A stretch of DNA of 64,000 nt, from contig LUZY01000003.1 of assembly GCA_001603805.1 (NCBI GenBank), forward strand, positions 248,001 through 312,000, written 5' to 3'. The translations under genes and the position numbers were made by a program. Positions 1 to 64,000 of this stretch are shown here, in pieces; position 1 is the stretch's first letter; the number at the start of each line of letters is the position of its first letter. The notes beneath the pieces were generated by a model, which made no database searches, was not told where the DNA came from, and saw nothing but the letters and a program-made list of their open reading frames with translations. The DNA comes from Deferribacterales bacterium Deferri_01. GTDB lineage: Bacteria; Chrysiogenota; Deferribacteres; Deferribacterales; Geovibrionaceae.

Positions 1-1004
1 ACATTATTTATAAACCTCTTCAAAGCGGGCTTAACATAGTCCGCAGTCAGATCTTCCATGCAGGGTATATCCCCGCTGATTGAGCATACTGATTTTCCGC
101 AGGGCTGACACTCCATTCCTTTGGTAATAAAGGTATGCTCAGGCGAATTGAATACCCAGTTAGTGTGAGATGAACCGATTATTATGAAAGTGGGTATCCT
201 GAATGACGTAGCTATGTGATGAGGGGCTGAATCATTTCCGATATGAAGCTTTGCCCTTTTTATAAGAGACGTAAACTCGGACAGTGAGAGCTGCGGCATC
301 AGAAAAACATTTTCAGGCATAACCGGTACGTTGTTTACTATATACTCCTTTTCACCCGGGCCATAGGTAAGAATCACCTTTGCACCATATTCCTCAGTCA
401 TGAAGCGTGTTATCTCAATGAAGTGTTTAAGCTTCCATCTTCTTGTGTCCCGCTTATGAGTGGGTGAAACTGTTACTAAAAAGTCGTCATCATTTATTCC
501 GAAGCTTTTCAGAACTTCAGCCGCTTTATTGTCTGCTGCCTCTGATGTGAACAGTTCCGGTCTTGTATTATGATTTTCAAGCTTAAAGCCTTTTATGAAA
601 GGGACAGCCAGAGAGAGCTTTGTTTCCCCCGGGCTTCCTTCAATTCTGTCTGCAAGGGTGTTGTAAAAAATTTTCCTGCGGCTTGTGGCGTAGCCAACTG
701 TTTGTTTTGCACCGCTGAAAAAGCATATAAGCGCTGTCCGGGGGTTATTCATAAAGTCCAGCACTGCGTCATACTTATTTTTACGCACTTCATATACGGT
801 CTTAAGAAAGCCTTTGAAGCCGTCTTTCCTGTTAATAGTGAGTATATTCCGCAGATACGGGCTATTTTCCAGAACAGGTTTGTTCGCAGGAAAAGTGAGA
901 AAATCTATCTCTGCATCAGGATAAATCTTTTTTATTTCTCTGGGGATATGTGTGGTGAGAACAACATCTCCGGTCTGATATAATTGTATGAGAAGAAATT
1001 TCAT
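1..1004 (-). CDS. Glycosyltransferase family 9 (heptosyltransferase-like), 3' end cut by window
   Basis: The minus-strand frame opens at an ATG at 1004-1002 and stays open to base 1, so 334 codons are visible and the C-terminus lies outside the window. The N-terminus MKFLLIQLYQTGDVVLTTHI is the classic GT9 opening (hydrophobic strand, then a G-D turn). Further on come SPTHKRDTRRW, a donor-site-like stretch, and IGNDSAPHHIA, the usual C-domain GT9 motif. GT9 enzymes transfer ADP-heptose or related sugars to the LPS inner core on the cytoplasmic side of the membrane, so this probably belongs to LPS core synthesis together with the hldE/hldD/GT9 cluster 50 kb away. The exact acceptor cannot be told. 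GT9 proteins are usually 330-360 residues, so little is missing. Confidence 0.85.
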   Translation of the reverse strand, partial: MKFLLIQLYQTGDVVLTTHIPREIKKIYPDAEIDFLTFPANKPVLENSPYLRNILTINRKDGFKGFLKTVYEVRKNKYDAVLDFMNNPRTALICFFSGAKQTVGYATSRRKIFYNTLADRIEGSPGETKLSLAVPFIKGFKLENHNTRPELFTSEAADNKAAEVLKSFGINDDDFLVTVSPTHKRDTRRWKLKHFIEITRFMTEEYGAKVILTYGPGEKEYIVNNVPVMPENVFLMPQLSLSEFTSLIKRAKLHIGNDSAPHHIATSFRIPTFIIIGSSHTNWVFNSPEHTFITKGMECQPCGKSVCSISGDIPCMEDLTADYVKPALKRFINN

Positions 1005-1189
1005 TTTACACCGTATCTTAAAGATTTTGAAAGATAACAGACTAACAAGTTCCGGTCAATTTTTTAATAATCACAATAAACTATGACTGTGTGCAGTTTT
1101 TGCGCAGGTGTGCAGGAAGTTAGCTTGCTTCTGAATCATGTTAAGTCTGTTAGTCTTTGATATTAAAACAAAAATATTATTGGCACAAA

Positions 1190-1205
1190 AGGAACGGACT
1201 TTGCT
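1190..1205 (+). promoter_or_regulatory. Possible sigma-54 (-24/-12) promoter
   Basis: AGGAACG-N4-TTGCT keeps the required GG and GC at 10-base spacing, but departs from TGGCACG at two positions. It lies 36 bases before the start codon of the small exported protein. It is a weaker match than the amtB promoter in this same window. Confidence 0.3.
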
Positions 1206-1240
1206 TAATAATTTGTAAAGCTCATCTAAGGAGGCATGAA

Positions 1241-1702
1241 ATGAGAAAAACAGTTATAGCTGCAGCAATGATACTTACAGTTGCAATGGCAGGTTCTGCA
1301 TACGCACGCATGGGCGGCGGAATGTATGGCGGTATGGGATACGCTCAGTGTGCCCTGAACGGCGGTCAGTATTATCAGGGTGCAAATTTCCAGCGCGGTC
1401 AGTTTAATGGCAGAAACATGATGGCTCAGGCGAATGTACAGAGGGGACCAAGAACTATTACCCAGTACACAGAAGCTGAAGCTGAAAAAATGATAAAAGA
1501 TTATGCCGCTGCCAACCTGAAAGGTTATGAAGTGGGCAAGCTTGAAGCGTTTACCTCTCCCAGAGGATTTATAATATGGTCTGCTCCTGTTACTGATAAT
1601 GCAGGCAACAAACTAAGCATTACTGTAACTCCCAACGGAATAAGAACCGGTCAGTATCCTTTTCAGCCTATGCAGGGCAGGGGCGGCGTTCCCGTCAAAT
1701 AA
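1241..1702 (+). CDS. Small exported Gly/Met/Gln-rich protein, function unknown
   Basis: The start at 1241 follows AAGGAGG at 1229-1235; a longer frame upstream has no ribosome site. The 153-residue product begins with a signal peptide (MRKTVIAAAMILTVAMAGSAYA) and is expected to be periplasmic. Mature residues 23-70 are low-complexity, rich in Gly, Met, Gln and Asn. The C-terminal part (about 75-145) looks globular: an acidic helix with TEAEAEKMIKDYAA, a predicted beta region around the phrase FTSPRGFIIWSAPVTDN, and a short Gly-rich tail. The helix followed by strands recalls PepSY-like domains, but I do not recognise the family. Met-rich exported segments sometimes bind copper; that is speculation. 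The gene stands alone between a divergent GT9 gene and a strong terminator. Confidence 0.8.
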   Translation: MRKTVIAAAMILTVAMAGSAYARMGGGMYGGMGYAQCALNGGQYYQGANFQRGQFNGRNMMAQANVQRGPRTITQYTEAEAEKMIKDYAAANLKGYEVGKLEAFTSPRGFIIWSAPVTDNAGNKLSITVTPNGIRTGQYPFQPMQGRGGVPVK

Positions 1703-1710
1703 ACAGGCGA

Positions 1711-1743
1711 TAAAAAAGGCGGACACAGTGTCCGCCCTTTTTT
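1711..1743 (+). terminator. Rho-independent terminator
   Basis: A 9-bp palindromic stem GGCGGACAC/GTGTCCGCC is flanked by A6 and followed by a run of T, 10 bases after the stop of the exported protein. The A/T flanks make it potentially bidirectional. A second, weaker hairpin (CGCCT-TTTC-AGGCG followed by six T) lies at 1781-1796 and overlaps the stop codon of the opposing small gene. Confidence 0.85.
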
Positions 1744-1787
1744 ATGGAACTTAAGCGATATAAATAATTATTTAGAGAATCGCCTTT

Positions 1788-2069
1788 TCAGGCGGTTTTT
1801 TGTTGTTTTGTGTGATTTTTAAGTTGTTCAGGGGTGAGCCCCAGCCCGTCACCCAGTCCGAAAACATACCATTTAAGCTGTTCTTCGGTGAGATCAGAAG
1901 CCATTACAAATACGTCGCCTTCTTTTTCACCTTTGAGGATTACATTGAAGTGAGATGATTTTCCCTCGACTTTCTTTTCAAGGAGAATGGACACATTACG
2001 TTCTATAGCCTGATTTATATGTCCGAGAACGGCAAAAACATTGCTCAGGAATTCTTCGCTGGACTTCAT
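1788..2069 (-). CDS. Hypothetical 93-residue protein
   Basis: A complete small ORF with a strong ribosome site (AGGAGGTC on the minus strand, about 7 bases before the ATG). No signal peptide or membrane segment is visible. It is predicted mostly helical at both ends (EEFLSNVFAVLGHINQAIER and LTEEQLKWYVFGLGDGLGL) with a short central strand segment (HFNVILKGEKEGDVFVMAS), and ends in a Gln/Lys tail. I do not recognise the family. It is convergent with the exported protein and sits downstream of nrdJ on the same strand, but is separated from it by the nrdJ terminator, so it is probably its own unit. The ribosome site and plausible composition argue that it is real. Confidence 0.6.
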   Translation of the reverse strand: MKSSEEFLSNVFAVLGHINQAIERNVSILLEKKVEGKSSHFNVILKGEKEGDVFVMASDLTEEQLKWYVFGLGDGLGLTPEQLKNHTKQQKTA

Positions 2070-2181
2070 AAGACCTCCTAGTCATAAAACGGGCATCCAT
2101 GCCCTAAAACCACCTGATATAGTTATCGTCCGTATGATTCGATCTTAAAGTATTTTTTTAATGAATTACAGTGAAATTAAG

Positions 2182-2221
2182 AAAAAAATAAAAAAAGCCG
2201 CGGATGTGTTTCCGCGGCTTA
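2182..2221 (-). terminator. Rho-independent terminator of nrdJ
   Basis: On the minus strand a 10-bp stem (AAGCCGCGGA/TCCGCGGCTT, 6-base loop) begins about 25 bases after the nrdJ stop and runs directly into a T-rich tract. Confidence 0.9.
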
Positions 2222-2244
2222 ATAATTATTTAGTATAATTGCGG

Positions 2245-4548
2245 TTAGCTACAGTGAGAATAACCGCAGGAGTAGCAGATATCGCAGCCTTCAACATGCT
2301 CAATGGGACTGCCGCATTCAGGGCATGCGCCGTTTTTCACTTTGTGAGACTCATCATGAACACTTACAGTCTCAAGAAGTTTGTCGACACTGAGCTTTTC
2401 CTGTTTTCCCGTTACGGTTATTTCAAGAGCAGATGCCTTAAGTGCAAGTTCAAGGGCTTTGCCCACAGCATCGGAGCAGCTAAGTACTGTGTTTTGTCCG
2501 AAGCCGTATTTCATGTGGCATGAAATTCCTTTGAGCTGTTTGATTATGAGATCTATATCTCCGCCGCTTCTCAGGTCAAGAGATATAAGTCTCCCGATAG
2601 CCTCGCACTGGCTCTGAGCGCATCCGCCTGCTTTGCCCATGCTGGTGAAAACTTCAAAAGGTTCGCCGTTTTCATCCTGATTTATGGTTACGTAGAGTTT
2701 GCCGCATCCTGTCATCATTTCTATAGTGCGTCCCACAAGGACAGAGGGGCGGGGTCTGGGGGCTTTGGGAGCCTGCTCAATTACGACTGTTTCCTCTTTT
2801 TTGTCCTTAGTTCCCACATTGAGAACCTGACCGGTACGACTGCCGTCACGGTAGATTGTTGTTCCTTTGCAGCCAAGTTTATATGAAAGCAGATAAGCGT
2901 TTCTCACATCTTCAACTTTTGCTTCGTTGGAGAAGTTAACAGTCTTGCTGACGGCGTTGTCAGTATATTTCTGGAACGCAGCCTGCATTTTAATATGCCA
3001 CAGGGGCGTGATTTCATGCGAGGTTACAAAAACTTTGCGCCATTTAGACGGAACTTCATCAAGGTCGTGAACATGACCGGTATCTGCGACTTTTTCCATG
3101 AGTTCATCAGAGAAAAAGCCGTCTTTTTTGGCTATGTCTCTGAAAACAGGGCAGACTTCCGGAAGCTTGTTATTGTCCATTACGAATCTGTAGAAAGCTA
3201 TTGCGAAATAGGGTTCAATGCCGCTGGAACATCCGCCTATGATGGATATTGTGCCTGTGGGTGCTATTGTCGTAACTGTGGCGTTACGCATGTTTTTAAA
3301 GCCCATTGCAGGGTAAACGCTGTCGTTGAAAGTAGGGAAATTCCCTCTCTCTTTGGCAAGCTCTGCTGATGCTTCTCTCGCTTTATCACGGATGAATTTC
3401 ATCATTTTTTCAGCAAAATCAATGGCATCATCACTGTTATATGGAATCTCAAGCATGGCGAGCATATCTGCCCAGCCCATTATGCCCAGTCCGATTTTGC
3501 GGTTTCTTTTAGTCTGGTTTTCGATCTGAACTATGGGGTATTTGTTCATTTCGATAACGTTATCAAGGAATCTGACAGCTATTTTTACTGTTTCTTCAAG
3601 GGTTTTCCAGTCAGTTTTGCCGTTTGCTACAAATTTTCCGAGGTTGATTGAGCCAAGGTTGCATGATTCGTAGGGGAGCAGGGGCTGCTCACCGCAGGGG
3701 TTCGTGCTTTCAATTTCCCCTTCTTTAGGTGTAGGGTTTTCGGCATTAATTCTATCCAGAAATATTATGCCGGGATCACCGCCTTCCCATGCAAGCTGAA
3801 CCATCTGATCAAAGACTTCCTTAGCATTGAGAGTGCCTGCTTTTTTCTTGGTCTTGGGGTTTATGAGGTCGTAGTCTGTGCCGTTTTCAAGGGCTGTCAT
3901 AAAGGCTTCTGTGGCACCGACTGATATGTTGAAGTTTGTGAGCTTGGTTTTATCTTCCTTGGCGTAGATGAAATCCATAATATCAGGGTGATCCACACGG
4001 AGGATACCCATATTGGCGCCCCTTCTTGTTCCGCCTTGTTTGATGGTTTCCGTTGCTGCATCAAAAACGCTCATAAAGGATACAGGACCGCTTGATACGC
4101 CTTTGGTTGTTTTCACAACATCGTCTTTGGGTCTGAGGCGGCTGAAGGAAAACCCTGTGCCTCCGCCTGATTTATGAATAAGGGCGGTGTTTTTCACCGC
4201 TTCAAAAATGCCTTCTAGTGTATCTTCCACGGGGAGGACAAAACATGCGGAAAGCTGCTGAAGCTCTCTGCCTGCGTTCATAAGTGTTGGGGAGTTCGGA
4301 AGGAATTTCAGGTCAATCATCTGATCGTAAAACTGAGCAGCTTTGGCGAGAACATCTGCTTTCTCGTCAAATTTCCTTTCGGCTTCCGCAATGTTCAGCG
4401 CAACCCGCTGGAACATTTTTTTCGGCGTTTCCGTTGCGTTTCCGCTATTATCCCTCTTTAAATACCTCTTTTTAAGAACGGTAACCGCATTTGCCGAAAG
4501 TTTCGGTTCACGGGAGAGAACCTTTTCAATCTCCTCGGTATTAAGCAT
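2245..4548 (-). CDS. nrdJ: Vitamin B12-dependent (class II) ribonucleotide reductase
   Basis: Reduces ribonucleotides to deoxyribonucleotides using an adenosylcobalamin-derived thiyl radical, so it needs no oxygen. The start chosen is the ATG at 4548-4546, preceded by GGAGG; an in-frame ATG 54 bases upstream lacks a comparable site. The protein has 767 residues. Visible family marks in order: [12 protein letters not shown], a SAC cysteine near residue 102, the NPCGE box near 283-287 (thiyl-radical Cys 285 flanked by the catalytic Asn and Glu), and ESCNLGS with Cys 296. The 11-residue spacing from the NPCGE Cys to the second redox Cys matches the class II pattern. [17 protein letters not shown] forms the phosphate-binding end of the barrel. 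A C-terminal TSCPD-type region and a four-cysteine ribbon (CPECG...CYSCG) finish the protein, as in many long NrdJ forms. No other RNR is in the window. I could not find a cobalamin riboswitch or an NrdR box upstream. Confidence 0.97.
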
Positions 4549-5056
4549 ACAACCTCCGCACCCTCGGATTTTTAAAAAGCCAAGGGTTAGCGTTTTTTTC
4601 AAAATAAGAGACGCATAAAGCGCCTGTACAAAAAATAACGCAGATCTTGCCCGATCCGCATTTTATTAAAATATAAGGGAAACTGTTTTTCCCAAGTATT
4701 TTTTTAATTCATTGTCTGATTAATCACTCTGAAAGGGAAAGCTGGATGCTTTTGAAGTTAAAAAAGGAAATACTTCCGACCCTGCGGTGATAAGCCACGA
4801 CAACACCTTATAAACAGAAATGTTGATTTAAAGTTAACAAAACTGCCGTAATGCAACCTTGAACGCCGATAAAAATAAACAGGCTTAAAGGTAAAGAACA
4901 TTTCAGCAATGTCTGTTAATGGGGAGCAGAAAATGAAGAAATGCACCGCCCATGTGATATATGTTAAAGCATGAAAGAGGGTTCGTCAAACAAAAAAATA
5001 ATAAAAATTATTCATGCTTATCAGTGGTTTGAGTATAGGAGCTTGTTTACAGCCGT
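4549..5056. other. Intergenic region, nrdJ promoter side; no gene recognised
   Basis: About 500 bases between nrdJ and the Rrf2 gene. It is AT-rich with no convincing ORF. An inverted repeat GGGAAA-N5-TTTCCC lies at 4677-4693, close to a TATATT-like hexamer on the minus strand, and may mark the nrdJ control region. I looked for the B12 box and the NrdR repeat pattern on both strands and did not see either. The length leaves room for a leader RNA, but nothing I can name. Confidence 0.5.
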
Positions 5057-5491
5057 TTATGGCTGAACATATTCCTTCTGACCTCTCATTTCGTCATCGG
5101 CAAGTTGTTTAAGGGTATAGGATTTAAGTTTCTGAAGCAGGCTGGACTGTATATCACCCCACATTTTATGGGCGGAGCATGTGTTAACTATGCTGCAAAA
5201 GCTGTCATCGAAAATACACTCATTGAGACTTAACTCACCTTCGATTGCTTTAATTATGTCATAAACAGTTATGTCTGAAGTTGGTTTGTTTAGCCTGAAA
5301 CCGCCTTTTTTCCCTCTTTCCGAGCTTAATATATCGGCTTTTGCGAGATTCTGGAGGATTTTGCCGAGAAAGCTGTCCGGTATATCGCATGCTTTGGACA
5401 GTTCAGAACGCATGAAGACAGTTCCTTCGGGTTTTTTGGCAATGTGAATGAGTGAGCGGATAGCATAATCACTTGCTCTGGTAACTTTCAT
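5057..5491 (-). CDS. Rrf2-family transcription regulator with [Fe-S]-type cysteines
   Basis: A 144-residue DNA-binding protein starting behind AAGGAGC. The N-terminal winged helix is typical of Rrf2 (MKVTRASDYAIRSLIHIA at residues 1-18, then SFLGKILQNLAKADIL and ERGKKGGFRL in the wing). Three cysteines follow at about residues 92-105 with spacing C-x6-C-x5-C, the region that holds a [2Fe-2S] or [4Fe-4S] cluster in IscR, NsrR and RsrR. It may therefore sense iron-sulfur status, NO or redox state; which one cannot be told from sequence. There is no isc/suf operon next to it, so it does not look like the usual IscR arrangement. It has its own promoter and may be autoregulated. Confidence 0.9.
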   Translation of the reverse strand: MKVTRASDYAIRSLIHIAKKPEGTVFMRSELSKACDIPDSFLGKILQNLAKADILSSERGKKGGFRLNKPTSDITVYDIIKAIEGELSLNECIFDDSFCSIVNTCSAHKMWGDIQSSLLQKLKSYTLKQLADDEMRGQKEYVQP

Positions 5492-5539
5492 ATGTAGCTC
5501 CTTGTTATCATCAAAATTAAAGCCGTCGCAGGTCTTTTG

Positions 5540-5602
5540 TCTAAACTAAATAAAAATACTTAGATTGCGATTAATCATACAAACACAGTCTGGTTCAGTC
5601 AA
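5540..5602 (-). promoter_or_regulatory. Promoter and possible operator of the Rrf2 gene
   Basis: On the minus strand TTGACT (5602-5597) and TATGAT (5579-5574) are separated by exactly 17 bases. Just downstream an A/T-rich imperfect palindrome, CTAA...TTAG on the plus strand at about 5541-5563, is placed where a repressor would block transcription. Rrf2 proteins commonly repress themselves at such sites; assigning this palindrome to it is inference. Confidence 0.6.
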
Positions 5603-5651
5603 GGCTTTTGAGAGCGGAAGCATCTTTTTTAATTTATTTTATAAAAATAGG

Positions 5652-5678
5652 TTGACACAGAAGCAAAAAAACTATAAA
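5652..5678 (+). promoter_or_regulatory. Promoter of tRNA-Gln(CUG)
   Basis: TTGACA at 5652-5657 and TATAAA at 5673-5678, 15 bases apart, about 18 bases before the tRNA 5' end. The same pair with the same spacing precedes the second tRNA. Confidence 0.7.
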
Positions 5679-5695
5679 TACGATTTCCCAATTAC

Positions 5696-5767
5696 AGGGG
5701 TGTAGCCAAATGGTAAGGCAGCAGTTTCTGGTACTGTGTATTGTGGGTTCGAGTCCTTCCACCCCTG
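5696..5767 (+). tRNA. tRNA-Gln (anticodon CUG)
   Basis: 72 nt cloverleaf: acceptor arm AGGGGTG/CACCCCT with discriminator G, D arm with AGCC...GGTAAGGC, anticodon stem GCAGT/ACTGT around loop TTCTGGT (anticodon CTG), T arm with GGGTTCGAGTCC. CCA is not encoded. A run of eight T soon after the gene can act as terminator. Confidence 0.95.
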
Positions 5768-5802
5768 CTTCTTTTTTTTCTCACTTTTTTTTTTAAAAAT
5801 TC

Positions 5803-5820
5803 CCGCACGGAACCGTGCGG
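5803..5820. other. Strong hairpin between the two tRNA genes
   Basis: An 8-bp perfect stem CCGCACGG-AA-CCGTGCGG preceded by long T runs on the plus strand. Read on the minus strand it is followed by an A/T stretch with five T. It may be a processing or termination structure; the 2-base loop would have to open to four bases by losing the closing pair. Confidence 0.5.
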
Positions 5821-5829
5821 TGAAAAATA

Positions 5830-5856
5830 TTGACAAAATCATTAAAAGCTTATAAA
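5830..5856 (+). promoter_or_regulatory. Promoter of tRNA-Gln(UUG)
   Basis: TTGACA at 5830-5835 and TATAAA at 5851-5856 with a 15-base spacer, the same layout as for the first tRNA. The two tRNAs are therefore probably separate transcription units. Confidence 0.7.
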
Positions 5857-5870
5857 TTTTTCTTCCTTAC

Positions 5871-5942
5871 AGGGGTATAGCCAAATGGTAAGGCAGCAGT
5901 TTTTGGTACTGTGTATTGTAGGTTCGAATCCTTCTACCCCTG
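5871..5942 (+). tRNA. tRNA-Gln (anticodon UUG)
   Basis: 72 nt, nearly identical to the first tRNA. The anticodon loop is TTTTGGT (anticodon TTG), and the acceptor arm is AGGGGTA/TACCCCT: the last pair changed from G-C to A-T with both sides altered. CCA is not encoded; six T follow the gene. It reads CAA, and CAG by wobble, while the first tRNA reads CAG only. Confidence 0.95.
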
Positions 5943-6133
5943 CTATTTTTTCATTGAATTCATCCGAAGCGCTGCCCTGATTTTAACAATATTTTACATA
6001 TATTTCTGATTGCAGCTTTCATTAACCCTTGTTTATTTAAAAAAACTTAAATTAATCATGTATCAGGATATTTATTTTCATATTCTGTTTCTATTCTGCT
6101 TTTAACTTTGCAAATGTTGAAAAACCCTATCCC

Positions 6134-6162
6134 TTGACTTCACTGTATGAGAGGAATATATT
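6134..6162 (+). promoter_or_regulatory. Sigma-70-type promoter of the aldehyde dehydrogenase operon
   Basis: TTGACT at 6134-6139 and TATATT at 6157-6162, spacer exactly 17. It leaves a leader of about 105 bases before the ATG at 6276. The rest of the gap from 5943 to 6133 is AT-rich, and I see nothing else in it. A stretch of six C at 6246-6251 near the ribosome site is unusual for this AT-rich leader. Confidence 0.7.
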
Positions 6163-6275
6163 TTAAATATTAGAACTTAACAAACTTATGTCTGTCTAAA
6201 TTTTGACAGGCTTATTCTGACGGCTTTCAGTGCGGCAACGTTGACCCCCCGTATAAACCACTTTGGAGGTTACTA

Positions 6276-7802
6276 ATGGGAAAAATTTACGAAGCACCCG
6301 GAAATGCAGGAAGTATTGTATCATTAAAATCGCGTTACGATAATTTTATCGGAGGAGAATGGGTAGCGCCTGAAAAAGGGCAGTATATGCCTAACATCAG
6401 TCCGGCAACAGGGCAGCCTTTTTGCGAAGTTGCCAAGTCCACATCTGCTGATGTTGAAAAGGCATTGGATGCCGCTCACAAAGCGAAAGATGCTTGGGGT
6501 TCATCATCCCTTGCAGAAAGGGCGGCGGTGCTTAACCGCATAGCAGATGCTATTGAGGCTAACCTTGAAATGCTTGCTGTTGCGGAAAGCTGGGAAAACG
6601 GCAAACCGGTTCGTGAGACTCTGGCGGCTGATATTCCGCTGGCTGTTGACCATTTTCGTTATTTCGCAGGGGCGACACGCTCTCTTGAAGGAACTCTGAC
6701 AGAAATCGACAAAGACACTGTTGCTTATCATTTTCATGAGCCGCTCGGTGTTGTCGGGCAGATCATACCTTTTAACTTTCCTCTTTTGATGGCAGCTTGG
6801 AAAATTGCTCCTGCTCTTGCCGCCGGCAACTGCACTGTAATCAAGCCTGCATCTCCGACCCCATGGTCTATACTTAAGCTTGCAGAGGTTATTGCTGATG
6901 TTGTTCCTGCCGGAGTCATCAATATTATAACAGGCCCCGGCGGGGAGATAGGTAAGGCCTTGGCGACAAGCCCGCGCATATCAAAGATCGGTTTTACGGG
7001 TGAGACAGCAACAGGAAGACTTATCATGCAGTATGCCGCTCAAAACCTTATTCCTTCTACAACAGAACTCGGCGGTAAATCCCCTAACATCTTCTTTGAG
7101 GATGTAATGGCGCAGGACGATGCTTTCCTTGATAAAGCTGTTGAGGGTTTGGTGCTGTATGCATTCAATAAAGGCGAAGTTTGCACTTGCCCGTCTCGTG
7201 CGCTTATTCAGGAATCTATATACGATAAGTTTATGGCTCGTTGCCTTGAACGCATTAAAAAAATTAAACAGGGCAACCCTCTGGATACATCTACAATGGT
7301 TGGACCTCAGGTTTCCGTTCAGCAGATCGAGAAAATAACAAGCTATGTTGAAATCGGTAAACAGGAAGGAGCGGAATGCCTGATCGGCGGTAAACGCAAT
7401 AATCTCAGCGGCGAATTCTCCGGCGGATATTATTTCGAGCCGACTGTTCTGCGTGGAAATAACAAAATGCGTGTATTTCAGGAAGAGATCTTCGGACCTG
7501 TTCTTGCTGTCACAACCTTTAAGGATGAGGCGGAAGCTCTTGAAATTGCAAATGACACTCTCTACGGTCTCGGCGCTGGTGTTTGGACAAGAGACGGCAG
7601 CCGTGCTTACCGCATGGGACGTGCTATTAAAGCCGGGCGTGTTTGGACAAACTGCTACCACTTGTATCCGGCAGGCGCAGCTTTCGGAGGATATAAGATA
7701 TCCGGTATCGGAAGGGAAAACCACCTCATGATGCTTGAGCATTACACCCAGACTAAAAACCTGCTTGTAAGCTACAGCCCCAATGCTTTGGGATTCTTTT
7801 AA
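6276..7802 (+). CDS. aldB: NAD-dependent aldehyde dehydrogenase (AldB/ExaC type)
   Basis: Oxidises acetaldehyde and similar aldehydes to acids with NAD. The protein has 508 residues and starts behind TTTGGAGG. The nucleotide-binding part carries [20 protein letters not shown] (about 165-185) and GFTGETATG; the general-base region is TELGGKSPN; the catalytic cysteine is Cys303 in GEVCTCPSR, with a second cysteine two residues later, a signature of the AldB/ExaC group. The C-terminus ([36 protein letters not shown]) resembles E. coli AldB as I recall it. The following gene encodes a DUF779 protein 12 bases downstream, the usual partner. A role in ethanol, acetoin or acetaldehyde oxidation is likely; the true substrate is not determined by sequence. 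Confidence 0.93.
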
Positions 7803-7814
7803 GGGAGATGTATT

Positions 7815-8177
7815 ATGAAAACGCCTGACGGTGAGCCTGCGGTTGTGGCTACCCCCGCAGCCCTTGAAGCAATAGAAAGCTTACTGAAAGAGCGTGGTTC
7901 CGTCATCTTTTTTCAATCTGGCGGATGCTGCGACGGCAGTCTGCCTATGTGCTTTGAAGAAGGTGAATTTATGATAAGTGATAATGATGTTCTTCTCGGT
8001 GAAGTCGGGGGATGCCCCTTTTACATCGATTTTCGGCAGTATGAGGCATGGAAGCATACTCAGCTTATACTTGATGTAGGGGAAGGCGAACCTGAAGGGT
8101 TCTCCATAGCCGCAGGAGAAAATAGTCATTTCATCACAAGATCCCGTGTATGCAAGATACCCTCTGCTGAATCCTAG
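7815..8177 (+). CDS. DUF779 protein, aldehyde dehydrogenase partner
   Basis: A 120-residue soluble protein starting at an ATG behind GGGAG. DUF779 proteins are short, often encoded directly after AldB/ExaC-type dehydrogenases, and of unproven function. Conserved-looking features here are a cluster FFQSGGCCDGSLPMCF (about residues 33-48) with three cysteines, GGCPFYID with a fourth, and a beta-rich C-terminus. The cysteines could bind a metal or serve redox chemistry; that is inference. It sits in an operon with the dehydrogenase and is followed by a terminator, so the two genes form a closed unit. Confidence 0.85.
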   Translation: MKTPDGEPAVVATPAALEAIESLLKERGSVIFFQSGGCCDGSLPMCFEEGEFMISDNDVLLGEVGGCPFYIDFRQYEAWKHTQLILDVGEGEPEGFSIAAGENSHFITRSRVCKIPSAES

Positions 8178-8213
8178 GCAGAGAAATAAGCATCACATAT
8201 TATTTATAATTAC

Positions 8214-8251
8214 GGAGAGGAGCAAAACCAACGCTCCTCTCTTTCGTTTTT
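8214..8251 (+). terminator. Rho-independent terminator
   Basis: Stem GAGAGGAGC/GCTCCTCTC with a 9-base loop followed by TTTCGTTTTT, 37 bases after the DUF779 stop. Confidence 0.85.
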
Positions 8252-8390
8252 ATAATTCCTGTCTGCAAAACGTTTTTTCATATATTTTAAAAAGTGATAT
8301 ATAATATCCATTGTCTGCCGCAATGATTTCTTTTGATTAATCTGCCGCAGGCTCTCTTTTGACATCTTAATTACATTGCTGGAGGAGCTA

Positions 8391-10211
8391 ATGTTTATCA
8401 CCGTAGCAGTTCTTTGTGTTTGTATAGTGTTTTTCATCAACGGGCGTGTCCGCTCTGATCTGGTGGCGCTATGTGCATTGATGATACTGATGCTTTCGGG
8501 GATACTCACTCCAGCAGAGGCTTTATCGAGTTTTTCCGACTCCCTTGTAATCATGGTCATAGGTTTGTTTGTGGTAAGCGGCGCTCTTCTGCGCACAGGG
8601 CTTGCTAAAATGGTCGGAAGCAGGCTTCTCAAACTGGCAGGAGCAAGTGAGGAAAGACTTTTTTTCCTTATAATTGCCGTTACCACAATGATCGGGGCTT
8701 TTATCAGCAATACAGGCACGGTTGCACTGGTTATGCCTATTGTTGTCAGCATGGCCATGCAGTCTGATATTAATGTCCGCAGGCTTCTTATGCCTCTTGC
8801 TTTTGCAGGAAGCATAGGCGGAATGTTTACCCTTATAGGCACTGCTCCGAACCTTGTTATTCAAGGTGTGCTGGTTCAGCATGGTTATACAGATCTCAGG
8901 TTTTTCTCCTTTGCTCCCACTGGGCTGGTTGTATTCTTTGTGGGAACACTGGGTTTTTGGCTGCTTTCAAAAATATTTTTATCGAAAAAAGTAGATATAA
9001 AAGAAAAACACCACAGCAAAAGCCTGAAAGAACTTGCAGAGGAATACCACATAATGAACAAAACATTCGTGGTAAAGGTCTCTGCCGGTTCTCCGGTTGA
9101 AGGAAAACCTCTGTGTGAGCTTAATATAACTGAAAAATACTCTGTCAATATTGCGAGAGTAATCAGAAAAGGAGAGCATGGCTTCATAATCCGGAATGAG
9201 GACACTGTGGAAACGGCAGGTCCTGAAACTGTGATACATGCCGATAACATTGTGGAAGTTCTGGGAAGTGCCGAAAACGTTGAACGGTTTATAGAGGACA
9301 ACTCGTTGAAGCTGATAAAAGGCGGAAGCGGAGAAATATCCGATACCGGCATTGCAGAGGCTGTCCTTTTGCCCAATTCCAAGCTTGTTGATGTTAAAAT
9401 AAGCGAATCCGGTTTCCGTAAAAAATATAATGTTAACATTCTCGCTGTTAATCACCGCAGAAAATATAAGTCGGATAATCTGGCGGATGAGGTGATGAGA
9501 GCAGGCGATGCTCTTTTGGTGCAGGGCAGGTGGGAAGACCTCGGACGGCTTAACAGGGACTACGAAAATATTGTTCTTGTCGGTCAGCCCCTTGATGAGG
9601 CTTCAAAAGTTACACTGAACCATAAGGCTCCGCTGGCGGCACTGATAATGTTTATTATGATAGCATCAATGGTCACAGAGACTCTGACGCCCCCTGTGGC
9701 TATAATGTGTGCCGGGCTTGCCATGGTTCTGACCGGATGTCTCAGGAATATGGAGGAAGCCTACCATCTCATAAACTGGGAGAGTGTGGTTCTTCTTGCT
9801 TCTATGCTGCCTATGTCCATTGCCCTCAATAAAACAGGGGCAGTGGAGCTGGTTACAAACAGTATTGTCAGCTCTTTCGGAGAAATGGGACCATATGCCC
9901 TTCTTGCGGGAATATACTTCAGTACATCTTTTCTGACTCTTTTTATCAGCAACACTGCCACTGCGGTGCTTTTTGCTCCCATAGCCCTTCAGGTTGCCGA
10001 AAGTATGGAGTTAAGTCCGTATCCGCTGCTCATGGCTGTAACAATTGCAGCCAGTATGTGTTTTGCAAGTCCTTTTTCCACACCTTCAAATGTGATGGTT
10101 ATGACACCGGGCAGGTACAAGTTTGCAGATTATTTAAAAGTTGGTGGTCCGATGCAGATTGTTATGGGTATTGTGATGATATTTGTATTGCCGCTTATAT
10201 TTCCTTTTTAG
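8391..10211 (+). CDS. SLC13/DASS-family anion transporter with two RCK-C domains
   Basis: An inner-membrane permease of 606 residues. The start is the ATG at 8391 behind GGAGGAG; five codons upstream another ATG lacks that spacing. Two transport halves, each with an SNT motif on a re-entrant loop (ISNTGTVALVMP near residue 108 and ISNTATAVLFAP near 520), are typical of divalent anion:sodium symporters. Between them lies a cytoplasmic insert (about residues 205-410) with two TrkA-C/RCK-C-like domains (for example VSAGSPVEGKPLCELNI and LVDVKISESGFRKKYNV), as in the long prokaryotic forms. Substrates in this family include sulfate, dicarboxylates and other anions; none can be assigned here. The next gene on the same strand is proB, 450 bases away behind a repeat array. 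Confidence 0.9.
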   Translation: MFITVAVLCVCIVFFINGRVRSDLVALCALMILMLSGILTPAEALSSFSDSLVIMVIGLFVVSGALLRTGLAKMVGSRLLKLAGASEERLFFLIIAVTTMIGAFISNTGTVALVMPIVVSMAMQSDINVRRLLMPLAFAGSIGGMFTLIGTAPNLVIQGVLVQHGYTDLRFFSFAPTGLVVFFVGTLGFWLLSKIFLSKKVDIKEKHHSKSLKELAEEYHIMNKTFVVKVSAGSPVEGKPLCELNITEKYSVNIARVIRKGEHGFIIRNEDTVETAGPETVIHADNIVEVLGSAENVERFIEDNSLKLIKGGSGEISDTGIAEAVLLPNSKLVDVKISESGFRKKYNVNILAVNHRRKYKSDNLADEVMRAGDALLVQGRWEDLGRLNRDYENIVLVGQPLDEASKVTLNHKAPLAALIMFIMIASMVTETLTPPVAIMCAGLAMVLTGCLRNMEEAYHLINWESVVLLASMLPMSIALNKTGAVELVTNSIVSSFGEMGPYALLAGIYFSTSFLTLFISNTATAVLFAPIALQVAESMELSPYPLLMAVTIAASMCFASPFSTPSNVMVMTPGRYKFADYLKVGGPMQIVMGIVMIFVLPLIFPF

Positions 10212-10264
10212 GTGTTTCTGTGGAGTTTGAAGTTTATTTAAAACATTGACAACAGAGGGATAGA

Positions 10265-10336
10265 ATGATACTGAACATTAAATCTGCAGGTTCTAATCTG
10301 TATGCACCTGCTGCATTTTTGTATAGTGTTCCCTGA
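10265..10336 (+). CDS. Possible 23-residue small ORF
   Basis: ATG at 10265 is preceded by GAGGGA (10255-10260), and a TTGACA hexamer lies just upstream. It encodes 23 residues ending ...FLYSVP and stops with TGA. It has no family match that I know. It could be a leader peptide for the repeat/proB transcript or chance; only the ribosome site supports it. Confidence 0.25.
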   Translation: MILNIKSAGSNLYAPAAFLYSVP

Positions 10337-10394
10337 ATGATTACGAACATGTGTCTGAAAGGGGGCGGCTGTTTTTCAGCATGCTGATATGTTT

Positions 10395-10423
10395 AAACAA
10401 AACCACAGGATGTATGTTTTACA
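10395..10423 (+). repeat. Partial copy (3' part) of the 94-base structured repeat, proB array
   Basis: Matches only the A/T-stem end of the unit (ACCACAGGATGTATG followed by TTTTACATTAATAT). Its left half has decayed, so the stem is incomplete. The hldD array also begins with a 3' part alone. Confidence 0.75.
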
Positions 10424-10432
10424 TTAATATAA

Positions 10433-10526
10433 AGGTTCCATGGATGGAACCTCGCCGTGCGTAGCGAAGCCGTGTTTATCACGGCGCGAGCGTGTATGTA
10501 AAAACCACAGGATGTATGTTTTTACA
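10433..10526 (+). repeat. Structured repeat unit 1, proB array
   Basis: 94 bases. Stem I AGGTTCCAT-GG-ATGGAACCT is a perfect 9-bp palindrome. A conserved block TCGCCGTGCGTAGCGAAG follows (itself a small TCGC/GCGA stem). Stem II is GCCGTG-TTTAT-CACGGC. A second conserved block GCGAGCGTGTATG leads into stem III, TGTAAAAAC...GTTTTTACA with AGGATGTA in the loop. Unit 2 and two units upstream of hldD share this design. Confidence 0.92.
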
Positions 10527-10535
10527 TTAATATAT

Positions 10536-10561
10536 AAGTGCATGCACGATTTCATGGACTA
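10536..10561 (+). other. Spacer unique to the proB array
   Basis: About 26 bases separate the two proB units and are absent from the hldD array. It contains the perfect 10-base palindrome GTGCATGCAC (10539-10548) and the word TTTCATGGACTA before the next unit. Confidence 0.5.
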
Positions 10562-10655
10562 AGGTTCCATGGATGGAACCTCGCCGTGCGTAGCGAAGCC
10601 GTGTTTATCACGGCGCGAGCGTGTATGTAAAAACCACAGGATGTATGTTTTTACA
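10562..10655 (+). repeat. Structured repeat unit 2, proB array
   Basis: Identical to unit 1 over all 94 bases as far as I can read. Its stem III ends only 10 bases before the proB start codon, so the repeat forms the proB 5' untranslated region. Confidence 0.92.
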
Positions 10656-10665
10656 TTAATAAAAT

Positions 10666-11811
10666 ATGAGACATTTACCTGAAATAGAAACCCTTGTTGT
10701 CAAAATAGGAAGCAATATTCTTCTCTGTGAGAACGAAGGGCTCAACTTAGACTTTATCCGTTCTCTTGCTTCTTCAGTCGCTGATGTTCAGAAAAAAATT
10801 AAAAATATAGTAATAGTTTCTTCCGGTGCTGTGGGAGCGGGTTTCAGGCATTTAGGCTTTTCTTCCAGACCAAAAAACATCACAGACAGACAGGCATGTG
10901 CAGCCATAGGGCAAGCTCGTCTTATATGGCTGTATGAAAAAGAGTTTGAGAATTTCGGAAAGAGTGTTGCGCAGATTCTCATCACGAAAGATGATTTTTC
11001 CAATAGCCGCAGGTGTCTCAATGCACGTTATGCTATCCGGCGCCTTCATGAGTTTGGCGTGATACCGATTATAAATGAAAACGACACTGTAGTTGTTGAT
11101 GAGCTTAAATATTTTGAATCATTCGGTGATAATGACAATCTCTCTGCTCTGGTTGCCGGGCTTATAGGGGCTGATCTTTTGCTCATTCTTTCTGATGTTG
11201 AGGGACTTTACGATAAGAACCCTTCGGTTTATCCGGATGCAAAGCTGATACACGATGTTCAGTATATAGATGAAAACCTTATGAATGCCGCCGGGGAGTC
11301 TGTGAGCGGAGTTGGTACAGGCGGTATGGGCTCAAAGCTCAAGGCTGCAAAAAAGGCTCTGGACGCCGGATGCCATGTGGGTATAATCAACGGACGTAAT
11401 ACAGAGAATATAACCAGATTCATAAACGGCGATCTTGTGGGAACATACTTCTCACACACTGAAGATGTTTACCGTATCAGAAAATTCTGGATAGCTCACG
11501 CAGCAAGTGTTAAGGGGACTATTTCCATTGACGCAGGCGCGGTTAAGGCTATAGTAGATATGAAGAAGTCGCTTCTCCCGTCCGGAGTGGTAAATATCGA
11601 GGGACGTTTTGGTATCGGGGACATCATCTCCGTGACAGACAGCGCAGGGCATGAAATCGCCAAAGGTAAAACACGCTACTCCAGTAAGGATATGAGGCAG
11701 ATTAAAGGCAGAAAATCCGCTGAGATCTTCGATTTACTCGGCTATAAATTTTCAGATGAAGTGATACACAGAGATGACCTTGTGGTATCTCTTGAAAGGG
11801 GGCACGGATGA
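10666..11811 (+). CDS. proB: Glutamate 5-kinase with PUA domain
   Basis: First step of proline synthesis: phosphorylates glutamate with ATP. 381 residues, the usual length for the long form: an amino-acid-kinase domain (about 1-265; VVKIGSNILL near 11, VSSGAVGAG near 50, INENDTVVVDE near 140, VGTGGMGSKLKAA near 215) and a C-terminal PUA domain (about 285-370; VKGTISIDAGAVKAI). The ATG at 10666 is the only start candidate fitting the family, and there is no Shine-Dalgarno sequence in the 20 bases before it, because the repeat array ends right there. Translation may rely on an A/T-rich unstructured start or on the repeat. proA follows with a 4-base overlap. Confidence 0.96.
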   Translation: MRHLPEIETLVVKIGSNILLCENEGLNLDFIRSLASSVADVQKKIKNIVIVSSGAVGAGFRHLGFSSRPKNITDRQACAAIGQARLIWLYEKEFENFGKSVAQILITKDDFSNSRRCLNARYAIRRLHEFGVIPIINENDTVVVDELKYFESFGDNDNLSALVAGLIGADLLLILSDVEGLYDKNPSVYPDAKLIHDVQYIDENLMNAAGESVSGVGTGGMGSKLKAAKKALDAGCHVGIINGRNTENITRFINGDLVGTYFSHTEDVYRIRKFWIAHAASVKGTISIDAGAVKAIVDMKKSLLPSGVVNIEGRFGIGDIISVTDSAGHEIAKGKTRYSSKDMRQIKGRKSAEIFDLLGYKFSDEVIHRDDLVVSLERGHG

Positions 11812-13043
11812 AGGAACTTTTTGAAAAAGCCAGAGCCACTTCCTACAAGCTGATGAATCTGAATACAAAAGTTAAAAACGAGGCACTCGCAGCAATTGCC
11901 CGTAAGCTTGACGAACACCGGGAACTGATTAAAACTGAAAACGCCAAAGACCTGAAGGCGGGCGTTGAAGCAGGCTTAAGCTCTTCTCTCATGGACAGGC
12001 TTAAGCTGGACGACAAAGCCATAAACTCCATGATTAAGGCTGTAAACGAGATAAAAGAACAGACTGACCCTGTTGGTTCTGTTGTTGATGGATACAAGCG
12101 CCCCAACGGGCTTTATATAACTAAGATTCGGGTTCCTCTCGGTGTTGTGGGGATTATTTACGAGTCAAGACCTAATGTAACCATAGACGCTGCGGCACTC
12201 TGCCTTAAGTCCGGAAATGTTTCCATACTCAGAGGCGGAAAAGAGGCTATACATTCAAATGCGTGCCTTGGCAAAATAATGGAAGAGGCGATAGCCGAAG
12301 CCGGTCTGCCGGAAGGTGTTGTGAATATTGTTCCTGACACTGACAGGTTCAGAGTAACTGAAATGCTTCAGGCAAAAGGATATATCGATATAATCATTCC
12401 CAGAGGCGGAGCAGGGCTGATTAAGTTCTGCGATGAAAACACCTGTATACCCCTTGTTAAGCATGATAACGGAATATGCCATGTTTACGTCGATAAGGAT
12501 GCTGATATCGAAAAAGCGCTTAAAATAGCACGAAATGCTAAGGTTCAGCGTCCGGGTGTGTGTAATGCCGCAGAAACTCTTCTGGTGCATGAAGATGTTG
12601 CGGGTGCATTTTTACCTTCCTTCGTTGAGTGTACCTCAAAAGACGGTCTTGAGATCAGGGGCTGTGAGAGAACGCTCAGTTTTGTTGATGTCAAGCCTGC
12701 AACAGAAGAAGACTGGCGCACGGAATATCTTGATCTTATTATTTCCATTAAAGTGGTTTCCTCAATGGAGGAGGCTTTGGTACACATAAACAGATATGGC
12801 TCCGGTCATTCCGAAGCGATTATTACAGAAAACTATACAAGTGCGAGATACTTTATGGACAGGGCGGACGCTTCTGCCGTGTTTGTGAACGCATCCACAA
12901 GATTTAATGATGGCGGGGAGTTCGGATTAGGGGCTGAGATAGGTATCAGCACGCAGAAACTTCACTGCCGCGGACCTATGGGCGCCTTTGACCTGACAAC
13001 TACAAAATATCAGGTTTACGGCGACGGTCACATTCGGGAATAA
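11808..13043 (+). CDS. proA: Gamma-glutamyl phosphate reductase
   Basis: Second step of proline synthesis: NADPH-dependent reduction of glutamyl-5-phosphate to the semialdehyde. 411 residues, standard length. The aldehyde-dehydrogenase fold is recognisable: GVVGIIYESRPNVT (about 110), KSGNVSILRGGKEA (about 135), the catalytic cysteine in QRPGVCNAAETLL (about 252), and GAEIGISTQKLHCRGPMG near the end. The ATG overlaps the proB stop (ATGA), so proB and proA are translationally coupled. Together they supply the semialdehyde that cyclises to the proC substrate; proC is not in this window. Confidence 0.97.
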   Translation: MKELFEKARATSYKLMNLNTKVKNEALAAIARKLDEHRELIKTENAKDLKAGVEAGLSSSLMDRLKLDDKAINSMIKAVNEIKEQTDPVGSVVDGYKRPNGLYITKIRVPLGVVGIIYESRPNVTIDAAALCLKSGNVSILRGGKEAIHSNACLGKIMEEAIAEAGLPEGVVNIVPDTDRFRVTEMLQAKGYIDIIIPRGGAGLIKFCDENTCIPLVKHDNGICHVYVDKDADIEKALKIARNAKVQRPGVCNAAETLLVHEDVAGAFLPSFVECTSKDGLEIRGCERTLSFVDVKPATEEDWRTEYLDLIISIKVVSSMEEALVHINRYGSGHSEAIITENYTSARYFMDRADASAVFVNASTRFNDGGEFGLGAEIGISTQKLHCRGPMGAFDLTTTKYQVYGDGHIRE

Positions 13044-13044
13044 G

Positions 13045-13689
13045 ATGCGTCTGGGACTTTTCGGCGGAACATTCAATCCTATACATCTGGGGCATGTGAC
13101 TCTTGCAGGTAATGTTTTCAGGGATTTTAAGCTGGATCGGCTCCTGCTTATCCCATCAAGCATTCCTCCGCACAAACAAGGAAGCGGGGTAATATCACCC
13201 GAACTAAGATACGAGATGGTTCAGCTTGTTGCCGAGAAATTAGGCAAAGGGTTTGAAGTTTCCGGCTACGAAGTCAATTCGGCGGAAGTGTCTTATACCT
13301 ATAAGACTCTTAAAAAATTCAGAACAGATTATCCCGATGCGGAAATATTCTTCATTGCGGGAACTGATATTTTTGTTACCATAGAAAAGTGGCAGTATTG
13401 GCGTGACCTTTTCAGGCTCGCTAATTTTATAGTCGTAAACCGCTCTTCAGTGAGTTTTGATGAACTGATGAAGCGTATCCCCGTCAGCCTCAAGGAGATG
13501 GTTGTCAGACCTGATGAGTATAACGGGGAGAAATACGGCAGGATAATACTTTACAACATGCCTGAAATTGACATTTCAAGCACTGAAATAAGAGATATGC
13601 TGGATGCGGAATACAGAAAGGCAAATCTGCCTGAAGATGTATATGAATTTATACGCACCAACAATTTATACAGGAGAGCCAATGGCTGA
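13045..13689 (+). CDS. nadD: Nicotinate-nucleotide adenylyltransferase
   Basis: Makes deamido-NAD from nicotinate mononucleotide and ATP. 214 residues; starts one base after the proA stop. The nucleotidyltransferase motif GGTFNPIHLGHV is at the N-terminus (His-x-x-His type), followed by PSSIPPHKQ, FIAGTDIF, and the C-terminal ISSTEIRDML that closes the ATP site. This gene next to rsfS is a common bacterial arrangement (nadD-rsfS). It overlaps rsfS by 8 bases. Confidence 0.96.
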   Translation: MRLGLFGGTFNPIHLGHVTLAGNVFRDFKLDRLLLIPSSIPPHKQGSGVISPELRYEMVQLVAEKLGKGFEVSGYEVNSAEVSYTYKTLKKFRTDYPDAEIFFIAGTDIFVTIEKWQYWRDLFRLANFIVVNRSSVSFDELMKRIPVSLKEMVVRPDEYNGEKYGRIILYNMPEIDISSTEIRDMLDAEYRKANLPEDVYEFIRTNNLYRRANG

Positions 13690-14053
13690 AGACACTCTTT
13701 TAAGAGACATAGTAAAATACCTTGACGACAAAAAAGCGGAAGACATCGAAATTTTTAAAATAGCGGAAAAAAGCAGCCTTGCTGATTACCTTGTGATCGC
13801 CACCGCAAACTCAAACACACATGCAAACGCCCTTGCTGATTTTATTTTGCAGGAGCTTAAAGGACAGCAGATTCAGCCTTACGGGCTTGACGGATACAAG
13901 GTTTCAAAGTGGATCTGTGTTGACTTCGGAAGCATCCTTCTCAACATAATGTGTGAAGATGAGAGAAACTACTACAACCTTGAATCAATTTGGGGCGGAT
14001 GCACAAAAATAGACGCTTCGCAGTTTTTTGAGGCTCCTCAGAAAAACGCCTGA
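13682..14053 (+). CDS. rsfS: Ribosomal silencing factor RsfS
   Basis: RsfS binds ribosomal protein L14 and blocks subunit joining when nutrients are scarce. The start at 13682 is preceded by AGGAGAG, giving 123 residues; a longer frame upstream lies wholly inside nadD and has no site. The family pattern is clear: an N-terminal helix, DIEIFKIAEKSSLADYLVIATANS (about 23-46), HANALADFI, and DFGSILLNIMCEDERNYYNLESIWG near the C-terminus. It overlaps nadD and trmL at its two ends, in keeping with one translationally coupled operon. Confidence 0.95.
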   Translation: MAEDTLLRDIVKYLDDKKAEDIEIFKIAEKSSLADYLVIATANSNTHANALADFILQELKGQQIQPYGLDGYKVSKWICVDFGSILLNIMCEDERNYYNLESIWGGCTKIDASQFFEAPQKNA

Positions 14054-14541
14054 TGATCAAAATCGCCCTTATCGAACCTGAAATACCCCAAAATACAGGA
14101 AATATAGGCAGAATTTGCGTGGGAGCAGACTGTGAGCTGCTCCTTGTTGGCAAGCTTGGTTTCTCTATGGATGATAAGTACATGAAGAGAGCAGGGCTTG
14201 ACTACTGGGAAAAAGTGCGTCTGCAACGTATTGAAACTATTAGTGAATTTTTTAATAAATACGATACTCCGGAATACACTCTTGCATTTCTTTCCAAAAA
14301 GGCAGAAAAAATCTATACGGAAATACCCGCCAAAAATGACGGGACTCTGGTGCTTGTCTTCGGCAAGGAAACACTGGGGCTTTCCGATGATATTCTGCAA
14401 AAATATGCTGAAAGAAGCTACCGCATACCCACCACAGGAAATGTGCGCAGCCTGAACATTGCTAACACGGTTTCAATTGTTACTTTTGATGTTCTGCGGA
14501 GGCTTAATTTTGCAGGGCTGGAGAGAAAAATATGCTTGTAA
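14053..14541 (+). CDS. trmL: tRNA (cytidine/uridine-34-2'-O)-methyltransferase
   Basis: A SPOUT-class methyltransferase that 2'-O-methylates the wobble base of some tRNA-Leu species. 162 residues, the usual size. It begins MIKIALIEPEIPQNTGNIGR, the TrmL hallmark, and carries the trefoil-knot motifs LVFGKETLGLS (about 97) and IPTTGNVRSLNIANTVSI (about 125). The start codon overlaps the last base of the rsfS stop (TGATG). mqnA begins 10 bases before its end. Confidence 0.93.
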   Translation: MIKIALIEPEIPQNTGNIGRICVGADCELLLVGKLGFSMDDKYMKRAGLDYWEKVRLQRIETISEFFNKYDTPEYTLAFLSKKAEKIYTEIPAKNDGTLVLVFGKETLGLSDDILQKYAERSYRIPTTGNVRSLNIANTVSIVTFDVLRRLNFAGLERKICL

Positions 14542-15317
14542 TCGGGCAGATAGACTATGCAAACGTCTACCCCATCTTTCATCAACTGAACAAACACAGC
14601 GAATACAAATTTGTTAAAGGTGTTCCTTCGTATCTTAATAAAGCTCTGAGGGAAGGGGTCATAGACCTTTCTCCGTGCAGCAGTATTGAATACGCCAAAT
14701 CATTTGAAGACTACATCCTGATCCCCGGAATCTCCATAAGCAGTACAGAAAAAGTAAAAAGCGTGATGCTTTATTCTGAAGTTCCCATCGAAGAGCTTAA
14801 AGGGCGTAAGGTTTTTCTCACCGGAGAATCCGGCACGAGTGTTGTTCTGTTCAGGATACTGGTAAATGAAATGTACGGTTTTCAGCCTGAATTTACAGAT
14901 CAGCAGGATGAGGCAGATGCTAAGGTTCTGATAGGGGATAAAGCACTTTTTGAGCTTTATAACGGGCAGAATAAGCATGTGTATGACCTCTGCACTCTTT
15001 GGAATGCTTTCACTGGTCTGCCGTTTGTTTTTGCTCTGTGGATAGCCAGAAAAGACTCAGTTAAAGAGAAAAGAACCGAGTTTGAAATGTTTGCAGGACA
15101 GCTTGATGAGATAAAAAAGGACAGCAAGTCAAACCTTGCTGCTTTGCTTGATCATTACTCAATGAAGGGGCTTACTTCATACCAGATAATCGACTACTGG
15201 GAAACAATGGACTACAGCCTGTCAGACAGGCACGTTCAGGGGCTTCTGCGTTTTTACAGCTATGCCAGAAAATACGGAGCCATAAAAGAGGTTCCGCCTA
15301 TTAATTTCTTTATATAA
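14532..15317 (+). CDS. mqnA: Chorismate dehydratase, futalosine pathway
   Basis: First committed step of the futalosine route to menaquinone: chorismate to 3-enolpyruvyl-benzoate. 261 residues. The family pattern of a periplasmic-binding-protein-like fold is visible: IGQIDYANVYPIFHQL at the start, GVPSYLNKALREGVIDLSPCSS (about 36-57), VMLYSEVPIEELKGRKV, TGESGTSVVLFRILV, and DKALFELYNGQ with a late IDYWETMDYSLS. MqnD is a related family but lacks this N-terminal pattern. Its presence implies menaquinone-based respiration without the MenFDHCEBA route. The ATG lies inside trmL, so it is the last gene of the proB operon, followed by a terminator. Confidence 0.9.
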   Translation: MLVIGQIDYANVYPIFHQLNKHSEYKFVKGVPSYLNKALREGVIDLSPCSSIEYAKSFEDYILIPGISISSTEKVKSVMLYSEVPIEELKGRKVFLTGESGTSVVLFRILVNEMYGFQPEFTDQQDEADAKVLIGDKALFELYNGQNKHVYDLCTLWNAFTGLPFVFALWIARKDSVKEKRTEFEMFAGQLDEIKKDSKSNLAALLDHYSMKGLTSYQIIDYWETMDYSLSDRHVQGLLRFYSYARKYGAIKEVPPINFFI

Positions 15318-15330
15318 TTCTTGAAACAAG

Positions 15331-15366
15331 AAAGCCCCTGAAAGCAGATGCTCAAAGGGGCTTTTC
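15331..15366. terminator. Bidirectional terminator between mqnA and amtB
   Basis: Stem AAAGCCCCT/AGGGGCTTT with a 16-base loop, T-rich on both sides. It separates the convergent mqnA and amtB genes and can serve both. Confidence 0.85.
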
Positions 15367-15388
15367 TATGTAAAAATCCGGGTGATTT

Positions 15389-16648
15389 TTAAAGTTTGAT
15401 AACCTGCTCGCCGTGAAGGTTAATATCCAGACCTTCTGTCTCTGTTTCTGCACTTGTTCTTATGCCCATTGTAAATTTGATTACCAGAGCAATGATAAGG
15501 CTGAGAACAAAGGAGTATATACCCGCAGCCATTATGCCTTCAAACTGAAGCCAAACCTGATAAGCATTACCTTTAACAAGACCTTCCGCACCCACTGTGG
15601 CAAATATTCCTGTTGCTATAGCACCCCAGAAACCGCCTATTCCGTGTATGCCGAAAACATCCAGAGATTCATCAAGCTTGAAGATGAACTTGAGACGGCA
15701 GCCGTAAAAGCAGAGTATGCCCGCTACAAAGCCGATCACTATCGCTGCCCAGGGCTCAACAAAGCCTGCAGCTGGTGTGATGGCAACGAGCCCTGCAACA
15801 ATACCTGATGCGAGACCAATACCGCTGGGTTTTGACTTAAGAGCTTCCATAAGGAGCCAGCCGAGAGCCGCAGCACCGGGAGCAACAAGTGTGTTTACGA
15901 ATGCTACACCTGCGCCTTCTCCTGCGGAAAGGGCACTGCCGGCGTTGAATCCGAACCAGCCGAACCAGAGTATCCCTGCGCCGATAAGTGTATAGCCAAC
16001 GTTATGAGGAATTGTGGCGCTTTTCATAAAGTCTTTTCTGTTGCCGAGAACTATGGCAAGTGCAAGTGCCGCTGTACCTGATGAGAAGTGGACAACGGTT
16101 CCGCCTGCGAAGTCCAGCGCTCCTCTTTCGAGCAGCCATCCGCCAGCTCCCCACACCCAGTGTGCGATGGGTGCATAGACTATTGTTGCCCATACAGATA
16201 TGAAAATAACAAAAGCGGAAAACTTCATTCTTTCCACAACAGCGCCGCTAATCAGAGCGCAGGTGATGATGGCGAACATTCCCTGAAACATTGCAAATAC
16301 AGAGAGAGGTATTGTTCCTGAAAGCTCACTGGCAAATGAACCGCCCATGAGGACATACTGAAGGCTGCCCCAAACGGAAGAACCGCTGTCGCCGAAGGCA
16401 ATTGAAAAACCTATCAGAACCCACTGAACACCTATCACCGCCATTGATATAAAAGAGAGCATCATTGTGTTAAGTGCGTTTTTCGCACGAACCATACCGC
16501 CGTAAAACATCGCCAGACCGGGCAGCATAAATAAAACCAGAGCCGCAGACGTGAGTACCCACGCTGTGTCGCCCGGATTAACTTCGCCTTCGCCCGCAAA
16601 TGCCGTTACAGATAAAAGAAGTGTCAATACACCTGCTACAAATTTCAT
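15389..16648 (-). CDS. amtB: Ammonium transporter
   Basis: An inner-membrane channel for ammonium/ammonia. 419 residues behind AGGAGGAG. It begins with a probable cleavable signal peptide (MKFVAGVLTLLLSVTAFA), as in some Amt proteins, followed by about 11 membrane spans. The twin pore histidines are in GGTVVHFSSGTAALAL (about 180) and GIHGIGGFWGAIATGIF (about 335); the N-terminal gate region has FMLPGLAMFYGGMVRAKN. The C-terminal tail GLDINLHGEQVIKL is the part that normally contacts GlnK. No glnK is adjacent, which is unusual because amtB is often paired with it. Expression is probably nitrogen-controlled through the sigma-54 promoter just upstream. Confidence 0.96.
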   Translation of the reverse strand: MKFVAGVLTLLLSVTAFAGEGEVNPGDTAWVLTSAALVLFMLPGLAMFYGGMVRAKNALNTMMLSFISMAVIGVQWVLIGFSIAFGDSGSSVWGSLQYVLMGGSFASELSGTIPLSVFAMFQGMFAIITCALISGAVVERMKFSAFVIFISVWATIVYAPIAHWVWGAGGWLLERGALDFAGGTVVHFSSGTAALALAIVLGNRKDFMKSATIPHNVGYTLIGAGILWFGWFGFNAGSALSAGEGAGVAFVNTLVAPGAAALGWLLMEALKSKPSGIGLASGIVAGLVAITPAAGFVEPWAAIVIGFVAGILCFYGCRLKFIFKLDESLDVFGIHGIGGFWGAIATGIFATVGAEGLVKGNAYQVWLQFEGIMAAGIYSFVLSLIIALVIKFTMGIRTSAETETEGLDINLHGEQVIKL

Positions 16649-16672
16649 AACTCCTCCTGTTCGCCCTATTCA

Positions 16673-16689
16673 TGCAAGAGACGTGCCAA
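16673..16689 (-). promoter_or_regulatory. Sigma-54 (-24/-12) promoter of amtB
   Basis: Minus strand reads TTGGCACG-TCTC-TTGCA: GG and GC are exactly 10 bases apart and both elements match consensus. The predicted start is near 16662, about 14 bases before the amtB ATG, so the leader is barely longer than the ribosome site. I did not recognise NtrC sites upstream. Confidence 0.85.
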
Positions 16690-16782
16690 AACGTTACTAT
16701 GATTTTTTGCGGTTTCAGAGATATCAGGTGGTTAAAATTTCAGCAGTTATGCTTAAAAAAAGAACGTACGTCTATCGGCTGT

Positions 16783-19700
16783 TTATGTGGCGGAAGGGAG
16801 AATAATTGTCAGAACAGCACCCTGCGAGGTGTTTTCCAAGGTTATGTGACCGCTCATGTTATTTTCTATTACAGTTTTGGACATATACAGTCCGAGTCCT
16901 GTTCCTTTGCCCTGTTCCTTCGTTGTGAAATAAGGGTCAAAAACTTTGGCGGAGTTTTCGGGGGCTACCCCGGTTCCATTGTCTATTATACGTATGATTA
17001 TTTCTGCGTCATTTTTATCTGCTTCAATAGTGATGGAAGGTTCAAACAGATCTTCGGAGCTTCTGCGCTCGTTTATTGAATCTGCTGAATTTTTCAGGGC
17101 AGTGAGTATTACTTGTTTAAAGTCAGAGAGATAACCCTGTACAAGAAATGAGCTGTCCTCAATGAGGACGCCGGAGAGAATATCTGTATAAACTTTTCTG
17201 TCAGTGCCTGAAGTTACAAGGCTTAAGGAGATTCCGTCACTCATTATCCTGCCGGATATCAGCCTTGCGGCGTCTGTTGCGGCGGTAACAGCGCTGAATA
17301 TTGTTCTGCCGTCCATCGGTTTGTAAAATCCGCTGAAATCATCTATGGTTTTAGACAGCATGCTTATCTGGAGCATGGTTTTCTGAACAGTTTCTCTGAC
17401 ATATTCAGGGCTAATTTCCTTATGCTCAAATGCGTCTTCCAGATCCTGAACATAGAGCCCTATGGTGTTTAGCGGCTGTCTCCACTGGTGTGCGATTGAA
17501 CCGAGCATCTCACCCATGGCAGCCAATCTGGACTGCGACATAAACATTATCTCCTGCTGGCGGTGTTTCTCCACTTCCGCAGCTATCTTGCGCTCAAGCT
17601 GGTATTGAACCTCTTTTATCTCTGAAATATCCGTAAAGGTGGCAAGCGCGGCCTGTCTGCCTTCGTAGTTTATACCGCTCAGGGTCATGAAGATGCTTTT
17701 CTGCACACCGTCTCTGCGGTTCAGGCGTATATCCTGAAGTTTTTTTGTGGATCCTTTCGAACCTGTTACGCTGAAACAGGAGTTCTTGACAATACTCTGC
17801 TGTTCCGCAGAAACAAGCTCCCACAAGCTCACAGATTCCAACTCCCTTAAAGAAAATCCGGAGATCTCACATGCCATCGGGTTAGCGTAGTGTATTTTAT
17901 CGCTGAAAACAATTATGCCGACAGGGACTTTTTCCGAAAGCGCACGGAAAAGCTGTTCACTTTCAGATATTTTTTTCTGTAGTTCCATTCTGTTTGTTAT
18001 GTCATAAATAATAAGGAATAGTTGCACATGTTCTTTGAATTTAAGCAGTGTGGAGTGTATTTCAGTTTCTCTCACACTGCCGTCGGGCAGTTCCTGAGTT
18101 ACAGTTCCCTGATGGATAAATCGCTCAAGTGAGAAAGAAAATCCTTTATCTTTTCCATGGATAAAGTCCATTATATTTTTGTTTATAAGCTTGTCTTTGT
18201 CCGTTTGGTAGAACTTCTCAGCGGCGTTGTTTATATCGTGTATTATCCCGCTGACGGGATCAATCAGCATCATCACAGCGGTGTTTTTTATGAACACTTT
18301 TCTGAAAAGCTGTTCATTTTCATTAAACATATTCTCTGCTGTTACAAAACGGTCTATGTTTACCATCGAGCCTCTTATGCCATCGGACTGTCCTTGTTTG
18401 TTTTTGACTTGTCTTACAGTGCTTTCCACCCATATAACTTTACCGTTTTTCTTTCTGATTCTCAAGCGTACGGGTTGTTTATCTGCTTCTGAGCCGTATT
18501 TATGGGTGAACCACTTTTCAGTGTCTGTGTCGTAGATTATTCTGTCCAGAACAGCAGGGGTTTTGTTTAGTTCCTCTTCTGTATAGCCTGTAAGGTTTTT
18601 GCATCCGGACGATATGAACCTGAAGTCACCTTCGGCACCTATCCAGTACTCCATTCCGTTTATTCCGCCGGATATAACCTCGGCAGAGTACAGCGACTCT
18701 TTGCTTTTTTCAGTCAGTTGTCTCATTGTGCGGGCAAGACCCGCCAGCTCCGGTTCTTTTTCCATTTCTGAGAATTTGTCTGCGAGATTGAGTGATTCAG
18801 GATTTATTGCCTCTGCGAGATCTGCCAGTTTTCTTTCAAGCCTTCTGTACAGCAGGAACGAAATAAAGAAACTGCTCAGTAAAATAACGGCAGCAGATGG
18901 AATTACCTCTGTGAGTATCACTTTTCTGGCAGAAAAGACCGATGCTGATGGAACAGAAACGGTCATTATAAACCCTGTGCTTTTTATACGCTCAAAAAAC
19001 AGAAGGTATTCTGTTCCGTTATAATCCGAAGCTAAAATACCTGATTTTTCCTTAAGCATTCTGCCGGTAAAAGGGAGTATATCAGGACTTGTCTGCTGAA
19101 TTCCATTCTGTACATCAATGTCCTGTCCGTCCCTGCTGTCGTATATTGTTTTTCCGGCAGAGTCGGTTATCAATATATTTGCTGAACTTTTCTGAAGCAA
19201 CGGAAGAAGAATATCCTCTGCCATATCTTTACGGAAAGACGCCATACTTATTATTCCGCCGAACATTCCGGCTGTTCCGCCGCTATTGCCTATAATAGTG
19301 GAGGCGGTTACGAAATATTGCGTATCAGAAAAATAAAATTGTTCGGGAACAGATATGTAGACACTTTTGTGATCAGAATTTTGAACTACGGTGCTTTGCC
19401 AGAACTGCTTGTCTTTAAGGGTTAGCAGTTCGGAGTACGGGGATTTATCATCAATACTCACAAGTCCCTTTTTATGGGGGTTGCCGTATCCTGTTGAATA
19501 AAATATTCCTCCGCTGGTTTCACCGCCGGCGAGTATAAAATTATCGTACCTGCCTATGCGCCGTCCAAGCTCATTCTGAAGAAAAGGGCCGATTTTTTTC
19601 CAGTCCATGCTTTTGATTACAGGAGTTTCACTGAGAAGGGTTATATCGTTGGTACGTTCTTTGAGGTAGTTTTCAAAATAAACGGCAGAAATTTTCAGGG

Positions 19701-19836
19701 CACCTGAATATTCGTTTAAAGCAAGTTTTTCCTTTGCTCTTATGCTTTCTCCGAAGGCCAGGGCAATAAATATAAGAGCCGGAACCGAAGCTGAAAGCAG
19801 TATGTTGGCAAAAATATTTTTCTTTAAGTTAAGCAT
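16783..19836 (-). CDS. Membrane sensor histidine kinase with extracytoplasmic sensor and three PAS domains
   Basis: 1017 residues. Order: membrane helix at 10-28; a large periplasmic region of about 270 residues resembling a double Cache sensor (IYDSRDGQDI near 231); second helix at about 306-330; PAS 1 (about 390-495, with a PAC-like IRKKNGKVIWVESTV); PAS 2 (about 508-620); PAS 3 (about 628-740); coiled coil 740-770; phosphoacceptor box SIAHQWRQPLN with His783; then the ATPase domain with N box LTALKNSADS (about 911), DNGTGVAP (952) and GKGTGLGLYMSK (976). The HQWRQPLN H-box is the type found in many Deltaproteobacteria-like and Campylobacter-like kinases. No response regulator is adjacent, so it is an orphan. 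The ribosome site (AGGGTACGCC) is weak. The ligand is unknown. Confidence 0.9.
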   Translation of the reverse strand: MLNLKKNIFANILLSASVPALIFIALAFGESIRAKEKLALNEYSGALKISAVYFENYLKERTNDITLLSETPVIKSMDWKKIGPFLQNELGRRIGRYDNFILAGGETSGGIFYSTGYGNPHKKGLVSIDDKSPYSELLTLKDKQFWQSTVVQNSDHKSVYISVPEQFYFSDTQYFVTASTIIGNSGGTAGMFGGIISMASFRKDMAEDILLPLLQKSSANILITDSAGKTIYDSRDGQDIDVQNGIQQTSPDILPFTGRMLKEKSGILASDYNGTEYLLFFERIKSTGFIMTVSVPSASVFSARKVILTEVIPSAAVILLSSFFISFLLYRRLERKLADLAEAINPESLNLADKFSEMEKEPELAGLARTMRQLTEKSKESLYSAEVISGGINGMEYWIGAEGDFRFISSGCKNLTGYTEEELNKTPAVLDRIIYDTDTEKWFTHKYGSEADKQPVRLRIRKKNGKVIWVESTVRQVKNKQGQSDGIRGSMVNIDRFVTAENMFNENEQLFRKVFIKNTAVMMLIDPVSGIIHDINNAAEKFYQTDKDKLINKNIMDFIHGKDKGFSFSLERFIHQGTVTQELPDGSVRETEIHSTLLKFKEHVQLFLIIYDITNRMELQKKISESEQLFRALSEKVPVGIIVFSDKIHYANPMACEISGFSLRELESVSLWELVSAEQQSIVKNSCFSVTGSKGSTKKLQDIRLNRRDGVQKSIFMTLSGINYEGRQAALATFTDISEIKEVQYQLERKIAAEVEKHRQQEIMFMSQSRLAAMGEMLGSIAHQWRQPLNTIGLYVQDLEDAFEHKEISPEYVRETVQKTMLQISMLSKTIDDFSGFYKPMDGRTIFSAVTAATDAARLISGRIMSDGISLSLVTSGTDRKVYTDILSGVLIEDSSFLVQGYLSDFKQVILTALKNSADSINERRSSEDLFEPSITIEADKNDAEIIIRIIDNGTGVAPENSAKVFDPYFTTKEQGKGTGLGLYMSKTVIENNMSGHITLENTSQGAVLTIILPSAT

Positions 19837-19968
19837 GGCGTACCCTGAATTTAGTGCCTGTTCATAAAATCTTCATGTTAAGTATGCATAATTGCAGATA
19901 TATTTGTAAAGCCTTTTAAATAAATTAAGAAAATATTGAATGATCTGTACATTTATGCTAGGAGTCTC

Positions 19969-20004
19969 ATGATGATTTCAATAAAACGGTACTTGCATCT
20001 ATGA
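19969..20004 (+). CDS. Possible 11-codon coupled leader ORF
   Basis: ATGATG at 19969 follows AGGAG (19960-19964), and the frame ends at a TGA (20002-20004) that overlaps the ATG of the next gene (ATGA). The next gene has no ribosome site of its own, so it is probably translated by coupling to this leader (MMISIKRYLHL, or one residue shorter from the second ATG). Confidence 0.45.
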   Translation: MMISIKRYLHL

Positions 20005-20645
20005 GCTTTGAGAATGCCGTTATTTTTGCCGGATTAATCGGCCAGGCTGTATTCTTTTCAAGATTCATAGTGCAGTGGCTTTCTTCCGAAAAAGAGAAGA
20101 AGAGCGTTATGCCTGTTTCTTTCTGGTATCTCAGTCTGGCGGGGAGCTTCATACTCCTTGCCTACGCAGTTATTGTAAAAGATCCTGTGTTCATAGCCGG
20201 GCAGTCTGCCGGTTTTATCATTTATCTGAGAAATCTTTATTTTATAGCTTTGGAAAAGGGGGTAAAAAAGTCTGTTTTTACCTTTTCTGCTGCAGTTTTT
20301 GTTATAATATACACAGGTGTTTCATGTACTTTGGCATGGTTTGCTCCGTCTTTCAGGCACGAACGTGAAACAAGCCATCTGCTGATGCTGTATATATTAG
20401 GCATAAGCGGTCAGTTTTTTTTCTTTTTAAGGTTTTTTGTTCAGTGGCTTTACACTGAAAAACTTCGCAGAAGCGTTATCCCCGCTGCATTCTGGTATTT
20501 CAGTCTGGCAGGGAGCGTTCTTCTGCTTATGTACTCTGTTCTGGTTCATGATGTTGTTTTTACAGCCGGTCAGATTATAGGCATACTTATTTATTTGAGA
20601 AATATGTACTTTATCCGTAAAGAGAGGTCAGACTCCATTGCTTAG
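20001..20645 (+). CDS. Membrane protein made of two tandem LAB_N domains
   Basis: 214 residues, six or more membrane helices. It is an internal duplication: RFIVQW at residue 21 repeats as RFFVQW at 144, FWYLSLAGS at 41 as FWYFSLAGS at 164, and IYLRNLYFI at 74 as IYLRNMYFI at 197, always offset by 123 residues. Each half matches the lipid-A-biosynthesis N-terminal (LAB_N) pattern normally found as a single domain, sometimes fused to glycosyltransferases. The function is not established; it probably helps position a polyprenyl-linked sugar or lipid A substrate. It overlaps the next gene, an ArnT-like glycosyltransferase, by 8 bases, which supports a shared LPS or envelope-glycan role. Its own ATG lacks a ribosome site (see the leader ORF). 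Confidence 0.85.
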   Translation: MSFENAVIFAGLIGQAVFFSRFIVQWLSSEKEKKSVMPVSFWYLSLAGSFILLAYAVIVKDPVFIAGQSAGFIIYLRNLYFIALEKGVKKSVFTFSAAVFVIIYTGVSCTLAWFAPSFRHERETSHLLMLYILGISGQFFFFLRFFVQWLYTEKLRRSVIPAAFWYFSLAGSVLLLMYSVLVHDVVFTAGQIIGILIYLRNMYFIRKERSDSIA

Positions 20646-22236
20646 TGAACGTAAGGAACGCAGATATTTATTTTATATTGCAGTTTATGTAATTCTCGCA
20701 CTTATATCGTCTTACCATATGACTCTGTTTGAATCAACAGAAGGGCGATATGCTGAAATTGCCCGCGAAATGATGGTGAACGGGAATTTTATGATCCCTG
20801 AATTCAACGGAATAACTCATTTCCACAAGCCTCCTGTTGTATACTGGCTGATAGCCGCCGGTATGAAGCTTTTTGGTATAAACGGTCTGGGTGCAAGATT
20901 TTTCGGCATAATTGCTGCGGCTGTGGCTCTTATATTCACTAGAAAAACTGCCTACCTCCTCACCCGTGACGATAACACAGCCGACTGCGCAGTCCTTGCC
21001 ACCGGTTCAAGCCTGTTATTCCTTTCTGTTTCCAGAGTGGTTGCAATTGATATTTATATAACCACGGTAGTTATTATTGCTCTTTATGTTTTGTTTTCTG
21101 CAGCAGGAGGAGAAAACGGCATTCTGGAGGGGATACTTTTCGGTCTGCTCCTCGGTGTGGGGTTCATGCTAAAAGGACCGATTGTTATTCTGTTCACAGT
21201 TTTGCCGGCTTCCGCTGCTGCGGTTTACAACAAAAACTACCGCAATCTTTTTAATCCGGTATTTTTCTTTTCCTCACTGGCAGTATTCCTTCTGGTTGGT
21301 TTGCCATGGTATATTTATCTTATCTTTAATTATGACGGAATAGTCTCTTATTTCATTGGTTATCAGCTTGTTGACAGGATGACTACCGAGGTTTTTAACC
21401 GTGCTGAACCGTGGTATTTTTATCCCGCTGTGCTTTTCGGTCTGTTTCCTATGTTTGTTTATTCCCTTTACGGCATGGTAAGTGAAAGATTCGCCGGACG
21501 CTACTCGCTCTGGCTGTTTTTTCTGCTTCCTTTTGCGGTATTTCAGTTTTCAGCAAGCAAGCTGGCGTCATATCTTGTGCCGTTCAGCCCGCTTTTAGGC
21601 ATACTTGCCGTATCTGCTGTGATGCGTTTCCGTTCCCATGTGCCTTTATTTTTCGGGCATTTATATATGGCTGTTTTTATAATGGCCCCGGCTGTTGCAG
21701 CCTATGTGCTCGATTTTCTGATTCCTTACAGGCTGTTACTGATGATGACAACTCTGTTGGCGGCAGCAGTTTATATCACTATTCTCGGTGGCTATAGATT
21801 CGGCAGAGGTTTTGTGATAGCCTCCGCATGGACTGTGCTTGTGATCAGCGTTCCCTTATATGTTGTGGGACCCAAAATGGAGGAGGACAGCAAGGGCTTC
21901 AGGCTGCTTTCTGCTGCATCCATGACAGAGAAATACGGAAAAAAGCTTGAAACTGTCTGCTATAAGGCTTTCCTGCCTTCTGTCAGTTTTTACCGTCAGG
22001 AAATTGTCCCGATGATTATTTCCCGCGAGCGTGAGATCCAGTTTGAAAAGGACGATGAATACAAAAAATACTATATTAGAGACCAAAAAGATGCGGTGAG
22101 CTTTTTTGCAGAAAGACCGGAACTCTTTGTTATAACTTCTGAGAACCATGTGGATGAGGTTGAAACGGAGTATGGCTATAACTGCTCTGTTGAATATGAG
22201 ACAAAAAAGGTTAATCTCTACCTCTGCGCACGCTGA
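20638..22236 (+). CDS. GT39/ArnT-like membrane glycosyltransferase
   Basis: 532 residues with about 11 membrane helices, using a TTG start at 20638 behind AGAGAGG. The first periplasmic loop holds TEGRYAEIAREMM (catalytic acidic residue) and HFHKPPVVYWLIA, the ArnT/PMT signature; VVAIDIYIT is the second conserved acidic patch. A C-terminal soluble part of about 130 residues (from about 400) resembles the periplasmic domain of ArnT. Such enzymes transfer a sugar from undecaprenyl or dolichyl-type phosphate to lipid A or another envelope acceptor. The sugar is not predictable; the classic arnBCAD genes for aminoarabinose are absent from the window. It is coupled to the tandem LAB_N gene. Confidence 0.85.
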   Translation: MLSERKERRYLFYIAVYVILALISSYHMTLFESTEGRYAEIAREMMVNGNFMIPEFNGITHFHKPPVVYWLIAAGMKLFGINGLGARFFGIIAAAVALIFTRKTAYLLTRDDNTADCAVLATGSSLLFLSVSRVVAIDIYITTVVIIALYVLFSAAGGENGILEGILFGLLLGVGFMLKGPIVILFTVLPASAAAVYNKNYRNLFNPVFFFSSLAVFLLVGLPWYIYLIFNYDGIVSYFIGYQLVDRMTTEVFNRAEPWYFYPAVLFGLFPMFVYSLYGMVSERFAGRYSLWLFFLLPFAVFQFSASKLASYLVPFSPLLGILAVSAVMRFRSHVPLFFGHLYMAVFIMAPAVAAYVLDFLIPYRLLLMMTTLLAAAVYITILGGYRFGRGFVIASAWTVLVISVPLYVVGPKMEEDSKGFRLLSAASMTEKYGKKLETVCYKAFLPSVSFYRQEIVPMIISREREIQFEKDDEYKKYYIRDQKDAVSFFAERPELFVITSENHVDEVETEYGYNCSVEYETKKVNLYLCAR

Positions 22237-22266
22237 TTCTGTTCATTATCAGTAAATGTCTTCTGA

Positions 22267-22300
22267 CAGGCAGAATCCTGTGAAGGAATCTGCCTGTTCG
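22267..22300 (+). terminator. Probable terminator
   Basis: Stem CAGGCAGA/TCTGCCTG with a 14-base loop followed by TTCGTTT, 30 bases after the glycosyltransferase stop. The T run is weak. Confidence 0.55.
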
Positions 22301-22482
22301 TTTCTCTGCTCTAATACAAAATCTTATAAGTCTGTTTATTTAATCATTTTTCGCCTCTTAAGACGGCGTTTCTCTCTGTTACGAAAGGCTAAACTTTGTT
22401 AAATTTGGTTTGACTAAACCATGTAAACCTGATAAAAAACAGACACATAATTTTGTTTTCATTATTAACCGGAGTTAAGCTG

Positions 22483-23784
22483 ATGATCTGGAATGAAGAG
22501 TTTGAAACCCTGCCCAGAGAGGCATTGGAAGCATTACAGTTCCGCAGGCTGAAGTCACTGCTGGAAACTGTTTATGCGAGAGTGCCTTTTTATAAAGCTA
22601 AGTTTGACGAATGCGGCATCAGGCCTGAAGATCTTAAAACCCTCAGTGATTTGAATAAATTTCCTTTTACATATAAACAGGATCTGCGTGACAACTACCC
22701 GTTTGGAATGTTTGCCGTACCGCAGGAACAAGTGGTGAGGATTCACGCATCCAGCGGAACCACAGGCAAACCCACTGTTGTGGGATATACCCGAAGAGAT
22801 ATAGACACGTGGTCCGAACTGATGGCAAGAACACTGAGCGCAGCAGGCATAGGCAAAGGGGATATCCTTCAAAATGCTTACGGCTACGGGCTTTTTACCG
22901 GCGGTCTCGGCGCTCATTACGGTGCTGAAAAAATAGGCGCCTCTGTTATTCCTATCTCCGGAGGCAATTCCAAACGACAGCTCATGCTTATGAAGGATTT
23001 CGGAACAACTGCTATCTCTTGTACTCCAAGCTATGCTTTAAGCCTTTTTGAAGTGGCTGAAGAGGAAGGGTACGACATAAAGAGCATGCCCATCAAAGTG
23101 GGTGTTTTCGGTGCTGAACCCTGGACAAACGAAATGAGGAACGAAATCGAAGCCAAATGGGGCATTGATGCTGTGGATATTTACGGTCTCAGTGAAATTA
23201 TCGGACCCGGAGTCGGCTTTGAGTGTGTTGAAGCAAAAAATGGAATGCACGTCAGCGAAGACCATTTCATTGTAGAAACAATAGACCCGGATACAGGAGA
23301 GGTTCTGCCTTTCGGTGAACCTGGTGAGCTTGTTTTTACCACCATAACCAAAGAGGCTATCCCTCTCATCCGCTACAGAACAAGAGATATAGCTGTGATA
23401 AACCGCCAGCCCTGTAAATGCGGGCGTACATTTGTCCGCATGAGCAAAGTCATGGGCAGAAGCGATGACATGCTGATAATCCGCGGCGTAAATGTTTTTC
23501 CTTCGCAGATTGAGGCTGTTCTTGTTGATAAAAAAGGAGTTCTTCCTCATTATCTTCTTGAGGTTGACAGGGTGGAGAATCTTGATACCCTTGAAGTTAA
23601 AGTTGAGGTTGAAGGTTCTTTCTTCAGTGATGAAATCAAAGAACTACAGAGACTCACCAGAGAAATAGAGAAAGATATAAAAGACATGATCGGCGTCACC
23701 TGTAAGGTGCGTCTTGTTGAACCCAAATCGATAGCCAGAAGTGAGGGCAAAGCCCAGCGTGTTATCGATAAAAGGAAACTATGA
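22483..23784 (+). CDS. paaK: Phenylacetate-CoA ligase family protein (first copy)
   Basis: An ATP-dependent acyl-CoA ligase of 433 residues; start at 22483 chosen because it follows CGGAG and aligns with the second copy. Family marks: the AMP-forming P-loop [15 protein letters not shown] (about 91), [21 protein letters not shown] (about 206), [22 protein letters not shown], and [20 protein letters not shown] (about 333). PaaK in anaerobes activates phenylacetate or other aryl acids that arise from aromatic amino acids. It forms a cluster with an ACT-domain protein, a branched-chain-amino-acid type ABC transporter and a second ligase, so the set probably imports and activates an aryl or branched-chain acid. 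The substrate is not certain. Confidence 0.93.
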
Positions 23785-23793
23785 GGTGCAGAA

Positions 23794-24225
23794 ATGAAAA
23801 TCACCCAGATTTCAGTATTTATCGAAAATGAATCAGGCAGGCTTCACGAAGTAACAGGGCTTCTTGGGGATAACAACATAAACATCAGGGCACTGTCCCT
23901 TGCGGATACTTCTGATTTTGGAATACTCAGGCTTATTGTAAACGAGCCTGACAAAGCTTACCGTCTTCTCCGTGAAAATGAGTTTACAGTGGGCAGAACA
24001 GAGGTCCTCGCTGTTGAGGTGCCGGACAATCCCGGCGGGCTTGCAGGCGTTCTCGGCACTCTGAGCAAGTCGTCCATCAATGTTGAATATATGTATGCAC
24101 TTGTGGAGAGAAGCACTGACTGCGCTGTGATGATTTTCCGTTTCGATGATACATCCAGAGCTGTGGATGTTCTCACCGCAAGTGGTTACAAGCTTAAAAA
24201 AGGCGAACAGATCTACGAGATATAA
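23794..24225 (+). CDS. Tandem ACT-domain amino-acid-binding protein
   Basis: 143 residues made of two ACT domains (about 1-70 and 71-143): ITQISVFIENESGRLHEVTG begins the first and VEVPDNPGGLAGVLGTLSK the second. Stand-alone double ACT proteins bind amino acids and are frequently encoded next to phenylacetate-CoA ligase genes, as here, 9 bases after paaK. It probably acts as a small-molecule sensor or an allosteric subunit for the pathway, perhaps responding to an aromatic or branched-chain amino acid. The partner is unknown. No catalytic domain is present. Confidence 0.9.
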   Translation: MKITQISVFIENESGRLHEVTGLLGDNNINIRALSLADTSDFGILRLIVNEPDKAYRLLRENEFTVGRTEVLAVEVPDNPGGLAGVLGTLSKSSINVEYMYALVERSTDCAVMIFRFDDTSRAVDVLTASGYKLKKGEQIYEI

Positions 24226-24313
24226 TATTTATCATGTGTTCTTGCGCTCACCTTTAAGGGGTGTGTAATGGTTGCCGTTATGATTGCGGCTATTATAAAA
24301 AACGGGGGCGGAA

Positions 24314-25435
24314 ATGGTGCGTATTCTTGCGGTTATGGTAATTATCCTTTCATGTCTGACGGCATTTGCCGGAGAAGTGAAGCTCGGAGCTTTATTTTCT
24401 GAAACAGGTCCGGCGTCTTATCTCGGGCATCCTGAAAAGCTCACTGCTGAAATGCTTGTGGCGGAGATTAATGCCGCCGGCGGAATCAACGGGGACAAGG
24501 TTGTCCTTGTTTCCTATGACACCCAAGGGGACGAGCAGAGAACAATCAACTATTTCAAAAGGCTGGCGACAAAAGACAAAGTATTTGCCGTAATCGGACC
24601 CACAACCACAGGTTCAAGCCTTGCCGTGAAAGACCTTGCGGAAAAGTTTAATACTCCTCTCATAAGCTGTGCAGCCAGTGCCACAATTGTCACACCCGTT
24701 AATAAATATGTTTTCAAAACTCCTCAGAGCGATATTCATGCTGCTGAGACGATATTTAAATATATGAAGTCAAAAGGTATGAAAAAAGCGGCGATAATCA
24801 CTGCTCAGAACGGCTTCGGAGTCACCGGAAGGGATGCTCTCATAGAGGGTGCAAAAGTTCAGGGAATAGAGATTGTTTCTGATGAAAAATTCGGTGATAA
24901 AGACAAGGACATGACAAGCCAGCTCAGTAAAATCAAATCCGCTTCACCTGATGCAGTTATATGCTGGGGTGTTGGTCCTGCTCCGGCTATAGTTGCAAAA
25001 AATGCCAAGGATTTAGGTATAAATAATCTTTTCATGAGCCACGGTGTTGCCTCCATGAAGTTTGTTGAGCTTGCGGGAACATCCGCAGACGGACTCAAGC
25101 TCCCCGCTGGAAGACTTATCGTGGCGGACAGACTGGCGGATAGTGACCCGTTTAAGCCTGTGCTTATGCAATATAAAAAGGATTACGAGGGAAAGTTTAA
25201 TATGCCTGTTTCCGCTTTCGGCGGACACGCTTATGACGCTTTCTCCCTGTTTAAGCTTGCTTACGAAAAATCCGGTGCTGACAAGGATAAGTTCCTTGCT
25301 GCCCTTGCCGGAACAAAAAACTTTAAAGGAACAGCCGGAGAGTTTAATATGACGGAAACAGATCACAACGGTCTTACATCCGATGCGTTTATTATGGTCG
25401 AAATCAGAGACGGAAAATTTGAGATAGCACAATAA
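24314..25435 (+). CDS. livK: Branched-chain amino-acid ABC transporter, periplasmic binding protein
   Basis: 373 residues with a signal peptide (MVRILAVMVIILSCLTAFAG, cleavage after AFA); no lipobox cysteine, so soluble periplasmic. The type I periplasmic-binding fold is seen in VKLGALFSETGPASYLG, AEINAAGGINGDKV, VIGPTTTGSSLAV, and AFGGHAYDAFSLF. It delivers ligand to LivHMGF, encoded directly downstream with overlapping stops and starts. The exact ligand is unknown; because the operon lies between two paaK genes, an aryl acid or aromatic amino acid is as plausible as leucine. The gap from 24226 to 24313 holds only the ribosome site and a chance small ORF. Confidence 0.92.
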   Translation: MVRILAVMVIILSCLTAFAGEVKLGALFSETGPASYLGHPEKLTAEMLVAEINAAGGINGDKVVLVSYDTQGDEQRTINYFKRLATKDKVFAVIGPTTTGSSLAVKDLAEKFNTPLISCAASATIVTPVNKYVFKTPQSDIHAAETIFKYMKSKGMKKAAIITAQNGFGVTGRDALIEGAKVQGIEIVSDEKFGDKDKDMTSQLSKIKSASPDAVICWGVGPAPAIVAKNAKDLGINNLFMSHGVASMKFVELAGTSADGLKLPAGRLIVADRLADSDPFKPVLMQYKKDYEGKFNMPVSAFGGHAYDAFSLFKLAYEKSGADKDKFLAALAGTKNFKGTAGEFNMTETDHNGLTSDAFIMVEIRDGKFEIAQ

Positions 25436-26298
25436 TGCAGTTCTTATATTCAGGGCTCACCGGAGGCAGTATCTATGCTCTGGTAGCCCTAGGCTACAAT
25501 ATTATCTACAATACAACCGGACTTATCAATTTTGCTCAGGGTGAATTTGTCATGCTGGGCGGAATGCTGATCTACACGCTTTTTGCCGTATTCGGAATGC
25601 CTTTTATCATCGCCTTTCCTCTGGCGGTAGTCACCGCTCTTATTGTGGGTCTGCTGTTTGAAAGGGTATTCATTAACCTAGTGAGGGTGAAGAGTGATAT
25701 TAATCTGATCACTGTAACAATTGCCGCTTCCATACTGCTTAGGGATTTTGCCATGCACATATGGGGCAGGGATACAGTTACAGTGGGCGAGTTTATGCCT
25801 GTGAAAAGCATCGAACTCCCCGGAGGAGTTATCTCAAACCAGAGCATAATGGTTATTGCTGTGGGGGCGTGTATAGCTTTTATTCTGCATCTTTTCCTGA
25901 AAAGGAGCAAATATGGGCGTGCCATGCGTGCCTGTTTCGATGATATGACCGCCGCCGGAATCTGCGGCATAAACGCTGTGATGGTTCGTGTGATGAGCTT
26001 TGGTGTGGCAGCTGCTGTTGGAGCCGCTGCGGGCGTTCTCATATCACCCATAACATTTGTGACATATGACGATGGTTTAATGATTGGGCTTAAGGGCTTT
26101 GCCGCCGCTATTCTGGGCGGACTTGGGAGCTTCTGGGGCGCAGTGGCAGGGGGAATTCTTCTCGGACTGCTGGAAAGCTTCGCAGCGACTATAATGCCCT
26201 CCGGCTACAAAGATGCCATCGCATTTGTTGTAATACTGCTGATTCTGTTTGTGAAGCCTGCGGGTCTGTTCGGTAAAAGGATGGCGAAAAGAGTATGA
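25435..26298 (+). CDS. livH: Branched-chain amino-acid ABC transporter permease
   Basis: 287 residues, about eight membrane helices. It opens with FLYSGLTGGSIYALVALGYN and TGLINFAQGEFVMLGG, diagnostic of LivH, and contains AAILGGLGSFWGAVAGGILLGL, the EAA-like cytoplasmic loop that contacts the ATPases. Its ATG overlaps the last base of the livK stop (TAATG), and its end overlaps livM by 4 bases. Confidence 0.95.
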   Translation: MQFLYSGLTGGSIYALVALGYNIIYNTTGLINFAQGEFVMLGGMLIYTLFAVFGMPFIIAFPLAVVTALIVGLLFERVFINLVRVKSDINLITVTIAASILLRDFAMHIWGRDTVTVGEFMPVKSIELPGGVISNQSIMVIAVGACIAFILHLFLKRSKYGRAMRACFDDMTAAGICGINAVMVRVMSFGVAAAVGAAAGVLISPITFVTYDDGLMIGLKGFAAAILGGLGSFWGAVAGGILLGLLESFAATIMPSGYKDAIAFVVILLILFVKPAGLFGKRMAKRV

Positions 26299-27230
26299 GA
26301 AAGATCAATCCTTTTCCCGCACTTATTGCGGCTTTTATCCTCGCCGCAGTTGGTCTCACGGTTGAAAATGAATACTACCTCGGCGTTGCTGTGATCATAA
26401 TGATCCATGCCCTCAACGCCACAGGGCTTAATATACTTCTCGGCTATACAGGGATAATTTCCATAGGTCAGGCGGCTTTCTTCGGAATAGGCGCATATAT
26501 ATCAGGGGTTTTATCCGCAACATACGGATGGAATGCTCTTCTGACCTTTCCCGTGGCTTTTATGGGTGCATTTATCATCGCATACATCATCGGCTGGCCT
26601 GTTCTGCGTCTGCATGGTCATTATCTGGCTATGGCGACACTCGGCTTTGGTATGATAATCTACATACTTATGAATGAGATGGATTTCATAACAGGCGGTC
26701 CGTCCGGTCTGATGGGAATAGGGGATATTGAGTTTTTCGGACTCTATTTCGGGCTGGATCAAGCGTATTTCGTGCTGATGTCTGTCTATTTCGTGTTTGT
26801 TTTGTTCATGCTGGAACTGTTTGATAAATCGTTCCTGCATTATAAACTGAAATTTATCAAATCATCCGAATCCGCTTCAAACAGCTACGGGCTCGACACT
26901 GTGCAGACAAAGCTTCTGGTGTTTGCTTTTGTAGCAGGTTTTACTGCGGTAAACGGTTCTCTTTATGCGTTTTTTGTCCATTTCATAAGCCCTGTTTCGT
27001 TCAGTCTCAAGTACTCCATAGAGCTTGTGGCTATGGCTACTGTGGGCGGGCTGGGTTACATCACGGGCGGTGTTATAGGCGCAGTGATTCTTGGGCTTGT
27101 GCCTGAGCTTTTTGCCTCTGCGGAGGACTATGAAATGCTTATTTACGGCGGGCTCCTCGCCGTTTGCGTAATGTTCGTTCCCGGCGGAATAGCCGGAACA
27201 CTCTCCAGACTGAGGAAGAAAGATGCTTGA
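26295..27230 (+). CDS. livM: Branched-chain amino-acid ABC transporter permease
   Basis: 311 residues, the second permease. The LivM pattern is present: LLGYTGIISIGQAAFFGIGAY (about 50), LRLHGHYLAMATLGFG (about 100), ITGGPSGLMGI, and VGGLGYITGGVIGAVILG (about 255). It ends in a basic tail and overlaps livG by 8 bases. It pairs with LivH to form the membrane channel. Confidence 0.95.
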   Translation: MRKINPFPALIAAFILAAVGLTVENEYYLGVAVIIMIHALNATGLNILLGYTGIISIGQAAFFGIGAYISGVLSATYGWNALLTFPVAFMGAFIIAYIIGWPVLRLHGHYLAMATLGFGMIIYILMNEMDFITGGPSGLMGIGDIEFFGLYFGLDQAYFVLMSVYFVFVLFMLELFDKSFLHYKLKFIKSSESASNSYGLDTVQTKLLVFAFVAGFTAVNGSLYAFFVHFISPVSFSLKYSIELVAMATVGGLGYITGGVIGAVILGLVPELFASAEDYEMLIYGGLLAVCVMFVPGGIAGTLSRLRKKDA

Positions 27231-27975
27231 GGTCAGGGATATATCTGTCCGCTTCGGCGGGGTAAAAGCACTTACTGATGTTAGCTTCACTGTGAAAGCA
27301 GGGAGCATTTCCGCCCTTATCGGTCCCAACGGAGCGGGCAAAACCACTATGTTTAACGTGGTCACAGGTTTTGTTTCTCCCGTTGCGGGAAGCGTTAAAT
27401 TCATGGATAAAGACATCACAAAAGCGAAGCCTCACAGGGTTTTTAATTCAGGCATATCACGCACATTTCAGAACCTTAATATCATCCCCGAACTCTCTCT
27501 CCGTGAGAATATGTATCTGGGGATAATCGGCAGAGATAAGCCCTCCGTTCTGAAAAGTGCTTTCCGCCTGAATAAGCAGTACTGGAAAACAACATCTGAC
27601 GAGATAGATACTTTCCTTGAGTTCGCAGGGGTGCAGGACTTTCAGCACCACAGACCGTCTTCAGTGCCGTACGGCGTTTTGAAAAACTTTGAGATGGCTC
27701 GTGCTGTTATCTCAAAACCGAAGCTTCTGCTTCTGGATGAACCAGCGGCGGGGCTGAACATGGCGGAGAAGGAACGTCTGGCGGGCATAGTGCGAAAGGT
27801 GTCTGCGGACGGAATAACTATACTGATGGTTGAGCATGATATGCAGTTTATCTCAAGCCTTGCCCAGTATGTCGTCTGCCTTAACTTCGGAGAGAAGATA
27901 GCCTGCGGCACATATGATGAAATAAGGAATAACCAAGCCGTCCTCAAGGCTTATCTGGGGGATGAAGATGCTTAA
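27223..27975 (+). CDS. livG: Branched-chain amino-acid ABC transporter ATPase
   Basis: 250 residues. Walker A is IGPNGAGKTTMFNVVTGF (about 33); ISRTFQNLNIIPELSL supplies the LivG-type Q loop; Walker B is LLLLDEPAAGLN (about 167); switch His is in MVEHDM. The usual LSGGQ signature is replaced by VPYGVLKNFEMARAV (about 146), a more degenerate form than in LivF and a common trait of LivG. It is the larger of the two ATPases. Confidence 0.95.
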   Translation: MLEVRDISVRFGGVKALTDVSFTVKAGSISALIGPNGAGKTTMFNVVTGFVSPVAGSVKFMDKDITKAKPHRVFNSGISRTFQNLNIIPELSLRENMYLGIIGRDKPSVLKSAFRLNKQYWKTTSDEIDTFLEFAGVQDFQHHRPSSVPYGVLKNFEMARAVISKPKLLLLDEPAAGLNMAEKERLAGIVRKVSADGITILMVEHDMQFISSLAQYVVCLNFGEKIACGTYDEIRNNQAVLKAYLGDEDA

Positions 27976-28693
27976 AATAAAATCCCTCTGTGTTTCATAC
28001 GGGGCTGTGGAGGCTCTGGCAAATGTTTCCGTGCATGTGAGCGAGGGCGAGTTTGTTTCGCTCATCGGCAGCAACGGAGCCGGCAAAACCACTCTGCTTA
28101 ATTCCATAATGGGCATAGTTCCATCTGCGCAGGGTGAAGCCATATTTATGGACAAGAGTATTTCGTCCATGAAGATTCATCAGGCTGCTGCAAAAGGGAT
28201 TGCTCTCGTGCCTGAGGGACGCAGAGTTTTTTCAAATATGACCGTGCTTGAAAATGTGCTTATGGGCGGTTTTTCCAAAAGCTCAAAAGAAAACTCCGAG
28301 AAACTTGAGGAGATATATTCCATGTTTCCGGTGCTTAAGGAACGAAAAAATCAGCTTGCAGGAATGCTTTCCGGAGGCGAACAGCAGATGCTTGCCATAG
28401 GCAGAGCGCTTATGTGCAGACCCAGACTGCTTTTAATGGATGAACCATCCATGGGGCTTGCGCCCCTTGTAATAAAAGATGTATATGAGAAACTTGCAGC
28501 CCTTTCCAAAACAGGGCTTACGATACTCCTTGTAGAACAGAACGCAGCCATGGCGCTGAAATACGCCGACAGGGGCTATGTGCTTGAAAACGGGCGCATT
28601 GTCCTTCAGGGGAGTGCAAAAGAACTCCTGGGCGATAACGAGGTAAAAAGAGCTTACCTTGGCAAGGAGTACAAGGAGAAATGGGAGAGATAG
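27968..28693 (+). CDS. livF: Branched-chain amino-acid ABC transporter ATPase
   Basis: 241 residues from the ATG at 27968, which sits 6 bases after a GGGGG ribosome site; an ATG two codons earlier has no room for one. Walker A is [17 protein letters not shown], signature [16 protein letters not shown] (about 137), Walker [14 protein letters not shown], switch His replaced by Gln in [11 protein letters not shown] as in LivF proteins. It overlaps livG by 8 bases and ends 1 base before the second paaK. Confidence 0.95.
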
Positions 28694-28694
28694 A

Positions 28695-29999
28695 ATGAAA
28701 TACTGGCAGGAACGTGAAGAGACAATGAACGTTGAGGAGAGAGAAGCGTTTCAGCTTGAGCGTCTTCAGTCTACCCTTAACCGTGCCTATAAAAATGTGG
28801 ATTTCTATAAGAAAAAGTTTGACGAGACGGGTATTAAGCCTGAATCAGTCAAAGAGCTTGCAGATATAGCGAATCTCCCCTTTACCACAAAGCAGGACTT
28901 AAGAGACAACTATCCGTATGGCATGTTTGCTGTACCCCTGCGTGATATAGTCCGCATTCACTCCTCCAGCGGGACAACAGGTAAACCCACTGTAGTGGGC
29001 TATACAAGGGCGGATCTTGAAAACTGGAAGGATCTAGTTGCACGCATAATCATGGCGGGCGGAGCGGATGAACAGGATATTGTTCATGTAGCATTCACAT
29101 ACGGGCTTTTCACAGGCGGATTCGGTCTGCACTACGGCGCGGAGCATCTTGGCGCATCGGTTATCCCTGTCTCCAGCGGAAACACGGCACGCCAGATAAA
29201 CATCATGCAGGACTACAGAAGTACAGTTCTTGTCAGCACTCCTTCCTACGCTCTGCACATAGCAGAAAGCCTTTCAAAAATGGGCTTAACAAAGAATGAC
29301 CTCCATCTGAAAACAGGTCTCTTCGGCAGTGAGCCGTGGGGAGAAAAGATAAGACAGGAAGTTGAAGAAAAACTCGGCATAGACGCTGTAGACAACTATG
29401 GTCTTTCAGAGCTTATGGGACCGGGAATAGCCGGAGAGTGTCTGGAAAAGAGCGGTCTTCATGTGAATGAGGATCATTTTTATGTTGAAATAATCGACCC
29501 TGAAACCCTCAAACCTCTTCCCCTTGGCGAGAAAGGGGAACTTGTTATAACCACCCTTAAACGTGAGGCTATGCCCCTCATTCGTTACAGAACAAGGGAT
29601 GTTACAAGGCTTTACAGAGAGAAATGCGGCTGTGGAAGAACACTGATCAAGATGGAAAAACCCAGAGGCAGAACGGATGATATGATAATTATTAATGGTG
29701 TAAATATTTATCCTTCGCAGGTTGCAGAAGCTCTGGAAACTGTAAATGGTGCTTCACCGCATTTTATGATGATTGTGAGCAAGAAGGGTGTTCTTGATGA
29801 GCTTGAGATACAGATCGAGGTCAGTGAGGCGCTTTTCTTTGATGAAATGAAGAAACAAAAATCACTCATGGAAGAGCTTGTGAGGGTCTTCCAGCAGGCG
29901 ATACTCATAAAACCCAAGGTTAAGCTTGTTATGCCGAAGACTCTGGAACGCTTTGAAGGTAAAGCAAAAAGAGTAATAGATAACCGTAAGCCTGAATAA
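28695..29999 (+). CDS. Phenylacetate-CoA ligase family protein (second copy)
   Basis: 434 residues. The start at 28695 follows GGAGAG and aligns with the first copy; the longer frame upstream lies inside livF. It shares with the first copy the P-loop [51 protein letters not shown] and [17 protein letters not shown]. The two copies are clearly homologous along their whole length but diverged, so this is an old duplication and the two may differ in substrate. It is joined to the liv operon at its 5' end and followed at once by an HD-domain gene. Confidence 0.92.
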
Positions 30000-30000
30000 C

Positions 30001-30582
30001 ATGAAAGACGATCAGCGGATAATCAATTTCTTTTTTGAGGCGGGTTTTCTTCAAAACCTTCAGCGAACAGGAATACCATACCTCGGTTCCGGAAAGCAGA
30101 GTGTTGCGGAACACAGCTACAGGGTTACAGTTATAGGCTACACCATGGCGTTTATACTTGGTGCGGATGTGAATAAGGTGCTTAAAATGTGCCTGTTTCA
30201 CGATCTTGAAGAGGCACGGACAGGGGATCTTAACTATCTCCAGCAGAAGTATGTGGACTCTGATGATGAAAAAGCCCTGCGCCACGCATTGAAAGACCTG
30301 CCCATAGAGGGTGAGGTTTTGGAGCTGATAGAGGAATACGCAGAACAGAAAACTCTGGAAGCAAAGATCGCAAAAGATGCGGATGTGCTTGAACTGATTA
30401 TGTTTCTCAAGGAACAGCTTGATAAAGGCAACGAACAGGCGGGTAACTGGCTGAAATCCGCAGTGAAGCGTCTGAAAACCGAAAAAGGTGTTCAGCTTGC
30501 GGAAAGTATTCTTGAAACAAGATATTATGAATGGTGGTACGGTGATGGGAACGGATGGGAAAACGGATCAAAAAACTGGTAA
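30001..30582 (+). CDS. HD-domain phosphohydrolase (YfbR/HDDC2-like)
   Basis: 193 residues starting one base after the paaK stop. The metal-binding HD pattern is complete: SVAEHSYRV with His near 37, FHDLEEARTGDL with the His-Asp pair near 67 and the acidic pair of the YfbR group, and AKDADVLELIMFL with the last Asp near 128. Members of this group dephosphorylate 5'-deoxynucleoside monophosphates. The Trp/Gly/Asn-rich tail is unusual and covers the overlap with the next gene. A nucleotide-pool role is likely; a direct link to the ligase cluster is doubtful. Confidence 0.85.
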   Translation: MKDDQRIINFFFEAGFLQNLQRTGIPYLGSGKQSVAEHSYRVTVIGYTMAFILGADVNKVLKMCLFHDLEEARTGDLNYLQQKYVDSDDEKALRHALKDLPIEGEVLELIEEYAEQKTLEAKIAKDADVLELIMFLKEQLDKGNEQAGNWLKSAVKRLKTEKGVQLAESILETRYYEWWYGDGNGWENGSKNW

Positions 30583-31087
30583 TGTTGAATATCCATCCAT
30601 TTTAGACACTCTTTATGTATCTGCCGGCGTTGTGCTTTTCAACAGACGTGCCCTGTATAACCTTATTCTCAACAAGCTGCATATATTTAATCTGATCACA
30701 ATTATGCTGATAGCTTATCTCATCCCTTATAAATCCCCTTTCAGCGGACAGGTGGAGTATTTTAACTTCGGTAATATGATAGAAGGAATCCTCATGGCGG
30801 GTTTCTTTATGCTGTTTATGTTTATGCTTTGCAGGCGCAAGGCTGAGGTATTTCTTCCTTTGGTGCGCATTGTGCTTGCAATGGAACTTACAGCAGTTAT
30901 CAGTCCGGTTAGTTTTCTGCTTTCCGGAGTTGCCCTCAAGGTTTTCATGGGTCTGTATGTGGCTTGGTATTTGAGTGTGGGTGTGTTTGCGTTCAGTCAT
31001 CTTAACAATGTAAGCTATTATCGTGCAGGTCTTGCAGTTCTGACGGCTTTTTTTCTCACACAGCTTGTGCCTGCTTTTTTTGTCTAA
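30545..31087 (+). CDS. Multi-spanning membrane protein, function unknown (Yip1-like layout)
   Basis: About 180 residues from the ATG at 30545; it overlaps the HD gene by 38 bases in another frame. A short polar N-terminus (rich in Gly, Asp, Lys) is followed by about five membrane helices (IFNLITIMLIAYLIPY, IEGILMAGFFMLFMFMLCRR, IVLAMELTAVISPVSFLL, MGLYVAWYLSVGVFAF, AGLAVLTAFFLTQLVPAFFV). The number and order of helices recall Yip1-domain proteins, but I cannot confirm the family. The start is uncertain. Its stop codon shares two bases with the stop of the opposing Rieske gene. Confidence 0.65.
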   Translation: MGTDGKTDQKTGNVEYPSILDTLYVSAGVVLFNRRALYNLILNKLHIFNLITIMLIAYLIPYKSPFSGQVEYFNFGNMIEGILMAGFFMLFMFMLCRRKAEVFLPLVRIVLAMELTAVISPVSFLLSGVALKVFMGLYVAWYLSVGVFAFSHLNNVSYYRAGLAVLTAFFLTQLVPAFFV

Positions 31088-31419
31088 TCTTTGGGCAGAG
31101 GCGAAGCGGATATAAAAATAATCCCGTTTTCCACTTTTAAATCATAAAAACGCAGGTCAGAGTATCCATCAGGATGAGTGAGACACTTGCCTGTGGATAG
31201 ATCATACTCCCACCCGTGGCGATGGCACTTTATCAGGCTGCCGCTTTTGGGCAGACCGTTTGCCAGAAGATTTGCCTGCTGATGCTTACAGCTTATCTCC
31301 ATTGCGTAGAATGAACCGTCATCCCTTTTGAAAATGCCTATGTTTTTGGCAAGAATTTTGACTGTTTTCCAATTTATGCTTTCAAAGTCTTCTGTTTTTG
31401 CAGCTTTAATAAAATCCAT
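31084..31419 (-). CDS. Rieske-type [2Fe-2S] protein
   Basis: 111 residues, soluble. The Rieske ligands are both present: SCKHQQANLL (Cys-x-His, about residue 44) and IKCHRHGWEYDLSTGKC (Cys-x-x-His, about residue 64). The length and lack of a signal or membrane helix match Rieske ferredoxins (assimilatory nitrite reductase NirD-like and dioxygenase ferredoxin groups). It lies 70 bases after the flavodiiron gene on the same strand and may supply electrons in the same O2/NO-reducing system; that is inference. The convergent stop codons of this gene and the membrane protein overlap. Confidence 0.85.
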   Translation of the reverse strand: MDFIKAAKTEDFESINWKTVKILAKNIGIFKRDDGSFYAMEISCKHQQANLLANGLPKSGSLIKCHRHGWEYDLSTGKCLTHPDGYSDLRFYDLKVENGIIFISASPLPKD

Positions 31420-31490
31420 AGGGAAACCCTGAATCTGTATTTAAGTCGGCGCAGCCCATTAACATAAGCTGCACCTGTTATATTAATATG

Positions 31491-32699
31491 TTAATTTGCC
31501 TCAAGAACAGCCATTCCGAAATCACGTCCCCATGAGTAAGCTTTTTCAAGATCATCCTTCGAGGGAGTCATTTTTACTTTAAAGGATTCCTGCGGGAGCT
31601 TCATACGCATGCTTTTCATGATGTCTTCACTGACCTTTACGCCTTCTCCGCTCCACCCGAAAGAGCCGAAAGCTCCGGCGAGTCTGTTAACCATATTCAG
31701 CACAACAAAATACGCAAAAAGGTTGAGTATGGGTTTAGGAGCTTTGGCATTGAGTGTAGGCGTACCTATGAGCAGACCGTATGATATCTCAATTTCATCG
31801 ATCAGTTCGCCCACAGGCAGCGCAGCAGCGTCCAGAAGTATTGCCTTAAGCCCGGTTTCCTCCACGCCTGCCTTTATGCTGTCAGCAAGCATTTTTGTAT
31901 TACCGTAGGCTGTGGCATAAACAATTGCGACCCTGCGGTCCTGTATATTTTTGTAGTATCTGTCTGCCTGTTTTTTGTACCAGTCAATATATACTTCCGG
32001 TTTTTCACGGAGGATAGGGCCGTGAGAAGGGCAGACCATGTCTATTTCAATATCTTTTATTTTGTGGAGAGCCTTGAGTATATGCTCCTTGTAGGGACGC
32101 ATAATCATGGAATAATAGAACCGGAAAGCTTCCATCGCTTCTTCTTTGTTGTCCAGCTCGTCATTAAAAATCTTTTCACCGCTGCAGTAGTGGGCGCCGA
32201 GAAAATCGCAGGGGAAGAGGATCTTTTCCTCCACAAGATAGGTGAACATTGTGTCAGGCCAGTGGAGAAACGGTGTATGGAAAAAGCGGAGTGTCTTGCC
32301 GCCAAGATCAATAACATCATCATCACCCACGGCACGTCCGTTGTATTCTCCGTTTACTATGTTATCCACAAATGTCTTAGCCGTCTTAGAGTAAATCACT
32401 TCTATATTCGGATTTTTCTCCAGAAGTACGGGGAGACAGCCTGAGTGATCCGGTTCGTTGTGGTTTAATATAATGTAGTCAATTTCTGAAATTGGGCAGA
32501 TTTCTTCAACTGTTTCAACGTATATATCTTTAAAAAGAAGCTTGTTGGCTTCAATAAGAGCTTTCTTTTTTGTTCCCTGAACAAGGTAGCTGTTGTATGT
32601 AGTCCCGTGTTCAGTGGGGATGACAACGTCAAAAATTTCAAGTTCCGGGTCTCTCACTCCGACCCAGTGGACATTGTCCGCTACTTTAAATGAATTCAT
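31491..32699 (-). CDS. Flavodiiron protein (A-type flavoprotein)
   Basis: Reduces O2 to water or NO to N2O, protecting anaerobes. 402 residues, standard for class A: a beta-lactamase-like diiron domain (about 1-250) with the ligand motif HNEPDHSG (about 80), HTPFLHWPDT, DFLGAHYC and SHGPILR, then a flavodoxin domain with FMN loop ATAYGNTKMLAD (about 262). It starts behind CGGAGG. The neighbouring gene encodes rubredoxin, the usual electron donor to class A enzymes. A terminator between the two suggests separate or partly read-through transcription. Confidence 0.95.
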   Translation of the reverse strand: MNSFKVADNVHWVGVRDPELEIFDVVIPTEHGTTYNSYLVQGTKKKALIEANKLLFKDIYVETVEEICPISEIDYIILNHNEPDHSGCLPVLLEKNPNIEVIYSKTAKTFVDNIVNGEYNGRAVGDDDVIDLGGKTLRFFHTPFLHWPDTMFTYLVEEKILFPCDFLGAHYCSGEKIFNDELDNKEEAMEAFRFYYSMIMRPYKEHILKALHKIKDIEIDMVCPSHGPILREKPEVYIDWYKKQADRYYKNIQDRRVAIVYATAYGNTKMLADSIKAGVEETGLKAILLDAAALPVGELIDEIEISYGLLIGTPTLNAKAPKPILNLFAYFVVLNMVNRLAGAFGSFGWSGEGVKVSEDIMKSMRMKLPQESFKVKMTPSKDDLEKAYSWGRDFGMAVLEAN

Positions 32700-32786
32700 A
32701 GTTCCTCCGTGATAAGAGATAATTTTTATCTTTTAAAGAATAGTTCATAGATAAGGAAAAAGCAATGGTTTTGAGAGGAGGTGCAA

Positions 32787-32820
32787 ACGAAAAAGCCGCC
32801 CGGGCAAACTGGACGGCTGG
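32787..32820 (-). terminator. Terminator after rubredoxin
   Basis: On the minus strand AGCCGTCC-N9-GGGCGGCT (one G-T pair) followed by TTTTTCGTTT, about 13 bases after the rubredoxin stop. Confidence 0.8.
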
Positions 32821-32831
32821 TTTTTCGTTTA

Positions 32832-32993
32832 TTAATCTTCGTAAGCCTCAAAGCTGTCTTTGCCTACTCCGCATTCGGGGCAAACCCAGTCTTCAGGGAT
32901 ATCTTCAAATGCTGTTCCGGGTTCGATTCCGCCATCGGGATCGCCAACTTCCGGGTCATAAATCCATCCGCACACTGTACATACATACTTCAT
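32832..32993 (-). CDS. Rubredoxin
   Basis: 53 residues, a complete small iron protein. Both iron-binding knuckles are visible: [19 protein letters not shown] (Cys 5 and 8) and [15 protein letters not shown] (Cys 38 and 41), with the usual Gly/Asp-rich loop between them. The start follows AAGGAGG at ideal spacing. It most likely transfers electrons to the flavodiiron protein encoded 130 bases downstream on the same strand. It is shorter than common ORF-length cutoffs, so automated annotation might miss it. Confidence 0.97.
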
Positions 32994-33028
32994 AGCTGTC
33001 CTCCTTGTGAATTAGAAATGATAACTAA

Positions 33029-33056
33029 ACTATAATAGGCAATTAGAACAAGTCAA
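33029..33056 (-). promoter_or_regulatory. Promoter of the rubredoxin gene
   Basis: Minus strand TTGACT (33056-33051) and TATAGT (33034-33029) with a 16-base spacer, about 35 bases upstream of the rubredoxin ATG. Confidence 0.6.
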
Positions 33057-33110
33057 GTCCGATATACAATTCGGAGTCCGATTTAAAGATATATGAAAAA
33101 GGTTTTCATT

Positions 33111-34100
33111 TCAGATCTTTTTGGTTTCAGCGCCTGTTACGCCCACCCTGTGAAGAAGGCGAGCCTTAAGCTCAGGTACCACTTCCTCATAAGGCATTTT
33201 ATCAAGGTTAATCTGCCCGCCTGCGGACTTCATGTGTCCGCCGCCTGTGCCTATGCCTTTAACTATGCGGGTGGCAAGCCTTCCCACAAGCTGTTTTGCC
33301 GATTTACAGCGCAAAGAGAAGTAACACTGGTTGTCTATGCGCCCGATTACAAACGACCACTTAATGTCACGCATTCTTAAGATAAAGTCGCTAGTTTCAG
33401 CAATGAGGTCAGGGTTACGAACTTCACCGAGATCACAGAATACAAGGTTATCTGCAATCTCTGCCTGTTCAATAGCTTTTTTCATTGTTTTGAAATAGTA
33501 GCGTGGAAGTTCGGGGTTTTCTATTTTCTGAAGCTTTTGGGTTGATATGTGGGGGAAGATGTACGCCATCATATCCATATCGTGCTGGGTGATGCTTCTG
33601 CCGGAGCCGAACGTGTCTGTCTTCATGCCGTAGTAAAGTGCTGTTGCTACATTGACATCAGGCTCAATGTGCAACGCTTTCATATATTCGGCAATTATCG
33701 TGCTTGTGCTGCCGGTTCCGGGTCGAACATCGTAAATCTGTGTGGATTTTGTCTGCGCCCTGAATGTGTGATGGTCTATGACAACATTCGGCGTTATGTT
33801 CTTTGGTATAAAAACATTGCCTGCATTAGGCTGTGTATCAGCGACTATGAGATAATCATATCTGGCGAAGTTGAGCTTGGTGGAAAGATGAAGATCGATT
33901 TTACATGTTTTTATAAGCTCTCTGTTCTCCGCCCTGCCGATAATGCCGTGGTAGGCTATGGTGCAGCGCTTTTTTAGCTTATGGCTCAAAATCATTTTCA
34001 TCCCCGCAGCAGCGGCAATGGTATCCGGATCGGGGTTGTTGTGAGTGAGGATCAGCACTTTGCGGAAAGGCTTAACATCCAGCAGTATTTTTTCTATCAT
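33111..34100 (-). CDS. DHH-family phosphoesterase (NrnA-like)
   Basis: 329 residues. DHH motifs are present in order: THNNPDPDTIAAA (about 19-31), VADTQPN, VIDHHTFRA (the DHH triad, about 107), and the C-terminal DHHA1 glycine loop GIGTGGGHMKSAGG (about 292). Such proteins hydrolyse nanoRNA, pAp or cyclic-dinucleotide breakdown products. The precise substrate is not decided by sequence. It is the last gene of the minus-strand run that starts at accD, 8 bases after the secreted protein gene. Confidence 0.85.
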   Translation of the reverse strand: MIEKILLDVKPFRKVLILTHNNPDPDTIAAAAGMKMILSHKLKKRCTIAYHGIIGRAENRELIKTCKIDLHLSTKLNFARYDYLIVADTQPNAGNVFIPKNITPNVVIDHHTFRAQTKSTQIYDVRPGTGSTSTIIAEYMKALHIEPDVNVATALYYGMKTDTFGSGRSITQHDMDMMAYIFPHISTQKLQKIENPELPRYYFKTMKKAIEQAEIADNLVFCDLGEVRNPDLIAETSDFILRMRDIKWSFVIGRIDNQCYFSLRCKSAKQLVGRLATRIVKGIGTGGGHMKSAGGQINLDKMPYEEVVPELKARLLHRVGVTGAETKKI

Positions 34101-34108
34101 GCAATACT

Positions 34109-35167
34109 CTATTCGACCACAGCAGCAGAGAAATCAAGCATGAGTTCATCACCCTCGAACCTTGCGGAGTAGCCATACCTTCCTTTAAGTTCTTCAAGAT
34201 TCCTTAAAAGGGAATCCCTGCTGAAAACTGTCTCAGCTTCAAATATAGCCTCCTCAAGAGAGAAAGTTTTTATGCTGTAATCTTTAAATATTTCTCTGCG
34301 TTTCAGAAAGTCCATAAAGTCTTTAACATCGGCAAACTTGCCGAAGTTTACTGCTGTTACTGTATATTTTGTCACGGTATTTACTGTTTCAGGCAGAGGA
34401 ATAAGGTTAGTTCTTATATATTCCGCCGCAGTAAACAAGGAGCTTCTGAATGCTTCCGCCACACAGAGGTCATCAGTTTCCTGAATGGCTTTTCCGGTGA
34501 CTTTTACAGCGGGGAACTCCTTATCTCTGGAGTAGGGCTTAACGTACACTTCCGTGTCGCAGCTGGAAATTTCACCTTCCTGCCGTGTATCCGGATTAAC
34601 AGTGATGATAAAAAGATACTGCGCCGGAGTAACCGCAAAAGCCGCCATCATATCAGCAGGCTTGGGGCTGTCTGACATTTCAGCAAGAAAATCCTGATTA
34701 TTGGACGCCGTAAATCTTTGCTGCTGTAAGACTTCTGCAGCGGTTTTGCGGAGCAGGGGCTTAATGTCGTCCTTGATGTTGCCGGCGACCTCAAACACAA
34801 CCGAATTTGTGGCTTCTCTGATATAGTAATTGAGGTTGCCCATTGCTATTTCATCCATATCAGCAGAAACAACATAAAATACAGTGTTGTCCTGAACATA
34901 GCGGTTTATGATTTTGTATCCGGTGATAAATTTAAGAAACTCATTGGTTATTTCTGGTGTGGATGTGTTGTCAGCAGATGAAAAGAAATTTCTCATGGCG
35001 TTTTTCAGCGCATTTTCTTTTGCGTTCATATCCGCTGCTTTAACATTGCTTTCATGGATCACAGAACTTCCCCTGCCTTCGATAAACACGGCATGGGCTT
35101 TATCTGTGAAAGAAAAAAGAGCAGCGGCAATTAATAAGCAGATGATTGTTTTTCTCATATGATTCAT
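34109..35167 (-). CDS. Exported protein, FlgT-like N-terminal part, function unknown
   Basis: 352 residues with a signal peptide (MNHMRKTIICLLIAAALFSFTDKAHA); it may begin at either of two ATGs three codons apart. After the cleavage site the segment FIEGRGSSVIHES...AKENALKNAMRNFF resembles the N-terminal module of FlgT-type and related envelope proteins, where a Gly-x-Ala-like strand is followed by a helix of the form KxxALxxAxxxAF. The rest is alpha/beta without a motif I recognise. It lies directly downstream of lptD (12 bases), so an outer-membrane or envelope-assembly role is plausible. The FlgT resemblance is weak. Confidence 0.6.
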   Translation of the reverse strand: MNHMRKTIICLLIAAALFSFTDKAHAVFIEGRGSSVIHESNVKAADMNAKENALKNAMRNFFSSADNTSTPEITNEFLKFITGYKIINRYVQDNTVFYVVSADMDEIAMGNLNYYIREATNSVVFEVAGNIKDDIKPLLRKTAAEVLQQQRFTASNNQDFLAEMSDSPKPADMMAAFAVTPAQYLFIITVNPDTRQEGEISSCDTEVYVKPYSRDKEFPAVKVTGKAIQETDDLCVAEAFRSSLFTAAEYIRTNLIPLPETVNTVTKYTVTAVNFGKFADVKDFMDFLKRREIFKDYSIKTFSLEEAIFEAETVFSRDSLLRNLEELKGRYGYSARFEGDELMLDFSAAVVE

Positions 35168-35179
35168 TATTAACCTGTA

Positions 35180-37369
35180 TTAATAGAAGTTGTCAACTCT
35201 ATCCGAGGATCTTGTTGAAGACAAAGGACTTTTAAAAGTCCCCAGCCCCTGAAGACCGATTACGAAATAGATAATCTGTTCCCTGCCGGAGTAATCTCCT
35301 TTATCATCAATGGGATTATATTCTTTTTGAGTTAATGAGAGACCCATATGCCAGCAGCCTGACTTGTATGTTCCGTAGAATGAGTTGCTTATTGTGCGCA
35401 GATTATCCAGAGAAATGCTCTGGTTTTTTCCTGATGTTTTTGTTTCAAATGCGAATTCAAACTTTTTAAATTCGAGAGCAATACTGAACTCAAGTGAGGT
35501 ATTTTCTGTTTCTTCCGTATAGTCCAGATCTTCATAAAGATACTCTTCACTGAATGTAACAGGACCTTTTTTAATATAAAATCTTTGGTTGAGGAGTGAT
35601 GTATTAGCATCGCTGTGGTCATAGTCATGCCTTAGATACATTCCGGTTTTTTGGTCATAATTATAATTAATTTTTGCGATAATAGGGCGTAGACGGCTTT
35701 CACTGAGCATTGCATCGTAGGTTTGCTCCAGCGAGGCATCCAGATTCCATTTTTCAGCATCAAAGTAGTTCTTCAGAAAGTATGTGTAGCTTTTTGTTCC
35801 TTCTATATAGTCGCCTTCGATACGTTCAGGTATGGCTGAATGATCAAGTTCCGGTATTTGTTCGTATCTGAAAGTGTTGTATATGGAGTGAGAGAATTTT
35901 TCGTATTTTCTGTAGATTTCGTTCAGCGCTATTTCATAGCCGACCTTGTAGGTAAGTCTGTCAATAGAGTTTTCATCGGCGTTTATCTGAGCTACGGTGC
36001 TGCCGTGGCTTCTATGAACATTCGGTGCTTCGTCAATATTATCCCAGCGAGTTGCTAAAATCTGCGCGTATGGTTTGAAAGTGGCTATTTTAAGGTTAAT
36101 TGGTGTGTAAATTTCGCCTGTCAGGTGCATGCGTTCATATTCATCTTCAACAGTGGAGTCTGCTCCGTTAATTGCCGGGTAAACTATTTTTTCTCTGTAG
36201 AGGACATGGTCAAAGTCTGCTGTATAGTTGAATCCAAGAAATCCCTGACGCAGGTTTTTTCTTACGAAAATATTGGGCAGACGATTTACTTCCGTTTTTT
36301 TATAACCGTTGTCAACATCCGTAAACTGCATGTCGTTTTTAAAACGTATGCCGAAATCAGCATAATCTGTTCTGTGTATAAGTCTGAGATCTGCATAGAA
36401 TTTATTGTCAGGGTTGTCGTAGTTGTCAACCATCTCCGTATCTGCAATATCTCTCAGGTATCTGTAGTCAGATACATAATCTGCTTCTATATAAACTTCT
36501 GTATTGTCGCCTATTTTAAAGTTTGAGTCCTGATAGAAGAGATACCTTGTTTCCTTGTCTGATTCGCTTTTGCTGTCATTCATGAATTCGCCGTACATGT
36601 AAAGGTTTTCATTCATGTCTTTGGCGTATCTGAATTCTCCCAGATAGTGAACATTACCTGAAGTGTATATGTTTGTGCCGATTGTGGCATCTTTATCAAC
36701 GTTTATATCACGGAAATATTTAAGCCCCAGCATGCTTCCTCTTGTGGAGTTTGAGCCGAGCTTCGGGATGAGAAATCCGCTTTCACGGTCCTTTTTGATG
36801 GGATACACAAGGTACGGGGTGTAGAGGACAGGAACACTTTTTATCCAGCCCGTTGTGTTGGTGGATTTTATATAATGACCTATGTCCATTGTGGCACGGC
36901 TGGCGGTAAATGACCAGTCAGGTGCTTCACCGGGGCAGGTTGTGAAGCGTCCTTTTTCTATGAGGAAGTTCACCTCTCCTGTCCGCTCAAACTTTTCCGC
37001 TTCGAGGTAATGATAAGGCTCAACAAAGCCTTTAACATCTATAAATGTTCCTTTCTCTTCTGCAAAATTATATAAAAGGCGGGAACAGTCAAAGAAGTTG
37101 TTTACTTCACGCAGGCGTACATTGCCGCTGGCATCGAAAACACCGGTGGCTCTGTCGTAGACGACCTTATCTGCGGTGAGGGTGGCGTTATCCTTCATGA
37201 TAACCACGTTCCCTGTGGCTTCGTATGTTATATTATCAGGGGCGAACATTTCGTCCGCTTCGAGGGTAATGTTGTCTGCTTTGGTATTACCGCCGCCCGG
37301 AAGCATAAGGTCTGCGGCGTTTGCGGAGATATATGAGATTAAAAGAATAATGGCTAAAAGTCTGATCAC
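35180..37369 (-). CDS. lptD: LPS-assembly outer-membrane protein
   Basis: 729 residues with a signal peptide (MIRLLAIILLISYISANAA). The N-terminal OstA-like domain (about 30-140) has the expected beta-jellyroll repeats (ITLEADEMFAPDNITYEATG, NVVIMKDNATLTADKVVYD). The remaining 550 residues form the LptD barrel, with WIKSVPVLYTPYLVYPIKKDRESGFLIP near 185-212 being a strong family motif and many alternating aromatic strands after it. LptD with LptE inserts LPS into the outer leaflet. No lptE was recognised nearby. The start codon at 37369 lacks a strong ribosome site. Confidence 0.92.
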   Translation of the reverse strand: MIRLLAIILLISYISANAADLMLPGGGNTKADNITLEADEMFAPDNITYEATGNVVIMKDNATLTADKVVYDRATGVFDASGNVRLREVNNFFDCSRLLYNFAEEKGTFIDVKGFVEPYHYLEAEKFERTGEVNFLIEKGRFTTCPGEAPDWSFTASRATMDIGHYIKSTNTTGWIKSVPVLYTPYLVYPIKKDRESGFLIPKLGSNSTRGSMLGLKYFRDINVDKDATIGTNIYTSGNVHYLGEFRYAKDMNENLYMYGEFMNDSKSESDKETRYLFYQDSNFKIGDNTEVYIEADYVSDYRYLRDIADTEMVDNYDNPDNKFYADLRLIHRTDYADFGIRFKNDMQFTDVDNGYKKTEVNRLPNIFVRKNLRQGFLGFNYTADFDHVLYREKIVYPAINGADSTVEDEYERMHLTGEIYTPINLKIATFKPYAQILATRWDNIDEAPNVHRSHGSTVAQINADENSIDRLTYKVGYEIALNEIYRKYEKFSHSIYNTFRYEQIPELDHSAIPERIEGDYIEGTKSYTYFLKNYFDAEKWNLDASLEQTYDAMLSESRLRPIIAKINYNYDQKTGMYLRHDYDHSDANTSLLNQRFYIKKGPVTFSEEYLYEDLDYTEETENTSLEFSIALEFKKFEFAFETKTSGKNQSISLDNLRTISNSFYGTYKSGCWHMGLSLTQKEYNPIDDKGDYSGREQIIYFVIGLQGLGTFKSPLSSTRSSDRVDNFY

Positions 37370-37413
37370 GCGAGTTTCCCTTCTTCAACACAAGTGTGCA
37401 GTTATGTATGTTT

Positions 37414-38532
37414 TTAGTTTGAAATAAGCTTCTTTACGCAGGCGCACAGATAAAGCGAACCGCTGACAAGTATATCAGCATTTCCAGCAAGTTCAACCGC
37501 TATGTTTAAAGCCTTTTCCGTATCTTTTTCCTGTATTGTTCCTTCAATATTCAGAGGCAGGCGGAGGCTTCTTTCATTGCCCGGTATTTCCGTTATTACA
37601 ATATTACGGAACTTGGCGGAGAGAAGTGTTGTAAGTTTTGATATATCTCTGTCAGCAGTGGATGAGATAAGCACACTGCCGATTTTCTCCGAATCCATAG
37701 ATTTGACAAGTTCATGCATTCCGTGCGGGTTGTGGGCTCCGTCAAGGATGAATCTGCCGATACGCTCCTGCCTGCAAGGCGGAAGAACCGGCACGAAATT
37801 TTCCGGCAGACGCCCAAGCAGATACTCCACAATGTTTTTCGCAAGCGCAAGGTTCTGCCCGAAAGGAGCAGGAACTGCGCCACAGGCCTTTTCAGTGGGG
37901 ATAATACTTTTATCCGCCAGAGTCTTCAATATATAGTCCGTTATGGACGGGGTATTCATCCCAAGCATTACGGTTTTGTTCTCTTTGATGATTGCCAGCT
38001 TTTCATCAGCAATGCGGTAAATGCTGTTACCGAGAAAAGCTGCATGATCCTTTGCTATGGCGGTAATTACAGGGAGTTTGACATTCAGGACATTTGATGA
38101 ATCAAATCTTCCTCCCATTCCCGTTTCTATGACGGAGAAATCAGGCTTAAGTTCTGAAAAATATAGAAAAGCACATAAAGTAAGCGCTTCAAAGTACGAA
38201 AGGCGGAACTTTTGGATTAATGGAACTGAGCTTTCAAAAATACGGTCGAAATCGGCATCGCTTATGTCCGCACCGCAAAAAACTATTCGTTCATTGGTTT
38301 TGAGTATGTGAGGTGATGTGAAAAGAGCTGTTTTATAGCCGCAGGCGTTCAGCATATCCGCTGTGAAGCGGCAGGTGGAGCCTTTGCCGTTTGTTCCAGC
38401 CACATGGATGATTTCTCCGAGTGACTCCTCACGGAAGCCTGCTTCCTTTAATGCTCTTTCAATACGTGAAAGGGTGAGTTCAAGATTTTTGAACTCACCC
38501 GTATTTCTGAAATATTTTTCAAAAGCGTTAAT
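37414..38532 (-). CDS. folC: Folylpolyglutamate/dihydrofolate synthase, apparent ATT start
   Basis: Adds glutamate to folates. Translating from the first conventional codon (GTG at 38403) would begin inside the P-loop HVAGTNGKGS and delete the family's N-terminal helices. Reading upstream in frame recovers them (INAFEKYFRNTG, LTLSRIERALKEAGF, SLGEIIHVAGTNGKGST), but no ATG, GTG, TTG or CTG exists between that point and the in-frame TAG at 38613-38611. An ATT at 38532-38530 follows AAGGA (38544-38540) by 7 bases and gives 372 residues, near the family length. It starts 13 bases after the accD stop. Other motifs: TSPHILKTNERI, VIETGMGGRFDSSN, DGAHNPHGM. A strong hairpin lies in codons 11-20. 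Confidence 0.88.
   Translation of the reverse strand: MNAFEKYFRNTGEFKNLELTLSRIERALKEAGFREESLGEIIHVAGTNGKGSTCRFTADMLNACGYKTALFTSPHILKTNERIVFCGADISDADFDRIFESSVPLIQKFRLSYFEALTLCAFLYFSELKPDFSVIETGMGGRFDSSNVLNVKLPVITAIAKDHAAFLGNSIYRIADEKLAIIKENKTVMLGMNTPSITDYILKTLADKSIIPTEKACGAVPAPFGQNLALAKNIVEYLLGRLPENFVPVLPPCRQERIGRFILDGAHNPHGMHELVKSMDSEKIGSVLISSTADRDISKLTTLLSAKFRNIVITEIPGNERSLRLPLNIEGTIQEKDTEKALNIAVELAGNADILVSGSLYLCACVKKLISN
38472..38500 (-). other. Perfect 12-bp hairpin inside the folC 5' coding region
   Basis: GGGTGAGTTCAA-GATTT-TTGAACTCACCC is a perfect inverted repeat. In the folC mRNA it begins 29 bases after the ATT start codon and encodes codons 11-20, so its strength is unlikely to be chance. 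It is not followed by a T run, so it is not a standard terminator. Confidence 0.85.
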
Positions 38533-38545
38533 GGCTTTTTCCTTG

Positions 38546-39394
38546 TCAGTTGTAGCCGAAGAAATCGAGAACTCTTGTGATGTCTTTTCTCCAGCGTTTT
38601 CTGTGGGACACTATGTCAACCATGCCGTGTTCGAGGAGGAATTCTGAACGCTGGAAGCCTTCGGGGAGCTTCTGTCTGATTGTCTGTTCTATAACTCTGG
38701 GACCTGCAAAGCAGATAAGTGCCTTGGGTTCAGCCATTATAACATCTCCGAGCATGGCGTAGCTTGCCGTAACGCCGCCTGTTGTGGGGTCGGTGAGGAG
38801 CGATATGTGTCCGAGACCTTCCATGCGGAGTTTCGCCAGTGCTGCGGATGTTTTTGCCATCTGCATGAGGGAGAGTATGCTCTCCTGCATTCTTGCTCCG
38901 CCGGAGCATGAGATAGTGATCACATGTCTGTGGTTTTTGATTGCGTTTTCCACCAGTCTGGTGATTTTTTCGCCGACAACACTGCCCATGCTTCCGCCGA
39001 GGAAGCCGAACTCTATGCCGCCTATATTTATTTCACGTCCGTTAATTTTTGCCATGCCGCCAACGAATGCGTCGTTCATGTCCATTTTCTTAACGGCTGC
39101 TTTTATCCTGTCAGGGTATTTTTTGCTGTCTTTAAACTTGAGAGGGTCGAGGGAGCGTATTCCGGTATCAAACTCAACGAATGTATGAGGATCAATGATG
39201 TAGTCTATTTTCTGCATTGCGGACACGGGAAAGTGGAAATCACACTTGGGGCAGCACTGGTAGTTGTCCTCAATTTCCTGACGGTAGCTTATCTCGCCGC
39301 ATCCGGAGCATTTACTCCATATATTTTCCTTCATATCTTTTTTCTGTGAGCTAACTTTGGTGATTTTCTCCAACAAAAAGTCGGTTATTCCCAT
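38546..39394 (-). CDS. accD: Acetyl-CoA carboxylase carboxyltransferase beta subunit
   Basis: Forms malonyl-CoA with AccA as the carboxyltransferase half of acetyl-CoA carboxylase. 282 residues. An N-terminal zinc ribbon C-x2-C-x15-C-x2-C (CSGCGEISY...CCPKCDFHFP, about 29-51), then the crotonase-like core with GGIEFGFLGGSMGSVVGEKI (about 124), ISCSGGARMQESILSLMQMAKT (about 159) and TDPTTGGVTASYAMLGDV. The accD-folC order is a widespread arrangement. The inverted repeat about 45 bases upstream of the ATG may be an operator. Confidence 0.96.
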   Translation of the reverse strand: MGITDFLLEKITKVSSQKKDMKENIWSKCSGCGEISYRQEIEDNYQCCPKCDFHFPVSAMQKIDYIIDPHTFVEFDTGIRSLDPLKFKDSKKYPDRIKAAVKKMDMNDAFVGGMAKINGREINIGGIEFGFLGGSMGSVVGEKITRLVENAIKNHRHVITISCSGGARMQESILSLMQMAKTSAALAKLRMEGLGHISLLTDPTTGGVTASYAMLGDVIMAEPKALICFAGPRVIEQTIRQKLPEGFQRSEFLLEHGMVDIVSHRKRWRKDITRVLDFFGYN

Positions 39395-39435
39395 ATGGGA
39401 CTCTCCTTGTTTTTAATAATCCGAATCTGCACTTA

Positions 39436-39453
39436 TGTTTGAAAAATCAAACA
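39436..39453. promoter_or_regulatory. Inverted repeat upstream of accD
   Basis: Perfect 7-bp arms TGTTTGA-AAAA-TCAAACA about 42 bases before the accD start codon, in the 100-base gap between accD and the upstream kinase-like gene. Its size and place suit an operator for accD-folC-lptD; the regulator is unknown. Confidence 0.45.
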
Positions 39454-39497
39454 CCGGATGTAATTTTATTGTTTTTTTGTATGTTTCGCAACATTAA

Positions 39498-40130
39498 CTA
39501 TTTTTTATCTTTATTGTCAGCCAGTTCTGCTTTAAGCATGAAATAGCGACTGATAATTCTTTCTGCCTGTCTTTTTACACGTATTCGGTTAATTATACCG
39601 ACGTGCAGGTGAAGCCAGCTTTTTATATCACGCTTGCGGAGTCCAAGACCGTCTATTATCACAAGCCTATAGCTGTTCTGCCCTGTTTTCTGCAGAAGAA
39701 CATTGGTCAGGTAAGCATCAGCAAAGATTATTCTATTGTCTGTCAGGTAATCCGCCAGCTCATGAATTAGCTTTTCTTCCTGACTATCTGTCAGTAAACC
39801 TGCACTTACTGCATCGTACATATCTGTTATTTCAGAGCCGTCAAAATTTGCAACCCTGTCTGCCACAAGTCCCTGACCGAGATCAGTTTCAATCAGACCA
39901 TAGCATCTGGTTATGTGGCTGAAGTTACTCACTCTGCCTTCTATAAGCCGGAAGTAATAGTCATCCAAAAGGTTGTCGTTCAGCTGTCTTCTTTTGTTTT
40001 CAGGCAGTTTCAGAATGTTTGATGAACTCTTGAGAACCTTGATTACTTTGCTGCTGTCCTGCGGGTGTGTGTACACATCACGCTCTCCGCCGGAGGAAAG
40101 GAAAAGGGATTTATCAACAGTTATCATCAT
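39498..40130 (-). CDS. YrbL-family kinase-like protein
   Basis: 210 residues. Resembles the PhoP-regulated YrbL family, which has a small protein-kinase-like fold: a Gly/Arg loop SGGERDVYTHPQDSSKVIKVLK (about 13-34) containing the Lys of an ATP site, then LADYLTDNRIIFADAYLTNVLL (about 126-147) at the position of a catalytic loop with Asn, and VIIDGLGLRKRDIKSWLH (about 156) with the metal-binding Asp. The activity of YrbL is not established; it may phosphorylate a sugar or lipid in the envelope. It is 4 bases downstream of the DEDDh exonuclease gene in the pdxA run. Confidence 0.8.
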   Translation of the reverse strand: MMITVDKSLFLSSGGERDVYTHPQDSSKVIKVLKSSSNILKLPENKRRQLNDNLLDDYYFRLIEGRVSNFSHITRCYGLIETDLGQGLVADRVANFDGSEITDMYDAVSAGLLTDSQEEKLIHELADYLTDNRIIFADAYLTNVLLQKTGQNSYRLVIIDGLGLRKRDIKSWLHLHVGIINRIRVKRQAERIISRYFMLKAELADNKDKK

Positions 40131-40134
40131 TCCG

Positions 40135-40752
40135 CTATTGCCACTTATAAAAAAGCCGTCCCTGTTTGCCGTAAAGATCCTGTAATGTTCTCACGCCTTT
40201 TGCGTAGAGAGCTTCAAAGCACCGCACTGTAAGCAGAGCAGTGTGGGCCGCATCAAACAGCGCCCTGTGCCTGTAGGCGGCAGGAACGGGGATGTCCAGT
40301 TCTAATTGTGACATCAGGTTGTCAAGACTATAGCTTGTCAGCCCGGGAAACGCAAGTCTTGCGAGCCCTATCGTGTCAATAATTTTTGTAAAACTATGTG
40401 AATGCTGGCATTTATCTAAGGTGTGATAAACAAATTTGCAGTCAAATCCCGCATTATGAGCTATGGCTATGCTGTCGCCCACGAAGCCGATGAATTCGGG
40501 TATAACCTCTTCGGCTTTGGGCTTGCCCTTTGTCATTGCTCTGCTTATGCCGTGAACTGCGTATGCCTGATACGGTATGTCACAGCATGGGTCTATGAGA
40601 GTTTCAAATCTGTTCTGAAGGTTAAGCGTAAGATTAGGCTCTATTTTGACTGCTGCTATTTCCACAAGTCTTGAACCCTTATCCGGGGACATGCCTGTGG
40701 TTTCTGTGTCAAATACAGTAAAAGTAAGTTCTTCAATGGGTTTATTTATCAT
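40135..40752 (-). CDS. DEDDh 3'-5' exonuclease (DnaQ/epsilon-like)
   Basis: 205 residues. All exonuclease motifs are present: ExoI FDTETTGMSP (about 14-23), ExoII HNAGFDCKFVYHTLD (about 98), and ExoIII YRHRALFDAAHTALLT (about 161), with the His-x4-Asp of the DEDDh type. It is shorter than a DnaQ subunit with a full C-terminal polymerase-binding tail, so it may be a stand-alone exonuclease or the proofreading subunit of PolIII. It overlaps rsmA by 11 bases. Confidence 0.88.
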   Translation of the reverse strand: MINKPIEELTFTVFDTETTGMSPDKGSRLVEIAAVKIEPNLTLNLQNRFETLIDPCCDIPYQAYAVHGISRAMTKGKPKAEEVIPEFIGFVGDSIAIAHNAGFDCKFVYHTLDKCQHSHSFTKIIDTIGLARLAFPGLTSYSLDNLMSQLELDIPVPAAYRHRALFDAAHTALLTVRCFEALYAKGVRTLQDLYGKQGRLFYKWQ

Positions 40753-41545
40753 TGATCACCTTAAAGAGGCGGATAAAATCCTCAAGATTCATCTCTTCCG
40801 CACGGATTGAAGGTTTTAATTCCGCTTTTTCGATCATATTTTCAGGGTTTTCCACACCCATCAGGTTGTTGCGGAGAGTTTTGCGTTTCTGTGTGAAGCA
40901 TCTGCGCAGGAAAGAAAGGAATTCTTTTTCATCACCCACATCCTCCTTAACGTGAGGAGTAAACTTCAGTATGGATGAAAACACTTTGGTGTTCGGAAAA
41001 AAGTTTCCGCCGGAGATGTCTTTTATCTTTTTCTTGTCATAGAAGTAATCAGTCATTACGGAGATTGAGGAATAAGCCTTTGAACCTGATTTGGCAGCGA
41101 TTCTGTCTGCAACTTCTTTCTGGTACATGAATATCATTCTGTCCGTTATGCTGTGAAGTTCCGTACATTTCGCAGTAATGTCAACAGACACATTATAGGG
41201 CAGGTTGCCGATTATTTTCAGCCTGTCTGTTTCCAGAAGCGATGTATCAAACTCCATGAAGTCAGAATGTATAACACGGAAGTTTTTATAAACGTGGAGA
41301 TAGCGGTTGAGGAATGAAACAAGCTCACCGTCAATATCCACTGCGGTGACATTTGCGCCGGCTTCAAGTAGCTTATGAGTAAGAACCCCGCAGCCCGGAC
41401 CAATCTCAAGCACATGGTCGCCTTTTTCTATTTCAGCGGAGCTTACAATGAGGTCGAGTATGTGAGTATTGGTGAGGAAATGCTGTCCGAACGCTTTTTT
41501 TGTTCTTCTTTGTTCCTCTTTAAAAAGTTTAAGCAGATCGAGCAT
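40742..41545 (-). CDS. rsmA: 16S rRNA (adenine1518/1519-N6)-dimethyltransferase
   Basis: Also called KsgA; dimethylates two adenines in the 3' hairpin of 16S rRNA late in small-subunit assembly. 267 residues. Motifs: KKAFGQHFLTN (start), VLEIGPGCGVLT (SAM loop, about 45), AVDIDGELV, IHSDFMEFD, and the IGNLPYNVS catalytic motif (about 112). The C-terminal helical domain ends with EDFIRLFKVI. It overlaps pdxA by 17 bases; pdxA-rsmA is a common pair. Confidence 0.96.
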   Translation of the reverse strand: MLDLLKLFKEEQRRTKKAFGQHFLTNTHILDLIVSSAEIEKGDHVLEIGPGCGVLTHKLLEAGANVTAVDIDGELVSFLNRYLHVYKNFRVIHSDFMEFDTSLLETDRLKIIGNLPYNVSVDITAKCTELHSITDRMIFMYQKEVADRIAAKSGSKAYSSISVMTDYFYDKKKIKDISGGNFFPNTKVFSSILKFTPHVKEDVGDEKEFLSFLRRCFTQKRKTLRNNLMGVENPENMIEKAELKPSIRAEEMNLEDFIRLFKVINDK

Positions 41546-42482
41546 TAATCACCATTTCTTTCGCCACCTGAACAGCCCTGAAAAGGGATGACGGTGCGGC
41601 AGTATTTTTTCCAGCTATATCAAAAGCGGTTCCGTGGTCAACAGATGTGCGTATGATCGGCAGGTTCAGGGTAACGTTGACCGCATTGCCGAAGGACTCC
41701 ATCTTAACAGGGATCATCCCCTGATCATGATACATACAGACCACAAAGTCAAATTCTCCCTTAAGCACTTTGGGAAAGAGAGAATCCGCAGGGTAGGGAC
41801 CTCCGGCGTTTATACCTTCTTTCACAGCCTGTTCTATGGCTGGAGCTATGATATACTGCTCTTCGTCTCCCAGCGCCCCGTTGTCTCCGGCGTGGGGGTT
41901 AAGACCCAGAACAGCTATGCGGGATGTACCTTTGCAGAAGAATCTGCCTGCGTTATGTGCGTTGCGAATTGCCGTGAGTACCGTATGTTCATCAAGCTTT
42001 GCCGTGAGATTGCAGAGGGGTACATGAGTGGTGGCGAGCAGAGTCCGCACCTTATCACCCACAAGGAGCATAGAGAAGTCCTTGGTATCCGTTAGGTATC
42101 CGAGAAATTCCGTATGACCGGGGAAGCTGTATCCGCCGAGCTGGATTGATTTTTTATTTATAGGGCATGTGACAACGGCGTCAATTTCGCCTGACTGTGC
42201 CATCCTCACTGCTTTTTCCACAAAAAGCATGGATGCCTTACCGTATTCACCCTTAATTTTGCCGTAATCGATGGGAAATTCCATTTTTTTATCCGGTTCG
42301 ATGATTCTGATGTCCGGCATCTCTGTTTTGAGGATATTCCTGAAAGCGTCTTCAATTATGAAACGGTAGCCTATGAAGACAGTTTCCACATCTTCCGGTT
42401 GATTCAGGGCATATTTGGCGGCAATTTCAGCGCCTATTCCGGCGGGGTCGCCGATTGTGATTCCGATAACTGTTTTTTTCAT
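41529..42482 (-). CDS. pdxA: 4-hydroxythreonine-4-phosphate dehydrogenase
   Basis: Pyridoxal-phosphate synthesis: NAD-dependent oxidation and decarboxylation. The start is placed at the ATG of MKKTVIGITIGDPAGIGAEI (42482); a TTG 36 bases upstream is possible but would add a non-family extension. Family motifs: GITIGDPAGIG, FPGHTEFLGYL with a metal His (about 122), LGLNPHAGDNG (about 193), and SVDHGTAFDIAGKN (about 290) with the second His. 317 residues, normal for PdxA. I see no clear Shine-Dalgarno site for either start. Confidence 0.94.
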   Translation of the reverse strand: MKKTVIGITIGDPAGIGAEIAAKYALNQPEDVETVFIGYRFIIEDAFRNILKTEMPDIRIIEPDKKMEFPIDYGKIKGEYGKASMLFVEKAVRMAQSGEIDAVVTCPINKKSIQLGGYSFPGHTEFLGYLTDTKDFSMLLVGDKVRTLLATTHVPLCNLTAKLDEHTVLTAIRNAHNAGRFFCKGTSRIAVLGLNPHAGDNGALGDEEQYIIAPAIEQAVKEGINAGGPYPADSLFPKVLKGEFDFVVCMYHDQGMIPVKMESFGNAVNVTLNLPIIRTSVDHGTAFDIAGKNTAAPSSLFRAVQVAKEMVINARSA

Positions 42483-42680
42483 AGGCAGAAGATAATACCG
42501 AAGGGGAGGATTTATCAAGCTATACTTTACATTACCGCTTATTTATGGGGTTTTTCATCTGCAATGAGGAAAAATTTTACTCCATTTTTTTTGACACGGC
42601 GTTTTACGGATGGTACGCTTGTGCTGAAAGTTTAGCTTACAGATAATTTAAATATAATATTCTCCAAGGGAGGTTAATCA

Positions 42681-43508
42681 ATGAGGTTAAATACACTGCT
42701 GGCAATACTGGCAGTGGCGGCTTTTCTGGGCGGATGCGCCGGAGGCAAAACCCTTGTTTCAGCGGGCGATGCGCGCAGTAAGGTCGATTCACTGTCTTCC
42801 AAAAAATTTGAAGTTTCCAAGGTTCAGCTTACTGTGGCTCCGAATCCTCCTGAGGCTTCCGATCTGATGTTTAATGCTCTTGCCCAGCCGTTTATGTTCG
42901 GTACAATGGGGCAGACATTTACAGACCAGCTCAGTATTCTGCTTAAACGTGATTTGGGTATAGATGCCGATTACAGGCAGCTTCACAGCACCTTTAACTA
43001 CAAAACATCCAAAAAAGCCGGCTTTGTGTGGGATCCGGATCTTTATGCAAGGCAGGCAACTAAACAGTTTAAAACAGGAAAACAGACCATAGAGATAACT
43101 GCCTATGTTCCTAACCCGTCGGTAGCGGCTATAGAGACGTTGATCACGGTCTCCGGCGATGGTGACGTGCTTAAACAGTACAAAATTCAGGCTGTGATGA
43201 GTCCAAATGTTCATAACTTGATGCTGCATGAAAAAGCAAAGGATTACTTTATCCATATTCCCGAACTCCTTAGTCTGGGAATCAGCGGATATATAATAAA
43301 CGAGGCTAGTGCGGAGGAATCCATTGCGGATTTCAAAGGCATGCTTGAACGTATAAGGTTTCAAAATAACCCTCCTGAAAATGATTTGAAGCGTCTGCGG
43401 GAAATGGTCACAGATATCGACCCTTCCTCCGGAATAGTTCTAGAAGAATTCGTTAAGCCGGATGAGGCGCAGGAAAAAAGCGGCAGCGGCGCAACGCTGA
43501 TGGACTGA
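42681..43508 (+). CDS. Lipoprotein, function unknown
   Basis: 275 residues with a lipobox: signal MRLNTLLAILAVAAFLGGC, so it should be acylated at Cys19. The start follows AAGGGAGG. The mature part is mixed alpha/beta with SSKKFEVSKVQLTVAPNP, a repeated-looking Lys/Thr-rich region and a Gly/Ser-rich tail. Residue 20 is Ala rather than Asp, so it is probably sorted to the outer membrane if Lol rules apply. I do not recognise the family. A large exported protein follows 25 bases downstream, and the two probably work together. Confidence 0.75.
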   Translation: MRLNTLLAILAVAAFLGGCAGGKTLVSAGDARSKVDSLSSKKFEVSKVQLTVAPNPPEASDLMFNALAQPFMFGTMGQTFTDQLSILLKRDLGIDADYRQLHSTFNYKTSKKAGFVWDPDLYARQATKQFKTGKQTIEITAYVPNPSVAAIETLITVSGDGDVLKQYKIQAVMSPNVHNLMLHEKAKDYFIHIPELLSLGISGYIINEASAEESIADFKGMLERIRFQNNPPENDLKRLREMVTDIDPSSGIVLEEFVKPDEAQEKSGSGATLMD

Positions 43509-43533
43509 TTTCCCGATCCACAGGAGAGGATTT

Positions 43534-45849
43534 ATGCGATTCAAACTGCTGACAGCTCTTATCCTGATGTGTATCACCGCACAGGCAGGAATGGCAGAAA
43601 GCCCGTCTGCTAAGACTCCTCCGCTTCTTCAGGCGGATGTTCAGCAGCTTCCGGCAAATTATATGGACGGCTGGAGCAAACTGGGCGGAACACTTTTATC
43701 GGCGGCAGAGAGCCTGCAAAACGCTGACGGAGAGAAAATATTTGCCCTGAACACCAATACAAAACTTGGCTCTGTTCAAGTTTCTCAGGTTTTAAAGATC
43801 TATGACACCCTCAATGCTGTTTACAATAATCAGTGGAACAAAATAGCCGAACAGACAGGACAGGATATTATCAATAAGATGTGGCCTCTTTTCGGAAGCT
43901 ACATGGCTCTGCACAGTGCTGTGAAAACATCTTTCGAGGCAGTTTTGGCTAACTGGTCGCAGGAACTGTACGCCTCCAATGCGTACCGAAATGTTGTAAA
44001 TGTTCTGAATGACGCTGTGGTTAATCAGGCAAAAAATCAGGAACCTTACCTCCCTTCATTTTTTCTGAAACCCGGCTCACCAGCACATAAATCAATGCTT
44101 GCCATAGAGGACAGAATGTTCACTTTATGGATGAATACTTCGCCCGATATTGAGCTTGGAAAAGGGGATTACCCGTCCTTAATACGCCATGTATTCGGCA
44201 GAGACCCGAAAGATGACAGGGAAACTTTCAATGGTTTCTTACAGCGTGCGGTTATGGACCAGAAAGGGATGATTGTAGCAACTTATGAAAGAGTGCGTGA
44301 AGATTCTCTGCATGAGGCGATGCGCAAGTTTTATGAGCAGACTGCGGCGGAACTCAAACGCAAGCAGAAGATGATGTTTTTTGTAATAGGAACCCGTGAT
44401 GACTACGGCGGCAGGCTTATTGAGGAACCTGTGGGCAGAGGAGATATACTTGCTTTTGAGTCAAACCCTTTTGTACCGTTTCTTTACAGCGGTGAATCTG
44501 CAAGGCTTGTATGGCAGGTTTACATGGCAGACGGCACTCCTGTGGAGGGTCTGCACAAAGTAATAAATATCAAAGACGGCGATAAAATTCATAATGCACG
44601 TATGCGCTTCCGGATAGATAACCTTCCGGCGGGCGATTATTACGTCATGCTTTCCCGCTGCATTAACCAAAACTGCGAAAACAGACGTGATGTATTCACA
44701 GTCGGAGACTCTCTGAAGATAACAAGGGCTTACCTCAGTCTGGATCAAGAAGGATTAAGCAGGATAAACCGTGATCCCTTGAGCGGTGAGGCTCAGTTTT
44801 TCCAGGTTGATTACAAAGGCAGCGGTTCGCCTCTGCATGTTGAATTGGTAATTACCAATGCAAAGGGGAAGGATGTATTCAGTTCAAAGCAGGAGCATCC
44901 GTCATCCGGTGCAAAAGGGCGCTTTGGTTTTAGCCTCTCCGGCGTTTCTTTGCGGGAAGGGGAGGAATACACAGCCAAAGTGTCTGTATCTGTTGGAGAA
45001 AATGAACCTGAAATGAAGACTCTTACATTTACTCCAAAGTTTTACTCAGCAGAGATCACCGGTCCTGAATCCACGGATGAGAACAAGCGCACCGCTTATA
45101 AATTCAGGCTTCCTTCTCAGATGATACCTCCTTTCAAAATAGACACAGTCAAAAATGCAGGTGAGGTTTCACAGGTTAGTGACAACAGTCTTTTTTTCAC
45201 ACCGAAGGCAAAAGGAGCAAGAACTCTCGCCGTTGTAATTGCGGATTCTAAAGGGAAAAAAGCAGTGGGGTTTAAAAAGGTTCAGGTCAATGCGGAAGTT
45301 TTGCCACCTCCGCAGCATATTGAAGTCGTTCAGCCGGAAATACTGGATGTCCCTGTACAGTCAAATCCTGTGCCCTATGCAGGGGTTCCCTCACAGCCTG
45401 CGCCTCCTGCCGGAGCTTCATCAAATCAGGGGCTTGCTGAAAAGGGGCGTGAATGGCTTAAGGACAGGCTTGGCATAATTAAAAGTGATCTGAGCTATCC
45501 ATGCAGCGGCTACGTAGACAGCCTGATCAGCAAGGCATACAGCAATCTTTCTGACAGCCATGCAAGGCAGATAGCGGAGTGGGATATGTCCGGCGTATCC
45601 GGTCTTGGTGAGCTTACTGAACTTTATACAACACTTTACTACAATGCCCTAACCAATCTGCTCAGTCATGTGTCAGGCATGCCTTACTCCGAATGCAACC
45701 TCAAATGGATGAGAGGTTTCTGCGGCAAAAGCTCAAGGAACACCCTCGAAAAGACGGGAATGCAGGGGTTTTATTCTGCATATATGCGTAAAGCTCCGCA
45801 AAGCGAGATCGAAAGAGACAGACAGAACGGGTCACCGTGTATCTATTAA
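43534..45849 (+). CDS. Large exported protein with Ig-like region, function unknown
   Basis: 771 residues with a signal peptide (MRFKLLTALILMCITAQAGMA), start behind AGGAGAGG. The first 300 residues look helical and globular (SAVKTSFEAVLANWSQELYAS, AAELKRKQKMMFFVIGTR). Residues about 310-570 are strand-rich, with two or three Ig-like or bacterial surface-domain patterns (FESNPFVPFLYSGESARLVW, NLPAGDYYVML, FQVDYKGSGSPLHVELVI). A Pro-rich linker follows at about 588-630 (LPPPQHIEV, PVPYAGVPSQPAPPAG), then a C-terminal domain with four cysteines (YPCSGYV, YSECNLKWMRGFCGK, SPCIY). I do not recognise the family. It is paired with the upstream lipoprotein gene. Confidence 0.75.
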   Translation: MRFKLLTALILMCITAQAGMAESPSAKTPPLLQADVQQLPANYMDGWSKLGGTLLSAAESLQNADGEKIFALNTNTKLGSVQVSQVLKIYDTLNAVYNNQWNKIAEQTGQDIINKMWPLFGSYMALHSAVKTSFEAVLANWSQELYASNAYRNVVNVLNDAVVNQAKNQEPYLPSFFLKPGSPAHKSMLAIEDRMFTLWMNTSPDIELGKGDYPSLIRHVFGRDPKDDRETFNGFLQRAVMDQKGMIVATYERVREDSLHEAMRKFYEQTAAELKRKQKMMFFVIGTRDDYGGRLIEEPVGRGDILAFESNPFVPFLYSGESARLVWQVYMADGTPVEGLHKVINIKDGDKIHNARMRFRIDNLPAGDYYVMLSRCINQNCENRRDVFTVGDSLKITRAYLSLDQEGLSRINRDPLSGEAQFFQVDYKGSGSPLHVELVITNAKGKDVFSSKQEHPSSGAKGRFGFSLSGVSLREGEEYTAKVSVSVGENEPEMKTLTFTPKFYSAEITGPESTDENKRTAYKFRLPSQMIPPFKIDTVKNAGEVSQVSDNSLFFTPKAKGARTLAVVIADSKGKKAVGFKKVQVNAEVLPPPQHIEVVQPEILDVPVQSNPVPYAGVPSQPAPPAGASSNQGLAEKGREWLKDRLGIIKSDLSYPCSGYVDSLISKAYSNLSDSHARQIAEWDMSGVSGLGELTELYTTLYYNALTNLLSHVSGMPYSECNLKWMRGFCGKSSRNTLEKTGMQGFYSAYMRKAPQSEIERDRQNGSPCIY

Positions 45850-45858
45850 CGGTGACCG

Positions 45859-46629
45859 CTACTTTTTGATGAAGCCTTTCAGTCTTTCCTCAGCCTCGGT
45901 GAAGTCTCCGAGGCATGAGTATCCGTTCATGGCTTCAACCCGCAGAGCGTCATCAAGGGAGCGTCCCTGTATTTCCATTATTGTTTCTTTTACAGAGCGC
46001 ACCGCACGCTGACTGTTTTTCAGTATCATCTCTGCGTATTCCTCGGCGGTTTTCATCAGCTCTTCAGCTGGAACAACTCTGCTCACAAGCCCAAGCTTCA
46101 GGGCTTCATCCGCTTTTACCTCTCTGCCTGTCATGGAGAGATCAGCGGCAACTGCTGTCCCTGCGACTGCACATAGACGCACCAGCCCGCCGTCACCCTG
46201 ATGCAGCCCGAAGCGGGTCTCAAATACGCCGAATTTTGCTTTTTCGGATGCTATGCGTATGTCGCATGCGAGGGCAAGCTCAAATCCTGCACCTATGGCA
46301 TGACCGTTTATGGCGGCGATTATTGGTTTATATATTCTGTGTTTTCCTCTTGTTATTCCTCCGGCAAGACCTTTTTCTGCATTTTGTCTCAGTGAATAGA
46401 GATCGGCATTTTTCCATTTCGGTATAAATGTCTTAAGATCCGCTCCGGAACAGAAAGCTTTACCCGCTCCGGTTATGATAGCTACGTCCGTTTCAGGGCA
46501 CGAGGCAAAATCGTTCCAGACCTCTTCAAGTTCTCTGTTAAGCTCTTCATCAAGGGCGTTCAGTGCCTCCGGTCTGTTCAGGGTGATGCAGGCTGTTCTG
46601 TTTTTCTTTTCATATGTTAGCTTTTCCAT
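45859..46629 (-). CDS. Enoyl-CoA hydratase/isomerase family protein
   Basis: 256 residues of the crotonase fold. The oxyanion-hole motifs are TGAGKAFCSGADLK (about 54) and AINGHAIGAGFELALACDIR (about 106). The following segment GVFETRFGLHQGDGGLVRL (about 134-152) has a Gly-Asp pair where many hydratases have the catalytic Glu, so the reaction may not be simple hydration. VSRVVPAEELM and AVRSVKETI are typical C-terminal elements. It is a single gene, convergent with the exported protein and divergent from the FAD oxidase. The substrate is unknown. Confidence 0.85.
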   Translation of the reverse strand: MEKLTYEKKNRTACITLNRPEALNALDEELNRELEEVWNDFASCPETDVAIITGAGKAFCSGADLKTFIPKWKNADLYSLRQNAEKGLAGGITRGKHRIYKPIIAAINGHAIGAGFELALACDIRIASEKAKFGVFETRFGLHQGDGGLVRLCAVAGTAVAADLSMTGREVKADEALKLGLVSRVVPAEELMKTAEEYAEMILKNSQRAVRSVKETIMEIQGRSLDDALRVEAMNGYSCLGDFTEAEERLKGFIKK

Positions 46630-46728
46630 AACCTTAACCTTATTGTTTTTTGATAAATTATGTCTTTATATTTTCGGGAGATCATCTATTATTATAGGTT
46701 ACAGAACCCATAAACAACAGGAGAAACG

Positions 46729-49557
46729 ATGCCTCAACTGACCAAAAATATTTTTGAAGAACTTTCGGAAAATATTAAGGGTGATGTTTACACCGATAAG
46801 ATAAGACGATATATGCACTCAACAGACGGCAGTATATTCAGAGTCGAACCTGCCTGTGTTGTGTATCCCCTTGATAAAGATGATATCAGAACAGTTGTGA
46901 AGTTCTCGTCCCGCTACGGGCTTTCCATCCACACCAGAGGTTCGGGAAGCGGTCTGTGCGGTTCAGCCATAGGTAAAGGGCTGATACTGGATTTCTCAAA
47001 ATACATGAATACCCTTGTTGAACTTGATGAAAAAGGGAAGACATTCACCTGTCAGCCGGGATACCGCTTCGGTGAGCTTGAAATTATGCTCAAAGGAAAG
47101 GGGCTTTTCTTCCCGCCTGATCCTTCCAGCGGAGAATATGCAAGCTTCGGCGGAATGTACGGCACAAACGCAAGCGGTGCGCACTCTGTTAAATACGGCA
47201 ACGTATCCGACTACATAGAAGATGCGAAGCTTATCCTTGCGGACGGCACTGAAACAACTATCAAAACCCTTGAAACAACACCTTTTGACAAGCTTCCGCC
47301 TAAGTTTAAGAAATTGTATAAACTCTACGAAGAAAACATGGAAGAAATTGAAAGCGCCTATCCCTCAATACGCTGTAATGTTTCAGGTTACAACCTGAGA
47401 GGATTGGTTAAAAACGGCGGGCTTCATATAGGTAAGCTTCTGGGCGGCTCTGAAGGCACGCTGGCGATAGTGACGGAGCTTACATTCCGCCTCCATGAAA
47501 AACCTGCGTTTGACAGCCTTGTGGTTGCTTATTTCGATGATATAGTCAAGTCCGCTCAGGCGGTGCAGAAGGTTCTTCCCTCAAACCCATCGGGTATTGA
47601 GATAATGGACAAGTCCCTTCTCAATCTCGCCAGAGAGTCTGATGCCAAGCTTAAAGAAGCCATACCCGAAGGTGTGGACAATGTTCTTATGATCGAATAC
47701 GACGGTTATGACAAGGATGAAGTCCGCAGACTGGCTGAAAAAGCCATGACAGATATTGAAGACCTCACCACATCTGCTTATGTGGCGGCTTCCGAAGAGG
47801 AGGCGGCTAAGTTCTGGGCTGTGCGTAAGGCAGCAGTGCCGATTCTTTACAAGCTTAAAGGGCGCAAAAAAATTCTTGCTCTTATTGAAGACGCCGCAGT
47901 CCCCACAGACAGGCTTGTGGATTATTTCAAAGGCTTATACGCCATACTGCACCATCATAAGGCTGATTTCGTGATTTACGGTCATATCGCAAAGGGGCTT
48001 CTGCACACCAGACCTCTTCTTGATCTGAAAGACCCTCACGATATAGAAATGCTTAAAACTCTTGCTGACGAAGTGTTTGAACTTGTAAACGCCCTCGGCG
48101 GCGTTGTCAGCGGTGAACACGGAGACGGCAGACTCAGAACAGCGTATATCAGAGAGCAGTACAAGGATATTTATCCGCTGTTTCTTGAAACCAAATCAAT
48201 TTTTGATGTTGAAGACCTGCTGAATCCGGACATTAAAACTGTCAGTGATGATGAGCAGATGATGAAATATCTCCGTTTCGGTTCGGATTACGGCAGTTCG
48301 GATCTCACAGGCAAACACCTTGTCTGGAACGAAGGTTTCACTGATGAGGCTGAAAAGTGCCATGGCTGTTCAAAATGCACCACAGTTACTTCAGCTACAA
48401 GAATGTGCCCTGTGTATAAGGCCACAAGAGACGAAACTGCAGCTCCCAAGGCAAAAGCAAATGTACTGCGCGCACTTATAAGCGGTGCTATAGACGGCGA
48501 TTCGCTTTATGAGGAAGCTTTCCAGAATGTTATCAATAAATGCGTGAACTGCGGAAGCTGTGTCATGGAATGCCCCTCTAATGTAAATATACCCAAGCTC
48601 GCAATCGAAGCTAAGGCAATGTATGTTAAGAGGTTCGGCGCCGGTATAGAAAATAAGATAGTTGCCAACTGCGACATACTCGGAAAATACACTCATAAGA
48701 TCAGCCCTTTAATAACCAAAGCGATGAAGCTTAAGCTGAACCGCAAGGTTATGGAGATTATGACGGGTGTTACGGCAGAGCGTCCGTTTGTGGGTTTTAG
48801 CGGCAAATCTCTCTTTGAGAGGGCAAGCACCCGTGCCTTCCGCACCAAGGGCGAACTTAAGGTTGTTTACTTCGCCGGATGCTACGCAAGCTACATGAAC
48901 CCTGAACTGGGGCTCTCCACTATAGATGTTCTTGAACACATAGGCTGTGAAGTCATTCTGCCTGAACAGTTCTGCTGCGGAATCCCTTTTCTTTCCAAAG
49001 GCATGACGGATGATGCCAAACTCAGGGTGAAAAAGAACCTCGCAAGCTGGGGCAAGGCTATGGAAGAGGCTGATTATGTTGTTGTCTCCTGCTCATCCTG
49101 CGGGCTGTCACTGATGAAGGAGTGGAAATTCCTCATGAGCGATTCACAGGTGGAAGCGGTGAGCAAAAAGCTCATCCACGTCAGCGCACTTGTTAACATG
49201 AGAAGAAACCGTTTGAGAGTTAAGGAGAAAAACCTTAAACTTTCCTATCATAAATCCTGTCATATGAAAGTACAGGCTGATAACAACTGCTCAGTTGCAA
49301 TGCTTGCATCAATACCCGGAGTTAAGGTCACAGACCTTAACAGTAATTGCTGCGGAATGGCGGGAAGCTGGGGTATGAAATCAGAAAACTTTGAACTCAG
49401 CGCAAAAATCGGCAAGCCGATGATAGATAAACTTAACGAATCCGAAGCTGATTACGGCGTAACAGACTGCCCCACATGCACAATACAGATGCAGCATATG
49501 GGAAATAAAAAGGTAAAACACCCGGTTGAGGTGCTGAAGGAATGTTTGGAAGACTGA
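46729..49557 (+). CDS. FAD-linked oxidase fused to Fe-S/CCG subunit (D-2-hydroxyacid dehydrogenase-like)
   Basis: 942 residues behind CAGGAGAAA. The N-terminal half is a GlcD/Dld-type flavoprotein: PCMH fold with HTRGSGSGLCGSAIGKG (about 65) and GGMYGTNASGAHSVKYGN (about 140), then KLLGGSEGTLAIVTELTF, and a C-terminal cap with GHIAKGLLHTRP and GGVVSGEHGDGR (about 465). The C-terminal half is GlcF-like: two [4Fe-4S] motifs (CHGCSKCTTVTSATRMCPVY near 545 and CVNCGSCVMECPS near 605) and two CCG boxes (FAGCYASYM...FCCGIPF and YHKSCHMK...NCCGMAGSW). Such fusions oxidise D-lactate, glycolate or a similar 2-hydroxyacid and pass electrons to quinone. With larC and larB later in the window, D-lactate is an attractive but unproven substrate. 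Confidence 0.92.
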   Translation: MPQLTKNIFEELSENIKGDVYTDKIRRYMHSTDGSIFRVEPACVVYPLDKDDIRTVVKFSSRYGLSIHTRGSGSGLCGSAIGKGLILDFSKYMNTLVELDEKGKTFTCQPGYRFGELEIMLKGKGLFFPPDPSSGEYASFGGMYGTNASGAHSVKYGNVSDYIEDAKLILADGTETTIKTLETTPFDKLPPKFKKLYKLYEENMEEIESAYPSIRCNVSGYNLRGLVKNGGLHIGKLLGGSEGTLAIVTELTFRLHEKPAFDSLVVAYFDDIVKSAQAVQKVLPSNPSGIEIMDKSLLNLARESDAKLKEAIPEGVDNVLMIEYDGYDKDEVRRLAEKAMTDIEDLTTSAYVAASEEEAAKFWAVRKAAVPILYKLKGRKKILALIEDAAVPTDRLVDYFKGLYAILHHHKADFVIYGHIAKGLLHTRPLLDLKDPHDIEMLKTLADEVFELVNALGGVVSGEHGDGRLRTAYIREQYKDIYPLFLETKSIFDVEDLLNPDIKTVSDDEQMMKYLRFGSDYGSSDLTGKHLVWNEGFTDEAEKCHGCSKCTTVTSATRMCPVYKATRDETAAPKAKANVLRALISGAIDGDSLYEEAFQNVINKCVNCGSCVMECPSNVNIPKLAIEAKAMYVKRFGAGIENKIVANCDILGKYTHKISPLITKAMKLKLNRKVMEIMTGVTAERPFVGFSGKSLFERASTRAFRTKGELKVVYFAGCYASYMNPELGLSTIDVLEHIGCEVILPEQFCCGIPFLSKGMTDDAKLRVKKNLASWGKAMEEADYVVVSCSSCGLSLMKEWKFLMSDSQVEAVSKKLIHVSALVNMRRNRLRVKEKNLKLSYHKSCHMKVQADNNCSVAMLASIPGVKVTDLNSNCCGMAGSWGMKSENFELSAKIGKPMIDKLNESEADYGVTDCPTCTIQMQHMGNKKVKHPVEVLKECLED

Positions 49558-50753
49558 CAGCCTTTCTACTTGTAAGCGTTTTCTATCTTGTTTCCGCCCA
49601 TGCGGATGAAGGCGATTACCTTATGGGTCTGAACGCATACAAAGACGGACTGAACAGTGTGGCGAGAATGGGCTTTGAGGCTTATCTCGCCGATTCTCCC
49701 GATCAGGCAAACAGGCACTACGCCGAGTATTTAATGTACCGTATTCTCCTTGAAGACGGCGAATTTGAAGGTGCATACGCATACTTTACAAAGATAGAAA
49801 AGGTTAACGACTCCCGCTTTGATCAGAACGTGATCAAAGGCGACAAAATGCGTTTTCTGGTTCGTAAAGACTGTGATGCCGCCAAAGCGGAACTGATCGC
49901 CGGTACCTCTTCCGCCGGAGCGGCGGTTTACACTGAATCATCCTGCGGGGTTGACGCCGCCGCCGCAAAGGCAATCGCCGCAGTGAGCAAAGATTCTAAA
50001 GTGCTTCTCGCAGCCGCAGCAAAAGCTCAGGGAGATCCCGAAGCCGCCGGGGCTCTTTTCTCAGGTATAAATCCCAAAAACCTCACCGCCGAACAGGCAA
50101 AGTATTTCGGTGTTCTTTTTTACAAAAACGGCAATTATGACAACTTCTGGAAAGTTTACGGGGTTTATAAAGACTCCGATATGGTAAGTCTCGCTCTGGA
50201 CAGGTTTTGGAGTATTAAGGACTACAAAGGCTATATCTCAAGCTTTGAGGCAAACCGCAAAAGCTACAGCCTTGAATCAGCCGTTTTCTGTCGTGCAATT
50301 GAGTCATACAAACAGACCGGATCAGATTTTGACTGTGAATTGCTGGATAGCTGCATAAAAGATAAAAACGCAGATTTCGCAAAAACAAAAACAGCATGCC
50401 TGATAAAAAGCGGCAAGAACCCCCTTGATGCTGATATTGACTCTTTCGGATCTCCTGCTGTTCTAGGTGTGTGCGACTATGTGCCCTATATGGTCGATAA
50501 AGGAATTTACAACGGTAAGTCCTTCGGGGAATTTGCCTCATGCGCTAATAAGTTTGACATAGCGGAACTTCTGTACCGCAAAAAGAATTTTGGCAAACTC
50601 CTTGAGATAGCATCTAAAGGAAGTGACGACAGGGATTATTACTATGTGACGCTTGCCCACATCGGTCTTGGCGACAGAGCGAAGGCGTCCGTCGCCGCAC
50701 AGAAGATCAAGGATGCTGAGTTGAAGGCTTATTTAAGCGGGCAGGTAAAATGA
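49542..50753 (+). CDS. Exported helical-repeat protein, function unknown
   Basis: 403 residues with a signal peptide (MFGRLTAFLLVSVFYLVSAHA) and a start inside the end of the oxidase gene (16-base overlap). The mature protein is almost all helical with an irregular 30-40-residue periodicity (FEAYLADSPDQANRHYAEYLMYRILLE, FEGAYAYFTKIEKVNDSRFDQNVI, GALFSGINPKNLTAEQAKYFGVLFY), recalling TPR-like or Sel1-like solenoids without their exact consensus. Several cysteines are spread along it. It overlaps the next, also TPR-like, gene by 4 bases. The pair is probably a periplasmic scaffold. I do not recognise either family. Confidence 0.7.
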   Translation: MFGRLTAFLLVSVFYLVSAHADEGDYLMGLNAYKDGLNSVARMGFEAYLADSPDQANRHYAEYLMYRILLEDGEFEGAYAYFTKIEKVNDSRFDQNVIKGDKMRFLVRKDCDAAKAELIAGTSSAGAAVYTESSCGVDAAAAKAIAAVSKDSKVLLAAAAKAQGDPEAAGALFSGINPKNLTAEQAKYFGVLFYKNGNYDNFWKVYGVYKDSDMVSLALDRFWSIKDYKGYISSFEANRKSYSLESAVFCRAIESYKQTGSDFDCELLDSCIKDKNADFAKTKTACLIKSGKNPLDADIDSFGSPAVLGVCDYVPYMVDKGIYNGKSFGEFASCANKFDIAELLYRKKNFGKLLEIASKGSDDRDYYYVTLAHIGLGDRAKASVAAQKIKDAELKAYLSGQVK

Positions 50754-51472
50754 AAAAGTTTTTAATAGGATTCATCTTTATTTCGGTTTTCTTTGCTGCT
50801 TTGCTTTACAACTATATGTCTGATGAAAGCCACAAACTTTATAACGAAGCAGTCAAACTCTATGATGAACAAAAGTATTTTGAAGCCCACGAAAAAGTGA
50901 AAGAGGCTATGGATAAAAATATGCTCAACCGCAAAGCGATCTTGCTGAAGTCAAAGCTTTACGAGATTGTAACGGGTGAGGAGAATTATCAGGAGGCATC
51001 CCGCCTTTATGAAGAGGCGGTAAACCTTGCAATGAAGGGCAACGGTGAACAGGCTAGGGTAAATATTGTCCGTTCCCTTGAGCTTCTGGATAAGGTTCCC
51101 TCCACCGCTCCGTCAAAGGAAAAGGCGGATAAGCTCATCGAGCGTATAGCCCGTGATGCGGAACCCCTTTTGAGCAAAGCACCCGATGTTGCATACCGCA
51201 GGGCGAAAAGCTTTTATGAGCAGGGCAACTACCGCAGAGCCTACGAAAATCTGGTTCGGCTTCCAGCTCTTTCACCTGAAGGAAGAGCAATGAAAAGCTC
51301 TGCCGCATATAAGGCCGGGCTGGATGTTTATACCAGCATAAAAGACCTTCCTGACATCTCCAATGCTGAAATATATGACGCTATCTACTGGTTTGAGCAG
51401 GTGGAAAGCGGTCAGCCGGACTATATGGACGCAACAGAAAAAATAAACGAACTAAGGGCAAGGCTCAATTAA
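50750..51472 (+). CDS. Membrane-anchored TPR-like protein, function unknown
   Basis: 240 residues. A single N-terminal membrane helix (FLIGFIFISVFFAALLYNYM, residues 4-23) with the rest outside the cytoplasm by the positive-inside rule, followed by helical repeats: LYNEAVKLYDEQKYFEAHEKV (about 31-51), SRLYEEAVNLAMKG and AYRRAKSFYEQGNYRRAYENL (about 152-172), the TPR pattern of aromatic and Ala positions. It overlaps the exported solenoid gene by 4 bases (ATGA). A stretch of about 60 bases then leads to hldE. The role is unknown; an envelope-assembly scaffold is plausible. Confidence 0.7.
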   Translation: MKKFLIGFIFISVFFAALLYNYMSDESHKLYNEAVKLYDEQKYFEAHEKVKEAMDKNMLNRKAILLKSKLYEIVTGEENYQEASRLYEEAVNLAMKGNGEQARVNIVRSLELLDKVPSTAPSKEKADKLIERIARDAEPLLSKAPDVAYRRAKSFYEQGNYRRAYENLVRLPALSPEGRAMKSSAAYKAGLDVYTSIKDLPDISNAEIYDAIYWFEQVESGQPDYMDATEKINELRARLN

Positions 51473-51535
51473 TTTCATTGCGCTGATTCGCTGAAAAATG
51501 CTAAAAACGTGTCAGTATTCCAAGAGGTTATCTTC

Positions 51536-52930
51536 ATGTCAAACTATGACTTCACAGGCGTAAGAGTTCTCGTTGTCGGGGATGTTATGCTTGATAAATA
51601 TTATTTCGGCTCGGTCCGCAGAATTTCTCCGGAGGCTCCCGTTCCTGTGGTCAGGGTTAAGGATTCCAAGCTCACTCTGGGCGGTGCGGGGAACGTTTTA
51701 AGCAACATAACCCACCTTGGCGCAAAGGGAATAATGTTTTCCTCATGCGGTCAGGATGACAACGCAGTTACTCTGAAAAAGCTCCTTGATGAGCTTGGTG
51801 CCGACTGCGGGTTCATTGAGCGTGATCTCCCCACTGTCACCAAGCTCCGTGTCATAGGCGAAAAACAGCAAATAGTCAGACTGGATTTTGAAGAAATTGT
51901 GCCTGTCAGCCTTACTGATGAGCATAAACGCTTCATAGATAAGGCAGCGTCAGAGTGCGGAACTGTGGTTCTTTCTGATTACGGCAAAGGTGTCTGCACT
52001 GATGAAATGTGCAGATTTGTCATAGAAAAAGCAGCAGAATACGGCAGAAAAGTGATTGTTGACCCCAAAGGGAGCGACTGGAGCAGATACAGCGGGGCGG
52101 ACATTGTAACCCCTAATGTTAATGAACTTGCAGAAGCAGCAGGCAGAAATGTTGAGAACGTTGATGATGAGGTTTGCGCCGCTGCCAGAGAAATTCTTGG
52201 TAAATACGGCATAAAGTGCCTTCTTGTTACCCGCTCCCACAAAGGTATGAGCATAGTAACGAAGGAAAGCGCAACGCATATCCCCACGGAAGCGAAAGAG
52301 GTTTTCGATGTTTCCGGTGCTGGGGATACTGTTGTGGCTACCCTTGCCGCCGCTCTGGCGAACGGTTATGAACTGGAAGCCGCAGCAGTTACAGCAAACA
52401 AGGCGGCTGGAATAGTTGTAAGCAAAATAGGCACTGCGCCTGTTTACATAAATGAGCTTAATGAAGAGGGCAGAAGCCACGCAGTGACAAGTCTGGATTC
52501 CATGCTGCGTATTGTGGAAAACCTTAAAAGAGCAGGCAAAACAATAGTGTTTACAAACGGATGCTTTGATATACTGCATAAAGGGCATGTTACTTACCTT
52601 CGTGAGGCTAAAAAGCTTGGTGATGTGCTTATCCTCGGTCTGAACACGGATGATTCCGTACGCAGGCTTAAGGGCGAGTTCAGACCTGTAAACTCCGAGG
52701 ATGACAGAGCAGAGGTTCTCTGCTCCCTTGAATCTGTGGATTATGTTGTCAAATTCGGTGAGGATACACCACTTGAACTGATCGAAAAAATACGTCCTGA
52801 TATACTGGTTAAGGGCGCAGACTATAAAATAGAAGATGTTATCGGGCGTGAATATGCCGGAAAGACTGTTTTAATAAACTTTGTTGATGGATATTCCACA
52901 ACGTCTATCCTGGAGAAAAGCAAAGGCTGA
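51536..52930 (+). CDS. hldE: Bifunctional heptose 7-phosphate kinase/heptose 1-phosphate adenylyltransferase
   Basis: Makes ADP-D-glycero-beta-D-manno-heptose for LPS inner core. 464 residues from the ATG at 51536 behind AGAGG; a GTG 27 bases upstream lacks a ribosome site. The N-terminal ribokinase-like domain (about 1-310) has VLVVGDVMLDKYY, LGGAGNVLSNI and DVSGAGDTVVATLAAAL (GAGD box, about 255). The C-terminal cytidylyltransferase-like domain (from about 335) has VFTNGCFDILHKGHVTYL (His-x-x-His) and VKGADYKIEDVIG. The product goes to HldD, encoded just downstream beyond the second repeat array. gmhA and gmhB are not in the window. Confidence 0.96.
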   Translation: MSNYDFTGVRVLVVGDVMLDKYYFGSVRRISPEAPVPVVRVKDSKLTLGGAGNVLSNITHLGAKGIMFSSCGQDDNAVTLKKLLDELGADCGFIERDLPTVTKLRVIGEKQQIVRLDFEEIVPVSLTDEHKRFIDKAASECGTVVLSDYGKGVCTDEMCRFVIEKAAEYGRKVIVDPKGSDWSRYSGADIVTPNVNELAEAAGRNVENVDDEVCAAAREILGKYGIKCLLVTRSHKGMSIVTKESATHIPTEAKEVFDVSGAGDTVVATLAAALANGYELEAAAVTANKAAGIVVSKIGTAPVYINELNEEGRSHAVTSLDSMLRIVENLKRAGKTIVFTNGCFDILHKGHVTYLREAKKLGDVLILGLNTDDSVRRLKGEFRPVNSEDDRAEVLCSLESVDYVVKFGEDTPLELIEKIRPDILVKGADYKIEDVIGREYAGKTVLINFVDGYSTTSILEKSKG

Positions 52931-52954
52931 CAGCGGTAACGTTTACTATGCTGT

Positions 52955-52993
52955 GAGCGTGTATGTAAAAAAAACAGGATGTTTTTTTTTGCA
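52955..52993 (+). repeat. Partial copy (3' part) of the structured repeat, hldD array
   Basis: GAGCGTGTATG followed by the A/T stem and TTTGCA, 25 bases after the hldE stop. Just before it, the word GTTTACTATGCTGTGAGCG looks like a decayed stem II. Confidence 0.75.
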
Positions 52994-53002
52994 TTATCAA
53001 AT

Positions 53003-53095
53003 AAGTCCCATGGAAGGGACTTCGCCGTGCGTAGCGAAGGGCTGTTTACCAGCCCGCGAGCGTGTATGTAAAAAAACAGGATGTATTTTTTTGCA
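53003..53095 (+). repeat. Structured repeat unit 1, hldD array
   Basis: 93 bases with the same order of elements as the proB units: stem I AAGTCCC-ATGGAA-GGGACTT, conserved block TTCGCCGTGCGTAGCGAAG, stem II GGGCTG-TTTAC-CAGCCC, conserved block GCGAGCGTGTATG, stem III TGTAAAAAAA...TTTTTTTGCA. The alignment with the proB units over the first 70 bases needs no gap. Confidence 0.92.
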
Positions 53096-53104
53096 TTATC
53101 AAAT

Positions 53105-53198
53105 AAGTCCCATGGAAGGGACTTCGCCGTGCGTAGCGAAGGGCTGTTTACCAGCCCGCGAGCGTGTATGTAAAAAAAACAGGATGTATTTTTTTACA
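53105..53198 (+). repeat. Structured repeat unit 2, hldD array
   Basis: 94 bases, almost identical to the first hldD unit; the A run is one base longer and the stem III end is TTTTTTTACA instead of TTTTTTTGCA, which turns a G-T pair into an A-T pair. It ends 26 bases before the hldD start codon. Confidence 0.92.
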
Positions 53199-53224
53199 TT
53201 ATCAAATTAAGGAAGGTATTCATT

Positions 53225-54166
53225 ATGATAGCAGTAACAGGCGGAGCAGGATTTATAGGAAGCAACATAGTTAAAGCCCTGAATGATATGGGAGAAGACA
53301 ATATTCTCATTGTCGATAACCTTGATAATTCTGCTAAACACCTGAATATGAACAGACTTAAGTTCAATGACTTTATAGATAAACGTGACTTTATATCTGT
53401 TATGAAGGCGGATAAGTTTTTTATAAAAGCTTTTTTTCACGAAGGCGCATGCTCCAACACTATGGAGACAGACGGCAGATACATGATGCAGAACAACTAT
53501 GAGTTCAGCAAGGAACTGCTGCACTACAGCATGGAAAAAGGTGCAAAGTTCATATATGCCTCTTCCGCTTCTGTTTACGGAAACGGGGAAGAAGGCTTCT
53601 CTGAATCACCAGAATGCGAATATCCGCTGAATGTTTATGCTTTTTCCAAATTCGCTTTTGATAACTATGTACGCAGAGTGAAAAACCCCGGAATACAGAT
53701 AGCAGGACTGCGCTATTTCAATGTTTACGGTCCGCAGGAAAACCACAAAGGCAAAATGGCTTCCGTGGCTTTCCACTTCTTTAATCAGCATAAAGACGGC
53801 AGCAGTGTTAAGCTTTTTGAAGGAAGCGAAGACTTCCGCAGAGATTTTATACATGTTGATGATGTTGTGGCTGTTAATATGTTCCTGTATGAATCTCCTG
53901 ATGTATCAGGAGTTTTTAACTGCGGAACAGGAAACGCCAGAAGCTTTGCGGACATAGCCGAAGTTTTCAGAAAAAGATACGGCTCTGAATTTGAATCAGA
54001 GATAATTCCGTTCCCTGAACAGCTGAAAGGAAAATACCAGAAATACACTCAGGCGGATCTCACCTCTTTGAGAAAAGCCGGATATAATAAAGACTTTCTC
54101 TCCCTTGAACAAGGCGTGGAGAGGTATCTTTCTGTCCTTGAGAAAACAGGCGGTTACATAAAGTAA
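53225..54166 (+). CDS. hldD: ADP-L-glycero-D-manno-heptose 6-epimerase
   Basis: Epimerises ADP-D-glycero-D-manno-heptose to the L-glycero form, the last step before transfer to LPS. 313 residues, start behind AAGGAAGG. Short-chain dehydrogenase pattern: NADP loop VTGGAGFIGSNIVKAL at the N-terminus, YASSASVYGNGEEGF with the serine near 120, the catalytic Tyr-x3-Lys in VYAFSKFAFD (about 137-141), and RYFNVYGPQENHKGKMASV, a marked HldD motif. The GT9 gene follows after 5 bases. It has its own ribosome site after the repeat array. Confidence 0.96.
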   Translation: MIAVTGGAGFIGSNIVKALNDMGEDNILIVDNLDNSAKHLNMNRLKFNDFIDKRDFISVMKADKFFIKAFFHEGACSNTMETDGRYMMQNNYEFSKELLHYSMEKGAKFIYASSASVYGNGEEGFSESPECEYPLNVYAFSKFAFDNYVRRVKNPGIQIAGLRYFNVYGPQENHKGKMASVAFHFFNQHKDGSSVKLFEGSEDFRRDFIHVDDVVAVNMFLYESPDVSGVFNCGTGNARSFADIAEVFRKRYGSEFESEIIPFPEQLKGKYQKYTQADLTSLRKAGYNKDFLSLEQGVERYLSVLEKTGGYIK

Positions 54167-54171
54167 AACCT

Positions 54172-55227
54172 ATGAAACAGCTCCGCACGGGTTCACTTCT
54201 CCGCATTGCCGACAGGTACGCCGGAACGGCTCTGCTGCTTGCGAAATCAATCTTTCATAAAAAACAAAAATTCGGCGGAGGAATCCGCCGTGCGGCTTTT
54301 CTCAAGACCGCAGCCATAGGCGATACTGTGCTTATTTCCGCAATAGTGCAGGACTTCAGAATATCTTATCCTGATGCGGAGCTTGTGTTTGTCTGCGGAA
54401 AGGACAACGCCTCTGTGGTGCGGATGTTTATGCCTGCGGATAAAGTTATAGTAATAAATCATAAAAATCCGTCAGGTGCGGTAAAAGCTGTTAAAGCACT
54501 GGGGTATTTTGATGCGGTGCTGGATTTCGGTTCGTGGCCCCGTTTTGACGCTTTTCTGGCATCCTGTTTTAAGTCAGGTTTCACAGCTGGCTTCAATACC
54601 GACGGACAGTACAGGCATTACTGTTATGATGAAGCAGTAACGCATTCGCAAACTGTTCATGAGCTGGAAAATTACCGCAGCCTCGCCCATGCGGCGGGAA
54701 TCACAACAGGGGCATTACCGTACATAGATTTACCTGACGTGGATAAGGATGCAAAATACGTTGTCTTTCATATGTTTTCCGGCGGCAGACGGTGGTATCT
54801 AAAAGAGTGGGCGCAGGAAAGATGGCTCAGGCTGGCTGAAAAGCTCACCGGAGAAGGATGCGGGATAGTCGTAACCGGCTCAAAGACAGATTATGAAAGG
54901 GCAGCTGAATTCTGTGCCCTTACTGGTGCTGTCAATACTGCGGGATGCAGCCTTGAGGAAACTGGGGCTCTGCTTAAAGCATCTTCTCTTGTAATAAGTG
55001 TAAATACCGGAGTAATGCACCTTGCGTGCGCTCTCGGATGTTCCGTTGTTGATATTTGCGGTGCTGTGCGTCCGGAAAGATGGGGTGCTTTCTGTGAAAA
55101 CTCTGTATCTTTGGCATGTTCCGAGCCTTATATCAGTCTTGGCTTTGAGGAAAAGGAAGGAAAACCAATGGATGAGATATCCGTAGAAGCGGTTCTTGAT
55201 ACCGCAGGAAGGTTTCTGAAATTATGA
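54172..55227 (+). CDS. Glycosyltransferase family 9 (heptosyltransferase-like)
   Basis: 351 residues. An N-terminal extension (about 1-38, basic and aromatic) precedes the GT9 opening AAFLKTAAIGDTVLISAIV. Later motifs: VFHMFSGGRRWYLKEWAQERW (about 197, donor phosphate region) and VISVNTGVMHLACALGCSVVDICG (about 281, the C-domain D/N-T-G-x-x-H motif of heptosyltransferases). It probably adds a heptose or another nucleotide-activated sugar to LPS core. It directly follows hldD in the operon and overlaps the next gene by 4 bases. Confidence 0.88.
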   Translation: MKQLRTGSLLRIADRYAGTALLLAKSIFHKKQKFGGGIRRAAFLKTAAIGDTVLISAIVQDFRISYPDAELVFVCGKDNASVVRMFMPADKVIVINHKNPSGAVKAVKALGYFDAVLDFGSWPRFDAFLASCFKSGFTAGFNTDGQYRHYCYDEAVTHSQTVHELENYRSLAHAAGITTGALPYIDLPDVDKDAKYVVFHMFSGGRRWYLKEWAQERWLRLAEKLTGEGCGIVVTGSKTDYERAAEFCALTGAVNTAGCSLEETGALLKASSLVISVNTGVMHLACALGCSVVDICGAVRPERWGAFCENSVSLACSEPYISLGFEEKEGKPMDEISVEAVLDTAGRFLKL

Positions 55228-56642
55228 GGTGGCTTTTTACTCCTGCTCTTATTCTTATAGATCTGCTTACCTATTATATTGTCCTTGAGTTTGCTGTCAT
55301 AAGCAGAACCTTGGTGGATGTACTGTTCCCTGAAGTCACAAGATTCAATTTTTCCTTCACGTATTTCGCCGGTCTCTGGTGGGTTCCTGTGATTCTTATT
55401 GCCGTCACAGCATACAAAGGTCTTTATACCAGACGTCTTACAACATTTGATGAAAGCAGGGGGCTGATAAGCGCTGTTACGTTCAGCCTGATTCTGGTAT
55501 TTGCCATAGTCTCCGTGGGCAGAATGACCGATTCTGTTTCACGCCTCACCCTTGTTTTTATGTGGGTTTACGGAATTATTCTCTTCCCTGTGATACGCAG
55601 ATTCGGCAAGCGGTTTTTGTTCTCACTGGGCATAGGCACAGAAAAAATTATCATAGCCGGTACAGGCGCTGCGGCTGAAGATGCTGCTGCGGCTCTGCTT
55701 GCTGAAAAAAGTTATGGATATGAGCTTAAAGGGTTTTACCCTGTTGCAGACTGCACTGCGGAGAGAATAAGTGTCAAAGGCGTTTCATACCCTGTTCTCC
55801 GTGATGACATAGAAACGCTCCTTGATGATGCGGCAGCGGTTGTATTTGTGGAAGGAGAAACGGGGCATGATGAAATAACCGCTCTGACAACCAGTGTAAG
55901 ACGCAGGGTGGGCAAAATAATCACCGTTCCGGAGCCTGACCGTGCTGCTATGATGAACAGCGAATTCCACTACCTCTTTAACAACAGGCTGTTTGTACTG
56001 AAATCGAAAAACAATCTTGCCTCCACGGCTAATAAAATCGCCAAGAGGCTGTTTGATATAATCTTTACCCTGTTTGTTCTCCCGTTTGCGGGGCTGATAA
56101 TAATTACAGCGGCAATCGCCATACGAATAGAGTCCAAGGGTTCACCTTTTTACAGCCACAAGCGTATCGGCAGAGGCGGGAAGATCATAGGCGTTCTCAA
56201 GATGCGCTCAATGTACAAGGATGCCGATGAACGACTCAAAGAGATTCTTGCTTCTGATCCTGTAAAAAAAGCTGAATGGGATACATCATTCAAGCTTAAG
56301 GATGATCCTAGGGTTACTAAAGTCGGCAGGTTTATAAGAAAAACATCGATAGATGAAATGCCTCAGTTTATCAATGTTCTTAAAGGCGATATGAGTGTTG
56401 TGGGTCCCAGACCCATAATAAAAACAGAGCTTGATGAATATTACGGTAAAGACGGTGAATACTACTGCATGGTGCGTCCGGGTATAACGGGCTTATGGCA
56501 GGTCAGCGGGAGGAGCGACACGGACTATCCGTTCCGTGTGGGGCTTGACAGCTGGTATGTTATGAACTGGAGCATATGGCTTGATATAATGATAATTTTA
56601 AAGACAGTTAAAGCAGTGATTAAAAAAGAAGGAGCATATTAG
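55224..56642 (+). CDS. Polyprenyl-phosphate hexose-1-phosphate transferase (WbaP/WcaJ type)
   Basis: Starts glycan synthesis by moving a sugar-1-phosphate onto undecaprenyl phosphate. 472 residues: four N-terminal membrane helices, a central nucleotide-binding-like domain (IIIAGTGAAAEDAAAALL, about 145), then the membrane-bound catalytic domain from about 270 (KRLFDIIFTLFVLPFAGLII, SPFYSHKRIGRGGKI, LKMRSMY, the DPRVTKVGRFIRKTSIDEMPQ motif and VVGPRPI). The C-terminal motif GITGLWQVSGRSD is typical. The sugar is unknown (galactose, glucose or an amino sugar). It overlaps the GT9 gene by 4 bases and is followed 2 bases later by miaB. Confidence 0.92.
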   Translation: MRWLFTPALILIDLLTYYIVLEFAVISRTLVDVLFPEVTRFNFSFTYFAGLWWVPVILIAVTAYKGLYTRRLTTFDESRGLISAVTFSLILVFAIVSVGRMTDSVSRLTLVFMWVYGIILFPVIRRFGKRFLFSLGIGTEKIIIAGTGAAAEDAAAALLAEKSYGYELKGFYPVADCTAERISVKGVSYPVLRDDIETLLDDAAAVVFVEGETGHDEITALTTSVRRRVGKIITVPEPDRAAMMNSEFHYLFNNRLFVLKSKNNLASTANKIAKRLFDIIFTLFVLPFAGLIIITAAIAIRIESKGSPFYSHKRIGRGGKIIGVLKMRSMYKDADERLKEILASDPVKKAEWDTSFKLKDDPRVTKVGRFIRKTSIDEMPQFINVLKGDMSVVGPRPIIKTELDEYYGKDGEYYCMVRPGITGLWQVSGRSDTDYPFRVGLDSWYVMNWSIWLDIMIILKTVKAVIKKEGAY

Positions 56643-56644
56643 TT

Positions 56645-57961
56645 TTGAGCAGAAGTTTTTACATCAGCACATACGGATGCCAGATGAATGAATACGATTC
56701 CGAAAGGCTGGCATCTTTTTTCTCCGCCATGGGCTTCACTCAGGCGGATACACCAGAAGAGGCAGACTATGCGCTTTTAAATACATGCAGTGTGAGGGAA
56801 AAACCTCATCACAAGGTTTCAAGCGAACTGGGCAGGCTGAAAAAAATAAGGAACAAAAACCCCGAACTCAAGATAGGCGTATGCGGATGTGTTGCCCAGC
56901 AGGACGGAGAAGCATTGTTAAAGCGCTACCCGCAGACTGATTTTGTTCTGGGAACAGATGCCATAGCACGCATAGGCGAAGCTGTGGAGCTTGTGGAAAA
57001 GGGTGAAAAGGTCTGCTTCACAGAATTTACCGATGGCGAGCTTAAAGTGCCTGTTTTCGGGCGCCAGACAGGCTGCAGTGCGTTTGTAACAATCATGAAG
57101 GGATGCGATAACTTCTGCTCATACTGCATAGTTCCTTACGTCCGTGGGCGTGAAAAGAGCAGGCACGCATTTGAAATTCTGGATGAGATAAGCTTCCTTG
57201 CTGATAAAGGGGTAAAGGAAATTACTCTTCTTGGGCAAAATGTGAACTCATATGGAAAAAACCTTGACGAAAACATCAATTTTACGGAACTTTTATATAA
57301 GGTAAACAATATAAGCGGGATTGAGAGAATAAGGTTTGTTACCTCACACCCCAAAGATTTTTCAGAAGAGCTTATATACGCAATGCGTGACTTGGATAAG
57401 GTGTGCGAAAGCCTGCATCTTCCTTTGCAGGCAGGCAGCAGCGCAGTTTTGAAACGCATGAACAGAAAATATACTTACGAAAAATACAGAGACAAAGTGC
57501 TGAAAGCAAAAGAGCTTATACCTTCATTGGCATTGTCTTCTGATTTTATTGTAGGATTTCCCGGAGAATCAGCGGAAGATTTTGAAATGACTCTTCAGGC
57601 AATGGAGGAGATACGCTATGAATCCCTCTTTGCTTTTGCTTATTCTGTTCGCCCCGGAACAAAGGCGGAAGAATTTGAGGATGATGTAAAAGCCGCTGAT
57701 AAAAAAATGCGTCTGGCACGCCTGCTGGATTTGCAGAAAAAAATCAGCGCTGAAATATCAGCAGGTTACGAAGGCACAAAAGTTCAGGTTATGACCGAAG
57801 GCTTCAGCAAGCGTGACGGCGGCGTATATACAGGAAGAAACAGACAGAACAGAGTAGTAAATTTTACCAGTAAAAAAGTTTTATCTGTCGGTGACATCAC
57901 TGATGTTATAATAAACAAAGCGAAACCTAACAGTTTTTTCGGCGAGGCATCGGAGGATTAA
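56645..57961 (+). CDS. miaB: tRNA-2-methylthio-N6-isopentenyladenosine synthase
   Basis: Adds the 2-methylthio group to i6A37 in tRNAs. 438 residues, TTG start 10 bases after AAGGAG. The N-terminal domain carries the auxiliary-cluster cysteines (STYGCQMNEYDSERL near 8, NTCSVREK near 45, GVCGCVAQ near 80), the radical-SAM motif CDNFCSYCIVPYVRGREKSR (Cys-x3-Cys-x2-Cys, about 151), and the C-terminal TRAM domain from about 370 (VQVMTEGFSKRDGGVYTGRN). The family is clear; MiaB versus RimO or MtaB is decided by RGREKSR and the TRAM pattern. Confidence 0.95.
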   Translation: MSRSFYISTYGCQMNEYDSERLASFFSAMGFTQADTPEEADYALLNTCSVREKPHHKVSSELGRLKKIRNKNPELKIGVCGCVAQQDGEALLKRYPQTDFVLGTDAIARIGEAVELVEKGEKVCFTEFTDGELKVPVFGRQTGCSAFVTIMKGCDNFCSYCIVPYVRGREKSRHAFEILDEISFLADKGVKEITLLGQNVNSYGKNLDENINFTELLYKVNNISGIERIRFVTSHPKDFSEELIYAMRDLDKVCESLHLPLQAGSSAVLKRMNRKYTYEKYRDKVLKAKELIPSLALSSDFIVGFPGESAEDFEMTLQAMEEIRYESLFAFAYSVRPGTKAEEFEDDVKAADKKMRLARLLDLQKKISAEISAGYEGTKVQVMTEGFSKRDGGVYTGRNRQNRVVNFTSKKVLSVGDITDVIINKAKPNSFFGEASED

Positions 57962-57964
57962 TAA

Positions 57965-58405
57965 ATGATAGAGGTCAGCTTAAAATGCGTCATGAGAGAA
58001 CCGCTCACAGGCAGATGTATGATTCTGCTAGAGTCTGTTTCAGGGCTTGAGGTTCTTCCTATACCAGTAGGTGAGGAAAGCGCAGGAACTATCCATGACT
58101 GCCTTTGCGGACATAAGGCGGACAGCCTGAACATGCTGGGCATTACTGCAAACGTAATAGCATCCCTTGACAACGCATTCCCTGAAAGAGTTGTTATAGA
58201 CGGTTATGAGGACGGAGTATTCTCGTCCAGAGTATATATTATTGTGAACGGCGAAGAAAAATCTGTTGATGCCAGACCTTCAGATGCTGTGCGTTTCGCC
58301 CTTCTGGCAAATGTTCCTGTTTACGTTACTAAAAGACTCCTGCATGAAAAATTCAGGGATAGAAAACTCTGCTTTGAAAAAAGAGAAGGCGGGTGCTGCG
58401 GGTAA
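57965..58405 (+). CDS. Bifunctional nuclease (BFN/DUF151) family protein
   Basis: 146 residues behind GGAGGATT. Family patterns: LLESVSGLEVLPIPVGEESAGTI (about 21-43), DSLNMLGITANVIASLDNAF and SVDARPSDAVRFALLANVPVYVTK (about 100-123), the SDA-x-R loop being a DUF151 hallmark. Plant and Thermotoga relatives have nuclease activity or related stress roles; the bacterial function is not settled. It ends with CCG and closes the hldD-miaB transcription unit with a terminator. Confidence 0.88.
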   Translation: MIEVSLKCVMREPLTGRCMILLESVSGLEVLPIPVGEESAGTIHDCLCGHKADSLNMLGITANVIASLDNAFPERVVIDGYEDGVFSSRVYIIVNGEEKSVDARPSDAVRFALLANVPVYVTKRLLHEKFRDRKLCFEKREGGCCG

Positions 58406-58430
58406 TGCTTTGTACCCGCATTTATTTATT
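58397..58430 (+). terminator. Terminator after the DUF151 gene
   Basis: Stem TGCGGGTA/TACCCGCA (8 bp, 8-base loop) followed by TTTATTTATT. It overlaps the gene's stop codon and the end of the opposing HD-GYP gene. Confidence 0.85.
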
Positions 58431-59681
58431 CATCGGGTGGGTAAGTTTGTGTTCTTTGACAAAGCTTTCTATTATTCCGTTAGTGTCCACCCCATAGCTG
58501 TCGCTTTTTATTGATGATATTATTTTTTTGTTGGTTGCATTAGTATTCTGGTTTTTCAGATCAAGCAGATAAGGAGTGATTCTTGTTCCTTTTTCGTTGC
58601 TTATCACAATAACCACAGGTTTGAGAATGTCTTCCTGCCTGCTGTCAAAAACAACCGCCATTTCGTGCGTGTCAAGCATAGTCAGCGTGCCAACAGGGTA
58701 AATCCCCATGATATTAATGAAAAATTTTACAAGTGTTTCGTTGAAATGCCTGCCGGAACCATCAAAAATAAGCTTAAGGGCTTCCGCAGGTGATTTACCC
58801 TGATGGTAAACCCTGTCGCTGGTAACAGCGTCATAAACATCGGCGATTGCAATAATTTTTGCCATCGGGTTGATCTGCTTCTCGTTAATTCCTCCGGGAT
58901 ACCCTGAACCGTCTGCTTTTTCGTGGTGCTGAAGAACAGAAAGAAGAACATCCTCCGGAAGTTTCGTGTAATATTTCAGCAGATCATAGCCCCTGACCGG
59001 GTGTTGTTTCATTATTCTGAACTCCTCATCTGTCAGCTTATCCGGCTTGTTGAGGATCTTTTCGGGAATTTTCATTTTCCCAAGGTCGTGCATAATTCCC
59101 GCCATGCCTATCAGATTAAGCTCGGATTGCGATTTTCCCAGCCTGCGTCCTATGGCGATGCTGATTATGCTCACGTTCAGCGAATGGGTGAATGTATAGT
59201 CATCAAAGTCTTTAAGTCTTGTCATGTTAGGAAAAACTGAGGGGCTGTTAAGGCATGTCATCACAAGCTCATTCACGACACTTTTGGTCGATTCTGTGTC
59301 AAGGGATTTCCCCATTCGTATATCGGTAAGAACTCTTTTAGTAACTTCTTTGCTCTTTTTGTGTATCGCCTCTGCTTTTATTACTTCGTCTATGGTAGGG
59401 GCAAATTCTTTGATAATGCTGAAGTCCGCATCAGGAGCTGTCTGTTTCTGGAGTTCAGTGATAATCACATTCTCCTGCTCCTGCTTTTTCTCTGCGGGCA
59501 TGTCATTTACTTCAACACGGATAAAAACACGCTCAACCCCTGATTCCAGAAGGAGTTTGATGGGCTCATCATTTTCAATGGGAGTGCCGTAATAAGGGAA
59601 GTAGATCCCCTCTTTATCGGTTTTTGTTACAATCATTCCCTGTTTAAGATCTGCAACCTTAATGAGCAGATTTCTGATCAT
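58422..59681 (-). CDS. HD-GYP cyclic-di-GMP phosphodiesterase
   Basis: 419 residues. An N-terminal domain of about 120 residues (VADLKQGMIVTKTDKEGIYFPYYGT) resembles the DUF3391-type module common in front of HD-GYP. The HD-GYP domain then has HSLNVSIISIAIGRRLG (first His, about 168), GIMHDLGKMKIPEKIL (His-Asp, about 195), HPVRGYDLL, HHEKADGSGYPGG (complete GYP motif, about 248) and DVYDAVTSDR. A short C-terminal domain follows. Complete ligands argue for an active c-di-GMP phosphodiesterase. It has no diguanylate cyclase neighbour. Confidence 0.9.
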   Translation of the reverse strand: MIRNLLIKVADLKQGMIVTKTDKEGIYFPYYGTPIENDEPIKLLLESGVERVFIRVEVNDMPAEKKQEQENVIITELQKQTAPDADFSIIKEFAPTIDEVIKAEAIHKKSKEVTKRVLTDIRMGKSLDTESTKSVVNELVMTCLNSPSVFPNMTRLKDFDDYTFTHSLNVSIISIAIGRRLGKSQSELNLIGMAGIMHDLGKMKIPEKILNKPDKLTDEEFRIMKQHPVRGYDLLKYYTKLPEDVLLSVLQHHEKADGSGYPGGINEKQINPMAKIIAIADVYDAVTSDRVYHQGKSPAEALKLIFDGSGRHFNETLVKFFINIMGIYPVGTLTMLDTHEMAVVFDSRQEDILKPVVIVISNEKGTRITPYLLDLKNQNTNATNKKIISSIKSDSYGVDTNGIIESFVKEHKLTHPMNK

Positions 59682-59819
59682 TCTGTGCCCTCAACGCATA
59701 AAAAAGATACATTTTTATAGTAGTTTCAGACTATATTTCTTTTTTATTAAAACAATATAAGGAATTATACATAAAAAAAGTAAAATATAAAAGGAATGTT
59801 GTTCAAACATTTGATTGGA

Positions 59820-59845
59820 GCAAAAGTGTATTGTGTCTCTTTTGC
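59820..59845. promoter_or_regulatory. Inverted repeat upstream of the aldo/keto reductase gene
   Basis: Arms GCAAAAG/CTTTTGC, 7 bp with a 12-base loop, followed after GAGCGA by an A run. It may be a hairpin of a leader RNA or a weak terminator. Confidence 0.3.
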
Positions 59846-59864
59846 GAGCGACAAAAAAATATTA

Positions 59865-59883
59865 TTACTGTCATTAACAGTAA
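59865..59883. promoter_or_regulatory. Inverted repeat (possible operator) upstream of the aldo/keto reductase gene
   Basis: Perfect 7-bp arms TTACTGT-CATTA-ACAGTAA centred about 98 bases before the start codon. Size and symmetry fit a dimeric repressor site; the regulator is unknown. The rest of this 290-base gap is A/T-rich with no ORF. Confidence 0.4.
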
Positions 59884-59971
59884 GAGAATCAGGCAATAGT
59901 CAGACAGAAACGTATATTGCAATCATTTTTATATATATTAAAATTAGCCATACTAAAAAAGAGGGTGCTTT

Positions 59972-61174
59972 ATGCAATACAGAAAAATGCCGAAAACGGG
60001 AGACGAACTTTCCGCACTTGGATTCGGGTGCATGCGTCTGCCTATGAAAAACGGCGGAATAGATAAAGAAAGGGCGATAGCCCAGATCCGCTATGCAATA
60101 GATAATGGTGTGAACTATGTTGATACTGCATGGCCCTATCATGGCGGAGAAAGCGAAGTCGTTCTCGGCATGGCTCTTCGCAGCGGTTACCGTGAGAAGG
60201 TGAAAATAGCCACAAAGCTTCCTTCGTGGCTTATTGAAAGCAGGGAAGATATGGATAAATATCTTAATGCCCAGCTTGAAAAACTCGGCACTGATAAAAT
60301 AGACTACTATCTTATACATACCCTCAACGGAACACTCTGGGAGACTGTGAAGAAACACGGAGTTAAGGAGTTTCTTGAGCAGGCTAAAAAAGACGGCCGA
60401 ATTGTTAATGCCGGTTTTTCGTTTCATGGTCAGAGTGCTGATTTTGCACCTATTGTTGATGATTATGACTGGGATTTTTGCATGATCCAGTATAACTTTC
60501 TGGATCAGGAGTTTCAGGCAGGAACAACAGGGCTGAAATACGCTGCCTCTAAAGGTCTGGGTGTCATAGTTATGGAGCCGCTTCGGGGCGGTTATCTTGC
60601 CAATACTCCGCCTTCTGCAATTCAAGATTTATGGGATGAGGCGGATACAAAGCGCAGTAATGTTGACTGGTCGCTCCGCTGGATATGGAACCATCCGGAA
60701 GTGAAGGTTATTATCTCCGGCATGAATGAGGAGAGCCACGTTGAAAATAACATTTCATATGCCTGTGATTCATTTCCCGGTACTCTGACAGCAAAAGAAC
60801 TTGATATAATAAACCGTGTGGGTAAAAAGTATAAAGAACTTATGAAAGTCGGCTGTACCGGCTGCGGCTATTGTATGCCCTGTCCGGTGGGAGTGAATAT
60901 TCCCGGTGCTTTCAATGCTTATAATCTTTCGTTTCTGACAGGTAAAGAGGGGGCAAGCTTCAGCTATATTCTGAGCCTGAGTGGAATTATGGCTGATGGG
61001 GAAAAGGGATACGCCTCCAAGTGTATTTCCTGCGGTGAGTGCATTGACAAATGTCCGCAGTTTATACCTATTCCTGATGTCTTGCAGGATGTTGCAGCCT
61101 GTTTTGAAGGTGACGGATTTGAAGAACGAGCGGCTGGAATAACAAAAATGTTCGTGGATAACTTGAAAAAATAG
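59972..61174 (+). CDS. Aldo/keto reductase with C-terminal [4Fe-4S] domain
   Basis: 400 residues. The N-terminal barrel (about 1-290) has the aldo/keto reductase catalytic pattern: GFGCMRLPM (about 18), NYVDTAWPYHGGESE with the catalytic Asp and Tyr (about 48-55), KIATKLPSW with the Lys (about 78), and DYYLIHTLNG (His, about 113). The C-terminus (about 295-400) adds two ferredoxin motifs, CTGCGYCMPCPVGVNIP and CISCGECIDKCPQFIP. Such iron-sulfur aldo/keto reductases are common in anaerobes and archaea and have few known substrates. The gene is followed by larC after 16 bases; a link to lactate metabolism is possible but unproven. Confidence 0.92.
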   Translation: MQYRKMPKTGDELSALGFGCMRLPMKNGGIDKERAIAQIRYAIDNGVNYVDTAWPYHGGESEVVLGMALRSGYREKVKIATKLPSWLIESREDMDKYLNAQLEKLGTDKIDYYLIHTLNGTLWETVKKHGVKEFLEQAKKDGRIVNAGFSFHGQSADFAPIVDDYDWDFCMIQYNFLDQEFQAGTTGLKYAASKGLGVIVMEPLRGGYLANTPPSAIQDLWDEADTKRSNVDWSLRWIWNHPEVKVIISGMNEESHVENNISYACDSFPGTLTAKELDIINRVGKKYKELMKVGCTGCGYCMPCPVGVNIPGAFNAYNLSFLTGKEGASFSYILSLSGIMADGEKGYASKCISCGECIDKCPQFIPIPDVLQDVAACFEGDGFEERAAGITKMFVDNLKK

Positions 61175-61190
61175 ATCAAAAGGGGATAGA

Positions 61191-62363
61191 GTGAAAATAT
61201 TATATTATGATTGTTTTTCAGGTATCAGCGGAGATATGAACCTTGCCGCCATGCTTGACCTTGGTGTGGATTCGGATTTTCTCCGGTCGGAACTTGATAA
61301 GCTTGGGCTGGGTGATGAATTTGAGCTTAAAATAAGTGCAGATATGCGCAAAGGTATTTCCGGAGTAAGAGTCGATGTTGTTCTTAAACACCATCCTCAC
61401 GGACACCACCATCACAGAAACCTGAAAGATATAGAAAATATAATAAACGGCAGCACACTGGACGGCAGAGTAAAAACAACTGCTCTGGATATCTTTATGA
61501 AAGTGGCTGAAGCTGAATCAAAAATACATGTCAAAGGACTCTATGAGGTGCATTTTCATGAGGTCGGAGCTACTGATTCCATAATTGATATAGTCGGTGC
61601 GGCGATATGTTTTCATGCACTTGGGGTGGATGAGGTGTATTCGTCACCCCTTGAACTGGGCGGAGGAATGGTTAAGTGCGCCCATGGGCTTATGCCTGTG
61701 CCGGCTCCTGCCACATCCGAGATTTTAAAGGATGTTCCCGTTACCATCGGAAAAGTCAATAAAGAGACCACAACACCTACCGGAGCGGCAATTATAAAGA
61801 CTCTTACTGACAAATTCTGTACGGCTGCCGGGTTCTCAATAAAGAAAACCGGATACGGAATAGGGCACAATGATAACGAAGTGCCTAATGTCCTTCGTGT
61901 ATTTCTTGCTGATACAACCGGAGGAGTGCAGACGGATAAGGCTGTTCTGCTTCAATGCAATATAGACGATATGACACCAGAAATGCTTGGCGCCGCAATG
62001 GATATTCTTATGGAGCATGGTGCGTCGGATGTTCATTTTACTCCGATTATTATGAAGAAAAACCGTCCTGCGGTTACTGTTTCTGTTCTGTGCAGTGAAA
62101 AGGATGCTGATAAGTTCAGGAAGCTGATGTTTCTCCATACCACAACTCTCGGTATCAAAAGCACAGAAATCAGAAAGGATATGCTTGAAATCAGCTACGA
62201 AAAACTGGAAACTCCCCTTGGGGCAGTCACCATGAAAAACGCATTTATGGATGGAAAGCCGGTACGCTCCAAGCCTGAATTTGAAGACTGCAAAAGGCTT
62301 GCTTCACAGCATGGTATATCTCTTAATGAGGTTTACACAGTTATAGGAAAGTGCAGGCAGTAA
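61191..62363 (+). CDS. larC: Nickel insertion protein LarC (pyridinium-3,5-bisthiocarboxylic acid mononucleotide nickel chelatase)
   Basis: Inserts nickel into the organic cofactor of lactate racemase. GTG start at 61191 behind AAAAGGGGAT. 390 residues in a single open frame: N-terminal half with YDCFSGISGDMNLAAMLDLG, a His-rich metal region HHPHGHHHHRNL (about 65-76), VHFHEVGATDSIIDIVGAA (about 120), and the C-terminal half with LQCNIDDMTPEMLGAAMDIL (about 252) and HTTTLGIKSTEIRK. In Lactobacillus plantarum the protein is made by a programmed frameshift between two frames; here it is one uninterrupted gene. larB follows with a 1-base overlap. Confidence 0.92.
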   Translation: MKILYYDCFSGISGDMNLAAMLDLGVDSDFLRSELDKLGLGDEFELKISADMRKGISGVRVDVVLKHHPHGHHHHRNLKDIENIINGSTLDGRVKTTALDIFMKVAEAESKIHVKGLYEVHFHEVGATDSIIDIVGAAICFHALGVDEVYSSPLELGGGMVKCAHGLMPVPAPATSEILKDVPVTIGKVNKETTTPTGAAIIKTLTDKFCTAAGFSIKKTGYGIGHNDNEVPNVLRVFLADTTGGVQTDKAVLLQCNIDDMTPEMLGAAMDILMEHGASDVHFTPIIMKKNRPAVTVSVLCSEKDADKFRKLMFLHTTTLGIKSTEIRKDMLEISYEKLETPLGAVTMKNAFMDGKPVRSKPEFEDCKRLASQHGISLNEVYTVIGKCRQ

Positions 62364-63112
62364 TGGACAGGCTTAAGGAGCTGCTGAACAGCATAAGGGA
62401 AGGGAAAACCGATGTGGAGGACGGGATTGCACAGCTTCGTGATCTTCCCTTCGCCGATGTGGGGCACACAAAATTTGATACACACCGCTTATTAAGAAAT
62501 GGTTTCCCTGAAGTAATTTATGCCGAAAGGAAGACGCCGGAACAGGTAGCGGATATCTTCATTAATCTAAAAGAGAAATGCAGTGTTCTGGCTACAAGGG
62601 TTTCTCCCGATACTGCGGAATATGTGAAGAATATATTTCCGGAGGCTGAGTACAACACACTTGGGCGTACGTTAAGCTATGTTAAGGGTGCGATAGAGTA
62701 TAAAGAAGGCGAAGTCCGCATAATCACTGCCGGAACATCGGATCTGCCGATTGCAGAGGAAGCCCTTGTTACATGCAGGATGTTCGGGTGCAGGGCGGAA
62801 ATTATCTCCGATGTAGGTGTGGCTGGTATTCACAGACTTTTTGACAAACTGAGCGAAATCAGAAAAGCGAAGGTAATCATCGTAATAGCAGGGATGGAGG
62901 GAGCATTGGCCGGAGTTGTCGGCGGACTTGTTTCTCAGCCTGTAATTGCCGTGCCTACATCTGTGGGCTATGGGGCAGCGTTTGGCGGAGTGTCCGCACT
63001 TTTGGGAATGCTTACCTCATGCGCAGGCGGAATAACTGTTGTTAATATAGATAACGGTTTCGGGGCGGCGTGTGCGGCAATGAGGATTATAAATTCCGGA
63101 GATTCGTTTTAG
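62363..63112 (+). CDS. larB: Nickel-cofactor biosynthesis protein LarB (NaAD carboxylase)
   Basis: Carboxylates nicotinic acid adenine dinucleotide, the first step to the nickel-pincer cofactor of lactate racemase. 249 residues from the ATG at 62363, which overlaps the larC stop (TAATG); a GTG 12 bases earlier is less likely. The PurE-like C-terminal half is clear: VRIITAGTSDLPIAEEALVT (about 117), ISDVGVAGIHRL (about 147), VIAGMEGALAGVVGGLV (about 174), VPTSVGYGAAFGGVSALL and GITVVNIDNGFGAACAA. larA and larE are not in the window. Confidence 0.93.
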   Translation: MDRLKELLNSIREGKTDVEDGIAQLRDLPFADVGHTKFDTHRLLRNGFPEVIYAERKTPEQVADIFINLKEKCSVLATRVSPDTAEYVKNIFPEAEYNTLGRTLSYVKGAIEYKEGEVRIITAGTSDLPIAEEALVTCRMFGCRAEIISDVGVAGIHRLFDKLSEIRKAKVIIVIAGMEGALAGVVGGLVSQPVIAVPTSVGYGAAFGGVSALLGMLTSCAGGITVVNIDNGFGAACAAMRIINSGDSF

Positions 63113-63115
63113 CAG

Positions 63116-63146
63116 AAGGCAGCCGGCGGGATAAACCGGCTGCCTT
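63116..63146. other. Strong hairpin after larB
   Basis: Stem AAGGCAGCCGG/CCGGCTGCCTT, 11 bp with a 9-base loop, right after the larB stop. It lacks a T tract on the plus strand but probably acts as a 3' end structure between the convergent larB and NapH-like genes. Confidence 0.6.
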
Positions 63147-63188
63147 GCATAGGAGGAAATGTACGAGGGGAGACTTCCTTATTCCGTT

Positions 63189-63962
63189 TTATCTTCTCTT
63201 TATGCCCGGCAATATTGAATTAGTCGGGCATTGTTCAACACAATCCATGCAGTTTGTACATTTTTCAATAAACTCTTTGTCTGCTTTTGTTACTTCTATT
63301 TTTTCTTTGCAGTTATTAGCACATTGGTTACATTGGAGCCCTTGCGTCAGAAGACATGTACTTTGATTTACAGACGGTCTTATTTTATATCCGGGAATTT
63401 TTGCAATCAGTCTCATAATGAGAGACACCGGACAGATACAGGAACACCATTTTCTGAAAAAAATAAGCTCAACAGTCAGAATGATGGGAAAAATAATTAA
63501 ATTGGCACTTGGCTCAAAAACATGAAATATTTTTAATACAGCAAAAATAAACCCGAAGAAAATACCTATAGGGCATATCAGGCAGAATACCGGAAATTTT
63601 AAGAAAAAAGAGGCTATTACCGATACCGCAAGAATAGCATGAGGTATGTATTTTACAAAATAACCGGCAGTTTTGGCTGCCGCAGTGTTTTGAATACCTG
63701 TTATTCGTGAGATAAACGAAGTGGGACAAAACCACGAGCAAAAGAACCTGCCGCCTAAATAAGCAACCGCAGTGAATACCGCCACACCGGTGAGCATCCC
63801 CTGTGGAATGGAACGGGAAGCCGCCGTAACCTGCATAAAACCAACAGGACACATATTGCAGAATGTGCCGATGCCTGTGTTTGTAAAATCTGCAGCCGCA
63901 ACGGCAATAACTGCGCCAGTAAGAACAAAGTACCGTAGTTTAGTCAGATGTATTTTTTTCAA
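63189..63962 (-). CDS. NapH-like membrane protein with [4Fe-4S] clusters
   Basis: 257 residues, TTG start behind AGGAAG. Four membrane helices with loops containing CxxxCP motifs (CNMCPVG near 35, CSWFCPTSF near 76, CLICPIG near 130, CSCICPVSL near 174). The C-terminal cytoplasmic tail has CNQCANNC (near 213) and a ferredoxin motif CTNCMDCVEQCP (near 236). This is the NapH/CcoG-like pattern: quinol oxidation feeding electrons to periplasmic reductases or cofactor maturation. The partner operon lies beyond the window edge, so the reductase is unknown. Confidence 0.82.
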   Translation of the reverse strand: MKKIHLTKLRYFVLTGAVIAVAAADFTNTGIGTFCNMCPVGFMQVTAASRSIPQGMLTGVAVFTAVAYLGGRFFCSWFCPTSFISRITGIQNTAAAKTAGYFVKYIPHAILAVSVIASFFLKFPVFCLICPIGIFFGFIFAVLKIFHVFEPSANLIIFPIILTVELIFFRKWCSCICPVSLIMRLIAKIPGYKIRPSVNQSTCLLTQGLQCNQCANNCKEKIEVTKADKEFIEKCTNCMDCVEQCPTNSILPGIKRR

Positions 63963-64000
63963 TGTTTTCTTCCTTTGTGCTTATCACAGTCTCAGCTTTT
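63963..64000. other. Window end, no gene assigned
   Basis: Only 38 bases; they hold the ribosome site (AGGAAG on the minus strand) of the NapH-like gene. What lies upstream of it cannot be seen. Confidence 0.6.

Follow-up and report, generated by a model that had tools for sequence, protein, structure and literature searches.

The proB gene of Deferribacterales bacterium Deferri_01 is separated from an upstream SLC13/CitMHS-type transporter gene by an interval that carries a structured repeat array (Table 1; the window is the whole 64 000-nucleotide stretch of DNA that was analysed). Two units, each of 101 nt, 100% identical and 129 nt apart, follow the remnant of an incomplete first unit. 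A sequence-only reading had proposed such an array, with two identical 94-base units, a preceding 3' fragment, an end 10 bases before the proB ATG and no remaining Shine-Dalgarno site. The array is real, the units are identical and the fragment is a partial third copy that starts at 10399; the length of 94 was slightly short. Stem III of the last unit does end about 10 nt 5' of the ATG (10666), and no Shine-Dalgarno site of proB was found in its own genome or in two sister species.

Table 1. Features of the proB region and of two further sites in the window.
Feature	Position	Strand	Remarks
SLC13/CitMHS-type transporter gene with TrkA_C domains	8376..10211	+	upstream of the proB array
Candidate proB promoter block	10239..10270	+	TTGACA at 10246-10251; conserved in three-species alignment
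Stem-III fragment, incomplete first unit	10399..10431	+	GGA at 10408-10410
proB unit 1	10432..10532	+	stem I 10433-10452 (GGA 10442-10444), core 10453-10469, stem II 10469-10485, core strand 10486-10495, stem III 10496-10527 (GGA 10510-10512)
Spacer separating proB units 1 and 2	10533..10560	+	
proB unit 2	10561..10661	+	identical to unit 1; stem I 10562-10581 (GGA 10571-10573), core 10582-10598, stem II 10598-10614, core strand 10615-10624, stem III 10625-10656 (GGA 10639-10641)
proB, glutamate 5-kinase (AA_kinase + PUA)	10666..11811	+	without Shine-Dalgarno site
Empty site	15277..15353	+	stop codon to intrinsic-terminator-like hairpin; three-unit array there in sister species G002
Partial unit (end of core strand + stem III), start of hldD array	52957..53000	+	directly 3' of hldE stop codon
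hldD array unit 1	53001..53100	+	stems differ from proB units through compensatory changes
hldD array unit 2	53103..53203	+	ends 21 nt before hldD ATG (53225), Shine-Dalgarno site in between

A block with TTGACA lies about 130 nt upstream of the first stem-III fragment. Since the units sit between this block and proB in all three congeneric species, 'leader' is a fair word for them at this gene; the claim that the array forms the whole 5' leader is not quite correct, as the block is further upstream. If the block is the promoter, for which it is a candidate, the leader would probably be about 390 nt long, and the array is probably a 5'UTR case. The consensus promoter scan did not score the TTGACA-block pair (10239-10270) as a promoter. 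ProB itself is 91-93% identical among the three species. Their leaders hardly differ in the last GGA hairpin and in the SD-less start region, but do differ in stems I and II. No terminator-like site (GC stem then U-tract) was found in the proB leader.

Within 10656-10680, proB lacks a Shine-Dalgarno site in all three species, whereas most array-preceded genes have one. An alternative module, a hairpin plus TTTCTGCAC(A/C)GAGCTTGCT, replaces or interrupts the core strand beside stem III at proB of G002 and G001 and at C5:64369 of the present genome (L340, L341 and L212). Another dispersed repeat, GAGAGATTGCTTCACCCTTTCAGGGTTCGCARTGACG, is nested in some flanks and spacers, at G002 loci such as L272 and L322 and in the G001 proB leader (L341).

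Counting the core 18-mer in the window gives four occurrences (chance 0.02), one pair ahead of proB and the other ahead of hldD. Searching the 2.85-Mb genome for this conserved block with up to three mismatches gave 117 matches, against four for a reversed control, and a covariance model built from 17 units identified 135 units in 67 arrays of one to five. The units are dense in all three genomes of the genus, with at least 101-150 per sister species, so the possibility that they occur only here and at hldD, with no conservation in relatives, is contradicted. One genome from another genus of the family has 5-8 copies, and at E<=1e-6 there are none in the other 47 genomes of the phylum. A broader model, trained partly on some of the diverged relatives that it found, detected elements that share the layout: G003 has 16, and other genomes in the family and order have a few each. 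G003, which belongs to another genus, has a repeat family of its own (L177, L192, L195, L196) that reads GGA hairpin, GCTTGCGTAAGTGAGAG core, stem II, GGA hairpin.

No Rfam family was matched at the gathering score or at E<=1, the exact pattern found no viral copy in IMG/VR, and the 17-mer core gave only single, chance-like matches in unrelated phyla across named genomes. Literature searches on CsrA with intergenic repeats, and on the suspected genus or order with repeats, found no description of such units. The family of dispersed structured RNA repeats that they form is real, dense in the genus and apparently undescribed.

Each unit is about 100 nt long and consists of three hairpins around a conserved core. 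The hairpins fold as had been described: a single unit gives z = -3.1 when read on the sense strand and -5.5 on the other strand, and the whole proB leader gives -5.3. Among 17 aligned units 89% of cells are paired and 129 cells are changed on both sides, with strong compensatory change in all three stems. The covariation score is 0.633, compared with 0.206 for shuffled units and never above 0.195 for slid versions; the structure was drawn from the same 17 units, which flatters the score somewhat against the slid controls, yet the excess of compensatory cells is still large. Over 118 distinct units there are 134 G-U cells and 52 A-C cells. This excess argues for the sense strand folding as RNA rather than a DNA cruciform, pointing to sense RNA as the folding strand, although a strand bias in mutation may add to it. 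Across units the core and the GCGAGCGUGU strand hardly vary; at the sole core position that is free, a bulge next to putative tandem A.G/G.A pairs can be drawn. With stem letters that vary freely while the fold is kept, the unit looks like a selected RNA part. A second unit type is present amid standard units (L256 2296-2381 and L260 spacers), with the same GGA hairpins and another core (CGGAGTGAGAGCAGCAAG... / ...CTGCGAGTG).

In the present genome and G002 the upstream gene is on the strand of the unit in 119 of 145 cases (82%). Co-directional intergenic regions hold 79 sense and 18 antisense units (p=3e-10), and convergent regions carry units more often than divergent ones (40 versus 8). Units just after stop codons number 36 (11.6 expected) and those 10-25 nt before start codons 28 (10.3 expected), the genes having been called by a simple codon-usage caller, so that individual distances may be off. 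Many arrays have no sense gene downstream, and many are in 3'UTRs or between convergent genes. Because the arrays follow the transcription of the upstream gene and cluster at stops and starts, their positions argue that they are transcribed 3'UTR or intercistronic elements. At the site that is empty in our window, the G002 array reads as a transcribed 3'UTR element, since it lies between the stop codon and a preserved terminator-like hairpin.

Two other accounts of this placement were rejected. Arrays are co-oriented with replication in 59 of 81 cases (terminus position assumed), but replication strand is not the cause of orientation, as lagging-strand arrays still follow the upstream gene (15/22). 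Nor are the units intrinsic terminators: no GC stem with U-tract was found, and the G002 array precedes a separate, preserved terminator-like hairpin.

The sequence-only reading had called the array a proB leader and had offered a mobile REP/MITE-like element, an RNA regulator or an mRNA stability device as its identity. As a description of the family, 'proB leader' captures one placement only, since the units go with the sense strand of the gene upstream and not with leaders. A described REPIN or MITE finds no backing as far as tested. Copy number, covariation and sense-strand bias together uphold a structured repeat, dispersal of a REP-like kind and an RNA-level role.

The loops suggest what this role may be. 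That of hairpin I is mostly C-ANGGAN-G and that of hairpin III mostly ACAGGAUGU, giving for both a consensus of C-A-N-GGA-N-G, a predicted CsrA/RsmA-type site. Counted over per-array sequences, GGA is in the loop in 78/97 cases for hairpin I, 82/96 for hairpin III and 2/91 for hairpin II. CA(N)GGANG is found in at least one of hairpins I and III in 140 of 141 arrays from two species; its shuffled expectation in hairpin I is 1.5%. The stem-I GGA loop is retained in most of the diverged relatives that belong to other genera. The units thus display what marks a CsrA target, multiple hairpins with GGA in the loop and the CANGGANG consensus, and the single CsrA encoded in the genome matches solved CsrA/RsmE chains. 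CANGGANG hexaloops have been described as high-affinity CsrA/RsmE targets, and an mRNA leader can itself titrate CsrA (PMC4894983). From the loop sequences we infer that the GGA hairpins would bind CsrA.

The best explanation, to which we give a probability of about one half, is that units within mRNAs bind a CsrA-type protein, with local control and collective titration as the consequences. At proB, CsrA would be placed beside the SD-less start and would control translation or mRNA stability. Hundreds of sites across the genome would share and titrate the protein, perhaps making up a distributed sponge to which many mRNAs contribute, in place of a single CsrB-like sRNA; a dedicated, separate sRNA is not what we found, the units forming 67 sense-oriented arrays located at the ends of genes. 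Dispersal would have followed a route that leaves long host duplications. Several observations run counter to CsrA binding. Hairpin III loops are mostly five-membered and not hexaloops, and CsrA does not explain the strictly conserved core and hairpin II. With about 68 nt between them, the two GGA sites within a unit exceed the optimum of 18 nt (PMC4894983). Few or no copies are present elsewhere in the family, which means that CsrA function in general does not need the repeats. G002 has syntenic counterparts, mostly carrying other stems, for at least 20 of the 67 arrays, a lower bound drawn from the best 150 G002 matches; many sites therefore appear dispensable.

How the arrays arise was considered from their flanks, examined in stretches around the copies. 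Units within one array are usually nearly identical and spacers match the local flank in 27 of 54 cases (a lenient test, some spacers having only a few bases). These two features suggest that arrays seem to grow by tandem duplication of the element plus flank; the same 27 copies of local flank led us to reject the idea that spacers are an element of their own. Of 117 arrays, 17 are enclosed by direct repeats of 26-76 bp of host DNA, compared with 0 of 346 controls (>=18 bp); these repeats often correspond to the upstream gene's 3' end, stop codon included. No long direct repeat was detected in the remaining 100. The enclosing repeats could stem from long target duplication on insertion or from tandem duplication followed by unit loss. 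Two G002 copies, at 1951938 and 2831334, have like stems I and III and wholly different stems II, with homology that does not extend past the stem I and stem III borders. Over 141 arrays the observed and expected numbers of pairs sharing stems are 38 and 44 for I with II, 5 and 4.9 for I with III, and 9 and 6.7 for II with III. The three stems assort independently, as if exchanged as modules, which fits wholesale exchange of hairpins at the conserved cores through gene conversion or template switching. Alternatively, compensatory evolution may have been very fast, or units may have inserted again, independently, at the same sites. Multi-unit G002 arrays near 12902, 1334, 2119689 and 2407956 are alike over about 500 bp including spacers (66-88% identity), a likeness that hints at larger dispersed segments.

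The hairpins might instead block exonucleases or set differential stability of flanking messages, as a REP/BIME-like mRNA element without CsrA, the GGA loops serving the fold or another protein. The strong folds, the arrays right 3' of stop codons and between co-directional genes, and the one between a stop codon and a preserved terminator are all consistent with this. Such a device needs stable stems, however; it would not call for GGA to be fixed in two loops or for an unpaired core to stay invariant. We regard this reading as rather unlikely. A device specific to proB, a cis-regulatory riboswitch, attenuator or terminator, would suit the position in the probable 5'UTR directly before the SD-less start codon. 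Against it, 67 arrays stand beside other genes, and many of those lack a sense gene downstream; the leader contains no terminator-like site and gave no Rfam match. The genome-wide distribution makes a gene-specific device very unlikely.

The host direct repeats, together with empty sites in the comparison of sister species, the abrupt ends of homology at the stem I and stem III borders and the many arrays not common to G002, are what a selfish miniature mobile element would produce, its fold recognised by a mobility enzyme that acts on RNA or single-stranded DNA and its sense bias reflecting tolerated or preferred target sites. We consider it improbable. Of the two transposase families searched, Y1/RAYT (PF01797) has no match in G000, G001 or G002, though it has matches in other genomes of the order, and DDE_Tnp_1 (IS4/IS1634-type) has none in the genus. 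An inverted-repeat search of the proB region revealed only internal palindromes and no terminal inverted repeats. Near-identical copies at different loci are almost absent, and the near-invariant proB GGA hairpin of the three species suggests constraint at the level of the host. A bolder proposal, speculative but possible, combines mobility with CsrA: an undescribed class of transcribed repeats that would spread without a recognisable transposase, leave long host duplications, swap hairpin modules and give dozens of mRNAs CsrA hairpins, forming a distributed CsrA sponge.

If CsrA binding is true, the units would link two subjects that are usually kept apart, dispersed bacterial repeats and the global regulators that bind RNA, and would show a way in which a genome can multiply the targets of a regulator. 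That covarying hairpins assort independently, and that long host duplications occur with no recognised transposase, raises the question of how short structured repeats spread.

Among known systems, CsrB/C, RsmX/Y/Z and the Campylobacter jejuni flaA leader share several GGA hairpins with a CANGGANG loop and a host CsrA, and a leader that titrates CsrA has precedent (PMC4894983). In contrast to CsrB/C and RsmX/Y/Z, there are here more than 100 dispersed UTR units, each of which also has a conserved core and a hairpin that lacks GGA, and CsrA binding is predicted. REP, REPIN and BIME elements are likewise extragenic palindromic units, dispersed in about a hundred copies or more; they too occur in tandem arrays and may act on mRNA. 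The present units differ in having three different hairpins in direct order with no inverted pair, stem sequences that are not conserved, a sense-strand bias and no RAYT/Y1 transposase in the genus. Long host direct repeats of variable length recall IS1634/IS1549-type elements, with target duplications of 8-514 bp (PMC2266710), but our repeat has neither a transposase gene nor a terminal inverted repeat, and DDE_Tnp_1 is unmatched in the genus. A MITE of a DDE transposon would have a short target duplication of fixed length, unlike the variable 26-76 bp here. The TAACTGA intergenic direct repeats of Beggiatoaceae also form many intergenic tandem sets before start codons and have been proposed as translational regulator sites, CsrA having been found unlikely there (PMC4679880); those repeats are heptamers without GGA.

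Follow-up and report, generated by a model that had tools for sequence, protein, structure and literature searches.

CsrA typically recognises an ANGGAN hexaloop in its RNA targets, and the repeats of the small RNA CsrB carry the sequence CAGGA(U/A/C)G (PMC7652899). The ligand obtained by SELEX is RUACARGGAUGU, with AC/GU pairing; most of the selected ligands have stems of no more than 4 pairs, and a pair of sites separated by as much as 63 nt can be bridged by CsrA (PMC7652899). For CsrA/RsmE, the site has been given as A/UCANGGANGU/A (PMC5864733). Sites for a post-transcriptional regulator have also been proposed for a dispersed repeat: marine Beggiatoaceae carry more than 100 intergenic sets of the direct repeat TAACTGA, which lacks a GGA motif and was judged unlikely to bind CsrA (PMC4679880).

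In the present study we analysed a folded repeat that occurs in more than 100 copies in a deferribacterial genome. We propose, with a probability of about 0.6, that it is a mobile intergenic element which is transcribed together with the upstream gene as an RNA module with two candidate CsrA-binding hairpins. Interspersed repeats and CsrA-titrating RNAs are each known singly, but neither Rfam nor the searched literature yielded a description of the two combined.

Repeat arrays preceding proB and hldD

The analysed window (64,000 nt; positions 248001-312000 of contig C3) originates from a genome of 2.85 Mb in 14 contigs (G000). Other genomes considered were those of two further species of the same genus (G001 and G002), of a sister genus (G003) and of members of the same family (G005 and G007). 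The repeat unit is approximately 101 nt long and comprises, in order, hairpin H1, CGCCGTGCGNAGCGAA, hairpin H2, GCGAGCGTGT, hairpin H3 and a tail resembling TTATAAA. The window contains two arrays of such units, both on the forward strand, and their neighbours are unrelated housekeeping genes, named here after their domain content.

The first array precedes proB (amino acid kinase and PUA domains; 10666..11811). Reading of the sequence places the 3' remnant of an older unit, with an H3-like part (...CCACAGGATGTATG...), at 10395..10430. It is followed by unit 1, in which H1 (10433..10452) carries the loop C-ATGGAT-G, a hexaloop of the CsrA type ANGGAN. The core strand CGCCGTGCGTAGCGAA (10453..10468), which contains GCGNAGC, corresponds to the near-invariant columns 21-36 of the 26-unit alignment described below. 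H2 (GCCGTG-TTTAT-CACGGC, covarying helix 4) occupies 10469..10485, and the conserved GCGAGCGTGT (10486..10495) is a possible partner of the core strand according to RNAalifold, its invariance placing it beyond the reach of covariation. H3 (ATGTAAAAACCACAGGATGTATGTTTTTACAT, covarying helix 5; 10496..10527) has the loop motif CAGGATG, of the CsrB type CAGGA(U/A/C)G. Unit 2, recognised from the sequence and the covariance model, consists of H1 (10562..10581), the core strand with H2 (10582..10614) and GCGAGCGTGT with H3 (10615..10656), and ends 9 nt ahead of the proB ATG (10666).

The second array lies between a pfkB plus cytidylyltransferase gene (hldE/rfaE-like; 51509..52930) and a gene for an NAD-dependent epimerase (hldD-like; 53225..54166). 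It starts with the 3' remnant of a unit (GTGAGCGTGTATG and an H3-like hairpin; 52953..53000), which scores 41 bits with the covariance model. In both complete units H1 was recognised from the sequence and the covariance model, and the parts that follow from the sequence. Unit 1 comprises H1 (AAGTCCC-ATGGAA-GGGACTT; 53003..53022), the core strand with H2 (GGGCTG-TTTAC-CAGCCC; 53023..53055) and GCGAGCGTGT with H3 (53056..53096). The corresponding parts of unit 2 are located at 53105..53124, 53125..53157 and 53158..53199, followed by the Shine-Dalgarno sequence AGGAAGG and the hldD ATG (53225).

An earlier note on this DNA, based on a comparison of one proB unit with one hldD unit, had reported two unchanged blocks and five compensatory changes, and all of these were found in the sequence. 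Block TCGCCGTGCGTAGCGAAG is present at 10452, 10581, 53022 and 53124 (4 matches versus 0.02 expected), and four exact copies of block GCGAGCGTGTATG start at 10486, 10615, 53056 and 53158. Stem I reads AGGTTCC/GGAACCT in the proB unit and AAGTCCC/GGGACTT in the hldD unit (G-C to A-T and T-A to C-G), while stem II reads CCGTG/CACGG and GGCTG/CAGCC, respectively (two changes of C-G to G-C and one of G-C to C-G). Base 6 of the stem I loop has changed alone, from T to A, by which a possible A-T pair is lost and a hexaloop is left. The third and longer hairpin, H3 (10496-10527 and its equivalents), was missing from that description. The blocks had also been described as single-stranded: they are indeed identical, but they probably pair in part with each other, as judged by RNAalifold, and their near-invariance defeats a covariation test. 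Similarly, the statement that units within an array are the same is correct for the proB and hldD arrays, but not elsewhere, e.g. at C10:79876-80283.

Genomic distribution

Across the host genome the pattern recurs in 56 arrays, whose stems are of many different sequences. Searching with the core pattern, with up to 3 mismatches allowed, gave 117 matches in G000, compared with 4 for the pattern read backwards. We read 110 units individually (56 arrays of 1-5 units), and the covariance model matched 128, i.e. about 130 in the genome. The same model detected at least 131 units in G001, at least 131 in G002 and 8 in G007, and copy number is thus very uneven among close genera. Other genera of the order contain weaker, diverged relatives, in which GGA-type hairpins are kept around a GAGCG-type core.

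Pattern matches in contigs from outside Deferribacterota were mostly single and were treated as chance. Two matches were found in viral contigs, with no sign of a phage carrier. Comparison of the unit with the Rfam covariance models revealed no CsrB/Rsm or other GGA family, the only scores being at chance level and far below the gathering thresholds.

Conserved fold and orientation

Twenty-six non-redundant units were aligned with MAFFT (alignment A1), and RNAalifold returned H1, H2, H3 and a core helix from this alignment unprompted. The pairs were formed in 97.2% of the cells of A1, compared with 72.9% after shuffling and 31-47% in slid controls. Double changes were observed in 214 cells (61 after shuffling) and affected 23 of the 34 pairs. 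In a tree-aware test modelled on R-scape (G-test with APC, column evolution being simulated along the tree), 15 column pairs covaried significantly, all of them inside H1, H2 or H3 and none elsewhere. An independent set of 19 units from G001 and G002 gave 95.5% pairing versus 73.7% after shuffling. The existence of a real conserved fold with H1, H2 and H3 is therefore strongly supported by the 26-unit set, the tree-aware test and the second species set. It had been objected that the compensatory changes might reflect two unrelated subfamilies, each derived from a palindrome; this objection fails, because over dozens of loci a single pair can take as many as four or more of the standard pair types.

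The core helix (CGCCGU/GCGAGCG) is nearly invariant, with one double change in 26 units, and the near-invariant columns of A1 gave no covariation support for core pairing. The GCGNAGC mini-hairpin is likewise almost invariant and so beyond covariation testing. The stems of the units have 7-13 pairs.

Folding of single sequences was moderately better than that of shuffled ones (z about -3); the minus strand folded equally well or better, and folding energy was therefore dropped as a guide to the strand. The excess of G-U over A-C (17:7 and 13:8) was dropped for the same purpose as too weak. The position of the units was more informative. With gene direction judged from open frames rather than annotation, the upstream gene was co-directional with the unit in 45 of 56 arrays in G000 and in 22 of the 24 sampled in G001 and G002 (combined 67/80, p = 6e-10), while the downstream gene showed no consistent bias (38/56 and 14/24). 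Such an orientation is consistent with a sense RNA located in the spacers of operons and in 3' regions. Covariation alone cannot separate RNA from single-stranded DNA, and it is this strand bias with respect to the upstream gene by which RNA is favoured.

Hairpin loops and CsrA

The loop motif C-A(N)GGAN-G was found in 83 of the 110 H1 hairpins (75%) and 94 of the 110 H3 hairpins (85%), against a background of 2.9% per 48-nt window. About a quarter of the H1 loops do not have it, partly due to a missing or truncated H1. The first N of the motif is free, and the second is U, A or C, with G in only 3 of 177 cases. The distance from the H1 motif to the H3 motif is 60-65 nt (median 61). The loops of H1 and H3 thus match the CsrA/RsmE consensus (A/U)CANGGANG(U/A) or the CsrB sequence CAGGA(U/A/C)G. 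The stems of these predicted CsrA-binding hairpins, at 7-13 pairs, are longer than those of most SELEX ligands, which counts against a CsrA reading, as does the fact that conservation of the loops could instead serve mobility.

A first, loose hairpin survey in which either strand was counted proved uninformative owing to strand symmetry. In 619 kb of sequence, we detected 29 intergenic C-A(N)GGAN-G hairpins with GGA, whereas the 63 other triplets occurred 0.94 times on average at this position (at most 7 times). GGA is therefore about 31 times as frequent in intergenic loops as the average other triplet, and nearly all of the 29 hairpins belong to units. In the sister genus (G003), where the cores differ, 200 kb contained 31 GGA loops versus a mean of 0.83. 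The hairpin TTCC-A(N)GGAN-GGAA was counted 29, 46, 78 and 109 times in genomes of the genus and sister genus, compared with 1, 0, 0 and 1 for the reversed control. A phylum-wide count showed this hairpin to be abundant only in the family of the host, the reversed control being near zero. Elsewhere in the phylum, genomes with csrA were found to lack the hairpins, among them G005 of the same family, from which it follows that CsrA does not require them. The presence of csrA was uninformative as a predictor of the repeat, most csrA-bearing genomes outside the family having no such hairpins.

The host genome (G000) contains one csrA gene, whose product has L4 and R44, two residues described as critical in CsrA (PMC7652899). 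The protein is related to RsmE (2JPP) and to other solved CsrA structures. Flagellin leaders are classical CsrA targets, as exemplified by Bacillus hag. The flagellin leader of G005 contains the hairpin TGCGC-AAGGAT-GCGCA, ahead of the Shine-Dalgarno sequence and about 50 nt before the start codon. Flagellin mRNA (flaA) is also a known CsrA target in Campylobacter (PMC4894983). By analogy with these systems, the C-ANGGAN-G hairpin loop is very likely a CsrA site in the family of the host.

Insertion and target duplications

Seven arrays of G000 are flanked by direct copies of host sequence, 35-62 bp in length (alignment scores of 30-56; maximum 12.5 for mismatched controls), and direct duplications overall are about 20-60 bp long, the lengths varying from about 23 to 62 bp. 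At C1:1951940 of G002, a unit lies between two copies of GATATTTG...GCTAAGGCA, a segment of 43 bp with the last codons and the stop of the preceding gene; G001 and G000 each have this segment only once. The comparison of occupied with empty sites between sister species proves that the units are insertions. In several arrays the spacers between units are further copies of the duplicated flank, so the arrays probably grow by recombination between these copies. The duplicated segment starts with GA at 9 of 17 junctions (p = 2e-7), a tentative result from a hand-read list. Reading of the A1 alignment revealed no evident terminal inverted repeats between its first and last columns.

Y1_Tnp (PF01797) was absent from the complete G000 genome, although the same search was positive in E. 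coli and other controls. A reverse transcriptase is present in G000, and the constancy of the 3' end, together with the variability of the 5' end, hinted at target-primed insertion driven by such an enzyme; PF00078 was not found in G001 and G002, both rich in units, which makes a resident reverse transcriptase unlikely as the source. Microhomology-driven template switching or an integrase are possible modes of movement. The length and variability of the target duplications suggest a mode of insertion for which we found no match among known bacterial elements.

Interpretation of the repeat

We infer that the unit would be transcribed with the preceding gene and would then fold, with H1 and H3 as predicted CsrA sites and the core and H2 holding them at a fixed spacing. 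With its two RNA-binding faces, one CsrA dimer per unit could clamp H1 and H3 together. The arrays (1-5 units), located inside operons and past stop codons, might recruit CsrA to the flanking mRNA in cis, and the more than 100 units taken together might titrate the protein much as CsrB/RsmZ does, but from dispersed sites. Under selection, the loop and the paired state of the stems would be retained while the stem sequence was free to vary, from which covariation would result.

The evidence of insertion also agrees with a purely selfish interspersed element with no host function, whose loops, core and foldback are recognised by a mobilising enzyme on DNA or RNA. In its favour are the true insertion of units, seen from their long direct duplications and from the empty sites in sister species, the tandem growth through duplicated flanks, the widely differing copy numbers of close genera and the GA at the start of the duplicated segment (9/17 hand-read junctions, p = 2e-7). 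Taken alone, however, it does not predict the fixed CsrA contact bases (A, GGA) together with the near-exclusion of G at the second N, and it leaves unexplained both the retention of the same loops in sister lineages with altered cores and the sense-strand bias. We therefore consider this explanation rather unlikely, but selfish behaviour is compatible with the CsrA reading, the two not being exclusive, and the main doubt about the latter is that the spread may be selfish and nothing more, the loops serving the mobiliser. Mobilisation as REP elements by a RAYT (IS200-type Y1 transposase), as suggested in the earlier note, would account for the high copy number, the palindromes and the arrays, and a GNAG tetranucleotide lies 5' of H2 which we take to resemble the GTAG of REPs. 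The complete genome has no Y1_Tnp, however, and HUH transposition is not known to duplicate its target, in contrast to the long direct duplications that flank the units; this version is hardly credible.

Two further explanations concern the stems. Units that follow a gene of the same direction or lie in an operon spacer, with strong stems of 7-13 pairs, could be REP-like stabilisers of mRNA 3' ends, the hairpins past stop codons blocking 3' exonucleases or setting segmental operon stability irrespective of loop sequence. Since the strict GGA loops, the fixed spacing of 60-65 nt and the conserved core would then be unexplained, we judge this improbable. The compensatory changes might alternatively be mainly mutational, template switching in quasi-palindromes copying one arm onto the other so that stems stay paired; whole blocks of the stems do differ among loci, copies in tandem are almost the same and array turnover is fast. 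This process accounts for the pairing, but not for conservation of the loops or core, and it would also need to operate on each of the three helices of every unit. It may contribute to stem change, but as the principal cause it is very improbable.

If the CsrA reading is correct, an interspersed repeat would be a movable site at which a global post-transcriptional regulator binds, and both titration and operon rewiring would evolve through the copy number of a mobile element instead of a dedicated sRNA. With somewhat less confidence, and at slightly less than even odds, we suggest that the repeat represents a new class of mobile element with a CsrA-recruiting transcript, which spreads with long, variable duplications and wires operons into CsrA control or titrates this protein. 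The more than 100 natural variants of the unit, with free stems and a fixed core and loops, provide a ready test set for CsrA recognition.

Comparison with known systems

The unit resembles CsrB/CsrC and RsmX/Y/Z, which are multivalent for CsrA/RsmA dimers, in its repeated hairpins, whose loops are of the CAGGA(U/A/C)G or ANGGAN type. Each of those systems relies on dedicated sRNA genes, one or a few in number, whereas here more than 100 units of 101 nt would be scattered in other transcripts; these units are also mobile, contain a conserved non-GGA core and H2, and have no match in Rfam. With REP/BIME elements and their RAYTs the repeat shares its intergenic palindromes, a copy number above 100 and tandem arrays, but it differs in the lack of a Y1 transposase, the long target duplications, the unconserved stem sequence and the head-to-tail direct arrays. 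MITEs, ERIC and similar repeats are likewise short non-coding mobile elements within transcripts. In contrast to them, the alignment shows no obvious terminal inverted repeats and the architecture is built on two putative protein-binding loops; the duplications of about 20-60 bp, variable in length, also differ from the few bp typical of DDE transposases and MITEs.

The flagellin-leader sites of the CsrA-FliW system provide the same C-ANGGAN-G hairpin in a relative (G005), but there in a single mRNA and not in a dispersed family. Finally, the TAACTGA repeat of Beggiatoaceae is an unstructured 7-bp sequence, whereas the deferribacterial unit is folded; both are intergenic, with more than 100 repeat sets and more than 100 units, respectively.

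Insertion sites and core structure of the repeat units

Comparison of congeneric genomes identified a site filled with a unit in G002 (G002:C1:1951940-1952040), whose empty counterparts were present in G001 (G001:C2:98650-98860) and in the genome of the window, G000 (G000:C3:250150-250330). Host DNA was directly duplicated around inserted units over a variable length of 23-62 bp, and such long, variable direct duplications are unusual for bacterial transposition. G000 encodes a reverse transcriptase domain (G000:C3:114810-115451), with no counterpart in its two congeners.

In the alignment of 26 non-redundant units, GCGNAGC (core columns 27-33) was almost invariant except for the free N. This motif equals the very stable d(GCGNAGC) mini-hairpin of DNA work, which could be relevant to a single-stranded DNA stage. 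Some units (L012, C5:64392; G001:C2:53445-53591; G002:C1:1945564-1945710) carried an additional arm, AAAACCGCCGTTTTGATTTCGGCGGTTTCTG...AGCTTGCT, between the core and H2.

A second repeat type, with GGCACATGGATGTGCC followed by CACGGAGTGAGAGCAGCGAGGAGC... and also accompanied by a CANGGANG hairpin, frequently adjoined units (L028, L060, L063, L065; G002:C1:1951895-1951930).

Related elements and known systems

Diverged elements of other genera of the order (L102, L104, L105, L106, L108, L109) retained both outer hairpins, mostly with GGA loops, flanking a GAGCG-type core. This architecture may be order-wide and predate the genus.

In the sister genus (G003), element orientation alternated inside one cluster (L253, G003:C1:917405-918295), a BIME-like arrangement that differs from the head-to-tail arrays described here. 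In G005, a relative from the same family, the flagellin leader contained the hairpin TGCGC-AAGGAT-GCGCA (L221:10390-10450, i.e. G005:C1:510390-510450) and a further GGA within its Shine-Dalgarno sequence, which makes it a textbook two-site leader of CsrA type.
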